Origin: Dactylellina haptotyla
Taxonomy: Eukaryota > Ascomycota > Orbiliomycetes > Orbiliales > Orbiliaceae
Reading direction: 5' to 3'
DNA length: 64,000 nt
Assembly (NCBI GenBank): GCA_031310005.1
Contig: CM062380.1
Location: forward strand, 2,728,001-2,792,000
Numbering within the stretch: the first letter of the stretch is position 1; each line of letters opens with the position of its first letter. Below the pieces are notes generated by a model. The model saw only the letters and a program-made list of their open reading frames with translations. It was not told the DNA's origin and made no database searches. The position numbers and the translations under genes are program-made. Positions 1-64,000 of this stretch are shown here, piece by piece.

Positions 1-715
1 ACAACCTGAGTGAGAGGTAAATCATGCTTTCGGCCTAGCGGTTGAGGCATAATTTACGAATAATAGAGGCACCAGACAGGGAACAGATCGAAGAATGTAG
101 AATTGATCAAGTGGGTAACCTTGCCTAGAAATCTGCTCAAGGCTCGATCGGAAAGTGTGCGATTGGTCGAACAAAGCCTTGAGTGCATTGCCTTTTTGCG
201 ACTTCGTAGGAAGCCGGTTTGATGAGTATTACCCCCACTTTTGCGGGAAGGGTTCTGTTATAGCGCGAAAATCAACCTTTTTGCTTTCATTTGCAAGATT
301 TCTTCCTGACATACATGCATTACAAGCATGTAGTACATGTAGCTCAGCTTAATTCAAACCCGCCTGAGAAGCTGGTGTAGAAACCCCGAAGGGCGGCTAA
401 CCCGGGCTAACCAATCAGGCCGGCCTGCCTCCTGCACCGGTTGATGTTTTCTAATGGCAAATGAATACCCCCTACACATATTTGAGAGAAATGTGATGCA
501 TAGGGTGTCACATTCCGACGCACCGACAAACCGATAAACCGGAAAAAGAAAACCCATACCAATGAAAACACACAAGGCAACCCACAGACCCTCTAGTGTG
601 ATTGTGACTTCGCATGCATCGGCCGACCGATATGTCATGCAGAATCCTGGTATTAAAGTCACAAGCCCGCATGGCTGTGAACTATCTGCGCTTGTCTATG
701 CATCATACTTTCACA
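1..715. other. Intergenic, nothing recognised
   Basis: I see no supported gene here. Short open frames on both strands lack homology that I recognise, and none has a convincing start with splice context. The stretch leads into the F-box gene that starts at 716. Confidence 0.5.
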
Positions 716-1862
716 ATGCGCCTCTTATCTTTCCCACCTGAGCTGCTATACATGGTAGGAGAATACCTGAAGCATGGGGAACTTACAAGCCTTGCCCGTA
801 CCTGCAAGCACCTGTCTAAACTTTGTCGCCGGCTTTTAGACGATCGGCGAAAGTGTTTGGCTGACACTAAGGTACGAAAGGCTTTACATAGAAGAAAAAC
901 TAGTTCTTCCGTTTCTATCATCGACAAAACTCTTATATTGACCGACTATACTCTGCCGGAAGGCGTTGTCACCGGCCAGACCGATATCCGGTGGGAAAGG
1001 ATTGCAGCTGGTATTTTTCAGACCCCGAACTCTCAATGCTGAACTAAGTCGCTAACGATAACCTTGTAGGAGGGCTATACGATGTGCGATTTTCCAACAA
1101 TCCTAAAAGCGCTGGAGTTACCGCGGTCCAGATAAATTCAGACGGTTTATACAATCTCCGCCCGCACGTAAGCCAAAACAGTGACGAACATCTCTGCTCC
1201 AAGAGCACGCTCCTGTCGAAATTCATGAAGGGTGTAGACGAAATAGTCCTTGATCGGGAGTTGGATCCGGATCATGAGAACCGAGACGCGATGATCGGCG
1301 ATACGATAGCAAATTTCGAGAACCTCGAAATTCTAACTATACACTCTTCAAGAGATTTGTTCGCTGGGTTTCCCTACGGTATTATTTGCGGAGGCTTAAA
1401 GCTTCGTGTGTTGCGACTGCATCGGGTTGGGTTGTGCCAGTTAGACAAGTTTGTACGTCCCTAAATCCAGTATTGAATCCAAGTCAGTATCCCATCTAAC
1501 TTGTAGTATTCCAGGGGTCAGTCATGTCGGCCGTAGAACAAAATGGCCATCTTCAAATTCTCGAAATCGACTGTTCTAATGTTGGAAGACGTTGGGTGCC
1601 AAAAGAACTCTGTAAACCCTGCGGATTAACCAGAGAACAGGCTGGAGGCCACACGTCAAAGATAGATAGGCAAATTCAGAGTTTTGTCGATCGGCGGGAT
1701 ACTAGAACCTGTTCCATTCGTATTCAGAGCATTATTGTGGACTACAAGGACGCGATTCTTGTCACGCATACCTGGAAGGTAATCCGAGGTGCAGCATGGT
1801 GTCGAGAGGTTGCCTATAAACAAAATCAAGTACTTTTAAATAAAACCTATAATATTTACTAG
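716..1862 (+). CDS. F-box protein, three exons
   Basis: This is a predicted F-box protein of about 341 residues, probably a substrate adaptor of an SCF ubiquitin ligase; its target is unknown. Exons are 716-1010, 1070-1452 and 1515-1862. The first intron has a GCTAACG branch point, the second has CTAAC, and reading frame is kept across both joints. The F-box is at the very N-terminus (residues 1-35, LLSFPPELLYMVGEYL followed by LARTCKHL). The rest holds weak leucine-rich patches such as LEILTIH and LKLRVLRLHRVGL. The ATG at 716 is chosen because the F-box follows at once and the upstream in-frame sequence looks non-coding. It is one of three full F-box genes in the accessory half. The family is clear from the motif; the function is inferred. 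Confidence 0.75.
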
Positions 1863-2307
1863 TACTTCTAGTAAGGCCCTAAAACTAGTTCTCGTATATG
1901 CAAGCTTTTTGGTTGTATAGCAAGGATTTAATACATTCTAACGAGTTGGGTTCAGAAGCCAGGAAACACCGAAAACGATTCAAAGATGGTAGTGTGATGA
2001 TCACATGTTTCTAGCAACAGTCTCGATGCTCTTTCTCAAACCGCAGGAAAAAACCCATCTCGAACCAAACCAAACAACACAGACCGTAAAAAAAACCTTC
2101 CGCTTTTGGCCTAGTTTTCGACGCGAACACCGCAAAGGATTGAGACAGGCACAACACGTCAACACATCCAGAGACATCGCAATTTGTTTGATTTTTTTTG
2201 GAGGACAAGCTCTGGATACACCACACTATCTACTCCCCTCTTAAGTGGGGTGAACGCACAGCCAAGTATTAAATCTGGATTGTCAGACTTAGTCGCCAAC
2301 TGGGACC
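1863..2307. other. Intergenic with one dispersed repeat copy
   Basis: No gene is supported. The only notable content is a copy of a dispersed 25-bp repeat at 2058-2082, listed separately. Confidence 0.5.
2058..2082 (+). repeat. Dispersed repeat, copy A
   Basis: This 25-bp stretch begins TCTCGAACCAAACCAAAC and ends AACACAG. It is identical over all 25 bases to the copy at 29605-29629. Diverged copies lie at 5214-5240 and 38909-38933. A GC-TTT-GGCC-like stretch follows copies A and B, so the repeated unit is longer than the exact match. Confidence 0.6.
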
Positions 2308-2889
2308 ATGGAAGAAAGAATCAACCCCGAATACGGCAAGCCTGACAAACGAAAAGAGTTTCTTTATCCGAGGCTTTCAAAGGGAAATATTTCAGGAGAA
2401 AGGGTATTCAATGATATTAGGGTTTGTATCTGTTATCAGATCACTTTGCGGAAGATCACCGCGCTGACGCTGATATAGGAGTACGTCAAACAGGTATACT
2501 GGGATAAGGTCTCGGAAACATCAGAGTCTGAGGATAGAGACGGACTCTATATTGGGGACCTTACGCCGGACTTTCTGGGGAACGTTTTGGCGCATATCAC
2601 CGAAAATTCGCCTCACCCAGATATTGTTAGACCGAACGAGTGGCTACCTAGAATGATACTCGAGCAGTATATGAAGTCAAGAAAGGACCAGCTCAGAAAA
2701 AAGCCGCCAGCTCCATCTGCGAGTAACAGCGACCGATCTCCAACACGGCGCGAACGATCAGTCGAACGACCTGTGGAGACGAGCAAAACCCATCTACCGC
2801 CTGGTGAAGACCAGCAGGCACCAAACGCATCGCAATCCAGCAGGGTTTTCTGGGACCCAGTACGGGGCAGTCGTGAACCTTCCGACTGA
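2308..2889 (+). CDS. Hypothetical protein, two exons
   Basis: I do not recognise this predicted protein of about 174 residues. Exon 1 is 2308-2421 and exon 2 is 2479-2889. The 57-nt intron has a GTTTGT donor, a CTGAC branch point and a TATAG acceptor, and phase is kept. The N-terminal half looks folded (YVKQVYWDKVSE, LTPDFLGNVLAHI). The C-terminal half is low-complexity and rich in Ser, Arg, Glu and Pro, as in disordered tails. An alternative donor at 2404 would shorten exon 1 by six codons. Open frame and splice signals support the gene; its role is unknown. Confidence 0.5.
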
Positions 2890-3185
2890 ACGGCACGCAC
2901 GGCCATAGAGAAATGAGATGAAGCTACAAGAACCCCCGAAGCAGCATCACTACTCGGAAATTGGAAACGTGCTACGGGCTCCACTCCAGCAGAGGACTCT
3001 ACCAGCTGGTAGGCCCCTGTGGTAGAAGCTTATAAACTCAACTGAGGTGTAATATATAATATGGTGAGGATATTAAATACTCCTAATGGATTTATTTAGC
3101 ATTTTCAGCAATCCTATCCATACATTGAATCCCTCTCACCCCCAGTACTAAATCAGCGATGGGTAACTATACTAGTGTGGTTGAA

Positions 3186-4391
3186 TTATGAGGTGTTATG
3201 ACATCCTATTTTCGTAAATTCAAACAGAGTTCTGTCTCCTATTTGAGATGTATCTTTTATAATACAAACTGATTTTGAGTATCTTGGATAGAGGATATTT
3301 GGACTAGTAGATAATTCGAAACCTCGTCTGCCTGCTTCCTCGAAAAATCCCCAACTTACCAGCTTCTTATGGTACTCTGCCCTTCGAGCTTCATCCCCAA
3401 AGATCCTCACGCTTGTCGCCTGTGGCGCTCGGTCGAAAACTCCTCCAGCTTTCAATTCATGCATAAATCCGAAGAAAGAGATCTCAATTGCATCTAAATT
3501 TGACAGGGCTCTGTAATTTAGATTTCCGTTGTTATAGCAAGTGAAGATGTAGCGTAGCGTTTTCAAACGAGGGCATGCTTCGTCGATGCTATCTAAAGAG
3601 CCATCATCCTCGGTGTACGGTGGCAATGATTCGAGATCGATTACTTTCAGATTGAACCCCACCTCTCGAAGGAAAGGATATAGAGCGTTGGAGAACACAT
3701 TGCCCCGAATTCTAAGTTCTGAAAGACAGATCCTGGCAAAGCGAATGATACGAAAGCTGTCGATGCGCCCGCCATCCTGGCCCCATGACCTGCGCGCTGG
3801 CTCACCTGGTCGATATGGGAGACCGTGGCGGACGTGTCTTTGCAGAATCGGATTGTAATATTTTCCACAGCCGTATATATCGATATCTCCGAAGGACGCT
3901 AGTAAGTCTAACGCTGCGCGTGTACCATCTTTTCCTATAAACCCAGGGATTCTACGGGGGTTTTCTTTCGAAAGAAACCCAGTATCTTGACCCATCCTTG
4001 AAAATAGCCAATGCCATCTTTGATCTTCTGGGTCTGGCGTGAAATTAAAAGGGCTGTTGGTGTCCTCGTCTCCCCAGTGTAGTAATATTCGAGGACGGAC
4101 AGTTGAAATTCGCCCGCCGATTCCTTTGGCCCATATATCGGCTTTCCATAGTAGAAGCGGGATAACCTTAGAAGCCAGTACCGGAAGATAGTGACGATCT
4201 AAAACATCCGTAGCGATACTATATAGATACCTACTGAGATACATGTATCGGTGGACACCCGTTGGCCGCTTGCTAAAAGGACCCGAGTCCTCCCAGAAAA
4301 ATTTGAAAAGCAGAAAAAAGACATCCAGAAGTATATCTGCTGGTAAGTCCGTCAGGACAACAGGTCCCTTGCGACTTTTATTAGAATACAT
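3186..4391 (-). CDS. F-box-like/LRR protein, single exon
   Basis: This is an intact 401-residue open frame starting with ATG at 4391. The N-terminus has an F-box-like segment (LTDLPADILLDVFFLLFKF, residues about 13-31), followed by a long region with leucine-rich patches (ICLSELRIRGN, LKVIDLESLP, LKTLRYIF). This resembles the many lineage-specific F-box/LRR genes of filamentous ascomycetes, thought to act as SCF ubiquitin-ligase adaptors. No intron is needed. It runs convergently with the orphan gene that ends at 2889. The F-box is somewhat degenerate, so the family call is moderate and the substrate is unknown. Confidence 0.65.
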   Translation of the reverse strand: MYSNKSRKGPVVLTDLPADILLDVFFLLFKFFWEDSGPFSKRPTGVHRYMYLSRYLYSIATDVLDRHYLPVLASKVIPLLLWKADIWAKGIGGRISTVRPRILLHWGDEDTNSPFNFTPDPEDQRWHWLFSRMGQDTGFLSKENPRRIPGFIGKDGTRAALDLLASFGDIDIYGCGKYYNPILQRHVRHGLPYRPGEPARRSWGQDGGRIDSFRIIRFARICLSELRIRGNVFSNALYPFLREVGFNLKVIDLESLPPYTEDDGSLDSIDEACPRLKTLRYIFTCYNNGNLNYRALSNLDAIEISFFGFMHELKAGGVFDRAPQATSVRIFGDEARRAEYHKKLVSWGFFEEAGRRGFELSTSPNILYPRYSKSVCIIKDTSQIGDRTLFEFTKIGCHNTS

Positions 4392-6004
4392 TTTCGTATT
4401 TTTTCTTTGGAGAGAACTATAGCTCGGTTTTTGTAGATTATAGCGGTGTGGTGTACATGCTCTATGAGAGCCAGCTCAATAGCCACCAGCAAATAAACCG
4501 GGTGCTACTAGCTATATAACCGGAAAAACATATTTGCTTATGTATATTGCGCAGTAAAATTTCGATGTAATCCGTTAGCATCGGAAAGCCTCCGTTGAGA
4601 AAAGAGACCCGGGCCCCCTAGCTTATCGAAGTTGGGAGGCTTGATTGGCGGTAAATGCAGAAGTTGGGTCACATAAGAGCCCAGCGATTGCCTGGATTCC
4701 TAACATAGCGAACTATCTCCACCTGGCATTCAAATCAAACCTTTGAATACCTAGATCAGCTAGTCAGTGCTCGGCTTAAAAACACACCAATCGATTGCTG
4801 ATCAAGACAGCGTTGTTGGAAGACACACAGACTTCAGCTGGTGGGAGTTAGATGCGCATGTGCAATCGAGATGCATATGCATCTGCGTGGCTGCAAACTT
4901 TGTAGGCGAGCAAGGTGAATCCTGGCAACCCAGGAGCCATAAAGTGGGGATGTAAGACGGAATCAAGTGGCGTGGAAAACGGAGCAAAAAAATACTTGCA
5001 GCAGAGCTATGTGACAACGCGAAGAGTTAACGAGTTGCCTTGGATATTGGCAAGCGATTTTAGCTCTGATGATTTCGTAATACGATGGCTTTATGCTGCA
5101 CCTAGTCGATATTGCAATAGTCGATGAGAGAAAATGACGAATAAGCGTGAGCGGATCTGCTCTCGTTTCGAAATTTGGCGGTAGCTGACTTGCAAGACTA
5201 GGCTGCAAACCAGTCTCGAACCCAAACCAAAACACAACAGGATACAAATCAGCAACTGAAAATCCAACAAGGGGAACAACACAAGAAAGCCAACACGACA
5301 CAGCAGAGATTGGTTTCGCATTGGCAGAGATTGGCTTTTCGTGCACCTGCAGCCAAACCAACATCGACTACGAGACTAGCATTTGGTCAACCAGACACTC
5401 GGCTCGTGCTTGTATCTATCAACCACATGCTCCGCCGGCCATCCACCTAAGCATGCAGTGAATTTCTTAGTAGCAGCCGGGTCCAGCTGGCCCTATCATC
5501 TTTGGCGTTGTTCGCACCAGCAGAAAGGCTAACATATTGCAACGGGAAGCTAGTGGGGAAAGAAGGACCACAACAGAGGGTGCGCCAACGCAAAGAGTTT
5601 TGGTTAAAAGCGAATAGCGAGTGATTAGGGATGTCATATTGATTTCGGACCTGGATGGGCGAACACACGAAGCGGATTCTTACAGTCTTCTCTAAATTCA
5701 CTTCTTTTGGGACCCTACCCAGCTGTACAACTGAGTATGTACATCTTGTGCTCATATTATCGAAGGAAGAGGTTTTCTCATGTAAAAATGAGCTAGGCTG
5801 GTGTCTATGTTTTATGCGTATAAATTCGATTAAACTAACTGAGGCTAGGTACAAAACTGCTGACACTACATAGGTCTGCAACATACAACAAAAAATAAAT
5901 AGCAACCCTCACACCTGAGGAAGTGGAAAGCAAGCACTTCTCCATTTTTCCGTCTTTTTCTTTAAAGTTTAACGCAGATGATCGGAATCTGTCTGGATCC
6001 TCGT
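4392..6004. other. Long intergenic stretch with one dispersed repeat copy
   Basis: Several open frames of 60-150 codons overlap on both strands. None shows recognisable domains or a consistent splice pattern, so I call no gene. A diverged copy of the dispersed repeat lies at 5214-5240. Confidence 0.45.
5214..5240 (+). repeat. Dispersed repeat, diverged copy
   Basis: This copy reads TCTCGAACCCAAACC and then continues with an A- and C-rich run. It carries small insertions relative to the copies at 2058 and 29605. The upstream GCAAGACT..CCAG flank is shared with the copy at 38909. Confidence 0.45.
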
Positions 6005-6679
6005 TCAGGATTTCGAAACGACAGCTTTTGTGGTGTGCTTGGCTTCGATTCCTTCTCGAATACGATGCAAAATATAAGTAGGCACAAACTTGCAAGAAAG
6101 TATATAAAAGTTTTCGTACCATCGAAACCTGTCAAAATGAAATTTAATTGATTGGCTTTCTTCTCGTAAATCCTCGTTGTCGTCCACCGTTTTGCGCAAT
6201 TGCTCTTCCAGTTGCCTTATTTTTTCCTCAGCCCTTGCTAGCTCTACTTGCTTAGCGGAGAAGTCTACCTCAAGAGTTGCATTCTTTATTTTTAGCTGTG
6301 AGATTTGTAGATTATGGAGATGCTCAAGCTGGGCTGCGATGGGGGACCGACGCCAGTCTTCCGTGGTGCGCATCTCGTAATAATTACTAGTCCCAATAGG
6401 ATAGCGGTCTGTGGAGTCCCAGAATTGAGGTTTAGGATACTCCTGGCTCGAAGGTTGCGAGATATCTATGTCAATATCGTTGTATCTTTTTTCCACCATC
6501 AAACCTTGCTGCTGTAGAGTTTCTTTGGCTTGGGCTACCATCGAACCTGGTCCTACTATCAAGCGACCGCTGGTGCGACAGTGCTGATGCCCAGCAGCCC
6601 AACTATTAGATACCGAGCGAGATGAATTGATGTCTACTGGGCCGAGGGAGGAGATATCTTCGTGAGTAATCTCGGCCAT
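6005..6679 (-). CDS. Coiled-coil orphan protein
   Basis: I do not recognise the family. Starting from the ATG at 6679 (MAEITHED) the frame gives about 224 residues. The middle to C-terminal part is a clear coiled coil (LEHLHNLQISQLKIKNATLE, then RAEEKIRQLEEQLRKT). The N-terminal third is Ser- and Gln-rich and probably disordered. The open frame continues upstream of 6679, but that sequence has UTR-like composition. A small 3' intron cannot be excluded. It shares its architecture, a disordered N-terminus followed by a coiled coil, with the genes at 26818 and 28609. Confidence 0.55.
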   Translation of the reverse strand: MAEITHEDISSLGPVDINSSRSVSNSWAAGHQHCRTSGRLIVGPGSMVAQAKETLQQQGLMVEKRYNDIDIDISQPSSQEYPKPQFWDSTDRYPIGTSNYYEMRTTEDWRRSPIAAQLEHLHNLQISQLKIKNATLEVDFSAKQVELARAEEKIRQLEEQLRKTVDDNEDLREESQSIKFHFDRFRWYENFYILSCKFVPTYILHRIREGIEAKHTTKAVVSKS

Positions 6680-7987
6680 TTCAGTAATACTAATCGGGCG
6701 TTTATATTCTGGGCAGATATGGGATTTAAAAGTAAAGATATATGGATGTGCGTGATAGTGAAGAATGATCACGGTATGGTATTTGACTTGGATGGAAAGT
6801 TTGGAGGTCAATAAAGTGGGAAAAAATATAAAATGTTGCTTGAATGTATGAGAAGTTATGAATTGAACAGAGACTAGAATCTGGCAGAGGTGGGTATTTA
6901 TAAGCTGAGCTACCAATCGCGTCTGCTGGCATACGAGCAAAATGACAAAGGGTTTCGAAGAAACCCGTTGATATTACTGGCTTACTTGATGATCATTCAT
7001 ACGCTTCCCTCTACTCTCAAATTATTTGCCGCAAAGCGTCAAACGAAACTGGGGGGCCTAGCTGTCCAAAGGAGACGGACTATGACCGTGCCTTCATCTG
7101 TATGAATATGGATACAATGCTAAGACGACCCGTAGCTTGCATGGGTATGTATGGGCCTAAGAACAGTGGCGAGGTGTTCTGTTTTGCTATAGTCTCTCCT
7201 ACCCTCCCTACAAAACACGGCGGGATCTGATCCTAGGCTGTATGCTAGGCACATATTTCCGGACGCAGCAGCCAAAATATAATGCAAGGCAATCACTTTG
7301 CGAAGACTCGTAAGAGCGAATCAGCCTTAGACTGCTCCAAGATATATATCACATAGTAAGATAATTGCTCGTTAACTTGATAAGCAGGGCGGGGATGCAT
7401 GCGCTCTCTTGAATATCCTCTATGCAATTGGATGTACAGCCATCGGGTCGTATACGCTAGACATCTTCGTCAGATCTGGAGCGAGCGCTAGGTGAGGTAG
7501 AAGGGGGAGGCGCATGAATACGACCATATGTAACATATATGTTATCCACCACCGCCTGCGTAGATGATAAACTCCTGAGCAGTAATAAATATGTTCATTG
7601 GGTGTTTTGGCGAGCGCTCTGTTGACCAAGGAGAAGTCATGCCGATAAAGTGGAACAGGTTCGGCGAATAAAAGGTGTGGATGAATTAAGTGTGAGGGGC
7701 AGCTTCCGCCGGGCTTTACCTCAGATTGATCCCCTCTCCCAGCTTGAGTGATAACTTGCAGGGGCACTCGTTCATGCCAAAGAATCTTTCAAAAACACAC
7801 ATAATTGACAAGTTCCACTGTGTAGATAAGTATCGCGCTCAATCCCCATCATCCAAGACAGTAGCACATTTACCTTCGAGCCCTCCCGCTTACAATATCA
7901 AAAACCCATTTCAGATTTGGTAGTCCAGTCCTAAAATCTTCTCATCATAAACACACAAGCGTTCCACGCTCAATCAGCTTTCAGAAC
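6680..7987. other. Intergenic, nothing recognised
   Basis: No gene is supported. The open frames here are short, overlap on opposite strands and show no domain features. Confidence 0.45.
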
Positions 7988-8690
7988 ATGTTTTCGAAGA
8001 TCTTCAGGCAATTCTTTCGGAAAACAGCACAACGACGGGACACTTGTCTCGCAAACCAGATGACGGCATCTGGTTTACCAGAGAAACGGGACACATTAAT
8101 CATTAAATGCAAAGGGATTACCATAGAAGGTGTGAAGGGCAAAATTCCTGAAACTTTTTCAATGTAGTGTTAAACTAATTCGAATGTTATATCTGATAAT
8201 CTTAGAATCGTCAATCCCCTCGTCACTGTCACCTGTACTACCACAGACTTCATCAGACGAACAAATTCAGACTTCACACGATGAAAATCCCCATCCAGAC
8301 ACTAAAATCGATGAAAGACACTCCTTGAGTTATGCACCACATGCTCTTACGAAAGATTCTATTCTTCTGCGAGGGGATGTTCTCGGGTACCCGGATAAGC
8401 CATGTGTCGGTGCCGGCGGATCAACAAATTTTGTGCTGGAGCAACATCAACCTAGCACTATTGAGGTCTCTAGTTTAAGTGATTTTCACTCCCAGAGTAA
8501 TTCCGCGATACCCTTGTACAGGCGCGTGATATTAACACCAAAGAAAGTCTCGCCCTCGAACTATTCTAAACCCATCCGTCCACCGACGGCACCAGGGTTG
8601 CGAGACAACCGCCCATCTAGTTATTATTTCCGTGTCCCACCAAGTGGTATGCAGGAAGGCGGTGATGATACATTGGAAATAGTAATGTAA
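7988..8690 (+). CDS. Hypothetical protein, two exons
   Basis: This predicted protein of about 208 residues is of unknown function. Exon 1 is 7988-8129, starting with ATG (MFSKIFRQFFRKTAQRR). Exon 2 is 8206-8690. The 76-nt intron has a GTGTGA donor and a TTAG acceptor, with CTGAT near the acceptor, and the phase matches exactly. The N-terminus is short, basic and amphipathic. The rest is Ser/Pro-rich and looks disordered, ending in an acidic tail. The model rests on splice and frame consistency only. Confidence 0.45.
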
Positions 8691-10034
8691 ACTATATCTC
8701 GACAATCACTTTTATGATACCGTTTAGCCAAAAAGCAACAGTTTTGTATATAAAATTTTCAGATTTGTTCTACTACGTCTGTCCTGTTTATGAGTAACAG
8801 CTAGTTCTAGCACAATAGAAGATGAAATTTACTCCGCTCCGGGTTAATGTGGTAATGGTAGTGATTCTAGCATGTCGGAATAGGCCGGTTCATGAAGATG
8901 GTGTGAAAGCTTGTAAGCAATGGGAATTCTTTAACCTCGAAACAGCCATAGTAGGGTCGAACCCGAGTCGCTGGATATGTTTGCTTCTTGCGGCACACAT
9001 CTCACATCCCGCGGCCATGTTCATTTCGATACTTTGGCTGAGCTGGGCATGCGGGAACAAAAGTACTCCAATGAGGGGTACATTAGGTATGCATGGTCAC
9101 GCCTTGCCCCACTTCTATGCATAAAAACAACAACGAATCGGAGAGGGCGAGAAATGCTCATCCCTCTGTATCGATGCCTCACATTTGTCACAAAAATGCT
9201 GGCATTCAGCTCGGTAACCCGAAAAAGCAAAAGGCCGGCCGCCCTTGAAAAGAGACTCAAGCATGCGCATATGCCAGATGGCTTTTCGTTTTTCAAGGGT
9301 TAGTGAGACTGACAGCGCTTTCTCAGTGGTCGGTTTGTTGGAGCCTAAATCCACCGCACTCCCAAGTCCCCTCTTCTTTCATTTTTCATATTTCTTGTAA
9401 TCAGCAGAGTTTCGCGTAGCGGGAAATATAGCACCTGTGTCTTGGTTTGGGACCTTCAGCGTCCCCCCACTGATTAGCGTATATGGTATAAAATCTGATT
9501 TCAATTGGCCAACTGAAGCTTCGGTCTCAATGGTCAGGCAGTGACGGCACAGAAGGAGACTGGAACCCCCTGCGTTCTACGCTTGGATTAAGTTGAATGC
9601 CAGGGGTACGTCTGGTCCAGGGCGGTATCAAAGGATACGAAATCGTGGCCAGTAGTATTAACGTGGCGCTGTCAAGCGACATCCATATCGATCAATTAAA
9701 TCCCGCGCCTTCCGACACTATGCCTTGAATCCGTCTAGGGGAACAATGCGAATCCTGAATACCGGGTTGGTGGTCATAATTCTCATAGGCTTGGTAACGG
9801 AGACGAGATAAGACGCATTACTCACCCTTTGAGAAGAAGACTTATCTTTATTAGCGGGGGAAGCTAAAGAGTTCATAATTCAACTCAGCAATCTTATCGA
9901 TACGTCGCTCTTATTCTTCAGTCATCGAACCACGATATCTGGTTTAGAGCTTTATACGATTTACAACCTGTGTCGTTTCGTTAAATCGCTTTCCTTCGTC
10001 GGCATACTCTCCGTGGCGGCAATTTATTCCGTGA
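8691..10034. other. Intergenic, nothing recognised
   Basis: Open frames near 8822-9303 overlap each other on both strands and look random. I find no tRNA or other RNA gene. Confidence 0.45.
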
Positions 10035-11465
10035 ATGGGGCTTCCGGCTTTTTTACCCTATTCAATGGCAAATCTTTATTGTTCTGTTGGCTGGGTAAAG
10101 GATCGATTAAAACCAGGCCATTTAATCGTAAATGACTACTTGGTCTTAAATAACGATGACACGCCGACACCACGGGCGATAGAGGATGCAGATATATGGA
10201 CCATGCCTCCTCAAATAGCCTCTACCCTCGCAATTTCGGATCGAAGACCTTGTCAATGCAGGTCTTTCAAAGCTGGAAAGCCGTATAGAAGACACTCTAA
10301 CTGCTGGGTTCGGAAGTACCCAGAACATTGCTGCCGCTTTCTGGAATTACAACGTGGAGACACTATACTCGCATTTCGAGAGGTCGGCCGAGCCATTAAA
10401 GGCTTAGGAGACTCAGCGCCAATTAGTAAATTGAAGACAGCGACGGTGGACCAGGGGACAAGGCGGTCTTCTGTGAGAGGTTTAAAGTATAGTTATCAGA
10501 CGGACCCCGGCGAAAGATTCGAGACGAATTACTGCAAAATGTGCCACCAAAATCAAAATTCACAGGCATTTTACGCATTTAACATGCGCACTCTGGAGTT
10601 TGGGTATATTCTTCGCGAATACCTTGAAATAGGGAACGAAAATGAACCAGATCTTATAAGTTTTCGGCCACACGGTTTTTTCTTAATCTCGGGTCCCCTT
10701 GACGTGACAGACCGTCTAGATGAGTCAGGGAGGACGGGAAAACATCCAGACTCGAGCGAAAGGATTGATGTGAAATTTGGTGACCCTTTCATCATCTTAC
10801 GGATCGATGGAAATGCCTGTTCAAAAAGCCCTCTATTGGTACGCCACCTTCTTACAGATACGATAGTTAAATCCCCAATCGAACACGTCGGGCTTCTTCC
10901 GAATCATTGCATTCCGGAATGGTGCGGCAAAGATGGATTTTCTACTCGGGACACCTTCGTTACAGTTCCCTTAGAATCGGAGGCGGCTTCCGAGTCTCTT
11001 ATTCTCTGCATTGATGTTAAAACCAAGATAATCATGCAAAAGCTTCAGGCTGAACTGGTACCTTTGAACCAAAGAGACGCAGTGAATTTCGACTCTTGGT
11101 TTGTTAACTTTTGGGATCTTTCCAACCTCAATAGTCCCCTTTCGAGAGGAGACGGAGAAGAAAAATTCGATGATCTAAGTCTTAAAAATAAAAACGACTT
11201 AAGCTCTGAGGATGAGATCTTAGCAAATCTGGAAGGAGATGAGACGCCTCAACCTCATAACACCACGGATCAGTTACGGGTTTTAAACTCAGAACTAAGA
11301 GGGAGTCCTGAGGACCCTACTTCGTTTCATAAAGGAATAACTGCTCAAATGCCACAAAATAGAAAGGATAGCTACTACCGTGAGGGATACACAGAGAAAC
11401 AGAGTTCTAAAATCTCTTTGTCTTCTCGCAACCTTTCAGAATCTATAACTCCCGGTAGGATATAG
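10035..11465 (+). CDS. Orphan protein with Cys-rich N-terminal part
   Basis: This is an uninterrupted 476-codon frame from the ATG at 10035. I do not recognise a family. The N-terminal third has clustered cysteines and histidines (PCQCRSF, HSNCWVRKYPEHCC, YCKMCHQN) that could bind zinc. The middle has alternating hydrophobic strands (FGDPFIILRIDGN, LILCIDVKTKIIM). The last 110 residues are acidic and Ser-rich, as in disordered tails. The length alone makes it unlikely to be random. Role and localisation are unknown. Confidence 0.6.
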   Translation: MGLPAFLPYSMANLYCSVGWVKDRLKPGHLIVNDYLVLNNDDTPTPRAIEDADIWTMPPQIASTLAISDRRPCQCRSFKAGKPYRRHSNCWVRKYPEHCCRFLELQRGDTILAFREVGRAIKGLGDSAPISKLKTATVDQGTRRSSVRGLKYSYQTDPGERFETNYCKMCHQNQNSQAFYAFNMRTLEFGYILREYLEIGNENEPDLISFRPHGFFLISGPLDVTDRLDESGRTGKHPDSSERIDVKFGDPFIILRIDGNACSKSPLLVRHLLTDTIVKSPIEHVGLLPNHCIPEWCGKDGFSTRDTFVTVPLESEAASESLILCIDVKTKIIMQKLQAELVPLNQRDAVNFDSWFVNFWDLSNLNSPLSRGDGEEKFDDLSLKNKNDLSSEDEILANLEGDETPQPHNTTDQLRVLNSELRGSPEDPTSFHKGITAQMPQNRKDSYYREGYTEKQSSKISLSSRNLSESITPGRI

Positions 11466-12030
11466 CATTCAAGCAATTCTAAGTCAATACGACTTGGCTA
11501 ACGTTTTAAAGGCAGCGTCGACGGAAGCTTAATATTAAAGAAGAAGATCGGAGACGATAAAGTTACCAAACCCCGTCGAGATACCACCCGAAGGAAGATT
11601 ACTTCACAACAGACCCGATCGCTTTTACGCCAAACAATGCCAACTCTCATCGAAATGCAACCTAACCCAAATGTGTTGACATGGTTCCATGACCATCAAA
11701 ACGATCTTTACGCTAAATATCGCTAACTTAGTGTGAATTTAGCGGAGATGGTGCATCTAAGCGTATTAAGACGCAATATCTATCATTATAGGCAGTGAAA
11801 AACAGGGAGTCCAGAGCACACACGGTTCGCATGGAAAAACGTATCATAGGACGCGGAAATTAGATAGAATATAATAGCAGAATAATTTTACTATAGCAAA
11901 AGAACAAGACCAGGCAATTGAGAAAGAAATACATTAATATCAATCAATACATCATGTTAGACGTGGAGTCAATCTCTATCAAATTCAGACCGCGGTAGTC
12001 TTGTGAATCAATACAAAATATATCAAAATA
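11466..12030. other. Intergenic, nothing recognised
   Basis: The stretch is AT-rich toward its right end. No gene or structured element is visible. Confidence 0.5.
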
Positions 12031-12372
12031 TTAAGGCTTTCCGTAATGATAATGAGATAATAAACTAGTAGGTAACTCTTCTCGTGTAGCAATACTAGGC
12101 TTCGTATTGCCAGCGCGAGGGACGATATAGAAAGTATTATTGTCGATTTGCAAGTGCTGAAGAATCTTTTCAACCGGGTGCTTTAGTTGAATGCCACTCT
12201 GCTCAAGAGGTATCTCGACTTCCGCGGTGCCTTCACGATGGTATATACTGAGTCTCGAGACCCCATCTCCTTTGAAGTTTTGGCGTGACCGACGGTGCGT
12301 ACAGGGTCTGCGAGGATTCTTGTTTGACGGTCTTCGGGACCGGTTTAGGCGCTTATTGCGCATCAGTGCCAT
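12031..12372 (-). CDS. Basic hypothetical protein or detached tail of the homeodomain gene
   Basis: From the ATG at 12372 this frame encodes 113 residues. It starts very basic (RNKRLNRSRRPSNKNPRR) and continues with a folded-looking part (LQIDNNTFYIVPRAGN). The same frame stays open upstream to about 12555, across the stop codon of the homeodomain gene and into the end of its second exon, one base out of register. That suggests it may once have been the C-terminal part of the homeodomain protein. Within the upstream extension an 18-bp unit (ATGCAATCTTCGGCTAGC on the plus strand) occurs twice, at 12397 and 12424. A separate small gene is the alternative. Confidence 0.4.
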   Translation of the reverse strand: MALMRNKRLNRSRRPSNKNPRRPCTHRRSRQNFKGDGVSRLSIYHREGTAEVEIPLEQSGIQLKHPVEKILQHLQIDNNTFYIVPRAGNTKPSIATREELPTSLLSHYHYGKP

Positions 12373-12515
12373 TAATTTAAGAAGGTATTTTATATAATGC
12401 AATCTTCGGCTAGCCCTTTTATGATGCAATCTTCGGCTAGCTGGAAGACGGGACTGATAAGATGCAGTTCGAGAGGCTTCCCCCGATATTGAGTTTGTTT
12501 CTGCTATGTGTAAGT

Positions 12516-13261
12516 TTATGCCTGGGCCATCTTTGCTTCCTGGATTTCCTTATGCTTCTTTGCTCTATGTCTTCGGTTTTGGAACCAAATCTGAAAGTCT
12601 ATTAGCGACAATTCTGAAACCACCAGCGATATTTATAAAAAAAATTCGGCAGACTTACATTCACCCGAGTAGGGGATAGGTTTATTACATGGGCCAAGTC
12701 GCGCTTAGTAGTTTGGTTCGGTTTTGGACACTGTTGATATAATCTCTCGAGCGCGAGCGTCTGCTCACGGCTACATTTAAAACGACGAGGTTTCTTTACA
12801 ACTTCGTCATTCGGTCTAGAAATGGGCGGAGTGAAACATGGAATAACAGGATAGGCACTGCCAATGAATGTTTCGATGTGAGGGCCCCCTGATGTTCCAG
12901 GCCAGGCTTGCGCATTTTCGAGGAGATTAGGTCGTTCGAAGTAACTAGGGTTTATATAGCGGTCGAACATGAAATAGCAAATTGCCAACTCTTCGGAGGG
13001 TTGGCCAGGTTGTTCGAAAGAGTCTAAAAATTGTAGTTGGGGGGATTTGACTTCATCGATATCCATACTGTCAAAGAGTTTGGGAGCATCGATATCCGTG
13101 GGCTCCGGGGCCCTTGCGGCTTCGAATTCTGCTAGGAGCTCCTCGATCTCAGAAAGCTCCATTATATCGTCGGGGGGGCTCTCGGTATAAGGGGAATTCA
13201 ACCAAGGAAGGTCTGTATAATTGGAGAGACCAGAGGCATCCATGATGTCTGAATAATCCAT
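12516..13261 (-). CDS. Homeodomain transcription factor
   Basis: This gene encodes a nuclear DNA-binding protein of about 225 residues. Exon 1 is 13261-12659 and exon 2 is 12590-12516, joined in phase 0 across a GTAAGT..TTTCAG intron. The homeodomain lies at residues about 157-217. It starts KKPRRFKCSREQTLALERLY. Helix 3 spans the splice joint and reads RVN/IWFQNRRHRAKKHKE, with the invariant W, F, N and R. It has no TALE three-residue loop extension. The N-terminal 150 residues are acidic and Pro-rich, consistent with an activation region. The stop comes just after the homeodomain. The target genes are unknown; mating-type genes are not indicated because no HMG or alpha-box partner is nearby. 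Confidence 0.85.
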
Positions 13262-14406
13262 GTTTTGAGATAAAGATATAATGAAAAGAGAGATGAAGAG
13301 AGAGATGAAGAGTTTAACAAGAGAAATAGTACGAATGTAGCGATACTGTTCAATTTTTTGGATAGTAAAAAGGTTGATCCGGACACAGCTCAATATATAG
13401 ACGGTCCTCTTAGGTTCTGTCATTGCCAGCCGCCACCTTCGCATTATCGTGCAGGTAGCTTCGCCTAGTGTCTAGGACTGATGATACGGGTGGCTGTGAG
13501 ATCGCAGCGCGTCATGATGCCGACTCAGCGGGTCAAGTTTCACTGCTGTAGCAATGTTCTCCATAGTTGATGCTAAAGATGAATTATGAACTTTAGATTG
13601 GGGTCAAGGCAGCTCAAGGAAGCATACCGCCCCGGCAAATGCCAGATAGCGCTCCTTAAGGTCCAAGGACTTCATGCAAGAGGTTGTTCTGACATCGCTA
13701 TGGGAGTATACCTATCGCAGAAGGAGACATTATGCAATCGACGCATCAGCCGGGGTGCGAAGGTGCTGGAAGACCGGTCCTAGCCTGCTTCATTGGCTAA
13801 ATGGCGATAGAGCTTTAGGTAGGTTCGGATTCGAAACGCTTCCGCATGAACGAGCTCCCACGGGCTCAATCGATTTACCAGGATTCCTGATACCTGTTGA
13901 CAAAAGGTCTCCTTTAAGCCAGCCCATGATGCATCAGGCGATGAAAGTGCCGTTTCGAAGGGTAGAGCGCTATCCCATACGTTCAGCATACAGCAAGGCA
14001 GCATATAAACTGAGACTTCCGGCCGAATACGATAAATCGAGTGCGATGGAGTTTGGGATGTCGCGTAGAGAAACGGTTGGCTTAGGGGGGTAGATTCGAC
14101 ACACTGACCAATGTAACTGTAGAGGGTTGTCTGTATCTGATAAATTTGGACAGAGGTTAGATATTCCCGTGCATCTTATGCAAGGCTGGATTGAGGTTGG
14201 CTTACGATTGCTGGCAGTATGGTTGTGGTGAGACAGCAAAAGTCTATAAAGGAGACCTGTTTCCCTCCCCCATCATGGCGGGATAAACCAACACTCCGCA
14301 AAAAGAAAAGAGCCCTTCTTTAACAGCCTATGCAAATCGCTATCTTACACTTCTCTTCTCTTTGAATACCCATCATCTCGAAATTGCCACAAACTCAGTC
14401 CTAAAT
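13262..14406. other. Intergenic between divergent homeodomain and chromodomain genes
   Basis: This is the shared upstream region of two outward-facing genes. Overlapping open frames at 13586-14239 on both strands show no recognisable domain. No gene is called. Confidence 0.45.
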
Positions 14407-15434
14407 ATGAGCTCGCAGCCGGTTACAAGCACAAGTCCACCTTCTCTCCAGTCTCGCCCCACAACGAGGAAGCCGAGACCACATAATTATGATGATGGAT
14501 ATCTCCCATCATCCACGTCATGGATACCGGAGACTTTCCCCGGGCGAGGCGGGAGCAACTCACCGAGGTACATCGATACTCAGCTCAGCCAGGTTGAGCA
14601 AAATGAAGCCTTGACAATGGGTCTCCAGGATCCAATTTCTAGCCCGCAGTCACTGGGAAGCACCATCGACTTGGCGCCACTCGAAGGTCCTGAAATGGTG
14701 TCAAATATCCAGGAACAGTTCCAATTATCGCACTCGAAAGGCCGGTTTGTGAATGTTGCGGATATTCCAGTTTCGGGGTTGCAAGGAGCAATGAGGCTCA
14801 AGCCACAAATTATCAAAATACGGGAAACCCCCAGGATAAAGCAATTGTTCGATGAGGGGGTGACACATGAGATGAGGGGTTGGTCGTCCACACCCTATCC
14901 TAAACAAAAAGAGAAAGGTTAGCTCCCACGGTTGCGGAAGAGTAAACACAATGGGAATAAGTTTCTAACGAGATTCTTCCAGTTCCAGGGACAGATTTCA
15001 CAAGCTCCAGTCTTCGGCGATGGCCTCCGAGATCTATTGTAGAACGGGATGCCAGGTTTGCCAAGCGAAAGCAAGCTAGAAGAATACCCAATCTTAAAGA
15101 GAGATCAAACCTACTCAGTATTGAAAAAACCGAAAGAGGGCGCACAAACTGCGCTATAGATAAACACAGCAAGTGCAATGTTCATAGAGCGAGTAAAAAG
15201 GGCGGGGTCTATGGTTCAGAGTTCGAGGTCCGTAGGATTATTGGCTACTGGAACAGGAGCAACGGAGAGCAGTATTTGGTCTGGTGGAAGGGATACCGGA
15301 AAGATGAGAGCACATGGGAGCCCTTGGAGCACTTAGGGAATGCGATGCGGCTAGTTGATCGCTTTAGAAGACAAAATCGTCGGAGACTTCGATCCATGCT
15401 CGCGAACGTTGAGGACTTCGTAGTGATTGAGTAG
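14407..15434 (+). CDS. Chromodomain protein, two exons
   Basis: This predicted protein has about 320 residues. Exon 1 (14407-14917) encodes a long Ser/Pro-rich N-terminal region. Exon 2 (14983-15434) encodes a basic linker and a C-terminal chromodomain at residues about 250-305. The intron has a GTTAGC donor and a CTAACG branch point. The acceptor could be six bases later without a frame change. Chromodomain features are EFEVRRIIGYW, QYLVWWKGY and the STWEPLEHL aromatic-cage region. Chromodomains read methylated histone tails or guide integrases. No integrase or reverse transcriptase sequence lies beside it, so a stand-alone chromatin protein is the better reading, though a domesticated origin is possible. 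Confidence 0.8.
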
Positions 15435-15913
15435 GCTATCGAGTAGCGGAAAGTGCCAAAGGCAAATTTATTGTTCATTAGTCCTAAAATTTGACTTATA
15501 TTTCTGTGTCGGCAATTGGCAGAATCCAAGATGAATAGAAAAGCATTACCCGAGATGGGGTGGACAATGTTAGAGCTTACCGGAGGTTTAAGCGACTCCC
15601 GGTTTAAAGGCATTGAGGGAGACCGACCATATCGTAAGTCGGACGAGAAAATGAGAAACTGGTGATGAGGCACAATCGAAATCTCTTTAAGGAAACGGCA
15701 CCAAACTTTTGAGATCGATATCAGCAGTAATAGGTGGTTGTTTGTGGGAGTTTAAGGAGGTTTGGTGTGCGAGACCACAAGTCACACGATGCATGTTGAT
15801 TATATGATATTGTTGTATACCGATTTGGTAAACACTTAAAATACAACACCAGAAACGCAGCAAACGCAGCGTAACACATTTCTTTTAGAGAAGACCTGAG
15901 TTCGTCGGGTTGA
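15435..15913. other. Intergenic, nothing recognised
   Basis: This is the convergent 3' space between the chromodomain gene and the F-box gene. No feature is seen. Confidence 0.5.
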
Positions 15914-17266
15914 CTAAAGTAGCCGACAGCTTGGTGGGGGGCAAAGCACTATAACACGCCCGCCTCCTCCTCCTCTCCACCGGGTTGATTTCAAGTCTAC
16001 ACATATAGTCTATGCGGCTACTCCGCAGCGTTGCCGATATTCGAAGGTGGTGAGGACCCCATACACTCTTCGACGAATAAAACCAGGACATACTCACGTC
16101 AATCTCGATCCTGATAGGATGAGCACGTCCCAAGTTCCATGAATGAACTTCTTCCCAGGATCTCGATATTATATCGAGATCCTCCTTGTAATCGTCCGAC
16201 CCTTCCGTAAAGCCTCCGCTCCACTGGTGAGAAGTGTGAGCAAATGTGTCACGCCAGTTACCTGACCCTGGCCGGCATTTATGATATCCGGAAGCCTCGA
16301 TACTTGAATGCGCTACGATTTTGAAACTCAGCAGTTGAGATGGAATTATCGCTTTCTTCTACGCTCACGAGCATATGTAAGCAACCGTTATACCTGAACT
16401 GAGCGATTGCCAATCCTTACTAAGTTCATCATAAACAATCCCAAATTGTCATCTCCGAGTTCCATGCCCAAAAATACTATCTTTTCTATATTTGGAGCTA
16501 TCGCAGCGGCTATATTGAGATATTTCTCCCAACGAGAAAACGGGGAATCGATATCGAGATCGATCGCTTCGTCGGTCACAGTCCCGCACCAGAAAGGTGC
16601 CTTTCTGTCGACAATTGTTAGATAACGGATGTTCTCGTGCCCCAATGTGGTATGCAGACGCCAGTCCGTGGCATCTTCCATATGAATTATGAAGTTCTGG
16701 ATACTGCTAAGCCGACCGAAATTCGGGTTGAGGATATATGGCCCAAAAAGCTCGATGGTGTGCAATCTTTGCGACCAGCCCGCCGAGTTACCGTACTCCA
16801 GCAATGCCTTAACATTTTCATGACTCCCACATAAATATTGCAGATTTGAAAGCCCCTGAAGACATCTATTCAAGCTGATCCAATTAATAGGTGAGAGGTG
16901 ACGCAAATGGAAGGTTGTCAACTTCGGCATCGTAGCAGAACCTAAATATTCTTCGAAGCTGCGGGACCTTTCGAGGGTTTTTCGATCGATACTGCAAAGA
17001 GGTAGCATGATTTCTATCGTCAAATGCACCAAATTGGGGTAGTGTGTCACTTTTGGTAAGGTGTACAGTATCAGGTGTCGAGCGACGTTCCCAATATAAG
17101 TTTGTCGACATGTAGGTGTGCTAGATGTGATTCTCCAATGTGCGAAGTTTTTTTCCCAGACACTGCGAAAAACCTTTGCAACCAACCCGAGCGTTTTAGC
17201 AGATCGGTTTGGCAGGTGGCAGAATATCTCGAAGATCAATTCGGCAGAAATTTGCTGGAAACGCAT
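15914..17266 (-). CDS. F-box protein, tandem paralogue 1
   Basis: This is an F-box protein of about 400 residues. Exons are 17266-16421, 16358-16098 and 16009-15914. The N-terminus is a clear F-box (ISAELIFEIFCHLPNRSAKT, then LVAKVFRSVWEKN). Leucine-rich patches follow. I placed the first intron (GTAAGG..CGTAG, 62 nt) by comparison with the neighbouring gene, which has an intron at the equivalent codon. The exon-2 product (FKIVAHSSIEA; SWEEVHSWNLGRAHPIRIEI) aligns with that gene's (FTFIGHPHIAE; DDWARIHQRYKDKFPHLDMRVEI). The last intron (GTGAGT donor at 16097) is less sure. Reading through it also stays open and would end at 15885. Confidence 0.7.
16157..16183. repeat. Perfect palindrome inside a coding exon
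   Basis: Twelve-base arms (AGGATCTCGATA and its complement) flank a 3-base loop. The hairpin lies in exon 2 of the F-box gene, where it encodes an Asp-Leu-Asp-Ile-Ile stretch. It is a sequence-level observation with no known role. Confidence 0.6.
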
Positions 17267-17537
17267 AGTCGCTTGAATGAGAGTATCTATCTCCGAACAC
17301 CATATTAACTGGATGTGGCTAAAATATTTCTTTGTAGAATATATCTTACGTATTTATATGGAAATGGGCCGGAAGATACGCAGTGGTTCCATTGGTGTTG
17401 GATACGCCCCGACAATTGCAACTCTTAAGTAGTCTTCGAGATCGAAGGAGGAGATTGCTCAGCAATATGAAACAAAACGTATTTAGTTACATTGAACCGG
17501 ATCATGAATATTGCGAATTAATGGAATTTCTTTGGCT

Positions 17538-18957
17538 CTATATAAAAGTATGATTTTCTGATACCCCCAAGCTTGGTAGGTCCTGTACCATGAGGGTACT
17601 CGGAGTGTTTGAAAAGAAAGAGGCCTTAAAAACATGGAGTTTGAACGACACCATCGCCTTTCCTTTCCGAGATCTGAAATCTAACGCTGGGCATATAATC
17701 TCCACACGCATATCCAAATGGGGGAACTTGTCCTTATATCTCTGGTGAATTCGAGCCCAGTCATCTCTTTCAATTCCACAAACCTCATTTTTAAAACAGG
17801 GCCGGCTGCGGTACACGACGCTCTGCCATGCCGCACCAGAAGCATATATCCTCTCCAAACCATTTACACCTGCCAGACTCCGCCAGAGAGAGCGCTGAGG
17901 CATCGCGCGGCTGGTTTCAATCTCGGCTATATGAGGATGGCCGATAAAGGTAAATTTTTCTATATTTTCTGGGAGGTTGAGGTTTACCTATTCATAAGTT
18001 AGCATGTCCACCGCTAGCTGGCGGTATGCCACGAACATTGCTCACCAAGTTATGAACGAATCCCGATGCATTTCTATGATCCAGGATGTAACCGTAGTAC
18101 TCAATCTGCACCAAGTTTGGCATGATTTTGAGAATCTTATCGTGCGTAGCCATCCACCCGGGTAACAGTCTCCCCAAAGACAGCGGCGCATTTCCTGCTT
18201 TCAGCGTAAGATGCTTCACACTCAACAGTGGACCGCACGTCGTGTGAGGGACCGTCCACGTCTCGCGAAGGTTGGCCAAATGTACATACGTAAGGTGAGA
18301 TAGATATCCCAGTCTCTCGAAATGAGCGTATGACGGATCGATCACTTCCAGGCGGCGAATCTGATTGGGTGCGCGAAACCATCTTTTCAGCAATTCGTGG
18401 CACACCGACTCGGGCAGCTGGAGGTTGAGGCTTAGTTGATCCAGTTTCGTAAAGCAAGAAGGATAATGCATCATTGTGAGAGTTTCAGCATCCCAAGCGG
18501 CGCCTTTTGATTCTTCGAGGGTTAGTTGAAACTGCGAATAACCCGTCAAAAGTATCTTTAGGCTTCGTAGCTTTGGTGCGTATATTCTCCCCAGCCACTG
18601 GCAGGCAGCCCAGAACGGTGCCCAGCTATGGACCCAGATACCAAGCTCTAAATGCTGCAATGAGGCATATGTGTTCGGTATTCTCAGATAAGTGTCCACT
18701 TCATTCACTGAGTTAAAAATCCGAAGGCGAACCGCCCGGTTCGATGCTGAGTTAAACACACAACCGTGCTGTTGGCGCCGATGCAGCCAAATTCTCGGTG
18801 TCTCGTCCTGATTGGTGTGATATTTGAACCTCCAGATAGCCAGGTGCTCGTTCCAGATCTTGTAGATCCGCCGACATGTATAAGCAAGATTTCGGAGATC
18901 TTGATCTTTGAGCAATCTGAGAGTTTGTAAAATCAACTCTACCGGAAGGTTCTCCAT
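17538..18957 (-). CDS. F-box protein, tandem paralogue 2
   Basis: This is an F-box protein of about 453 residues. Exon 1 is 18957-18046 and exon 2 is 17987-17538. The F-box is at residues 2-45 (ENLPVELILQTLRLLKDQDL, then LAYTCRRIYKIWNEHL), followed by leucine-rich segments (LKHLTLKAGNAPL-type). The 58-nt intron has a GTGAGC donor, a GCTAAC branch point and an AATAG acceptor. Ignoring it gives a stop at 17992 and a truncated protein. With it, the second exon matches the paralogue at 15914-17266 in sequence and position. The first ATG is at 18957. It is a likely SCF adaptor with an unknown substrate. The pair probably arose by tandem duplication and has diverged strongly. Confidence 0.75.
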
Positions 18958-19257
18958 ATTCACGATAAAAGTATTTGAATAAATAAATAGTGTCTAAATT
19001 CAGAATTCGATGCTTGAGTTACTTGAAACCCGGCGCTAAAAGAGGTACGAGATAAAACTAGAAGACTCTGAGCGCAACCTAATAGCGACCCATCTTATAT
19101 CATTTCACTTGTTGATTCCAGCCCGGCTGGATGCAGCATGGTTTTACCTCTCATGTGAGTGGAGGACACTATAAATATGCAGCATCTCGAGGGGGGGTAC
19201 CGGAGCTTCATCACTAAGAGTTCGAGGAACACGCTCCCACTACCCTATTTTACAACA
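18958..19257. promoter_or_regulatory. Divergent promoter region with TATA box
   Basis: This 300-bp space lies between two outward-facing genes. TATAAATA at 19170-19177 sits 81 bases before the ATG at 19258. That favours 19258 over the in-frame ATG at 19177 as the start of the SANT-like gene. Confidence 0.5.
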
Positions 19258-19922
19258 ATGTCCGCCCTACCACCAAGAACACCCTACATGCTGTCATCAT
19301 ACTCTATTTCGAGCCCTCCAACGAAATCATATTACCCTACAGCAGCCTCCAACTTTGATAATAAATCAAATGGAAATACCCACCAAACATTGGTTCAATT
19401 GGCTCCATACCAGCACCTCATTTCAGACGATGACGCAGACTACGACATTGACGACAGTGCGGACTTTACCAGCACCATCGTCGCCCCCCAGATATCGGCT
19501 CCGTCGTCAGAAAATTCTGGGTGTGTGCGCACCCCTACGCGGGTAGCAAAGATCTGTACCACTGACTTCGTACTAATACCCTCGCCAGAACAAATCAGTC
19601 CGCAATTGGATCACCGTCCTCCACAACTTCATTCACTTACTATGGTATGCACGGTATAAGTCAAGAACCTATAAAGCTAGGGAAGATGCATGGTCGCAAA
19701 AAAAAGAACCAACCCGATACAAGAGAGAAGCAGTTTATTGACCACATGAGGCAGATGCATTCTATCAGTTGGAAGAACATAAACACCATTATGAGTGGCT
19801 ACGGGTATGGGAAGAACAGTGTTGCGACTTTGCAAATGCGTTGTAATCGAAATTCTCGCTGGGAACGGGAGAACGAAGCCTGGCTTCCTTTAGTTTGCGG
19901 ATCCTGTAATAGACAGTATTAA
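19258..19922 (+). CDS. SANT/Myb-like protein, two exons
   Basis: This predicted protein has about 198 residues. Exon 1 is 19258-19520 and exon 2 is 19589-19922. The 68-nt intron has a GTGTGT donor and a CTAAT branch point. Joining them makes one continuous protein out of two overlapping frames. The N-terminal half is Ser/Pro-rich with an acidic run (DDDADYDIDDSAD). The C-terminal 80 residues are basic and helical and resemble a degenerate Myb/SANT DNA-binding repeat (KQFIDHMRQMHSISWKNI.. LQMRCNRNSRWERENEAW). It is probably nuclear. The SANT assignment rests on spacing of aromatic and basic residues only. Two other SANT-like genes lie at 39222 and 41784. Confidence 0.6.
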
Positions 19923-20813
19923 AGCTATATGCCAATATATGGATATATGCGCATAAATTTCCAAATTCAAACGTCTCATCATGCTGAGCGGTAACAATTC
20001 GGGATGACTTCATTTCCTTTCACAATTTCGCAAAAATTCCCTCCCACTGCGCTGAGCTCATGAGCCGTTGGGTGGCTGTAAGCTGCGTGACAACTTTTTT
20101 TGTCACCGCCATGCACTGATGGGGCGAAGAACAAAAGGAACGGGATGCACCCACCAGCTGCTCGGTTTAGACATTTCGTTCTAGCCCTTTGGTGTGCGCA
20201 GGTCTTGAGGAGGAGCTCCAAAGCATACGCAGACTGATTACAAATGCAGATGGCTCGCCAAAACTTTTGGTGCAAATTGTGTTGATGGCTCGCCAAAACG
20301 GTTGGTAATTGGCAAGCCACTACCTTGATGTCGCCGCCACAAAGCCTAGCCACGCTTAACACACCCAAAAATCGCAGAGACTAGAAACTCATCTAAAAAA
20401 ATTTTATACACGATTTTAAAGTGTTCGGTAAGGAATTTTTGGCTCTTAGAAGATTATCGGATACAAGAATGCTAGTGCCTTGGGAATAAGCACTTCATAT
20501 AATTAAATCTTACATACGATTACTCTTATACACATTAATATCGTATGCGATACTATCATACACGACAATATCATGTTCAATATTATTGCAGTAGAATTGT
20601 GAACGTAAGATTATATTTGTATCAAATTTTCTTTTATAAAGATATATTGTAGTCCTTTAAAAACAATACAGATCAATCTTGAAAATTTTCACGAGCGGCA
20701 AGAATCTATAGCATCGCAATCAAAGTCGGTTTACACTCTTATCAGACAGAACTTCCTGAGTATTTATGAATTCACAATTGGTACATATTTTAACGAAATA
20801 CACGATTTATTTG
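19923..20813. other. AT-rich intergenic stretch with GGCTCGCCAA motifs
   Basis: No gene is supported. Two exact GGCTCGCCAA motifs (20252 and 20287) and one degenerate inverted copy (20309) lie in the first half. The second half is very AT-rich with repeated ATCGTATG/GATACTATC-like words around 20530-20580. Confidence 0.5.
20250..20318. repeat. GGCTCGCCAA motif pair plus degenerate copy
   Basis: GATGGCTCGCCAAAAC occurs twice, 35 bases apart (motif starts 20252 and 20287). It is followed by TTGGCAAGCC at 20309, which is the reverse complement with one change. The same ten-base word forms arrays at 28087-28193 and 44103-44272. Confidence 0.65.
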
Positions 20814-22922
20814 TCAAACATTCGGGGCCTGGATCGAGTCTGCCCAGGTAACCCTGCGTTGCTTTTGTTCTTTTCTGTGAGGTTCTGACTGTACGACCCT
20901 CGTGACTCTCTCCTGGTCCGGGTGGAATTCAGCGGCGAAATATTCGACATCGGGATACTTTTCTTGGACCAACAACTCGCGAATTTTCGACTCTTCTGCC
21001 AAAGGAACGCAAGCTTTCGATCAATTTGGATGTGACCCAAAATTAGTGTGCCGTCAATATGAAAGAACCTGTGGGGAACTTACAAAGTAGGCCCGTAGCA
21101 CCAGTCCGTTCGCTCAAGACCTTCTTAAGATTTGGTTCACCACCATAGACCTTTGTAAGCCGATCGTGTTTGCCCACAACCTCTAACTTTTGAGCAGGAA
21201 CACTATCGGTAGGCGTTGCTTCAGGAGGTAAGAATACCCATATTTTAAGAATCTGCCATTACAAAGAGTTAATTTTATTCGGCTGCGTCTAAAAAGACAT
21301 TGCCATATACGAACATAGTTCCTATCGACCCCGAGCACCTCGTTCATCCACGATTCGATCCATTCTAAATCGACTGTGCGTGTTGTGTTGTCAGTATTCG
21401 TTGAACAACCCAACCAATGGTCGAAAACAAAGCTACCTACTCTTCCGCACCAAGCTCCTCCATAGCAAGACAATTTTCTGTGTTCTGACTGTCATGCGGT
21501 TGTACCCCTTCATAAGATTTTTCGCATAGGGTAAAACACCAGCAATGCCGACACCTGTAGCTACCAATATAACGGTGCCAAAATCATCGAGCCTGTGCTC
21601 CCGTCCGTAAGGGCCATCTAAGTATACGCGATACCTGACTTCGGAATGGCAACGGAGGAGATCCATTGTAAAGCCGTTGCGAGGCCGAACAAGAAGAAAC
21701 AGGTCAGTTTCTGGTTGATTGTTGGTGGGAAGGTCGTCAACCGGAACGTGCCCTGCAACCTCGAAGTCACACACAACATTTTTCTGCTGCTTGGGGTTTG
21801 GGGCCGGCTCTCCTTCCGGGCTCGGCGTTGGATGACATATACACGGACAAGCGCGAGGTTCCTGCTTTCTCCCACTGGCAGCGACATTCTTGAGTTCAAG
21901 CTTGGCAAGGCTGTTCCTAGGACCCAGTCTGTCCGCGCATGGGCACTTTTTATGCCACCAGGCGATGGCAAAGGGATGTGATTGCAGGAATGAGGTCGTA
22001 GACACGTGCGGAATAGAAATATATATGAACTGGCCGGGCTTGATCGCCCATACCCTGCGAATCTTGATGTGAAGCTTGATAACGCCACCACCCACCTGCT
22101 CCACGGATATGGTCCCCCTCCCATACCCACGCATTGTGCGATATAATCGTGTTCCGGCCGCTGAGAGGAGAGCGGTAGCCCATATAGAAAGCAGAAGGAT
22201 GAGGTAAGGTAAGTAACCATCTTGCATATGCGACCACATACCTTTGGTCATCACAATCAAGAGCCCGAAATGGATGATCCGATGAGTTTCATAAAGCCGC
22301 GACTTTATTAGAGATGTCAAAAGGATCGAAACAAGCGCCATGGCAGCCTATGCGACTCGTTGTTTGTTAGTACGGATAACTGTGGCGCCCAGTATAGCTA
22401 ATTCGATCGTACCATGAACCCAGGATCCGTGTAGATTTGAGCAGTTTTATCCGATTCTATCGCACCTAAAACGGCATGTGTCAACCCTTCTAAAATGGCT
22501 ATTCTCCCAATCCAATCGTGCAGAGAGGCATGCGACGCATAGGAAAGACCGAAGAGAGAGCCGATCGCATCCAACCGACGACCTATTGCTAGAATGAGGA
22601 TGTTCATAATGGATATTCTGGCGCAGCGAATACTGAACGCGGAGATATTGATAGGCCCAACGGCTATCACCGCGATATTCGACGAAACGTAGGTTACGAG
22701 AAGGAACAATTTCCAGCGTGAGGTTCTCCCAAGGCGCCGCTCAGAGACGAGCGGGTAAATAAAGAAGAGAGATAGAAAGTTTTTCGTTCCACTAAGGGAA
22801 ATCAAAGTAAATAGACGATAGACGAATAAAACGATAAATCCGAATGCCAGGCAGAGTCCATACCAGAAAGGTATTGAGGTTATGGACAGAAAGAAAGAGG
22901 CTATACGGGTATCCAGATTCAT
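20814..22922 (-). CDS. Ferric-reductase/NADPH-oxidase-type transmembrane oxidoreductase
   Basis: This is a membrane flavocytochrome of about 614 residues, expected to pass electrons from NAD(P)H through FAD and two hemes to Fe(III) or another acceptor. Exons are 22922-22413, 22347-21441, 21373-21315, 21252-21084 and 21013-20814, with phases matching at every joint. The N-terminal third has several membrane spans. Heme-ligand candidates are H135/H149 and H196/H210, each pair 14 apart. The FAD motif HPFAIA is at 294-299. The NAD(P)H part holds GPYG (415-418) and VATGVGIAGVLPY (432-444). The C-terminal Cys motif appears as SCVPLAEES. A Cys/Pro-rich insert at about 305-365 interrupts the FAD domain. 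It is divergent from the MADS-like gene. Ferric reductases are typical Starship cargo; substrate specificity is not known. Confidence 0.88.
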
Positions 22923-23257
22923 TGTGTAGAGGTTCCTGTGCGTGCGCACGTAGCTGCGGTGCTCTGAGCAAGTGATAAAATTCAATAAGATTTAGGAAAC
23001 CAGAATGCGATGGAACAATGAAGACTCTGCTGCTTACAGACTGCCAGCGCGGGCTATAATATATATGGCCAACCTGCAACCCCTTCCAACATCTCTTCCT
23101 CCACCAGTATCCACCTACCCAATAACGGCCAGTTGCAGGACTGAAAATAGTTGCCTTTCCCTGCCCAACACATCTTCAGCTTCACGTTAGCACCAGGAAC
23201 AAAACCCGCAACACACATCCTACTCTAACGCTTGTGCATCAACCAAAGCCAAGCGAT
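22923..23257. promoter_or_regulatory. Shared promoter of ferric reductase and MADS-like genes
   Basis: The 335 bp lie between two divergent start codons (22922 minus and 23258 plus). An AT-rich TATAATATATAT stretch near 23055 could serve either gene. No specific iron-responsive GATA cluster was recognised. Confidence 0.4.
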
Positions 23258-23653
23258 ATGCTGCGGAACCAGAAATCAAAGGGAAGATTGAGCTACCCGC
23301 CCAAAGAACAGACAGAAAAGGAGCGGAAACGCCGCTACCAGAGGTGGTACAAACGGAAAAATGGTCTCATCAGAAAATCGGCCAAATTCCACGAGCTTTT
23401 CGGCGATGACATCGCACTCATAATCCGCCGAGGCAACGGGAAATACTACGCATACTTTTCGTCCTCAAGACCAGAATGGCCACCCTCTAGGAAGGATATC
23501 GTAAGTTTACCAGATGCCCCAAGTAGTATCGGCCTCAGGGGCAGCAGGACCTGGTTATACTGTGGCTAACAAATCTGATAGGAGAAAAGTTATCCCTTAG
23601 CCGATTTGCACTCAACGAGCACGGAACCGCAGTCGAATGCTAGTGAGGATTAA
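23258..23653 (+). CDS. Small MADS-box-like protein
   Basis: This predicted protein has about 104 residues. Exon 1 is 23258-23500 and exon 2 is 23582-23653. The intron has a perfect GTAAGT donor and a GGCTAAC branch point. Residues about 26-64 resemble a degenerate MADS (SRF-type) core (RYQRWYKRKNGLIRKSAKFH, then ELFGDDIALIIRRGNGKYY). A proline-rich tail (EWPPSRKDIEKSYPLADLH) follows. Canonical MADS proteins bind CArG-type DNA as dimers. Here only the core survives, with no K- or SAM-like partner domain. The ATG at 23258 is the first in frame. It shares a promoter region with the ferric reductase and could regulate it, which is inference. Confidence 0.6.
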
Positions 23654-24068
23654 GCGGAATTGATACTATCGCAGTCCCACAGCCGCGGCGCCGGCAGATG
23701 CCTATCGAGCTATTTGAGAAAAATATTGCTAAAGGGAAAAGACTACACCCTGGGATGGAGGTGCCTAACATAGCTCTTTTGTTCAAATAAAGGAATTTAA
23801 TACATAGTAATAATATTTCAACGCTCCGCGTGAATGTAACTACGTAATTTAGAGCACACGAATTTCTCAAGGCCTGCTTGCGGTTCAACAGTATAAAGTC
23901 ACAAAACGGAATCCTCGATGACGATATTGCACAAATTGGGATAAAATCACAACATAACTGGCATTAATTTAAAAACAAGCACATTCTGAGATATCCTAAG
24001 ATCAACAATGAAAACAATGGGTAAAGAAAAGGCTCAATCTAGGTCCAGCTGGCACTGTTGTTTTCGGA
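23654..24068. other. Intergenic, nothing recognised
   Basis: This is convergent 3' space between the MADS-like gene and the large orphan. No feature is seen. Confidence 0.5.
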
Positions 24069-26339
24069 TTAGTCGCTGTCAGATGTTGATTCATCGCTGC
24101 TTTCTTCACTGCTTTCTTCACTGCTTTCAGGTCTTGACGGAGAGCGAAAATCAAAATACTTTTTAGTATCAACAATAGTTGAAGCTTTTGCGGGCCCCTC
24201 ATTCTCTTCTCCCGAATTCTCTAGTGTATTTGTACCCACACCAGAATTTCTCGTTGGCTTCGATCGAGAGGAAGCCCGGGTCTGATGTCGTGCTTGTTCC
24301 TGCTTTGGGGCCTCAAGTCTGCGAGATACTAGAGCCGTATTTGATTTAGGGGCTTCAAGCAATCGTAACTGAGGGGACGAGGATAATCGCGGTAAAATTT
24401 TTTGAGTAAATCCGTTACTTATTTTGATCTGCTCAAGCTCGTCGATGGCCTCGTTTAAAATTCGGTCTACGATAGCAGGAGTCATAGCGTCGCCTCCAAT
24501 CTTCTCCACATTCCTTATATCCGATCGTATTTCCCAAGTTATTTCCCCATCATCCCACTCTGCTTTTACTAGGGTAACTGGTTTCCGAATTTTGCCCTCT
24601 CTATCCGCATGAGACCAGGCCAAACCTCGAAGGATTTTGATAGTGCAATTGCCACTTAAAGCATCAGCAGTGTTACAACGCCTATTCTCCTTCTTTCCAT
24701 AATCTATTAACTCTGAAACATCCACGGAGAATGGATATTGCCTCCTAGCGATCATGGCATAAATTCTTGCTTCCCCCATTTTGCACTCAACGATGAGTGA
24801 ACAGCCTGTTCCTACGGAGCGCTTGCCTTCCACATGAAATATTCGCTCCAACTGTTCCAAGGCTGCTTTGTGATCTATAAGTTGCCCTTTTTCATCAAAC
24901 TTGATAAGTCTCGAAGACGAAGCGTCTTCTTCTAGCGCTTCAGGATCCTTTGCGCCTCTTCGTTGATTAGAATGACCGACAGAGGTCGTATTAACATTCG
25001 GTGGGCCAGATGAAGCTTTAGTGTTATGGCCATGGCGCAAGTTATGGGTATGTGATTGGCTAGAGGATCGATCTGAACCTGCTCTTGATCTAGTCTTTGG
25101 TAATACTGGAGATGCTTCAGATAAATCTATCTCGATGACCTCGATGACCTCGATCGCTTCCTCAATTTTCTGGGGATTGAAACGAGCTACGACTAAAGAT
25201 TGTTGCTCTTCCTGGTTGTCGTCCTGTTCGTCGTTCATAACCTCATTCTCTGGCTTCCACTCGCTTTGCTTTTGAATGGCGTTCAGGTCAAATGTGAGTA
25301 TTTTTTTAAAAACTCTCGATTGTTGTATTATGAGCTCCTTTTTAGCAGCTTCCAGTTTTTGGGCGTCATGTGACGCCATGATTACCTCACGTTGTCGTTT
25401 TAAGACTCCGTCCTGTTCTTTCAACCAAATTTCCATCTGTTTGAACAACGAGGTTCCGCGATGTTTCTCCCGATCCTTCTTTAATTTCTTTTCAGAGTAT
25501 TTCTGGCGCTCTTCATCTAGATCTTTCTCGCTTGTCTTCTGAAAATCTAGTATGTACTTAGACCAAATTTGGAGTATTATCGACTCTTCATCGGTGTTTT
25601 TAAATATTCCGGCATCCGTAAGGTTTGCGTCTAGGTAGTTGCCAACAGAGTCGGGATCATCAGGAAGACCAACAACATGACAGTCTTGTGCGGTAACCAA
25701 AAGACCTAAGCTCTGTCCGTGTTTAACAAGAGTTCGATATAGAAATCGGAATTTTAGAAAGTGATTTGGATCTTTTGACCGTTTGATTGCGTTGGTTGTT
25801 AGATGTAGTCTCAGACTCCAAAAAAGAGGCTGTCCCGCGAGAACAAGTTCTTGACTGTTGTCTTTGAAGGCTGCGAGAGAGTTTGTCTTAGGGGCCTCTG
25901 AGTTTTCGTTTCGTTGAATTATCTCTCTGACTGCGTAACCACAAGCGATAAGCCAATCGAATATATCCACTAAGTATACGATTGGCAGTTCCTCTAAAGA
26001 TGCTGATGTGATCCAAGCCCACCAAAGTAGCTCCCACGTTAGACCAGGGGTTCCAACTGCACTGTCAAAATCTTTTTGCGCTACAATTCTAGTGGCAGCT
26101 CGTTTTTGGAAAAATAGGAAACACCAAAGAGTTCTTGTCATTTTTTTCTGGTCTGAAAACCCGGATATGTTGACTTGAGGGAAAAGTATTTCCGTACTTC
26201 CATCGCGGATTCTCTGGAGGCTATCAGGAATCTCTTCGGCTTTACGGCATCTCAAAAAAGCAGGGATCTCCCAGTTTTGAATTTCGAGAACGGATTCATC
26301 TGCCCCCTTGAGATCAACTTTAGGTCTAGTGTTGGCCAT
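24069..26339 (-). CDS. Large orphan protein, 756 residues
   Basis: This is an uninterrupted frame from the ATG at 26339 (MANTRPKVDLKG). I do not recognise the family. The N-terminal 250 residues are helical and Trp-rich (TWELLWWAWIT). A charged coiled-coil segment follows (KYSEKKLKKDREKHRG; QKLEAAKKELIIQQ). Further on is a disordered, Ser/Arg-rich linker with an IEVIEVIEID repeat. A second folded region is at about 480-640 (GCSLIVECKMGEARIYAMIA; VTLVKAEWDDGEITWE). That last segment is faintly chromo/Tudor-like, but I would not assign it. The C-terminus is an acidic SSEESSEESSDE repeat encoded by a 12-bp tandem unit. The layout suggests a nuclear protein. It lies between the ferric reductase and DUF3723 genes. 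Confidence 0.65.
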   Translation of the reverse strand: MANTRPKVDLKGADESVLEIQNWEIPAFLRCRKAEEIPDSLQRIRDGSTEILFPQVNISGFSDQKKMTRTLWCFLFFQKRAATRIVAQKDFDSAVGTPGLTWELLWWAWITSASLEELPIVYLVDIFDWLIACGYAVREIIQRNENSEAPKTNSLAAFKDNSQELVLAGQPLFWSLRLHLTTNAIKRSKDPNHFLKFRFLYRTLVKHGQSLGLLVTAQDCHVVGLPDDPDSVGNYLDANLTDAGIFKNTDEESIILQIWSKYILDFQKTSEKDLDEERQKYSEKKLKKDREKHRGTSLFKQMEIWLKEQDGVLKRQREVIMASHDAQKLEAAKKELIIQQSRVFKKILTFDLNAIQKQSEWKPENEVMNDEQDDNQEEQQSLVVARFNPQKIEEAIEVIEVIEIDLSEASPVLPKTRSRAGSDRSSSQSHTHNLRHGHNTKASSGPPNVNTTSVGHSNQRRGAKDPEALEEDASSSRLIKFDEKGQLIDHKAALEQLERIFHVEGKRSVGTGCSLIVECKMGEARIYAMIARRQYPFSVDVSELIDYGKKENRRCNTADALSGNCTIKILRGLAWSHADREGKIRKPVTLVKAEWDDGEITWEIRSDIRNVEKIGGDAMTPAIVDRILNEAIDELEQIKISNGFTQKILPRLSSSPQLRLLEAPKSNTALVSRRLEAPKQEQARHQTRASSRSKPTRNSGVGTNTLENSGEENEGPAKASTIVDTKKYFDFRSPSRPESSEESSEESSDESTSDSD

Positions 26340-26817
26340 TATGGAAACGATAAATTGAGAAATATGGTGCGACAAAGCCGAAAGCCTTCAACGCCTGGCG
26401 ACAAGGCAGGTGCTTAGAAGGGATAAATGTGAAAATATAAAAAAAAAAGAAGTGACGTTCGGTTTTAAGGGCTTGGGTATTCTGGACAACTATGAGGGGC
26501 GAGTGGCAATTCCAAAGCCTTGTATCTGTCAGTGAAAGAGAGGAAGGTAAAATAAAGAAAAGCAAGACGGTTTAAATTTGCTCAGTTTTTAAGCGTAGGA
26601 TTATCTGACAATGCTGTACAGGTGAGCCATCTCATTTCAGCTGCACACTCACAATAATCGATGGGCAGCCTGTATAAGTACTCCTTCAACTATCCTGCTC
26701 AGCGCCCTTTTGCATTCGGCATTTCCCAGAAAACCAACCCACAATTTAAATACCGAGTATTAAACATACCAAAACTACTTTTTTAGGTAGAAAGCTTTAC
26801 ACTTTCAGTCAAAAAAT
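26340..26817. promoter_or_regulatory. Divergent intergenic region
   Basis: This is the shared upstream region of the large orphan (minus) and the coiled-coil gene at 26818 (plus). No motif was recognised beyond AT-rich stretches. Confidence 0.35.
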
Positions 26818-27501
26818 ATGCCTTTTGTACATCCACAAGCTAGTCTAGATGGTCACTCTGAACAACGTCGACCCCAAAGTTCTCTTATTGTCAGTACTCC
26901 TCAAGCTGTCATCCCACCGCCTGGATATTCAACGGCAGCCACGCAAACACAGGACCATCGTTCAGAGGGAAGGGTCTCTTGGTTTGTACCTCGAGAGCCT
27001 CAGGCCGGACCCAACCTCCCAAACCCACTCGGTCACACCTCGTCCCCTCGGTATGCTCAGCTTCATCCATCCGAGTCCTCTTACATTCAGCAGGTGAAAG
27101 ATTTGATCGAGAGACAAATGCGGATCCTCATTACGCTAGAAACGGATTTTAGAAACAGTTCCTTGGAGAAACATACGATGGCGACTGAGATTGATCGGCT
27201 CCAACATGTGGTTGAGCAACGCTTGTCGCAAGTAGCGGCGGCTGAGAGAGCACTCAAAGACCTCAACGTCAACTACCAGAAAGCTTATACTATCATCAAG
27301 TCAAAGGATATTCATATCCAAAATCTCAGCCGAGAAATCAAAAGATTGCAGGACAATAAACGACTGTCAATGAATAAAGCAGATGTGAAAATGAGAGATG
27401 TGGAAATCGATGGGCATGGAAAGTCTGTTCACGTAAAGACGGAGCCACGCGAAGATGAGCTGGAGCGAGAAAGAACCCCTTTCGCCAGCCAGTCGGCATA
27501 G
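26818..27501 (+). CDS. Coiled-coil orphan protein
   Basis: This is a single-exon frame of 227 residues from the ATG at 26818. The N-terminal 85 residues are Pro/Ser/Gln-rich and likely disordered. Residues about 90-190 form a continuous coiled coil (VKDLIERQMRILITLETDF; EIDRLQHVVEQRLSQVAAAE; SREIKRLQDNKR). The acidic tail is DVEIDGHGK-like. I do not recognise the family. It shares a layout with the genes at 6005 and 28609, possibly a diverged family, but I see no aligned motif outside the heptads. Confidence 0.6.
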   Translation: MPFVHPQASLDGHSEQRRPQSSLIVSTPQAVIPPPGYSTAATQTQDHRSEGRVSWFVPREPQAGPNLPNPLGHTSSPRYAQLHPSESSYIQQVKDLIERQMRILITLETDFRNSSLEKHTMATEIDRLQHVVEQRLSQVAAAERALKDLNVNYQKAYTIIKSKDIHIQNLSREIKRLQDNKRLSMNKADVKMRDVEIDGHGKSVHVKTEPREDELERERTPFASQSA

Positions 27502-28608
27502 GGCCCTAATTTCCGATACTCTTTCAATAATCGAGATTTTTATCTCCAGCGATATATTGCTGCAGTGTTGAAGAACGATTCGTCGTTCTCAACTATCTTG
27601 TTCCGAGAATACTCCCTAAAAGCCTGTACCACGATATCATATACTATCTACCTTAGATGAACGCGAATTTGATGAATTCTCATTATTTTTGAATCTATTA
27701 TTTCCACACCTAAGTTTCCATTGAATGTAAGCACAGTGACGGCTTCCAAGCTCAGTAACTCGACCCTCGTACAAACATCAAAAGAGACGAAACAAATACG
27801 CTTGACCACATTTCCAAATACATTGGGTTATTTCTCCGAAAATGTTTCGAGTAACCGTTATAGGCGGATAGATCTCAAGTCCGCAAGCTGTTCAGTGACG
27901 CACAAAAAAAGCAGAATACACGAGAACTAATTCAATTCCATTGCATTTGTTTTCGTTTTTCGGTCGAGAGCGCATTCTCATTCGGTAGGTCTCAACACAA
28001 CAATAGAGCAACAACCTGTTGTTTGTCAGATCAGATCAAGATCAGGATAATCGGCACGTGATTAGGTATCATTCTGATGTCTCAGTTTGGCGAGCCGTTT
28101 TCACGTGATCGTACCTCGAAATTGATGTCTCAGATTGGCGAGCCATACTCACGTGACCGCGCCTTCGATTTTCATGTCTCAGGTTGGCGAGCCGTCCTAA
28201 ATTTGGAGCAAACTTACATGAGCTCACAAGAACAAAAGTTTACGAGGAAATGAAACCTGCGGCACAGGATAGCAGCTGCAAAAAAATAATGCAATGCTCA
28301 CACAGGGATGGACTCAAACGGAGTATCAACGTGGACGGCATTTTTGTCTGTTGATACACACTGGATCTCGTTTTCTCATTTTTCAGCTGCAAGACATATA
28401 ACATGGATTGTTGATGGCCGTTGAAATCCATTTAGAGATATTTCAACCAAGGAGTACATATTAATTCTTTATTTGAGCGTTCTCGCTTCGTATCAGCCCA
28501 ATTTTGTCATCAGACATACTATTGATATCCTTCACTAGACTCTAGTATTGGTATATCAGAGTTTTCGAATATTTACCCTCCATCAACGTTTTCAAACAAA
28601 CCGGCATA
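27502..28608. other. Intergenic with a three-copy TTGGCGAGCC array
   Basis: No gene is supported. The notable content is the repeat array at 28054-28193, listed separately. Confidence 0.5.
28054..28193. repeat. CACGTGA / TTGGCGAGCC tandem array
   Basis: CACGTGA occurs at 28054, 28102 and 28151. ATGTCTCAG followed by TTGGCGAGCC occurs at 28087, 28135 and 28184 (motif starts). The period is 48-49 bases. TTGGCGAGCC is the reverse complement of the GGCTCGCCAA word found at 20252 and at 44103. CACGTG is a perfect E-box, the usual site of bHLH factors. Confidence 0.7.
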
Positions 28609-29430
28609 ATGGAAGAAATGGAATACAACACTTCAGAGAACCACGCATCCTCAGGGTTATCTGAGGCCGGCTTGTCAACCTGCTGCCCTGCCGCGTTGAG
28701 AGCCCAACAGATCTGTCACCTCCATGACAAAAGTAACAAATTTCTGCGGCAACAATTTGCCCTGTCCCAGGCAAACTTTGCCAAGCTGCTTGACCATTTG
28801 AAGGACTGTGGGCACGTCGACCAAGAACCTTCAAAACTAGCAGAAACCATGCGAATGGAAATCGCCCAACAATCCGCCAAACTGCAAGAAGCCGCGCAAA
28901 AGCAGAAACGGCGGAACGTGGAATACCAGATGAAGATCAACCAAAAAGACGCGACTATCGACGATCAAAATGAGAAGATCGCTGCACTCGAGGAGACCAA
29001 TACGAGAAATAATTTTGAGCTTATCCGCATGGCAAGCGACATCGATGCGCTGCAAACAAAAAACCAAGACCTCGAGGAACTTGTGCTCCAACGCTTCGGT
29101 GTTATAGATCCACCCCCTGGCGAAAATAACTTTCAAAACTCAAAGCGCGAAGCGTCGTATGGCTCATTGTTCGCAGATTCGATGCTACCCCTATCGGCAG
29201 TCGGCGGCAATGATAGCAAAGATTTATCAGAAGACAGTATGGATGTCAAGATTGACAGCACTGGTATGAATCAGTCCCCTGATATGCACGATATTGCGAA
29301 TCTCTTTAATATTGACGTAACTTTCGTTCAGCTCATTTACAGGACATGTAATTATTATGCGAATCTACGAAGAGCCGACGATGCGCCAAAACTTCCATAC
29401 TATACACGCTCGATCGCTCCCGGCAGATAG
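28609..29430 (+). CDS. Coiled-coil orphan protein
   Basis: This is a 273-residue frame from the ATG at 28609. A long coiled coil spans about residues 75-165 (ETMRMEIAQQSAKLQEAAQK; KDATIDDQNEKIAALEETN; DIDALQTKNQDLEELVLQRF). The C-terminal part is Ser- and Asp-rich, with no recognised domain. The last 40 codons may contain an intron or 3' UTR because their composition changes, so the end is uncertain. It has the same general layout as the gene at 26818 and lies in the same orientation. Confidence 0.6.
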   Translation: MEEMEYNTSENHASSGLSEAGLSTCCPAALRAQQICHLHDKSNKFLRQQFALSQANFAKLLDHLKDCGHVDQEPSKLAETMRMEIAQQSAKLQEAAQKQKRRNVEYQMKINQKDATIDDQNEKIAALEETNTRNNFELIRMASDIDALQTKNQDLEELVLQRFGVIDPPPGENNFQNSKREASYGSLFADSMLPLSAVGGNDSKDLSEDSMDVKIDSTGMNQSPDMHDIANLFNIDVTFVQLIYRTCNYYANLRRADDAPKLPYYTRSIAPGR

Positions 29431-30021
29431 AACCCATTATTGTCAATTGCCCGCCATTGATATATCCACAAACTCGTTCTCGTTAGGCACTGATGTTGCG
29501 CGTTCCTGTACGAGACTACAATTGGCTTCTGTTGGTTTTGTCTCAAATATGTGTTGTTTGTTGCTTTTATTTCTGCCGTACAAGACTGTGTCGCTCACTT
29601 ATAGTCTCGAACCAAACCAAACAACACAGAAGCTTGCTTTGGCCCCGAGACTGGCTCACTTACTCTTTTTGTTTCAGCAATGTTTCTTTTAGAGAACCAA
29701 GGAGTGTATTTAAAAATTCATATGAGACTATCTACATCGCAAATAAACTCGGGCCACTAATAAAACGATCTAATTTCCATGGAACTCTAGAGTAGCTTGT
29801 TTGAAAACCTCCGATATCTTTTAAAATTAAAACATTCTGTTAACGCAAAAGTACTTGAAAGACACGGACCGCTTCCACCACGATGAGAGCTTCGTTCGAA
29901 ACGAATGAAAAATAGGTACATCGGCTTCTATGCATGCAGGAATTTTAGCTACGCTATATACGCTAAACTGCGAGATAGTAGATTTTTTTGGCTTACGTAT
30001 CAGCGTGTAGGTTGAGTGCCA
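29431..30021. other. Intergenic with one dispersed repeat copy
   Basis: No gene is supported. It contains an exact copy of the 25-bp dispersed repeat at 29605-29629. Partial reverse-complement words of the same repeat lie just upstream (29531-29565). Confidence 0.5.
29605..29629 (+). repeat. Dispersed repeat, copy B
   Basis: It is identical over 25 bases to the copy at 2058-2082, 27 kb away. Its left flank CAAGACTGTGTCGCT shares words with the copy at 38909. Confidence 0.6.
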
Positions 30022-30264
30022 TCAATAACGTGTCTTGAAGTAGATGATAATGTTGCGCAAATGCATAAAAACGAAGGTGATAATAAAAGCTTGTAGGATG
30101 ACGGTAACAAGCACATGAATTCTCGTTGGATAAAAGTAAGCAGCCTGTTCCTCGCTGGCGGCTCGGATGAGAGATAGACGATTATAGGTATTGTTGAGTG
30201 GAATATAGGTGGTAATATGAAACAAAACCACGATTAGGAAGGCAAAGAGGATTTCTGGCTGCAT
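30022..30264 (-). CDS. Small two-span membrane protein
   Basis: This is an 80-residue frame from the ATG at 30264. It has two hydrophobic helices, residues about 4-21 (EILFAFLIVVLFHITTYI) and about 49-67 (HVLVTVILQAFIITFVFMHL). The linker between them is polar and carries an N-P-like YPTR turn. The tail ends in RNIIIYFKTRY. I do not recognise it. Its short length makes the call tentative, but the two clean spans and full start-stop frame argue against chance. It lies 3' of the DUF3723 gene in the same orientation. Confidence 0.45.
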   Translation of the reverse strand: MQPEILFAFLIVVLFHITTYIPLNNTYNRLSLIRAASEEQAAYFYPTRIHVLVTVILQAFIITFVFMHLRNIIIYFKTRY

Positions 30265-30446
30265 TCTGGTGAAGGTGAAATGGTAGTGCGATATTAGCGT
30301 AGTTTCTTGGAAGTTGGGATCGAGTTGAGAGAATATTTGTCAAGGCTAGAAGCCACGAATTAGCGAGTGACAGTGGAAGGGCATTCGGCTCGTACTTATA
30401 ACTTGTTGCTAGCCTCAGTTGAATGCTCTGGTTTGAAGACTTGCTT

Positions 30447-33199
30447 TTAGGGTTGCCCTTCCAGACCTATGAAAGGTTTTAGGCGTTTAACATATTCCGA
30501 AGTATTATTTGAGGGGCTTGCAGCGATCAGGGCATCTTCTAGAGATTGATTTTTGGTATCTAAGATCATTATAACGAAAACATTGTACCTGAGTCTAGCT
30601 TGGGAATATGCTGCGTTGAACGTTGAATTGATCATATGCTCTATTTGGCTCTGTTGACTGTAACCTACTCTTTTTTTACCATATAGCATAGTGACGTAAT
30701 GTCCACGATAGAGCCACGGGGGGATTTTGCAGCCGATTTGTTGTATTTCATCTCGCCGCCGGTGCTTAAAAATTTGGACAAAATGCTCAGAGTTTCGAAT
30801 TATCTCGTTCGCACCTTCAAAATCGCGTCGGAGCGACCTTGGATTGTCTATCGCGAGTGTGGCTCCGGATCCCAAAACCAATATCAAACTAACCCGATCT
30901 CCGTCCAATTCCGTTGTGGCGGTCAGTGATTTGGTTTTTGGTACCATACTCATTTCTGCCGCTTCTGAAACCTCGACTGTAGGGACGGTTGGTGCAGCTT
31001 CAATCGCAAGAACACGATGAGCCGGTTCGATTGCGAGAACTGGGGCAGGAGCATCGATCATAGGTACTTCTGGCGGCTCGATATTCACAATGCCAGCGTC
31101 CCCAACTTGTTCGATGTCCATTCGCTGAGACGCAATTTTCTGCGTATTCACAGTTTGAGGTACGCTCAAAAAACTCGACTCTGATATTACGTCATCGATT
31201 TCATAGGGACTATATCCTAGATCCGATTCCTGGTCTGCTTCTTCCGGTTGCAAGTCCCGCATATCAACCTCGAGATCTCTAGTAATATTAAAGGATGATA
31301 GAACTTTCTGGCAATCAAAATTTGAAGGCTAATGTTAGTCGACGTTAACGGATATCCAAACATCATGTAGCGAGGACGTACGAGCACGTCATTGTCAATT
31401 TTAGAACCCCAAAAATTAACAAAAAAGTTTCTCCGAACCTCCAAAGCTGTAACTCTGTACTTCTCAGGTTCTCTGCGGGTAAGAGCTAGATTTCGCAGGA
31501 AAAGTTGCCAGCTACATCGTTTATGCGATTCGCTAAAAGGTCTCCCACACCGCCTTGACTTCGCTTCGTCTTCCGAGTCTTCCGAGTCCTCTCGAGGAGA
31601 TCCCGTCGCTATTTTCGTTTGCGAGTAGGTCCGGAGGATGGTCTCGATCTGTGTCAACACATTTTGATATTCCGGTGTTGAAGTGTTGTTATCTTCCCCG
31701 ATGGAAAATTCGAGTAGTATTCGTCGGGCACTTGCAGCATACGGATTCTCTCTTAAACGTGCCTCTATCGACGGATTGGTAAACCCGAGGCTTTTCGCAA
31801 GATGGCACAGCCGATCAAGACACCAGGCGTTAGGCGGCCCTGTTTCCGGCTTCTTACAACCAGGGTCTCTCTTTGGTGGCAAAGCGAGCGCCGGGAAATG
31901 TCGCATCGCAAAAAGCCACAGCTGGCAGTAGGATATGTAGAATACCTTTTTGGGAGCTAAGGTAGTCGGGATCGTTGCTAGTTTGACACTCTCGGTCGTC
32001 TGAAGGGAAACCTTATTCGACTCAATCCAGCTGCCGAAAGCTACTTGCTCCATGGTTTGCCCATGGCGAATCGGAAATATGAACTTCAGACAACGAGTAC
32101 ACGCTTCCAAGTACTTCAAATCTTCCAAGAACGAAAAAAATGACAGAATTTCTCCATTCCAAGCTTTTATGTTTTCGATAATACGCTCTTTATCTTTGTC
32201 ATCGTAATTTTTGAAAATCTCACCTGCTCGCATCAGTTTTTTGATCTTTTTTTTATCCTTGGCGTCCCGGGGATCTAGTGTTTGAAGGCGGTCAACCGTC
32301 AAATTGTCCACAAATTCTCCATCAACGCCGTTGAGTACCTTTCCCCAGCATTCCTTGATACGACCAAGATACTCTCGACACTCCTGCAAGGAAAAACATT
32401 AGCTACGGCAGGTCTGATCCTGGGAGTATCTTCAAACCTCTGTGCATCTGATATTGAGAAGTCTGTGTATTCTCCCAAGCTTGATGCCCCCCCACAACCC
32501 CGTAACTTGCAGTAGCTCATCAAACAAGCCAAGTAGCTTTCCATCGTTCTCGAGTTGCTTGAGATCATCGCTCTTACTCTTAGAAAGACGCGCCCACCAT
32601 TTTTGTGCCATTTGGAAATCCTTTCGCAATGTGTAGTCGCGAATATTGCGAAATATATCGCCATCTAGCGGCTTTTCTGCGTTATCGTACTTTTCTTCAA
32701 GCTCTTTTGAAAGTCGATCGGCGTCGCGAAGCTTCCCACGGCCTGGTGCTGTCAGCCACTGCGCGTCGACGCAAACTGACGATCAACACGCCAAATCAAT
32801 TTATTGACATTATAACTTACGATAAATATCCACCGACCACCATCGTTGGCCTTCTGGGAGGCATTTTTTGGCAGCCAATATCCTGTGCTGGCCGAACAAG
32901 CACAGAAAATTTTCCACATAGTGAATGGCGTTCTTGTCGTTAAATTTTTGAAGCTGCTGCAGTTGAGGTTCGTCCGCAATTGCGGCGAGAAAGTTTTCTC
33001 TTTCATACCTGAGGCAGCCCTGCAGCTGAAATACGCGGCGAAGTCGTTTAACATTACTTAGGTCTATCGTCTTGCGCTGGTCAAAAATTATACAATCGAT
33101 ATTGATTTTAAAAACATCAACAAAAGCCTGCGTCTGTGCTTCCGATAGTGCGAAATTGGCTTCGTCTGCAAGAGCCTGTGGGTAGTCGAAAAGTCCCAT
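30447..33199 (-). CDS. DUF3723 family protein (Starship accessory gene)
   Basis: This predicted protein has about 859 residues. Exons are 33199-32821, 32775-32438, 32383-31382 and 31307-30447, with phases matching at all joints. The 45-nt first intron is short but has a GTAAGT donor. Family motifs in order are DQRKTIDLSNVKRL (40-53), LFGQHRILAAKKCL (101-114), RWWSVDIY, LDGDIFRNIRDYTL, WWARLSKSKSDDLKQL, LLQVTGLWGGIKLGRIHRLL and FLEDLKYLEACTRCLKFIF. These match the fungal DUF3723 profile as I know it. The C-terminal 290 residues are Ala/Pro/Glu-rich and then an apparently unique folded part. The biochemical function of DUF3723 is unknown. The family is one of the genes most often carried by Starship transposons. 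It is divergent from the patatin gene across 277 bp. Confidence 0.85.
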
Positions 33200-33476
33200 T
33201 ATGGCGAAATGGTGGCGTAGCCGCTCTAGAGGTCGTGATCGCCACTAACTACTTGAAACAGCCTCCGAATAAGGCTTGAGTGTGCACGACTGAAGCACCA
33301 GGACCAGGCGGCGGTTGGCAGATGGGAACCAGTGTTCGAGTGGTTACTATAAATACCCAGGTGATTAACTCTCACCTGCATCCACAGCGCACGTTATCCT
33401 TTCAGACTTGGTTTGAGGACCATCTCTTTTGAGCAACTACAACTCGTTAACTCTGTGTTCGATCCTCGCAAGCAGA
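33200..33476. promoter_or_regulatory. Shared promoter of DUF3723 and patatin genes
   Basis: The two start codons face away from each other across 277 bp. TATAAATA at 33348-33355 lies about 120 bases before the patatin ATG at 33477. The compact spacing suggests co-regulation, which is inference. Confidence 0.5.
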
Positions 33477-36400
33477 ATGCAGGCAGAACCTTCAACTCGT
33501 ACTATGAGCGGATGTTGGGTCGACCTGGAGACGAACCCTGTTTCATTCCACATACATGATACCCTACGAGAACTGGAAGCAAACCTGAGCTCCCCATCCA
33601 CCCAATACCCATCGTTAATAACATGCCTTTATGCCGGTAGTATCTCTGAAAAATCTAAGGAACCGGACTCGTTCTTAAACTCCATCAATGCTAACCGGAA
33701 TTCCCAGTCGTGGACCTTTTATGTCCACGAAACGTCGATGGAAAACCTACAGCCGCTCTTATACACAAGCTCCTACATAGAAAGTGATGAAGAAACGCCT
33801 CCTACTAGCCGAATCGTGCGGGACCTATTTTACCATTTCACCGACGTTTTCGTTTGCATAGCGACTTCGCTCGAAGGATCTGCAGGTATTCTGAACTTCC
33901 TTTCGGAGACGCTCTCATCCGTTACGACGCTGCGTGTGGCCCGCCCTCAGCTCCTGATTGTCGAAGAGGAAATGGACGTTCCCGTTCGGTTCCCCATAGA
34001 AAGTTGGCTCAAAGTTCTGTCACCGGTCTTCTCTAGAATTAGGGTAGTTGGCCGGGAGGCATCTGTGCACTCCGCTGTGGCTAAAGCCTCAGCCGCGATG
34101 CAAAGAGATCTCGCCCGTGTTTGTATGCAGTTCAACTTCGTGCATTTTTCTGACTTATTAGAGCAAGCCATCGCCCATCTCGCATCTGGAGACCCAACCC
34201 CCCCCGATATAATCTCGTCTACACGAAAATATACCCCAGTTCCAAACAGTTTCATCGCGAATTGGAAGCAGGTTCTGGACGATACAAACCCAGCGGACAA
34301 GCTTTCAAAGTCTTTTGTCCTTAAGTACATTGCTTCTACCATGGTATTTGACTGCTACCCTATCGGGGCACACGGTAAGCTATTAGTTAAAGAGTCTTTT
34401 TTCGGATTTGATTGTTATGTGGCTAATACTTTTAAATATAGCCTTTAAGCCAAGCGACAGTTTTCGCATTTTGTATCACAACCACCTCAGCGAAGCACTC
34501 AACGACTGTGCCGTGTACGGGGATAAGGCTAGGGAGATTTCGCTGAGAACCGTTGAAAAACATTTTCAAAGTCTTTCGGCGCAAACTAGGCGTAGTCCTA
34601 CTCGTAGCGGCGCTATAGTTCACTACGATTTAATACGGAAAAGTCGACCATTCTGTACAAGATTAGTGATCAAAAGCTCATGTCCTATCTGCCTAACTGC
34701 GCCCCGCGATTTCATTCTCCCTTGCGACCATGGTTTCTGTCGACCGTGTGCTCGAATATTCGGAAACCAGTTGGAAAATAGCGTCACATTATCTAATTGT
34801 CTCTGGTGCGGGTCAGCGCAAGAAGACGTCGAGTTGATCTTCAAGCCGCCTACAGCTGGAATCAGAATTCTCACGATCGACGGCGGAGGTGTCCGGGGCA
34901 TCATACCCCTTCAGTTTCTCAAGATCCTCCAACAGTTTATGAATCTGGACTGTCAAATCCAGGAGTTTTTTGACATCGCTATAGGCACCAGCTCAGGTAT
35001 GCTTCATAAGATAATCGTTTCCGCGTTTGTTTTGGTTCAGGAAAGCGTTACATGCATCTGACATATATAGGTGGCCTTATCACTTTAGGTCTGTTTCTTC
35101 ACGGTTGGTCGGTGGAGGATTGCGAGAAAGCCTTTATATCAATGTCACAGGAAGCATTCAAGCCAAGGACTTTCTTCGGAATGTCCCCAACGGGGCGTTT
35201 ACAAAAAATACTACTATCCTTATGGGCCGACAGTCACTATTCGCAAGAAAGCCTGAAGGACGCACTTATAAAGTCGTTCGGTTCCAAACGCACTCTCCAG
35301 AGCTACTCTTATGCCTCTCGCACTAGTTGCAATGTGGGCGTTACCGCAACAGCCACGGATCACTCACAGCCTGTTATTTTCTCGAACTACAACATACCTC
35401 GTAAACCGGAAGGTAAATGGGATCTTTCCTTCACCAATTGTAGCCTTTCATATCAGCTAAAACTAACGTTAAAACACACACATAGGGTATCAAGTCTTAG
35501 CGTCTGATCATGAACTAAATGCTATCAATATTGTTGATGCGTAAGCCCTACACTAAACGAACAAGATTAATGGAACCGTATCTGACACATCTAAACCTCT
35601 AACTAGAGCCCTCAGCACCTCCGCTGCGCCGTGGTATGTAGTTTCGCAGACAATCGCGCCTTATATCTTCCGAATGCGAGTAACTAATTACACTTCATCA
35701 AATTAGGTACTTTCCCTCTCACAAAATCGAAAATTTAGGAGAGTTTATGGACGGGGGTTTGTGCTGGAATAATCCTACAGGCGTCGCGGTGAGGGAGATG
35801 CGAAGGATATGGCCAGAGCACACTGTCCCCGATACATTAATTTCGATAGGGACTGGTATTTCATCGACACCAGAATCTCCGACAAACCCACAGCCGGCGA
35901 TAAAATGGGGTAAGGCCTTTGTTCAGCTTTTCTCAACATTCATGTCCTCCCTGGACGGCGAAAAAATATGGAATGAATGGCGCCACACTGTTCCGCTGCC
36001 GTTCCGCCAGAAAGCTCACAGGCTAAACGCCCTCTTGGACGATAGTCAGCCTCGTCTGGACGACCTTCCTGCTATTAGAGAGCTTAAATCACAAGCGATG
36101 TCCAAGGCCATCTCCATGACAGAAGATATCAGAAAGATCACCGCGGAACTGGTAGCGTCGTTATTTTATGTCGAATTTTTGGATCGACCATGTTTTCAGA
36201 ATTCAGAATATACCTGCTATGGGAGGATCTATTGCCGCCTCACCAATTCTGCGGCGGAGAAAACTCTAGTCAATAGACTTAGAAACAACTTTTCTAAATT
36301 CTGGGTGAATGGTGTTGAAACACCTTTCCCTCAAGCTAGTGGGTCACCCTTTCATGTGGACTTCACCTTACGTACACGGAGTCTGCAAGTTGATATTACA

Positions 36401-36583
36401 ATACGATTGGGGACGGCGTATAACGAATCCATCGACATCAGCGGGTTGCCGAAAACACTTGAAACCTTGTTGAGCCTTCAAATGATGCATTGCATATTTG
36501 GCTTTAAACATGCGATAAAGAGACAGAGGTCCGATTCTACTACGAGCATACAGAAACGATCAAGAAGGAAATGCACCCAATAG
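33477..36583 (+). CDS. RING-finger patatin-like phospholipase
   Basis: This predicted protein has about 917 residues. Exons are 33477-34374, 34442-34996, 35071-35412, 35486-35540, 35607-35633 and 35707-36583. All phases match and the branch points are CTAAC-like. Residues 1-375 form an unrecognised N-terminal region. A C3HC4-type RING-like finger is at 380-422 (CPICL, PCDHGFC, RPC, CLWCG). The patatin domain follows: the oxyanion loop DGGGVRG (446-452), the nucleophile motif GTSSG with Ser483, ATSAAP-like STSAAP, and the catalytic DGG with Asp641. All catalytic elements are present, so it should hydrolyse acyl lipids. Patatin phospholipases are common Starship cargo and act downstream of some fungal NLR immune receptors. 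No NLR is seen here. Confidence 0.9.
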
Positions 36584-36725
36584 TTATTCTACAGAAGTCC
36601 ACGACCTATGCACCGTTATCTGCGCAAACTCTACGAGCCCGGCTAGGACTGCTTGTGGCGTATTCTGATACTTCCTTATGAAGGCCCCCTTTTTAAATAG
36701 ATATACATTTAGCTCAGTTCCAAAT

Positions 36726-37722
36726 TTAATCTCCAAAGTTTTTAGTTCTTACCTGCTTTAAAGTCTTCAGGCTGGCGTGTGATGTATTTCGGACAAAATC
36801 CTGAAGCTCGGGCGTCCATCGTGCGGGTTCAGATACACGAAAAGATCCATCTTTTCCCTCTGGTATATCCCCATCTTGCATCAAACCCAGACAGATTTTC
36901 CCCAGCGATATCGAGGTTCGGTATCCCACAGACTCACGTTCAGAATTTTTTGCCCCTTCGCCCATACCGCGAAACGGGTCTCCGATCTTGACATCCCCTT
37001 TAGCGGAAACCATAATACCATCTATGTGTATCTCAATGTGTTCAATACCATTCTCGACGAGGAAAAATAATCCCGAGATAGTCTGATCATGGTTAAGGAA
37101 AGTGTTTATCTATTAGCAAACAGCTCGGATCGCACACAATATTATTTATATTAGTTACCTGCACCATTATAACCCCAATATGTTCTTCCGTAATTGTTCC
37201 TCCAGACATGATAATATCAGTCAAGGTAACACCGCCATAATCGAATACAATGTATGACGTCTCTAAGCCCTTGTCCTCGATATAAAGAGAAAATTCGAGT
37301 AAATTATCGTGTATAGGGTATGATTTGATGATAGACTCTAATGACTCCAGCCTTCCTCGAAGCTCTGAGATCAGTACTACCTTGTTGAGTCTCCGGTGTT
37401 GGGCTAGCACAAGCTTATCCCAAAGATCTAAATTCAAGATTTTGATGTAATCAGCCCAGATATGGCTACCTTTTACGATTTTTCTAGTCGATTTTTTTTT
37501 TGAATCAAGGCCATCGGTTCCAAGAGGATTTGAAATGGGATTATTGAAGTCAGTAGGGTTACGATCAATTCTCACACCTGGCCGAACGCCAGTTTTCCCC
37601 CTCGTGGCCTGCGCGTTGGGTCTTTTTGCATCCCACGAGCTGGAGCTGGCCGCCGGGAATGAGGTTGTTTGTGATTCGGTTCCAAACCAGCGTGTATCTG
37701 GGCGGGAACTTTCCTTCGCCAT
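36726..37722 (-). CDS. Protein-kinase-like pseudokinase
   Basis: This predicted protein has about 306 residues. Exon 1 is 37722-37159 and exon 2 is 37082-36726. The 76-nt intron has a GTAACT donor, and phase 0 is kept. The N-terminal 80 residues are disordered. The rest follows the kinase fold: an alphaC-like segment (LNKVVLISELRG), SYIVFDYGGVTLTDI as the hinge, and FLVENGIEHIEIHIDGIMVS in place of the HRD catalytic loop. GDVKIGDP stands at the DFG position and SLGKICLGLM is a helix-F-like segment. The catalytic Asp of HRD and the DFG triad are missing, so it is predicted inactive. It could act as a decoy or scaffold, which is inference. The C-terminal lobe looks shortened. Confidence 0.65.
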
Positions 37723-38381
37723 TTTTGTAAATTTTTACTATCGGACACGAGAATTGAGTTACGTTACTGAGAACGACAACAACGATAGGTAATGTATTGT
37801 TAAATTTGGCTTGCAGCAGCTCTGCCCTTTTAAGTTGTAACATTGGTCTCGCTCTTTGTGGAGAAGTGAGCCAGCTCCGAAGACGATTCAGTGACCCACT
37901 CGGATTGAAATTGGCCGGTTATCAAGAACCAACCGCTGGAACAAGCTACTTTCGCTATTACTACCCTTTATTTCAAACATCTACAATTTCAGTAACAAGA
38001 TTTCAGTATTTATAATGCATTCGCTAGCTCCGGAAATCAATTTACGAGCATTCTATTCACGAATTCACATACATTACCCAGACATATCGATATATATCTA
38101 TAATTTTAGCACGTCAACCGATCTAGTTCCGCATTGCTCACACGCCAGGCAACACATTTTTTCTCGTCCAAGGCAAAACCACCAGTACGACAAACGGGCT
38201 GCTGGAGACGGCTATTCTACTGTCCGCTCTTTACATTGAATTTCAATATATTGTCTCGTTTCGCAACCAGACTTGTTCTTGCGGATAACCGATTCTTAGG
38301 TTTGTCCACCTGCCTCCGCAAAACGATGCGATCTTCTAAGCATGTCATTAACTCCACGTAGCAGGTCAGGTTGCAATCAAA
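37723..38381. other. Intergenic, nothing recognised
   Basis: This is the divergent space between the pseudokinase and the small coiled-coil gene. No supported gene or motif. Confidence 0.45.
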
Positions 38382-38699
38382 ATGGAGGGCACCGATTACC
38401 CACCCGCGCCACCAGCAAAAGATGAACGCCGACCTGGCCATTTGCAACAACATAGAGGGATAGATGCTTCAGGTTCGAAAGCTCGACCTTCTGGGGATGC
38501 TGACCGCCTCGAGCTCGAACGAAAAGTCGCGGCACTCTGGAAGGCCCATGAAGAGACCCTCCTTTTTCACAACATCTTACACGAGAGAATAGGTCAAATT
38601 GAAAACACCGTCGTTTTACTCAGAAAAGACTATTCCAGATACTGTGTTGCTAAAGCAGAGGCTCTCTCAAAACCGAAGGTCAACAAGCAGACAGAATAA
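38382..38699 (+). CDS. Small coiled-coil protein
   Basis: This is a 105-residue frame from the ATG at 38382. The N-terminal 40 residues are Pro/Arg-rich. Residues about 42-90 form a charged helix with heptads (RLELERKVAALWKAHEETLL; ERIGQIENTVVLLRKD). I do not recognise the family. It has a full start-stop frame and coding-like composition. It may be part of a larger spliced gene, though no clear 5' exon was found. Confidence 0.45.
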   Translation: MEGTDYPPAPPAKDERRPGHLQQHRGIDASGSKARPSGDADRLELERKVAALWKAHEETLLFHNILHERIGQIENTVVLLRKDYSRYCVAKAEALSKPKVNKQTE

Positions 38700-39221
38700 G
38701 CATATGGAACCTACGTTGGGAGACTACAGGTAGAACATTAGCTTCCAATTAAAGCACTCGAGTATTATGTATACATAAGAAAAATCGCTCCATCGCATAG
38801 CTAACAGCAAATAAAAACATATATTTCATCTCTCGGAGCTATACTTTCCCTGATAGATGCATAATGGGGTGAACGAGAGGTGTCGCTGAATGCAAGTCTT
38901 CGGACCAGTCTCAACCAAAACAAAACAACACAGTCAGCGCCCGACAAAGCTTTTTCTGGTTTGCAACAAAACCAGTTCCTTCAGAGTGTTGTCTGGCCTG
39001 CGAGACCAGCTCCTTCCACCCCTAACTTAGTCTCGTTGCCAGACGCTGGTGTTGCCCAGTGTTCTTCCCCATCAACACTTAACTAAAAGAAAATATTGGT
39101 GTTCGCGCAAAGGCACCAGGACCGATCGCGCAAACGAAACAAAATACTCAAAACAGATAGGTCCCGAAACCAGAAACAGAGAGAATCCTCTAATCAATGA
39201 ACTGAATAAATAGCAAGACCC
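38700..39221. other. Intergenic with one dispersed repeat copy
   Basis: No gene is supported. A diverged dispersed repeat copy is at 38909-38933. Words resembling the region near 5890 (AATAAATAGCAA..CCCTCACAC) recur at 39208, so related non-coding sequence may extend between the two places. Confidence 0.45.
38909..38933 (+). repeat. Dispersed repeat, copy C
   Basis: This copy begins TCTCAACCAAAACAAAAC and ends AACACAG. It differs by a few bases from the two identical copies at 2058 and 29605. Confidence 0.5.
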
Positions 39222-39656
39222 TCACACACCACGGTGAGTATTTTCTAACCGGCCATAATGGATAGTACCAACATTTTCGCTACCATCGGCGCCGCGAAGA
39301 ACAGCTCCCCCGTCGGCTGAAAAATGTGAACGTAAAAAGTGTGCTGGCTCTAGATCTCGGGGATCAGGAAGTCCAGATTCCGGGTCTTGCTCAATGAGCT
39401 CGTCGATGACACTATGAAGTTTATTTGGATCGAGTTCAGTGGACCCTTCCTTACAGATGTCATGCCTTTTTTTAAGCTTCAGTATCCTCTTCCGAACTCC
39501 GTCGAGTTTTCTGTTCCCATGGCATATATTTTGAAGGTAAGTTGCGATGAGCTCAGTAGTTGCCTCATATTGCTCTCTTCTCTCTAAGATCAGGCAGCTG
39601 AGGAGGCTCAACAACACAATTTCTTCGCGCCCAGTCCACGGAGGCTTCGGAGGCAT
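39222..39656 (-). CDS. SANT/Myb-like protein
   Basis: This is a 144-residue frame from the ATG at 39656. The N-terminus resembles one Myb/SANT repeat (PPWTGREEIVLLSLLSCL with Trp at the expected first helix, then ATYLQNIC and VRKRILKLKKRH). The C-terminal half is acidic and loosely structured. Myb/SANT-like genes of this size are common in fungal accessory regions and are known Starship passengers. No intron is required. A DNA-binding role is inferred from the repeat only. Confidence 0.55.
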   Translation of the reverse strand: MPPKPPWTGREEIVLLSLLSCLILERREQYEATTELIATYLQNICHGNRKLDGVRKRILKLKKRHDICKEGSTELDPNKLHSVIDELIEQDPESGLPDPRDLEPAHFLRSHFSADGGAVLRGADGSENVGTIHYGRLENTHRGV

Positions 39657-40089
39657 TTGAATATCGAACTTCCACGCCTTTTTGACCCAAGCGATGAGGT
39701 GGTTTGGAAGGGCCCGCTAGCAGTGACCAGAATAGAAGAATAATTACAATTTAGAAAGAGAGTGCGCGTGTGTAGCGACCGCGGATTTATGAAATAACGC
39801 CTAGTTGGCAATGTATGAACAGTAATGATGGTAACTTGGTATGATTGTGAAGGTATGAAACCAAGTGGGTAGAGGGCTAGCTTCAAAAGGCCGACCATAT
39901 ACAGATATATATATATATATATACACGGATACGCACACACATTTTTATCTACCTGTTACTATCCTCATTCTTATCTGACGCGCAGGTAATAAAATGATCA
40001 ACCCAATTGACTAGTTTCGAAATCAAAAGTTTTTGGAAACAATACATCGGAAATCGGAGCCGATGAGAGTGCGCTAGGTACACGAAGCA
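39657..40089. other. Intergenic with (TA)n run
   Basis: It holds a TA microsatellite at about 39905-39922. No gene. Confidence 0.5.
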
Positions 40090-40940
40090 TCAGGCCCAGC
40101 TGAACGGGATAGTGTCGTTTTCGGTTTCGTGTGATCCCGTATACTCATAGATCCTCTGTGCCACCTTACGTCCTTCCTCGATCTCCACTTTGATCTGTTG
40201 CAACTCCCCTTCCAAAGCCGCTATTCGTTTTTCGAGGGGCCTAAAGCAATATTAGCGGCAGTCCCGACAGAGTGGTTTGGCAAACTATAGCCCGCGTCGC
40301 GGTGTCCAAGCTGCTCTGCCGCACACCTACTCGAGCAATCTAATGTGTTGAGCGCCTATTGGTGAGTTTGGTCCTAAATATATTAATACGGCGTTTAGAA
40401 AAATTCTCACATTTTCAGCCGACCTTGACTTCCATCCGGATCATTCCTATTTAGTGTTCGCGAATTCGTGTGAGTTTAGGTACTTCGTATATTTGGCGAA
40501 ATTGCCACTTCCTTGAGTGGGCGCACCAACCAGAGACTTGTAAGCATCGTAACGCTCCAAAGAAGGGTTAGCGCCTGGAGTTTTGCATGGATTGGGCCGA
40601 CAACCTACTGTTCTTCCAACAACTTGACCCTTGTGCCAAGGAAACCCCTGGGCCGATTGGGATGGGGGGTTAGAGGTGAACCGGTTGGTAAAGGTGGATT
40701 CGTTGTGTCAGCAAAAAAAGACGAGTCGAAAATACTCGTATTGACAAGGCCTGAAAACGATTCTTTCCGTTCGAAATTCAGTTCGACAAGGGGGGGGTAA
40801 ATCGAAGCGTCAGGCGCAGAAGACCGGCCGCTATTCTCATTTTCCGTTATCAGAATTTCAAAAGCCTCTCTAACCTGCTCATCTTCCTCTCCGCCATTCG
40901 TCTCTTGCTGCTGCTGTGAGTTTACACACTGTGTAGACAT
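40090..40940 (-). CDS. Coiled-coil orphan, splicing uncertain
   Basis: At least two coding exons are visible. The first runs from the ATG at 40940 (MSTQCVNSQQQQETNGGEED) to about 40610, ending at a GTAGGT donor. The last is 40240-40090 and encodes a strong coiled-coil end (PLEKRIAALEGELQQIKVEI, then EEGRKVAQRIYEY) after a CTTTAG acceptor, with stop TGA at 40092-40090. One or two short internal exons between 40250 and 40600 are needed to keep phase; I could not settle them. Gene orientation and both end exons are reasonably supported. The function is unknown. Confidence 0.45.
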
Positions 40941-41783
40941 CGCTAAAACCCTATCTTCCCTAAAGTGTAGCGGTTTATAGAATTTTTGTTAATTGCTTAT
41001 GATAATTGGTGTTCTTCAACAGGCTCTATTGCACGATTGTTGAGTTAGGGATGGCTTATCTTTATATTTTTTTTAGATTGGACAAAGGAATTGTATGAGT
41101 GATAGCCTACGCCTTTCATCTCTTCATTTAACCTTACCGGGACTGTAGTTGGATCCTCAAGGCTGTAAGCACAGGGAGAAAGGTAAGTCGTTTTCTGGTT
41201 GGGCGGACCAATCTTTTCTTGAGGGCCTGATTCACATGATGTTGGTATCCATTCTTGACATTCCGGGAGAACGTCTGTGGTCTTCTAAATCTACTATTGG
41301 TTACAGGCATGACGTGCGTACCCATTTATGCAAAGTACCTCTTTGTACCATGTCATATCCACATGGCAACAAAGATGCTTTCGTGCACCACACCACATGG
41401 CCAACCCTTGTTTCGTTTATGACGTCCATCCAGGTAAGGTGTTGGGACGAGAATATATCGGTTACCAGATTGGAAAATCAACTTTTCTCTATGGAGATGG
41501 GGTTCTCGAGCAAGCTAGAGACCAGGAGACTTCATTATCTTATAAAAGACGAAACAAATCAGCCTCCCTTATTCCTGATTCCGACGTACAAGCTCACGAC
41601 GGGAACCAGCAGGATTAATTTCCAACTCAATGAGATACATAGATCGGCCCGAGAGACAACACAAAAATCCAAGATCTATCTATCTGTCCCTGTTACGTTA
41701 CCATACTGCATCTCACACTAGGCATAGATAATCTAGTGAAGCCGGTCGCAGTAATAAAAACGGAAACTACATTTAACGACACG
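40941..41783. other. Possible C2H2-like fragment in otherwise unassigned stretch
   Basis: Around 41307-41433 (plus) a short segment reads RHDVRTHLCKVPLC followed by HGNKDAFVHH, vaguely like a C2H2 finger. It lies between a TTACAG acceptor and a GTAAGG donor. I found no start exon or continuation that makes a full gene, so none is called. Confidence 0.3.
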
Positions 41784-42098
41784 ATGGAGCCGAGCCGGGA
41801 ACCCATGGGATCGAACTCCGGCGTTGTGGAGTCGAACTCAGATATTATTGTTCTAAACCCGAACAAACGCGTTGCTCGACCGCGTTGGACGGATGAGGAG
41901 AGACAAATTCTCTGGACCTTGAAGCAAGAAAAAAATATTTCCGATTGGTCTTTGGTCTTACAAGCTTTCAACCAACATCCGTTAACAACCCCACGAACGT
42001 TGGATGCTCTAAGGCACGAGTACTACAGATTGGCAGTAGGTAGCTCTTGCTTAACACCCGGATTAACACCAACTAAGCTGATGATGATGGGACTTTAG
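41784..42098 (+). CDS. Small SANT/Myb-like protein
   Basis: This is a 104-residue frame from the ATG at 41784. A single Myb/SANT-like repeat occupies residues about 33-85 (RPRWTDEERQILWTLKQEKN, SDWSLVLQAFNQH, RTLDALRHEYYRL), with Trp residues at the first two core positions and Tyr near the third. This is a better match than the other SANT-like genes here. The N-terminus is Asn/Ser-rich. It is probably a nuclear DNA- or chromatin-binding protein; the target is unknown. Confidence 0.65.
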   Translation: MEPSREPMGSNSGVVESNSDIIVLNPNKRVARPRWTDEERQILWTLKQEKNISDWSLVLQAFNQHPLTTPRTLDALRHEYYRLAVGSSCLTPGLTPTKLMMMGL

Positions 42099-42606
42099 AC
42101 ACCTGAGCCGAGCTAAGCCCATACTATATAGCCGTTAATTTGTACCAATTTCCGTTTGCTCCGATGCTAGGTCGGCGTTGGCCTCGAAAATTGCCAGCGT
42201 CTTATAATGCCATGGTATCACTATTTTTTGAGATTCTGGGTAGTCTACGGTACCTTGAAAGGATATCCTATAAGCAGCCGAATTAGTACGATTCTAAATA
42301 GAAATAGCGATGGAGCGTTTAACATATATCTTATGAGATGTACCTATTCCTTGTTAATGTCGCCTAGCGCAGAACACATAATTATGGTTTGAGGGTTGGT
42401 TGGATTTGTTGGATCTCGGTAGGAACTGTGGACACCCGGGAAGATGTATATATAAATAGTAGAACCCACTACTTCAAACTGTAATAGAAAGGTTGACATA
42501 TTTCAAAATTCGATACTTCAGGCGTCCGTCACAGCCAAATTCCGATAAACAACGTACTAGGCCACTGGGGTAGCTAGGTTAAGTTCTAGGAACACATTTA
42601 GAACGA
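42099..42606. other. Intergenic, nothing recognised
   Basis: It lies between two plus-strand genes. No feature is seen. Confidence 0.5.
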
Positions 42607-43586
42607 ATGTCCTATAAAGATTTTTTGACCTTGTTCTTTCTAGATTCTTCTATAGGACGGTATGGCTTGACAAAGCCGGCAGTAATGGTATTTCTAAAAA
42701 CCGCCAAGCTCTATCTTAGCCCCGACTGTATTTCGACAGAACTCTGGGAGGCACGTCCGTACCGGCAACGGAGCATTAGAACCAGTGAAGTCTTCTTGGC
42801 TGGTGAGGCCCCAAGTTTTACTCCCCATCTATGGAGTATCATAAAAACTGGCATTGAACAAAAGCACCGAGCTTTGGGTTATTCCACGATGCTTCTCCCA
42901 CAAAAACTTCGCAGTTTAGGGCTGCCCAAAGATGTCACCAACGAGATAACCCAATCCGGGTTTCAGTACTATGCAGAAGCGTTAGATTTGTATCAATTGG
43001 TAATAGAATACATACGGACCAATCTCGAGTAAGAATTTGCCTGTCTGATTGGCGTAGACGGTATTGGATCTAACCTACACCTAAACCTAGAGAGAATTTC
43101 ATCCCCAGGCTGAGAATCACGCCGAAACAGTTTCGCATCGAAAACATCATTCCGAGCGATAAGGTCTTATTCCACGTTGCGAGCCGCAAGAAGCTATGTT
43201 ATTTTATGAGCACTGGGAAACTCAAAGCTCTTCGACTCAATCCTCCTTCGCCTTTTTCGGATTCTCAAATCATGGTCTACTTCTATCTTCGACTCGATGC
43301 CGCTATTATACATCATCGTTGGCTATCCACTCTCCACCCCGATATCCACTTTAAAATCTTGGTCGTAACATTTAATAGAAGCATCGCCGACGCTATGAAC
43401 GAGAAGATGGGGTTCGTCAAGGGGGAGGAAGTTAGAGAACTCGTATACCAAGACCGGTATCCCCCGCTGGAGGGGTCAGATATTTTGGTGGGGAGTCTCA
43501 GGTGCCATACAAATGAGAACAGTCTCCTTGGGTTTAGAAATCACTCCTGGACAATTGTTGAAGGCCAGCAATTTTTTTGGTTATAG
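42607..43586 (+). CDS. Hypothetical protein, two exons
   Basis: This predicted protein has 299 residues. Exon 1 is 42607-43028 and exon 2 is 43109-43586. The intron has a GTAAGA donor and a CCCCAG acceptor, and phase matches exactly. I do not recognise the family. It looks globular rather than disordered, with mixed helix and strand (MLLPQKLRSLGLPKDV; YYAEALDLYQLVIEYIRTN; MVYFYLRLDAAIIHHRW; FKILVVTFNRSIADAMNEKM). The last stretch is faintly GNAT-like (NEKMGF), but the acetyl-CoA loop is not visible. I leave it unassigned. Confidence 0.55.
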
Positions 43587-44533
43587 CCTGATCGATAAAT
43601 TTGTTTCAAATGTACTTTGGAGGATGGTTAATCGGTACCTGAAGGTACATGTACGTCGAGTGCTTGCTTGTGAAGGGGTTTGAATGAATACCAAGCCTGA
43701 TTAGGCTAGCCGATATACAGTGGGACACGCACAGAACCTGGTAGCGCCGTGAGCGTCTGCCCCACAGGCTCCACATTGGCGTTAATTGCGTCGTACACGA
43801 GTATTCCAAATGGAATGTTTGCTCCTGTGAGACTCAACCGTATTGTCGGATCTGAAGACTAGGATAAGATACAAAAATATGAGGTGAAGGTGGAGCCTAC
43901 GAACGGGAAAAGAGAGTCTTTTGGGGGAGCTCGAGAGATACCGGCCATCTCTCAATCCTTGGCGCTTCACTATCAGCCCATTTAGACAACGGAGATCGTG
44001 GAAACCGCAAGAATGCAGTCTACCCCTACCCTGTTGGATGTTGGTTTCTCAAGGCACTGAAACACTGTCGAATGACTCGCCTGAGAAGAGTCTGGACCCA
44101 ATGGCTCGCCAATTCCTCCCGGGTAAACATTCTGTTTGAGAGAAATAGCAACAATGGCTCGCCAATTCCTCCCGAGTAAACATTCTGTTTGAGAGAAATA
44201 GCAACAATGGCTCGCCAATTCCTCCCGGTTAAATATTCTGTTTGAAAGAAAATAGTAGGAATGGCTCGCCAACTCCTCCCGGGTAAATACTCCTTTCAAA
44301 AAATCGTTGTTGTTATGTGGCGGTGCGATCGGATGCTAATGCGGCTGGGTTTTGATTTCGGTTTGGGACTGCGCCACATGGCGCCCGAAACATTCTCATT
44401 CGCCAACAACCACCGAAATGTTCTCATTTCATCGCCAAATCAATCTTCCGATACCAGCTGAACGAACTCGTCAACCTGCTTTCAATAACCATATTCTAGA
44501 TTTCGCTCCAAATCTATACTTACTGGAACCGCA
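43587..44533. other. Intergenic with four-copy GGCTCGCCAA array
   Basis: No gene is supported. The array at 44101-44295 is described separately. Confidence 0.5.
44101..44295. repeat. Four-copy tandem repeat, 53-54 bp period
   Basis: Units start ATGGCTCGCCAATTCCTCCC at 44101, 44154, 44207 and 44261. The first three are nearly identical and the fourth is diverged and truncated. Each carries the GGCTCGCCAA word shared with 20252 and, inverted, with 28087. An open frame across it on the minus strand is a by-product of the repeat. Confidence 0.8.
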
Positions 44534-45694
44534 ATGACTTCGCTTGACGCGACTTTCAAGAAATTGTCCCTCGAGACCGGTTTCCTACCCCCTCAGCCCG
44601 GTGACTCCCGGAACTCAATGGTTGATAAGTATCTTGAGATGCTCGCAGCTGCTTATGAACAGATCGATATGAAGATGAACTCCCAGTAAATAAATCTTGC
44701 TCGCTTTTATCGGCTTGTAAAACTGACTTTCAACCGTGATCTATTAGGTTTGATAGGGTGGACCAAAGCATGGAGCATACAGTCGCTCAGCTTCGCCAAA
44801 GTATTGAACATGCAGTCGTTCAACTTCGCCAAAGTATTGACCATGCAGCCACTCAAATAAGTCAAGGGGTGAAAGAGAGTGAACAGTCGTGGGCACGCCG
44901 ATTCAGTAACGTCCACGAAGAAATGATAAAACTAGACCAAGCATTTTCATCTCTCAATGAAGCTATGAATGAAGTGAGGCGCGAGGCTGAACGCACGTAC
45001 GAAAAGGTCTCACACATGCACCGCGACATCCAAATCACAAATCAGTCTCGGGTGCGGAGTGCCCATAATTCCAAAGTTTATCGTGCGTACGAACCAATCT
45101 TGCAAATCGAATCTTTGGAGAATAAGACCAACTTGCCAATTCCGCCGGTTCTTTTAAATAAGTTTACAGTAAAAAAGTTCTGGAAGCTGAAAACTAGGAA
45201 GCAAGGTATCCAATAACCATTCGTTTATTATATTTTGACTGGTTTTAGATACAACTATTAACGCTTCACTAGTTGCGGAACTTCTTTCTCTGTGTCGGTA
45301 TTATTCCATAGTTATCGTCAACCATCGCAAAGATCGGCTTGAAGACTTCGAAGAATCCGAATCTGAATCCGAATCCGATGATCTAAAACTAGATCAAGAA
45401 TTATATATCATAGAATCGAATATCGACACTTTTCATCGACTCGTTGGCCTCAAACTTGGGTTGGATTATGAGAATATCAGTAGCCACATACAGAGACTCG
45501 AAGAAGAGTCGGAGAATTCTTCGTTGAAACGACGGTACGACTCTCTAGCGTCACCCGAGCCACCCTCACAACGTCGGTCGTCCGGAGATATTATCGAAGT
45601 TGTAGCTACCCCTTTTGTTCCACCCACGCCCCAACAAGATTACCGACACGGCGGCATTTTCTCTGAGTCCCCTACTCAGTCCGATGAGCGGTAG
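44534..45694 (+). CDS. Coiled-coil protein with 11-residue repeats, three exons
   Basis: This predicted protein has 351 residues. Exons are 44534-44685, 44748-45205 and 45249-45694, all phases consistent. Exon 2 opens with three hendecads (SMEHTVAQLRQ, SIEHAVVQLRQ, SIDHAATQISQ), encoded by a 33-bp tandem. The coiled coil then continues to about residue 145. Exon 3 adds LVAELLSLCRYYSIVIVNHR, an acidic ESESESESDD run, a second helix and a Pro/Ser-rich tail. Eleven-residue repeats favour right-handed or membrane-peripheral helices. I do not recognise the family. The introns make it a real gene rather than a chance frame. Confidence 0.65.
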
Positions 45695-46252
45695 CACATC
45701 TACTTCCTAGAGTTCCGCCTTCCACAATACCATTCTAAGATATTGCGCAAGGTTTTATACTTTATAATTTATTTTTGCCCTGTACTGCTACTTCTTTTAT
45801 TTTGATGCCATTCCAGCTTAAAGGTCGTTACAAATTGTACATAATATTTTCAACTATAATTCTAACAAAATCACCGTACGCTGACTGCTGTATCTTCTAA
45901 ACAAAACACATTACGGGAGTGTGAGAAACTCTGCTACACGCTCGGCTTCTAACCTTTTATTATGTTTGTAATGTTCCCGAAAATAAATTTGAAGCAATAT
46001 CCACATTATGAAGAACCTTTGAGCTATTTCAGCAATAACAATATTGTGTGGGTGGTCCAACACCCCCTTTCTCTTTTGGCGATAGGGAGAGTACCTGCCT
46101 TGAACAAGCATTATACTTTTTGCTATTGAGCCTTGCAAAATATTTCTTAACAACTGATGAATATAAATATCACCTGTCCCAGTGCTAAACCCATCAGTCA
46201 TTCTATCGTTCTCACATCTAGTATCTCCTCGTTAAGCTACCTGTCTATTCAA
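45695..46252. other. Intergenic, nothing recognised
   Basis: AT-rich; open frames on the minus strand (45911-46201) look random. Confidence 0.5.
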
Positions 46253-46686
46253 ATGAAAACCCTAAGTTTCAAAACAATCGTAATACTTTCTCTCGTTATT
46301 TCGAGTACTAGTGCTGGTAGTGCAGGACTTCCAATTTGCGTGGCTAATCGATGCCCAAAGGGAGCGCGAAACCCGGTCGCTATGACGGGGACAGACACCA
46401 CTCTCTCCTACGTTCCAAAAGGAGACAGTGCTACTGCCTTGAGTACGACCCAGACCGAAACAACAAGTTCAAAATCTCCACCGACTACCGATAGTGCAAA
46501 GGACGCAGGTACGCTGAATACGTTTCCTTTGATTCACTAAAGCCGTTAATAATTATTATAAACACAGATGGGAGATCATACGAAGCGGAGCCGGAGCATT
46601 CTAGTGATAGACACGAACCGGCAAAGGTTAGCAAGTCTCTAACCAAGGTTTCGCCAGTGAAAACAGCTGGAGATAACTCCCTATAG
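46253..46686 (+). CDS. Small secreted protein
   Basis: This predicted protein has 124 residues. Exon 1 is 46253-46508 and exon 2 is 46568-46686 (GTACGC donor, CACAG acceptor, phase kept). The start MKTLSFKTIVILSLVISSTS is a standard signal peptide, with cleavage likely near residues 20-25. The mature part has two cysteines close to its N-terminus (PICVANRCPKG) and is then Thr/Ser-rich with an acidic/basic tail. It has no recognised domain. Size and secretion signal fit effector-like proteins, but the low Cys count and the Ser/Thr content also fit a cell-wall-associated peptide. Confidence 0.6.
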
Positions 46687-46899
46687 CCAGGCTGGTTTCG
46701 GACTTAGTAGGTTACCAGTTTACAAGACTGATCTGAAGCATCAGACACAGTCGATATCACCTGAAGATAAGGTTACTAACAAAGTATTTGCAGACGAACA
46801 ATTATAAAGTACTGCTTCTGAAACAGTGTTCGATGCTAAAATATTAAGATGGTAGAAAGAAATCGTGTATCCAATTTGCATAGCCTGTTATTTACAATA

Positions 46900-47700
46900 T
46901 TAAAACTGGAGACGCGTTTTAGCGTTTTTTGGAAGCTTAAACCCGTGCTTACGAGCAAGATGAGCCTTATACCAACCTTCCCGAGTAAACTCCATAGCGC
47001 AATATGGATATGGACATTCAATTGACGTCTCGTTATCATATCGTGATAAATGCTGTGCTTCGAAATGCCGTCCCAAGTTAAATGCACTGTCATAGGTGTC
47101 ATAGGTGTGTCCTTGAGTCGCAGGGTCGTTGTATTGGTGGTAGAAACACACAGGGCACTGGAGTGGCTCGATCTACCTGTGCATATGTTTATCTTCGGGA
47201 TCGATAGTCGTCACCCTTTTCAGACATATATCTACAGCTAGGATTTCGTAAGTATCTGGGAAATATGGTTTTGCTAGCAGTGTGTATACTGGTGGAGCCC
47301 AGGCATCTAACTTGGTCGCCAGGTATCGCTTTCGACTAGGGGCATTTCAACATTACGTATTTCAAGTCCTATAGCTGGTCCGAGGACGGATGGAATGACG
47401 CCTTCTCGTAATTCTCTACTGTCCGATTCTGAAACGCCTGTAAGCTTTCGGTTCTCCAGAACAATTTGCCTAATCACCCGATGAGTTCGACACGCCGTGC
47501 GCGTAGCTCATCCATAGTCAGCGACGTTTCGAGTGGGTCGTCGAACAGAAGTTAACTAGCCCTTTCCCTTTCTTCAGTCGTGTATAATGGCTCTTGGGGC
47601 TGAGTTGAAGGTTGAAATACATCCAGCTCCTGCGTCCCCTCATCTGGGATAGCTTGTGATTCCTGCTGCGCCGTTAGAAATCCCGCCAGGCGATGCCCTT
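46900..47700 (-). pseudogene. Relic of a second DUF3435 recombinase gene
   Basis: The minus strand from about 47166 to 46900 encodes a two-finger C2H2-like tail (CPVC..HFEAQHL and CPYPYCAMEFTREGWYKAH). It aligns closely with the tail of the intact DUF3435 protein next door (CLFC..HVSTQHL and CPHPACC..FKCHAAKVH). Upstream, to about 47700, I recognise only broken patches of the preceding region (DDPLETSLTMDELRARRVELI-like) interrupted by stops. The catalytic part is not found. It is most likely the decayed 3' end of a paralogous captain-type gene. Only the zinc-finger frame remains open, so a small surviving gene cannot be fully excluded. Confidence 0.6.
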
Positions 47701-48337
47701 CCACGCTACGATAGGGCATCAACATGTCTAAGCATCGATGGTTCGATAATACATGTGCATTTTCTGATAATTCACGTTTCGTTTGCCGTGTTAAACACTG
47801 CTATCATGTTAGACGGATTGCTGTTGTTGGAAAGAAGTGGTACATGTTATGGTGTGGTGGCGATGAGTAAGAATTACTAGATTTAAAAGTCAAAGTAGTC
47901 AAAATGGAAGTTCAAAACTCCTCCTCTAGGGACTTTATTTAGATAATTTAGCATTACATATTTTCTCATGACGATACATCACGTGAAATATCCGCACTAT
48001 AAAAATATACCTACACGCATCAAACATTTGAACTGTACCATTTTATAAGATATCAATATTAGACTATCCTTGAAAGTAATAAAATTATCAATTCTTCATC
48101 GGTCGACACTAACTACGATCTAATATATAAATCCCATATCCTAGTTTACTATTACTCGCTCTACAAATTATTATAGTTATAATCCACGTACAGCCTTCCC
48201 GAATGAAACGCAACCACCAGTGATTCTTCGCTAACTCTCCGAATCTCTTCGAGTGGTTTCTCTTGTAGCCTGTACTCAAAATTTTCCATTCACTTGAGTT
48301 TCTTACGAGTGCCTGGGCTGAGAGCAGTGTTCCGTTC
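47701..48337. other. Intergenic, nothing recognised
   Basis: It is AT-rich in the right half, which probably includes the 3' UTR of the recombinase gene. Confidence 0.45.
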
Positions 48338-50709
48338 TTAGTAATAGACATTGTGGACCTTTGCGGCGTGGCATTTGAAATGGTCTTGTGATTCCAGGAG
48401 GGTACCACAACATGCTGGGTGAGGGCAAACAATCTTGGCTGAGGTACCGAGATGCTTCAAATGTTGCGTAGATACATGGCGGCGCAAAGAATCAGAACGT
48501 GACCATCCTCTAAAACGCGCCCTTTCTGCCAACTTGGTATCTCCTAGGCAGAATAAACACTGGAACGAGGGACACATGGCCGGAATCAAAGGTTGCTGTG
48601 ATATTTCGCAGGCTTGGTTGTCTGGTATTATATCATCGGGCTTTCTTAAGAACTGGAAGTCAATTGAAGGAACCTTAAGTGGTTCTACGAAATTGAGAAT
48701 TCCTTCTGAAGCTTGACAGAGGCTAATAAGCTTCCCAAGGACCCTTATACGTATATCAGGAGTAGCCGGTTGTTGATCCGACCATTTGATACGACGGTCG
48801 GCGACATCAATACTTCCGAAAAAGAACCTAGCGATATCTGACCGCTCTTGAAATGCCATGTTTAACGCGTGAGATTGCGAACTGGAATCTGTATCAGAAT
48901 GAGGTTCCATAGTGCGAAGTTGTTTGGCTATCTCAACCTCGTTGATGTTGTCAAAGAAGTATTGTCGCTTCGCAGTCATTGCATCTCTTTCGCAAGCCAT
49001 CTTTTCGGACTTGATGTCCTTTTGAAGGGCCTCATACTCTTGGTACAGATCCGTGTCATTGGCCTTAGCAATCTTTAGACGTTTATGGTTGCGGAGGAGG
49101 CGATTCCTCAAGTCGTCAGCTTCATTTTGGAGGCTTTGGAGCTCTTTGTTTTGCCCAATAGCCGTTTTCTTTTCGACTTTGGTCAATGACTTCGGAGCTT
49201 GTGGGTGGCGACGCAAACCCATTTTTCCAATGGCGTCCAGCAGATCACTCCGTGAAGGAGTGCCGAGAAACGCGGATTGAATATCAAGATTGACTCGTCT
49301 AGATCGATAATATTTATCATATGTTTCATAAGCCGTGTGACCTAACGCTTGGGTTCGTTGGGAGACCGTTGCAATCGCTGAGGAAGCACCATTAATTACT
49401 GTTAACTGTATCGGGTAATTTGTAAACTTACGGTCGATAACACTAGCGGCGGCACGGCGAAAATTATAAGGTTTGAGAGGTTCCTCGAAGCCAGCGTTTT
49501 CGCCAAGATTTTTCAGTAGTGCCTGTAGAATTCCGTACGAGAAAGCTTCTGTTTCGGAAATGCTGCGGCCTTGAGGTCCTGCTTCACGGAAAATTGGTGT
49601 TTCAAGAATGCTTTCTCTCCATTGAAGTTGGATGCTGTCAACATATGATGGGACAACAAGGCCGTACAAGTCAGCGGGCTTCTTGATGTCTTCTGACTTG
49701 AAGGCATTATCCGTAAAAGCGAGTGCGAGAAACAATATTATCGGATCAAATGCGAGACAGTCGTCTCGCTCATGGAGCATAAATATAACTCTTCAGGTTG
49801 TTAGTATTGTCCATTACACTCTACTTTATCTCAGTCGAGTTTAGCTTACGGTTCTTGTTTTCGACCTCTACCCTTCATGATCCAGCTAGTAAGCTCCATG
49901 ACGATGACAATCTGCCTGGCACCATCGCATGGTAGAATTCGAAGAGAGACATCTTTGTATTTGAGGCTTTCGTTCGTACCACGCCGGCAATTAGATTCTA
50001 TCAGAGCGCCGGGGCGGGAGGCTGTGAAAGCCATAAGCATGAGGATTAATGGTAACTGTATGCGATAACGCTCATGTCGCAGGATTGATGTATCCAAAGC
50101 CCAGTGATAGTGCAGAAGCACAAACAGGTCTGTAGCTTTAGCGAGAGGTTTTGATCGTCCGAGCAAAGTAAGTTCCTGCTCAATTCGGAGGTTGTTATGC
50201 AGATACTACCAGGAATAATTAATGAAGGCTCCAGTGCTAGCCAGAGGATAGGAGGGTCTTTACCGATCTTATTTCATCGCCAATTCTTTTATCCAAATAG
50301 CATTGGGTTCTTTCAGAATACACTAGACGAAGATACTTCCACTGAACCTCTAATGTCGAGAAACTCTTTACATTTGACGTTACAATATACCATTCAAGGT
50401 AACCTTTAAAATACCGGCAATCAGTATTACAAGAGCCCAAAGCAGTATCTGGGCATACAGGTATCGTTTGACAGTATCTAATCATCCATAGCATTATACT
50501 TAGCAAAGGGAAGCTACGAAACTTGCGATATAGAAGGAATCTTACCGATTCCAAGATTTTTTGACTTTAGCAATGAAATCTTTGGTGGCAGGAGCATGGA
50601 GGCTAGGCGGCGCTTTATGTCTGGAAAGAAGAGCCAATCTTTCAGAAGAATTATAAGGTTCTGTTTTCGTGGTTTTCCGCGATCTCCTAGCTCTGCGTTC
50701 TGGAGCCAT
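48338..50709 (-). CDS. DUF3435 tyrosine recombinase (Starship captain type)
   Basis: This is a predicted site-specific recombinase of 728 residues that would cut and rejoin DNA to move its element. Exons are 50709-50546, 50477-50264, 50205-49850 and 49790-48338. All phases agree and no internal stop is left. The N-terminal core-binding part reads KKSWNRYC and FKGYLEWYIVTS. The catalytic domain has TASRPGAL with Arg190, YNFR (353-356, the Y-x-x-R box), GH at 395-396 and a Tyr cluster YETYDKYYRSR, one of which should be the nucleophile. A coiled coil and two C2H2-like fingers follow at the C-terminus. It starts about 570 bp from the 3' end of SPB4 and is transcribed away from it. Such proteins are often mislabelled 'FluG domain'. 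Confidence 0.9.
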
Positions 50710-50805
50710 TGCCTACAATTCAAACGATTTGTAAATAAGCCCAACTGCACAGAGATAGGTTTCGGTTATGATGAATGTTGTGGTGCTTGGTGATGAAATA
50801 GGTGA

Positions 50806-50891
50806 ATGCTGTGTCCTGGAATCGAGGGTCAACCGTAGGACTGCAGGACCACTATGCGTTTATATACATGTTGCTCTGTTGGACACAGCAT
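50806..50891. repeat. 11-bp inverted repeat in the captain promoter
   Basis: ATGCTGTGTCC at 50806-50816 and its perfect complement GGACACAGCAT at 50881-50891 flank 64 bases. The TATA box of the captain gene lies between them. Confidence 0.75.
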
Positions 50892-51086
50892 CTTCGCCTC
50901 CTCTCTCACAACTATTTGAGAGATGGACTTTAAAAGTAGGAGCGTAAGTGTGGGGACCATGGGCGCGTAGCAGATGGGCTGTGTTGGCAGGAAAGGTACA
51001 ATTAATGGATGTGGAGTTACTACCCAAAAAGGTATTTAAAACTCGCTTTTTTGGATAAATTTTCACCAGCACATGAACTAACTTAA

Positions 51087-51180
51087 GTACTTATATGAAT
51101 ATATGAATATATATATATATAAGTACGTATTAGGTGTATTGTACAGGGTATCGGTACTTTGTGTATCGTACAAGATATCG
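51087..51180. repeat. TA-rich palindrome and direct repeats near the element edge
   Basis: GTACTTATAT (51087-51096) pairs with ATATAAGTAC (51117-51126) around a TA run. Next comes GTGTATTGTACAGGGTATCG (51134) and GTGTATCGTACAAGATATCG (51161), matching at 17 of 20 positions with a 27-bp period. Confidence 0.65.
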
Positions 51181-51279
51181 CAAATAAAATGTCCCAAAAA
51201 GCATGTCCCCCAAATCGCCAATCGCCCGATCATAATAATATAATTACAAAGATTGATATACTTCTATACTTCTATTCTT

Positions 51280-53157
51280 CTATTCCCCATCCTCGCTGTC
51301 CTCCCTCTTGCTCTTCTTGACCTGCCGTATCATCTCCTGCAACTCGTCCACATCCTTCTTCTCCTCCGCGGTCATCTTGCTGTACTTGTCCGCATCCCTC
51401 CTCTTCCGCTTCCTCTCCCTCCTCTCCTCCCTCTGCTCCTTCGTCTCCTGCTTGCCGCTCCACGACGAGTTATTCTTCTTGCTCTCCAGCCTCTGCTGCT
51501 TCTCCTTCTGCATCTTTTCCTTGTACTCCTCTGTCTGTCGCAGCTGTATCCCCTCCTGTCGTTGCTTCTCCCTCGCCTTGTCCTTGAACCGTATGTTCTC
51601 CACGTCCACCCCCCTTTCAGCCAAATCCAAATCGATGTCCGATACCCCTTTCAACTCCGGCATCTTTGGCATCTTGACCAATGCCCAACCCTTGCCCGTC
51701 TCACTCCAGTCCACATCCTCAATTCGAAATATCGACGTCGCAACGTGCCCCTTGTAACTCCTCACCCAACTGACAAACCCCTGAAGTCCCTTCTCATACA
51801 CCGCTCTATCCGCCTTCACCAACCTACGCATCTTCTCCAGCCCTTCCTTCATTTCATCTTCCGACGGCGCCGGAACCTCGCTTTCCGGTATCAGCCTCAT
51901 CGGTGTCTTCCGCACTTTCATAAAAGGCACATAATCCTCCTCTCCCCCTTTCGTCAGCAGCAACACCGCCTTCCCCCTCCTCCCCGCTCTCCCAGACCTC
52001 CCGCACCGGTGCATAAACTGCTTCGGATCCTGCGGGGCATCCAGCTGTATCACCAGATCCACCTCTGGAATATCCAAACCTCTAGCTGCTACATCAGTCG
52101 TCAGCAGCATCGCCACCCCCGTGGATTGTGTAAATTGTTCAAAATTCTTCGTCCTGTTGACCGATGACTGCCGCCCGTGTAGCGGAACTATTGTGAAGTG
52201 AGCTGGTAGCAAAACCGGCAACAAATGCGCAAAGTAATCTACCGCGTGACATGTCGAAAAGTACAATATCGTCTTCTGTGGCGGCATCGGTAATGACTCG
52301 AGCAGCTTTGGTACATAGAATAGCTTTTGTGACGGCCGAACGGGTATATACCCTATATCCAGACTAACCGGCGTCCGTTTCTCCTCGTCCTTGTGGTCCC
52401 GGACTTTGACATTGATTCTCACCCCATTGCGCACTCCAACCCACCCCATCACCCCTTCCACGGCGTCCGTAACGCTTGCGCTGAATAGCCCCGTCCGTCG
52501 CTGTTTCGGTAGCCGTGCTAGAATCTTCATGAGCGTGTCTTTGAACCCCAGATCCAGCAACCTATCCGCCTCGTCTAGCACTAGTACATTGAAACTCGAC
52601 GTACGCACGTAATCCGACCCGAGAAGATCGTTAAGTCGGCCCGGTGTGGCGATAACCAGATTCGCAGCGTTCGATAGGAAGAGCTTCAGGTCCTTTTGCG
52701 GGGTGGTACTCGAACCTCCCACTAATAACTGCGGCCGGATGGGACACGGCGTCGTGCTACCGCTTTCGTCTTCATCCGCTGGCCAGAATTTCAGCAGCGT
52801 TTCGCAGACACCGTGTATCTGCGTCGCAAGCTCCCTTGTAGGTGATATAACGATCGCCTCGAGGAATCCCTTCCCTCGGGTTTCATTGCTGCGTATTAAC
52901 CGCTCGATTACAGGTATTAAGAATGCTAGTGTCTTCCCGCTGCCGGTGACGGCTTCGACAACAACGTCCTTGTTGCCCAGGAAAAGTGGGATGGTGGATG
53001 CTTGGACCGGGGTCATCTTTGTGAAGCCCATCGTCGCAACGGCGTCGAGGAGCCATGGCGAGAGGGTGCTGAGGGATGTCCATAGCTGCTTTTCGGCCGA
53101 CGATGTAGCTGATGACGCAGTTTTCGATTTTGATTTCGAGGAGGATTTGGACGGCAT
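51280..53157 (-). CDS. SPB4: ATP-dependent rRNA helicase Spb4
   Basis: This is a single-exon DEAD-box helicase of 625 residues that acts in the nucleolus in 60S ribosomal subunit assembly (25S rRNA maturation). Motifs in order are the Q motif (FTKMTPVQASTIP), motif I GSGKT (72-76), Ia PTRELA, Ib TPGRL, II DEAD (195-198), III SAS rather than SAT, V (TDVAARGLDIP) and VI (HRCGRSGRAGRRG). The Spb4-type C-terminal domain and a long lysine/glutamate-rich helical tail (KKNNSSWSG to the end) follow. The ATG at 53157 (MPSKSSSKSK) fits the family length. SAS in motif III is, as far as I recall, usual for filamentous-fungal Spb4. This is the first housekeeping gene beside the accessory block. Confidence 0.93.
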   Translation of the reverse strand: MPSKSSSKSKSKTASSATSSAEKQLWTSLSTLSPWLLDAVATMGFTKMTPVQASTIPLFLGNKDVVVEAVTGSGKTLAFLIPVIERLIRSNETRGKGFLEAIVISPTRELATQIHGVCETLLKFWPADEDESGSTTPCPIRPQLLVGGSSTTPQKDLKLFLSNAANLVIATPGRLNDLLGSDYVRTSSFNVLVLDEADRLLDLGFKDTLMKILARLPKQRRTGLFSASVTDAVEGVMGWVGVRNGVRINVKVRDHKDEEKRTPVSLDIGYIPVRPSQKLFYVPKLLESLPMPPQKTILYFSTCHAVDYFAHLLPVLLPAHFTIVPLHGRQSSVNRTKNFEQFTQSTGVAMLLTTDVAARGLDIPEVDLVIQLDAPQDPKQFMHRCGRSGRAGRRGKAVLLLTKGGEEDYVPFMKVRKTPMRLIPESEVPAPSEDEMKEGLEKMRRLVKADRAVYEKGLQGFVSWVRSYKGHVATSIFRIEDVDWSETGKGWALVKMPKMPELKGVSDIDLDLAERGVDVENIRFKDKAREKQRQEGIQLRQTEEYKEKMQKEKQQRLESKKNNSSWSGKQETKEQREERRERKRKRRDADKYSKMTAEEKKDVDELQEMIRQVKKSKREDSEDGE

Positions 53158-53613
53158 GTTTGTGAGTTTGGGGAGCTCGGGTTCCGGCGACGTCGGCCTG
53201 TCGCATAGCAAAGATAAAACCTTCACCTCGAAATTTTGGTCTAGAAATGTTTAAATTTCGCGAAAGACAAAAAGCTAAAAGGGAAACCCAACACAACACA
53301 GAAAATATTTCATCTTGTCTGGCTAACGATAGGCATCTGGTTCCAAGTTGCATGACACGCTACGGTGTATGCGAGACTGCGTCAAATCACGGTAGTATTT
53401 ACCATACTAAACTTTTGATCTAAAGTCTTCTTATATAAGGATACATACAAATAAATAGGCTACAAGACACAAAATAACGCTTACCAAACCCGCCTTGATC
53501 CAAACACAATTCGCCTTAGACCTAAAATGAAATAAATCTTAATATCCTGAGCTGCCAAAATAATATATCCAATCGCAATAGGAGAGTCGCACTGAATGAG
53601 CCGCACTGGTATC
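53158..53613. other. Intergenic, nothing recognised
   Basis: This covers the SPB4 upstream region and the 3' space of the CorA-type gene. No feature is seen. Confidence 0.5.
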
Positions 53614-55337
53614 TTACACCATGTTTGATTTGCGAGTTTTCGGCTTGCCCCACCGCATACGTCTCAATTCCGGATTAGTAAAATCCATGATCATCCTCGG
53701 CAGACTAATACATAAGAACATGAGCCCTGCTATTGCGCTATCCCTCACGAGATGCCAACACCCCGGAAGAAACCCGCGGTGTTCTTGCCTCCATACTCTA
53801 TACCCAGGTGCTAATCTAGACAATATAAAGGCAGAGATAATCGAAACGGACGTACAGCACAAAGCTGTTACGAAGAACCATTTGAAACGGGGAACATTAT
53901 CTTGCCACTCTTCGATATTCATTCCGAATATCGAGGTTGCAAACGTCAGAGGGATGAAGATGAACGCCAGGCGGGTCAATTGCGTGACACTCTCGGCTTG
54001 CTCTACGGATTTTCTCGCTTCTATAATCGACTCTTGAGCGGAGATCTGTGCCGAAGTTTCTTTGAGCACCTCCCGTAGCTCCATAACTTCCTCTTGCACT
54101 CTTTGTGCATCTTTCATCATGCTAGCGATAACGGCTTGAGCGTACGGCGCATGTGCCACGCCTGGGTTAAACCACGGATATGAGGTATGGTCGTTTAGAG
54201 AACGATATGTTGAAGTGAAACTGGAATTCACCTTTTGGAAAGCATTGAACGGATTCGTGGTGTCGTATCCCCAATGGTCACCCCCCGAGACTTTGAGAAT
54301 AGAACCTTTATCTAAACCCGCTGGTCCGAGGCCGAAAAGATCGATGTGGCTTCGAATTTGGAAAACATCCTGGGATGTCTCTATACAGTAACCCCTGATC
54401 AAGGGCAAAAGAGTTAAAATGGGGTGTGCAATGCATGCTTCTAGCTCTAGACTGGTATTTCTGGAGAGTCTGAAGAATGTAGTCTCCGCTTCATTTTGAG
54501 GTAGTTGCCATTTATGTAGGTCGTCAAAGGGCATATTTATTGTTGGGGCTATGATGTCCCGGTTGACAATATTCGATGAATAGACCGACGATTCTTGGGA
54601 TATGAGCACTAGAACTGTTGTAGGATGACTATTCGTCAGATCTGAGTTGCCAAAGAGATTTTACCCCTCTTGTATTTTCCATAATTTTATTATAGCAAAC
54701 AACAGTTAAATAAGACCTTACCTGTTTGGAAGTCTTGTTGAGGGTGAGAGACCATCGATACTGTGATCTTTTTCCGCCGGGTGGGTATTGCGCGTTCAAA
54801 TTGAAGTGGCGAAAAATGCGCTTCGGAAGGCAGATACGAAAGACATGTATCATGGATAGAAAGTGTGTTTATGGCCCCATCGTGAAAATGACTTCGGAGA
54901 TGGTGATCTTGTAGTATCCGGGGATTGATATTGTAAAAAGAAGCGACGTCTCTGAAGAAAAGCCACCCTGGTTTATGGAAACAGAATAGTATACGAAGCT
55001 TTGTGCCTAAACTAGGCGTTCTTAAAAGCCGATTCACATCGGAATTATCGTTAACAGGCCCATCGCCGAGTAGCGAATAGCCGCCGGTTGTTACTGAGAA
55101 TTCTCCAATATCTAGAGAATACACTGCCGTGAACTGCGGATTCTTGGTGGCCATAAAAGCGCGGCTACATGATTTAATAGGCTCGAGATCAGAGAACTTT
55201 GTTTCGACTCTCTTCAGATAGTCTGAATACGGCACATGGTCGTGTTTCATATCTTGACTTGAGCAGTCTATAGAAGGAGCGAAAGAGTCGTAAGAAAGGA
55301 TAGGAAATTCTCGTTTGTGGCCTTTGGGATCCGTCAT
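53614..55337 (-). CDS. CorA-like Mg2+ transporter family protein
   Basis: This predicted membrane protein has 538 residues. Exon 1 is 55337-54722 and exon 2 is 54614-53614. The 107-nt intron has a GTAAGG donor and a CAACAG acceptor. A long cytosolic N-terminal domain leads to a helical stalk (VQEEVMELREVLKETSAQI), then the first membrane span (LAFIFIPLTFATSIF) ending in GMN (434-436), the signature of the CorA pore, and a second span (WFFVTALCCTSVSIISAFIL). A third hydrophobic stretch near the C-terminus (GLMFLCISLP) is extra. Filamentous fungi have many such CorA-like paralogues with unproven transport. Mg2+ or another divalent ion is inferred from the family. Confidence 0.8.
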
Positions 55338-56092
55338 ATTGTCCAACAGTATGAGAATCTTCCTTTATATATATTTATAACTCGGAACCTAAACCACACT
55401 AGCATGTAAACAAAATGCGAACTAAAATTAAGGATATTGAAAGAAAAAAAGGAAGCTAAACCGGGAGCTCCAGATCGTTAGCGGCGTAGTATCGTAGCCT
55501 CGTAAAGTGGTTGCCCAAAAAATTGGCGATAGCGAAATGTAAAACTAAAAAAACAGATTCAACGAAAGAAATGCGAAAGAGAACACTAGTAGAAAATATC
55601 GGGGCACAGTTCGAGATAAATAGATCCTTCCCATAATTCTGTATATTCAAGAGAGTAAGGCCGAGTTCCAGGCAGCCTTGGAACTTGTCCTCCTTTACAC
55701 CATCCTAGAGCGCCTAATTTTAGCTAAGCGCTGTGCCCCTTGCCAGCACATGCAAGCCCAACCAGACAATTCGCATCGGAAGTATCGCTTTGATCGCCGG
55801 GCGTAAAATCCAAAAATTAAATCCCTGAAAGTCTTTTAACTCTGAGAGCCATCTAAAAAGGAAAGCGTAAACAAAAGGGACGTCTCTCTCCTTTTTCGTG
55901 CGTCTATGAATCAAGCTGCCAAGCTGGTCCTCATAGGTCGGGCGGATGTATGCATTAGCCTTCACATGTGTTGGCGTTTCGAAATATCACGACTAAAATG
56001 GCGTTTGTGTTACTGACGACCCAACTAACCGAAGCTTGACCGCGAACTTTCATAAGCTCTGCGGCATCCCAACGAATCACTATCCGTCAAGA
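55338..56092. other. Divergent intergenic, weak minus-strand frames
   Basis: Two open frames on the minus strand (55456-55650 and 55720-55965) have hydrophobic patches but lack a convincing ATG or splice joint. I call no gene. Confidence 0.4.
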
Positions 56093-56760
56093 ATGTCAGT
56101 GCCCGCGCCAACACCGCCATCTTCAAGGTGGGCATTTCTCCGGCGTGGAATGCATCTTCCGGCATCCGTCAAGCTATCCCTCGGTGTCCTGTCCTGGCTT
56201 CCAGTTGCAATCTTCTTCTTCGACAATGTCTACCATATTTCTTGGGTCTCCGGCCGTAGCATGTATCCGACTTTCCTCCCAGACTCCAACGCTGGCATGC
56301 GAGATTTAATCCTGCTGAAGAAATGGAATGCGAAAAATAATCTGAAACGTGGAGAAGTGGTGGTTTATAGGTCGCCAGTTGATCCTGAGGTTACTGCTAT
56401 CAAAAGAGTCGTGGGCCTAGAAGGGGATGTGGTATTAACGAAAAAGCCGTTCCCAGTGAGTGAGGTGGTGATACCTAGGAATCATGTGTGGGTGGAAGGA
56501 GATGATATCCATAGCCATGATAGCAATCATTTTGGTGCAGTAAGTTTCATAGCATAACTACGTATCGATAAATTTGATTTTCATGACTAATAAAGCTTTC
56601 CCTGGATTTCTAGATTAGTACGCACTTGATCCAAGCTAGGGTTACGCATATTGTGTGGCCATTCTCAAGACTAGGTACTGTAGAAAAAAGCCTGCCAGCG
56701 TCAACCCAGAAGCGGGTTATCCCTGCGGAAAGGCAACTTGTATCCATATTTAGCACATGA
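56093..56760 (+). CDS. IMP2: Mitochondrial inner membrane protease subunit 2
   Basis: This is a signal-peptidase-type serine/lysine protease of 197 residues. It cleaves sorting signals of proteins delivered to the intermembrane space, working with Imp1. Exon 1 is 56093-56539 and exon 2 is 56614-56760 (GTAAGT donor, CTAG acceptor, phase 0). A single N-terminal membrane span (SLGVLSWLPVAIFFFDNVY) is followed by SGRSMYPT with the nucleophile Ser56 and by AIKRVVGLEGD with the general base Lys104. The exon-2 product (THLIQARVTHIVWPFSRLG) is the usual C-terminal signature of Imp2. All catalytic elements are present. The ATG at 56093 fits the family length. Confidence 0.9.
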
Positions 56761-57069
56761 TTCTGAATATAATATCAAGTACCGAGTGCGCCGAAGTAGT
56801 AATTAAATTGATAATGATAATGCTAAAATCTCAATGAAATAAAAGGGGTTTGATGCAGAGAACCATCAATGGTTGTGGGTATTAAATATTCTAATTTTGA
56901 CAATAACCAAAGCAGAGCTTCCAAAGACGGTTGTAGAAAGAAAGAATCAACCGCTCAATTTGTAACAAACCCCAAATTAAACAATTCCGTGTGCTATGGC
57001 TCCGATATCTATTATAATAAACGCCTTTGTGAAAAATAAAAAGTTTTTTAAGGGCCGCAACCTCGTTTA
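56761..57069. other. Convergent 3' space
   Basis: It lies between the ends of IMP2 and the SPO71-like gene. No feature is seen. Confidence 0.5.
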
Positions 57070-60000
57070 TCATTTCGCTGGTTTGACAATAATTTCGTCT
57101 GTTGTGTGTAGCCTCTCAATTTCAACGCCGATAGCCATGACCCAAAGATCTCTTTCTTGACGAGACCTAGCCTTGAACACCATCGACTTTCCAGCAGAAC
57201 CTAAGGCTGTAACTCTTTTCACTTTAGCTCTCTTGCCTTCATCATCCTTTGACTTGATAGAAGTCCGTTTAGCACCATGCCAGACGACAAAACAAGTCAT
57301 GACATCTTCGTCAGTTGACATCCAGCCATCTTCGTAAACTCGAGGTAAAGCGTGACGACCGGGATTGTTGCTGTCGAATGTCTGGTTTTGGTACAAAAGT
57401 TGGCTTTCCGTTGCGATACCGCTATAAACATATGCGTCACGGAGAGAGACTTCGTGCCGCTTTTCTTGGTGCACAGAATCGAGTGGCTCTCCGGTATATT
57501 TCCGAACCGTATTATTGAATATCAGAAGTTTACCGTGACAGGCGACCACGTAGTATTTTTGGAAGGTGGCATGTCGTGTTTTCTTCTGGTAAAGATTTCC
57601 GCTGTGCTATAAGGATGTTAGATATTTGAGATGACGGTAGCAGCTGGAGAAAGGCCTACAGTGATAGTACGGCAGGAAGAAATCCCGCAAACATTCCATA
57701 TCAAGGGCGAAGACATGGTATTCTGGACCTCCCATTTCTTCCCATATTGCCCGATAAAGGCCTCTTGTTCCTCATCGATGCGTAGGAGATCGAGGTTCTC
57801 GTGCCTTGTCTTCTTAAGAAGAGCAACATCTTCGCCACGTCGCTTTTTCCAATATATGATGAGATCGGCCAATCTGTGCATCCACTCATTACGAGTTTCC
57901 TTGTCAAATGTCTATTTGACTGTTAGTACTCGTGGTTACAGTTCCAATAAGGGAAGGAAAGAGGAAAACAAACCTGAAGCTTGATTACAAGGCCATTGGT
58001 TAGAACAATCTCAAATGTCCGTTCATCATCTAGTCCTGAGATTTGGCCATCTGGCCTGTCGCTATTTGGTACAGGTTGGTGGAAGTCGGCATCGAGGCCA
58101 GTTCCAATTCGATCTGGAACATCCCCGACACCAAATGGCCGAACATGGTCGATCTTTGTTAGATCAACGAACCCTTCTGCTCTGAGAACCGAGTTTACTT
58201 TGCGTTCCGCTTCGTTGTAAGCATCTTCGTCTTTCCGCTCTTGAAATTCTGTGTTTCCGGTTTTCGTCCAAGCGATTTCACCATCTTCCATCTGGTAGGG
58301 CGAAACTGCATATATCAACGGGATTGTCTCTAAATATCAAATAATCAGCAACCGTAGAATTAACAAGTGGCATTTCGATGTTTTGTACCTATTATGCGAT
58401 CCGAAGCAGGGACTTTGTCACCCTCCTTAGGGGGCAGTTTCGGTGGAGGTGGCGGTAGCGCTTTAGCAGGTTTGCAAAAATACAAAAGGCTGTCATGAAC
58501 GTAGAAGTAAAGTCTCTTGAAGAACAGCTTTCTTTGATCTTTACCCATACCAGAGGTCAACCGGAGTAGGAAACCCTCGACTAGTTTCAAAAATGTTAGT
58601 TACAGGCTAGCTTCACCAGGGGAACACGGTTAGTTGTACCTGGTGGTGGTTCAAGGACAGTATGCCCGGTCTCTGTTTGTATAGTAGTTGGATAATGGAT
58701 CTTAGGTCGGAGTTCGAGTTCGTGGGTTTTCTGCATGGCCATTGATCCGTACATCTTCTTCTCGTTCATCTAGGCTCGATATTAGCAACTGTGCATATCC
58801 GAAACCAGTAGAATTAGAACTTACTCCATGGACCCATTCGAGCCGATCGTAGCGTCTCCAAGCCAACCCCAGTCTATCGTTAGATCTCCAACGCTTCACC
58901 ACTTCTTCCCACTCATGATTTCGTTCAAGTAACTGAAGTGAAGTTCGCATGATAAACTTCGAGACAAGTCCATCGTCCTTGTTCTTCCTAATCTCCTGCG
59001 AAATCGCTTCCTCTTCAACGCTCTTTTTGGGAGTATCTTCAAAAGGATCCACGATACGAATATTCATAGACAAATCGGGTACGTGGAGAATCAGGTTTTC
59101 AGGCCGATTCCAACCCAGAGCTTTACGCAAGAATGTATGCCATTCCACAGAAGAAGCGGCGGCTCTCGGTCGCATTAAGAATATTATGGTACCTCTTTTG
59201 AACGGTAGCCAGAGGCAGAGGGTTTTATCCAAGGAGGAGTAGAGGTTAACATGGGTTTCTCTAGGATTCAGAGGGATCTCTCGAGTTGAATGCTTTGCAA
59301 CTCTTTTCCGTTCGATTGCCGGGACAGTCTAAGAGTGAGGTTAGCTATCTGCATTACTCTCGATCAGATTCGAGATATTTACCCTGCTCTTGTGGATTTT
59401 CAATGTGAGAGGGGCATCATCATCACCAGTCTGTCTGCACACGACTACGAACTCCCTCCACTTCTCGATAGTTCTCGTTTCGATGTGGGCCATCTCATTC
59501 TCATCAAAGTCCGGAGATAAATCGGCGAGGGTGGTTTCAACCCTAACAAGCATAGTCGCCATTTTGACAATTTCTCCCTCCCTTGATTTCCTAAGCGACC
59601 TGCCCTTGGGTATCGACCGCCTTCTGGAAGCATGTGCTAGCCTTCGTTGAAGTTCTTGATCTCTACTAATAACATCATCATTCGTCTGAAATCTTACTAA
59701 CCCGCTTGTGACCTTGTCTCTATTTTTCTTGGGTGGTGGCACATTCGAATCATCGATTTTGATTTGGTTGGACTTTGTCTGCTTTAACGCAGATTTGATG
59801 GGTTTGGCGGCACTATTCGGTTCTTTTCGTCCCTGTTGATCACGGGGTAAGAGGCATGAGAGTGATGTGGAAGCCTCCTGTGATTGGGTTCTTACTAGAT
59901 TGGTAGTGCTAGCAAGCCCTTGGCTATCCATTGATTTCACCGTTGACAACTGACTAAGATCTGACTTTGCTACAGAGGCCTCCGGGATAGGGCGTTTGGA

Positions 60001-60789
60001 GAAATCCAGGTCCTTGGCTAGTCCGTTGGCAGATGCCTCGCCGTTTTCTTCACCCGGAGATGGGGTAGATCGAGGAGAGACTAAAGATTCGCTTGCCGTG
60101 TGGAAAGAATCGCCGCTCAAGTTGCCGCTACTGCCCGGCGGCCTGGATCCCCGTCTGACCAAAATTGGTATATCCAAGCCGATGTCGTCGCTCGCAGTTC
60201 GAGGAGATAATGTATCCTCCGCTGGGTCAATTGTCGGTCCCGGCAAACTGGCAGATCGTGATGATTCCCCAATTACACCACCAGTTCCGTCTTGTAACTG
60301 ATCAGGGTTTGGTTTAATTCCAAATCCCAAGGATGTCAGCCGTCGTTTCCTGGAGACGTTGTCTTCTGCCACGATCCCGGCCTCCTTTCTCGAATAGTAT
60401 CCGGTGATGTGTCGTGTGTACCATGATTGTTTATGTGCATTGAGCCAACCCTTGGGCACTGGTCCTATGAATCTGTGAATGAAATTATTGTTAGACTGGC
60501 GGGGTTTGTGTCAGGTCATAGTATATGGGAAGTGAGGCAACTTGCATTCGCCGAGTTGTTAAGTGTAGATGTTCCGGGGTGGCATGATGCTAAAACCAAG
60601 AAAGCGGGCCAGGTTAGTTTGTCACGATATTTCGTCATAAATCGGCATCAAGAATATCTCTCATACCAGTCTATGTCCGGTGTAACTGGAGGGGTCCAGG
60701 AGAGTCGGGTTTTCATGGTCCGGGTTGCATCCGGCTTGGATTTGGGATTCTGCCGCAAAGAACTGAGTATCATCGTCCGAGTCCGCCAT
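57070..60789 (-). CDS. SPO71: SPO71-like PH-domain protein, nine exons
   Basis: This predicted protein has 1075 residues. Exons are 60789-60667, 60589-60546, 60472-59383, 59328-58825, 58769-58640, 58580-58389, 58329-57974, 57911-57660 and 57606-57070, every phase consistent. The N-terminus (HATPEHLHLTTRR, then FIGPVPKGWLNAHKQSWY) matches the Spo71 N-terminal domain. A 250-residue disordered region follows. Next come a first PH domain (VEGFLLRLTSGMGKDQRKLF), a middle helical region (ETRNEWMHRLADLIIYWKKR) and a second PH domain at the C-terminus (HSGNLYQKKTRHATFQKYYV). Yeast Spo71 binds the prospore membrane during sporulation. In filamentous fungi a membrane-associated role is inferred. Intron 2 uses a GC donor (GCAAGT at 60545); GT alternatives break the frame. 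Confidence 0.82.
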
Positions 60790-62467
60790 ATGCACTGCAC
60801 GAACAACGCCCGGCCTCCTGGTGTCGTCGTGGCAGAGGGTTGTAGTTCGAGATTCCTTTCGATTTCGGTAAAATTGGAGGAAAGGAAGGGAGAAAGGAAA
60901 GGCAGCGGTTAATCAGGCCAAGAAGACGGTCTAAAGGCTAGCATTCTCCTGACGGCATCGAAAACAGGAAGTCGAAAGAAGAAAAGAAGGCAGACAGGGT
61001 GCGGTGTTTTTGCCTTGTGAAAAGGTACTAAAGCGAAGCGATGGGGGTGGTTGACGTGCAGGAAGTTGACTTGGATGCGGTGGGCGTGGGCTTGATCTTG
61101 ATCGAGGCAGTGGTGGCTCGGCTTGGCTGTTGACCATGTTGTTATGGCCCACGGCAAATCGCGTCAACGGGACTGCATTTGCGTATTTCCCGCAGGCTTT
61201 CATTTCATTAAGAATCACGATAATCATAGCCGTGCGGAGCACGTATAGGAGGCCTTTCAAACAACATCAGTCGGCGCTGGGAATGTCAAATTCTAGTGTA
61301 ACGTGTGCCGGTGGTCGAAGGGACCCGTCGTCCTCAATTAGATCGTAGCCGCTGGCAGGTGAGGCCGGACTCCTGTCCTGTGCAGGGCGGTGTGATGTCA
61401 CATTCCAACCGTGCAGCACTCTCTCGCCCACTCAAGCACGCTGTTTCCTGTGATGGATACAGGAGCATATTAAGTATTTCCATATCATTGTTACATCTTT
61501 GACGTCTTGGAGTGGCCAAGAAACCACCACTCCACTGTCGTCCAAAGAATATCCAACCCGGACCGGACTGAGGCAAGCGTCGTCACAAACATCCTCCGAC
61601 CTCCGTCCGGCAGCTCCCGCGGACCTTATTGTTTTTTTCGATCGAGCACTCTCGAAATTAAAATATGTCCATCCATGTCTTCCTAACGCCAAAGCTATAC
61701 TAGATATGAATAATAGATAAATCTTTCCCACTTCGAGCACTTTTATTCTATATTTGTTCTATATTTGGTTGTTTGTTCAAGTCCTCAAAATTCTCAAGTA
61801 CTTGATTGATTATTATCCTAATTTACCATATGTTTGCACCGTATTTTCCCATTTTCTCTAATCGAACCTGCATGCGAACAATTCATACACCAAAAATGCA
61901 TTCAAATTGCGTCCCAGAGAACTGAACAATAACATACACAATGTAACTACAGTACCTCTCATACAGATCACTGCCAAGTACCTGGATATGAAAGTAACTA
62001 GCAGACTGGCCCCGTATGAATGCCTGTCAACGTGGAGGCCCCCGCATGTGCCTTCCATCATTGGCCCACCATAACCCAGTTTTTTTCTTTCTCGATCAAA
62101 TACGTCCTGGGAGTGTGATATGCAGGGTGGCACAAGAAAAACCGCCGCTTCCAGCTCCACCGTCGGCTAGGAGTGGTTCGCCCCCCTGATCTGTGCCCCA
62201 GTCGTTAAGCTTAGAGTTTCTGCTCTCATTTTAACACCACAAGGATTGACGCAAGTAGCTCCGTTTACAGAGAGGAGCTATGCTGTAAAAAACACGTAGA
62301 AAGCCGTAGGCCTGTAGAACCCCTCATTCCCTTACCTTGCCTGAAAGCACGGCTCTCTCTCCCTCTCTCCCTCCCTCTTCCTATTTATTACCCGGATTAC
62401 CTCTTCTTAGAGCAAAAGTGACGATATCCAAATATACAGTACTCAATAAATTACCACTCTCTTCAAA
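60790..62467. promoter_or_regulatory. Long divergent intergenic region
   Basis: This 1.7-kb space lies between outward-facing conserved genes. No coding sequence is supported. A pyrimidine-rich tract (CTCTCTCTCCCTCTCTCC and on) at about 62349-62381 lies just upstream of the HET-C2-type gene. That is a common core-promoter feature in filamentous fungi. Confidence 0.5.
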
Positions 62468-63276
62468 ATGGCCGAATCCTCAAGCTCCAACACTAAGCTT
62501 TTCATTGACAAGCTCGAAGTACCCTTCCAGGATGTTAACACCTCCCCTGGTGTCGATACCACGAGCTTTCTCAAAGCTTCTGAGGGTGTGGTCGGGCTAT
62601 TCGGTGTGTAGCCATATTTATGTTGTGAATGTGGCTTTCCCTCGTATGGGCAGACAATTAACAGTTTATATCACAATAGATATCCTTGGCTCAACCTCCT
62701 TCGCTCCCGTTAAGACTGACATGAATGGAAACATTGCGGTATGGGGACCATATAATACTGCACCGGAATCTCTCTAGCTGACTGTATATTTTGGGAGTTA
62801 CTAGAAACTCCGAAAACGCCAGGGTGCCGCTCCTGCTACGTCTGGAACTCTCCAGGAACTAGTCACCGCAGAAAAGGCCGAGGGAAAGAAGGAAGCCACC
62901 GAAGGTCTTATGTGGTTAATCAGGTAAAATAAATATGCCATCCACGCTTATTTATACTCAACATTCCTTTAATAAACCCCTTCTGCTTTACAGAGGACTT
63001 GATTTTACCGCCAAAGGTATCCGCCACAACCTCGACAACCCCACCGAAGAACTCGCCGCATCATTCCAGGAAGCCTATGGCGGCACTCTCAAACCCCACC
63101 ACAACTTTGTTGTCAAGGGAATTTTCAGTGTTGCTTTGAAGGCTACTCCATACCGCAAAGACTTCTACCCAAAGATTGGTGAAGAACAGAAGATCAGGGA
63201 TTGGCTCGAAGCCCTAGAGAAGGTCGTCGGAATCATGCAAGATTTCTACAAGGAGAATAAGAACTTCGGTCTCTAG
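62468..63276 (+). CDS. HET-C2-type glycolipid transfer protein
   Basis: This is a soluble GLTP-fold protein of 198 residues that moves glycosphingolipids between membranes. Exons are 62468-62603, 62680-62738, 62805-62923 and 62994-63276, all phases matching. The sugar-binding residues of the family are visible: Asp59, Asn63 and Lys66 in VKTDMNGNIAKLRKR, Trp102 in LMWLIRGLDF, and His140 or His141 in KPHHNFVVKGIF. The size fits Podospora HET-C (about 208 residues), whose alleles govern heterokaryon incompatibility. A role in self/non-self recognition here would be inference. It is highly conserved and lies in the stable part of the window. Confidence 0.92.
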
Positions 63277-63864
63277 AAGAGACGTCCGCGCTGACCCGTC
63301 GGGATTCCCACCAACGTACCTGCAGAGTTTATGGTAGCCTTCCCCTTCCTTCTTCCTTACAGACCTATCGGACGGAAGCCTTTTTGCTTGTTAGTTATCG
63401 AGTAAGGAGAGAAATGATGAACAAAAAAAGAGTACTGTATATGAAGAAATCCGTAGCAAGACCCCACAAAAAGACATCTAAAGAAGAGTAATCACATCAC
63501 TCCCCCCAGCGCTGGCAGAACAAAAAAGAAACAGAGAAACAGAAAAACGGTTACCCACGCATGAACTCACGCTCGTTTTTTTCAAGATTGGACTGGAAAT
63601 CCTGTACGATAATTATTCACAAATGAAAAAAGAAACCAAAGCAGACAGCGAGTATCTGTCGAACCAAATGCGCTGTGTTCCATTGGTAGAATCCGTGAAC
63701 TTCAAGCTTGCAAGATCATATGAACAAGTGAACTGCACCTTCTCTAAACGATTTAAATGATACCCTTTCGAACTCTCGAACGTATTATTCATCTATTTTA
63801 AACATCGCTCCACGCTTGCGATAGAAAATGGGCATGGCTTTCGAAGAACACCTCGAGCTCCCCG
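63277..63864. other. Intergenic, nothing recognised
   Basis: This is the 3' space of the HET-C2-type gene. No feature is seen. Confidence 0.5.
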
Positions 63865-64000
63865 CTATTTAGTAATCTTAGACATCTCTTTTTCTAGAGT
63901 TAACCCGAGTTCTCGCCTTAAGCCGATGAAGTGGAGATCCTTCACACAGACGACATCGACAGGGGTGTGGCGATGAATTGAGTATATAAAACACATAATT
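63865..64000 (-). CDS. Probable 3' exon of a gene cut by the window edge
   Basis: The minus strand is open from the window edge to a stop at 63867-63865. It encodes a segment with coding-like composition (HRHTPVDVVCVKDLHFIGLR, then RELGLTLEKEMSKITK). I do not recognise the family. The start and any upstream exons lie outside the window. Confidence 0.4.
   Translation of the reverse strand, partial: IMCFIYSIHRHTPVDVVCVKDLHFIGLRRELGLTLEKEMSKITK

Follow-up and report, generated by a model that had tools for sequence, protein, structure and literature searches.

A Starship-Superfamily Element of 88.5 kb in Dactylellina haptotyla and a Captain-Less Element with Homologous Ends

Described Starships and the captain of the D. 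haptotyla locus

Elements of the Starship superfamily carry a DUF3435 tyrosine recombinase (the captain) as the first gene at one edge, reading into the element. They are bounded by short direct repeats (DRs) and terminal inverted repeats (TIRs) and hold tens of kilobases of cargo, including DUF3723, patatin, and ferric reductase genes. The same traits are present at a locus of Dactylellina haptotyla YMF1.03409, and a related strain seemingly is without the element at this site. Unlike described Starships, the locus has termini in common with a 3.4-kb captain-less element of the same genome, and exon-level Pfam scans of the element revealed no NLR domain. Three of the four accessory gene kinds associated with Starships were present (DUF3723, patatin, and ferric reductase). 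The first-pass annotation had called the block Starship-like, and its DR and TIR borders, the captain's residues (6/6), and its accessory genes bear this out. We consider it very probable that contig C2 carries, between the SPB4 gene and a gene of the KilA-N/ankyrin type, an inserted 88.5-kb Starship-superfamily element that would move as one unit by means of its captain.

The closest individual system is Sanctuary of Bipolaris sorokiniana, as described in the available portion of its report (PMC12506042). In Sanctuary, about 350 bp separate the 5' edge and the captain, compared with 371 bp here. Both captains have corresponding R, A, K, Y, R, and Y residues, and both elements have a short DR (6 bp in Sanctuary and 9 bp here). 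Sanctuary is larger (170 to 196 kb versus 88.5 kb), occupies another host class, and has another DR sequence, and a TIR is seen in the present element. Cryptons likewise use a tyrosine recombinase as the mobility enzyme, but the element described here spans 88.5 kb with TIRs and cargo. According to PMC12134995, captains are very remote relatives of Cryptons, from which Starships differ by their TIRs and substantial cargo.

The same paper reports that, in the survey by Gluck-Thaler and Vogan, 28% of Orbiliomycetes genomes returned a Starship; thus, Orbiliomycetes are not new as a Starship host class. In the literature searched, which comprised no preprints and few subscription papers, we found neither a Starship from Arthrobotrys or nematode-trapping fungi nor a mini-Starship or captain-less Starship. 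The only non-autonomous elements mentioned alongside Starship captains in the portions of these papers available to us were ToxTA and mimp elements. The newest part of this work is the captain-less sibling on contig C3, while the Starship itself is of a known kind.

D. haptotyla traps nematodes by adhesive knobs (PMC10672892, available portion). The genome of YMF1.03409 comprises 39,806,839 bp in 11 contigs. The window, the 64,000-nucleotide stretch that was analyzed, corresponds to C2:2728001-2792000, and a further 200 kb to its left was also read. The captain gene occupies window positions 48338..50709 on the minus strand and encodes a 710-amino-acid protein with a PF11917 (DUF3435) domain in five exons. 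Its introns were set by hand (50545-50478, 50263-50206, 49849-49791, and 49431-49378), leaving no internal stop. The PF11917 match lies on the open reading frame (ORF) at 48338-49792 (E = 4.1e-59), with a second DUF3435 match just upstream. The automatic gene finder missed the first exons, and its other gene models are for this reason regarded as approximate; the captain model is the manual one. An exon-level search of the genome returned two DUF3435 matches, both within the captain gene, which is thus the sole DUF3435 locus found in 39.8 Mb. As had been proposed from the sequence, the captain sits at the junction with host genes and points inward: its ATG lies 371 bp inside the right DR, and the gene reads leftward into the block.

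Aligned to the Sanctuary captain, the protein has all six proposed active-site residues (R190, A193, K237, Y353, R356, and Y388), the counterparts of R260, A263, K308, Y424, R427, and Y458 in the available text on Sanctuary (PMC12506042). The spacing between Y353 and Y388 is 35, as for Y381 and Y416 of HhpA, and Cys and His residues near the C-terminus resemble zinc fingers by eye. Among 7,998 candidates scored, seven proteins were homologous at E < 0.001, the best being TWF481_002777 of Arthrobotrys musiformis (69%), followed by a protein of Drechslerella dactyloides (49%); none of the seven was from D. haptotyla CBS 200.50. The R and K residues were present in 7/7 homologues and the A in 6/7 (S in the other). 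YxxR and the last Y were found in 6/7, the exception being a short protein of 432 amino acids that aligned poorly in this region. Neither the captain nor a 772-amino-acid ORF gave a match to PDB sequences up to E = 1.

Borders of the element and the site in a second strain

The element measures 88,536 bp including its repeats and runs from C2:2690554 to C2:2779089 (window position 51089), with the captain end at the right. Its in-window part spans 1..51089 on the minus strand, and its start lies 37,447 bases to the left of window base 1. The right copy of the DR ACTTAAGTA, on the captain (5') side, is at window 51081-51089, and its 9-bp partner is at C2:2690554-2690562. Just inside the right DR is the TIR TTCATGTGCTGGTGA (window 51063-51077, minus strand), which agrees at 12/15 positions with TTCACGAGCCGGTGA at C2:2690564-2690578 (plus strand). 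One repeat set thus falls in the gap between SPB4 and the captain and the other at the left host boundary. The interval first proposed for the element (20814..51250) covers only about a third of it. The accompanying suggestion that the block continues left beyond the ferric reductase gene held, with the extension amounting to about 59 kb, to C2:2690554.

These borders were scored jointly, each DR together with the inverted repeat adjoining it on the inner side; words made up of one or two letters were excluded, and TIRs of 15 bases were required. Among 842 pairs with a repeat of at least 7 bases, the ACTTAAGTA pair had the top sum. In 112 random region pairs serving as a control, 1 hit had a DR of at least 9 with a TIR of at least 12, 3 had a DR of at least 8, and 16 had a DR of at least 7. 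Because random region pairs also yield such matches, the DR and TIR pair by itself is only suggestive. With a first, cruder score, AT repeats ranked at the top and the ACTTAAGTA pair stood in row 15 (score of 21.9), lower than the best scores obtained for five other host regions (22.4 to 29.8). A search for exact repeats of at least 12 bases returned AT runs and apparent chance matches and was discarded. The exact TIR pattern occurs at two places in the genome, the two ends from which it was made; with up to 2 mismatches, it gave 394 matches, compared with 275 for a reversed control.

Stronger evidence for the borders came from a second element of 3,410 bp on C3 (C3:3465788-3469197), both ends of which are homologous to the Starship ends in the right orientation. 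One end aligns over 80 bp (82.5%, E = 4e-16) and the other over 70 bp (81%, E = 9e-12), with E-values computed by local alignment for the 264 kb compared. No other DNA common to the Starship and the C3 stretch was detected at E = 0.01. The match of the Starship right end to C3 was also returned by a whole-genome search (E = 8.5e-16). When the left end or the C3 element served as the query in such genome-wide DNA searches, the 3'-end homology was not reported. A 32-nucleotide 3'-end pattern, derived from both 3' ends themselves, matched two genomic places with up to 3 mismatches, namely, the Starship and the C3 element (reversed control, 0). The GC content falls near the left border at ∼2691 kb on C2, and the right Markov change point is at window 51274. 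The left one, at C2:2694156, lies 3.6 kb inside the left repeat and was rejected as a border; the 3' end of the C3 element places the border at C2:2690554.

To the right of the element, SPB4, an RNA helicase gene, occupies window 51280..53250 on the minus strand. As first annotated, the region beyond 51.28 kb holds conserved genes: 5/7 ORFs scanned there had Pfam family matches (SPB4, CorA, PH_4, and SPO71 in two pieces). On the left are a Gln-tRNA synthetase gene (C2:2671.6-2674.3 kb), a Macro-domain gene (about C2:2679.2-2680.3 kb), and a mitochondrial-carrier ORF (C2:2681.2-2681.8 kb), followed by a DUF7587-like ORF with a match below the cutoff. Next to the border stands the KilA-N/ankyrin gene (about C2:2687.1-2689.5 kb), which we take to be a regulator of the Mbp1 type. 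A few ORFs among these left-flank host genes had no family match. Among the ORFs scanned with Pfam, no housekeeping gene was recognized between the KilA-N/ankyrin gene and SPB4, in agreement with the original description of the left part of the window. The ORF census comprised ORFs of at least 95 amino acids that were overlapped by a longer ORF over no more than half of their length. Immediately beyond the right border, GTATYGTACA occurs twice (window 51136 and 51163, 27 bases apart); no further copy on the same strand and no reverse complement was found in the 264 kb searched.

The nearest proteins to both flanks are those of D. haptotyla CBS 200.50: SPB4 of YMF1.03409 shares 97% identity with H072_2518, and its Macro protein shares 95% with H072_2514. 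Each of these two tags is given with a contig 143,198 bases long, and three tags lie between them, which corresponds to three genes, presuming that tags run in order. YMF1.03409 also has three Pfam-matching genes between the Macro gene and the left border, followed by the element, and its Macro-to-SPB4 distance is 99 kb. Because only three tags separate the flank genes in CBS 200.50, compared with 99 kb here, this strain most likely represents an unoccupied site, as judged from locus tags and equal-size contigs rather than aligned DNA. Sister genomes with the same gene order and no strain with an empty site had been named as an observation that would count against a Starship; what CBS 200.50 offers points in the opposite direction. 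Of 13 Orbiliales SPB4 proteins among the best 120 matches, 10, including CBS 200.50, had a Macro protein among the best 120 on an equal-size contig; for the nine others, this denotes a common contig and not adjacency. The remaining 3/13 were not comparable (Orbilia oligospora, with other assemblies, and A. musiformis and D. dactyloides, with no Macro protein among the best 120).

Two side observations concern these comparisons. Between the two D. haptotyla strains, protein sequences diverge by 3% for SPB4 and 5% for Macro, above expectation within one species. Additionally, a UniRef protein labeled Ascaris lumbricoides ranked with Macro-domain proteins of Orbiliales (46% over 54%); a contaminated record is one explanation.

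Presence in one strain and absence from another gives no direction, and the block could in principle be an accessory region with a solo DUF3435 gene that was lost by deletion in CBS 200.50 and never moved as a unit. The single DUF3435 locus would fit such a history, as would the finding that 44 of the 88.5 kb, used as DNA queries (window 1-16000, window 33000-51089, and the stretch L021), revealed no second copy of the block. Plain deletion or an accessory region, however, does not predict that each edge carries a DR with a TIR or that another element is homologous at its two ends, and we regard this explanation as very improbable. Extremely unlikely, in our estimation, is a nested or composite block, made up of a captain element of smaller size on the right side and unrelated inserts to its left. 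Heterogeneous cargo, a left composition change point 3.6 kb from the border, and an internal duplication of ∼1.25 kb at 64% identity (L021:6599-7851 and C2:2723972-2725236) could be read in this way. Since the outermost ends are homologous to both ends of one C3 element, they constitute a single pair; moreover, judging by its locus tags, CBS 200.50 has little space between the flank genes. A misjoin of the block into C2 has a negligible probability: although only one assembly was read, it was built from long reads, short reads, and Hi-C (PMC10580851, available portion), and a DR and a TIR are present at both joins.

The borders, homologous at both ends to those of the C3 element, thus favor the proposal that the block is one mobile unit. 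For such a Starship, the captain would most likely bind the TIRs and would recombine at the short, partly palindromic site TACTTAAGT, where strand exchange presumably takes place. The element would enter or leave as one unit with its cargo, with the 9-bp DR at each end, and may still be able to move.

Cargo genes

Most ORFs of the 88.5-kb element had no match; the remainder of the cargo includes transcription factor, F-box, and chromodomain ORFs in addition to the accessory genes. The DUF3723, patatin, and ferric reductase genes were found, like the captain, where the first-pass annotation had placed them. The DUF3723 gene extends over approximately window 30447..33244 (minus strand), with PF12520 matching the ORF at 31217-32398 (E = 1.5e-64). 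DUF3723 was matched at one place in the genome search, over positions 42 to 508 of 508; stops inside the match are taken to be introns read through. A RING and patatin-like phospholipase gene follows at window 33477..36583 (plus strand), for which an approximate spliced model gives 926 uninterrupted amino acids. PF01734 matched one patatin exon just under the Pfam cutoff (E = 6e-05). In the model, a RING finger immediately precedes the patatin domain, which contains GTSSGG and DGG motifs with a presumably catalytic role. The ferric reductase-like gene (window 21183..22991, minus strand, approximate model) matched FAD_binding_8 (E = 1.9e-11) and, just under the cutoff, Ferric_reduct (E = 1.8e-05).

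Pfam scans also identified a MADS-box (SRF-TF) ORF (window 23126..23566, plus strand), an F-box ORF (17992..18993, minus strand), and a chromodomain ORF (14961..15434, plus strand). A Myb/SANT-like ORF (41643..42098, plus strand) matched below the Pfam cutoff (E = 2.4e-4). Elsewhere in the element, a 53-base unit is present in four tandem copies (window 44099-44311).

A short homeodomain gene occupies window 12516..13261 on the minus strand, its start (13261) and stop having been read by eye. Window 12522-12887 is 94% identical to C8:2240017-2240378 (345/366 aligned positions), intron included, and the C8 partner is a longer host homeobox gene. By eye, the element frame stops just past the homeodomain, while the C8 frame continues for several hundred residues. 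A fragment of a host homeobox gene was therefore probably copied into the element, although the opposite transfer, from the element to the C8 gene, is a further candidate. The presence of this piece with its intron suggests that the element may acquire its cargo in the form of DNA originating in other parts of the host genome. As a guess, the short homeodomain protein might interfere with the host factor.

A captain-less element with Starship-like ends

The 3.4-kb C3 element is flanked by the repeats TACTCAAGT and TTCTTAAGT, which are alike at 7/9 positions. It has a GC content of 0.419, compared with 0.512 in its left flank, and it is bordered by a squalene epoxidase ORF on one side and by subtilase-like ORFs on the other. 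Two ORFs of 228 and 337 amino acids lie within it; the longer one is a weak PIN match below the cutoff (E = 0.012), and the PIN-like protein had no match to PDB sequences up to E = 1. A tblastn search of the C3 stretch for a captain remnant, using eight captains as queries, gave nothing better than E = 0.32.

The 5'-end pattern occurs at four genomic places (control, 0), namely, the Starship, the C3 element, C1:656117, and C2:3904120. The two extra 5'-end-like sequences, from C1:656111 onward and at C2:3904120-3904148 (minus strand), align over 43 to about 107 positions. Neither a 3' end nor a captain was seen near them in the 5.5 kb inspected at each. The motif TACTYAAG occurs twice, adjacently, at the C1 sequence.

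DNA transposases act on small non-autonomous relatives. Judging from its ends and content, the C3 element may be either a non-autonomous element that a captain mobilizes in trans or what is left of a related Starship after the loss of its inside. We tentatively suggest, by analogy, that the captain on C2 might act in trans on the C3 element and that Starship ends might define non-autonomous families. Whether a captain can move other DNA in trans becomes directly testable with the C3 element. This element would constitute a natural minimal substrate, marking the 70 to 80 bp that are kept at each end. Finally, one captain locus, together with a strain apparently without the element, provides a clean pair for watching Starship movement.
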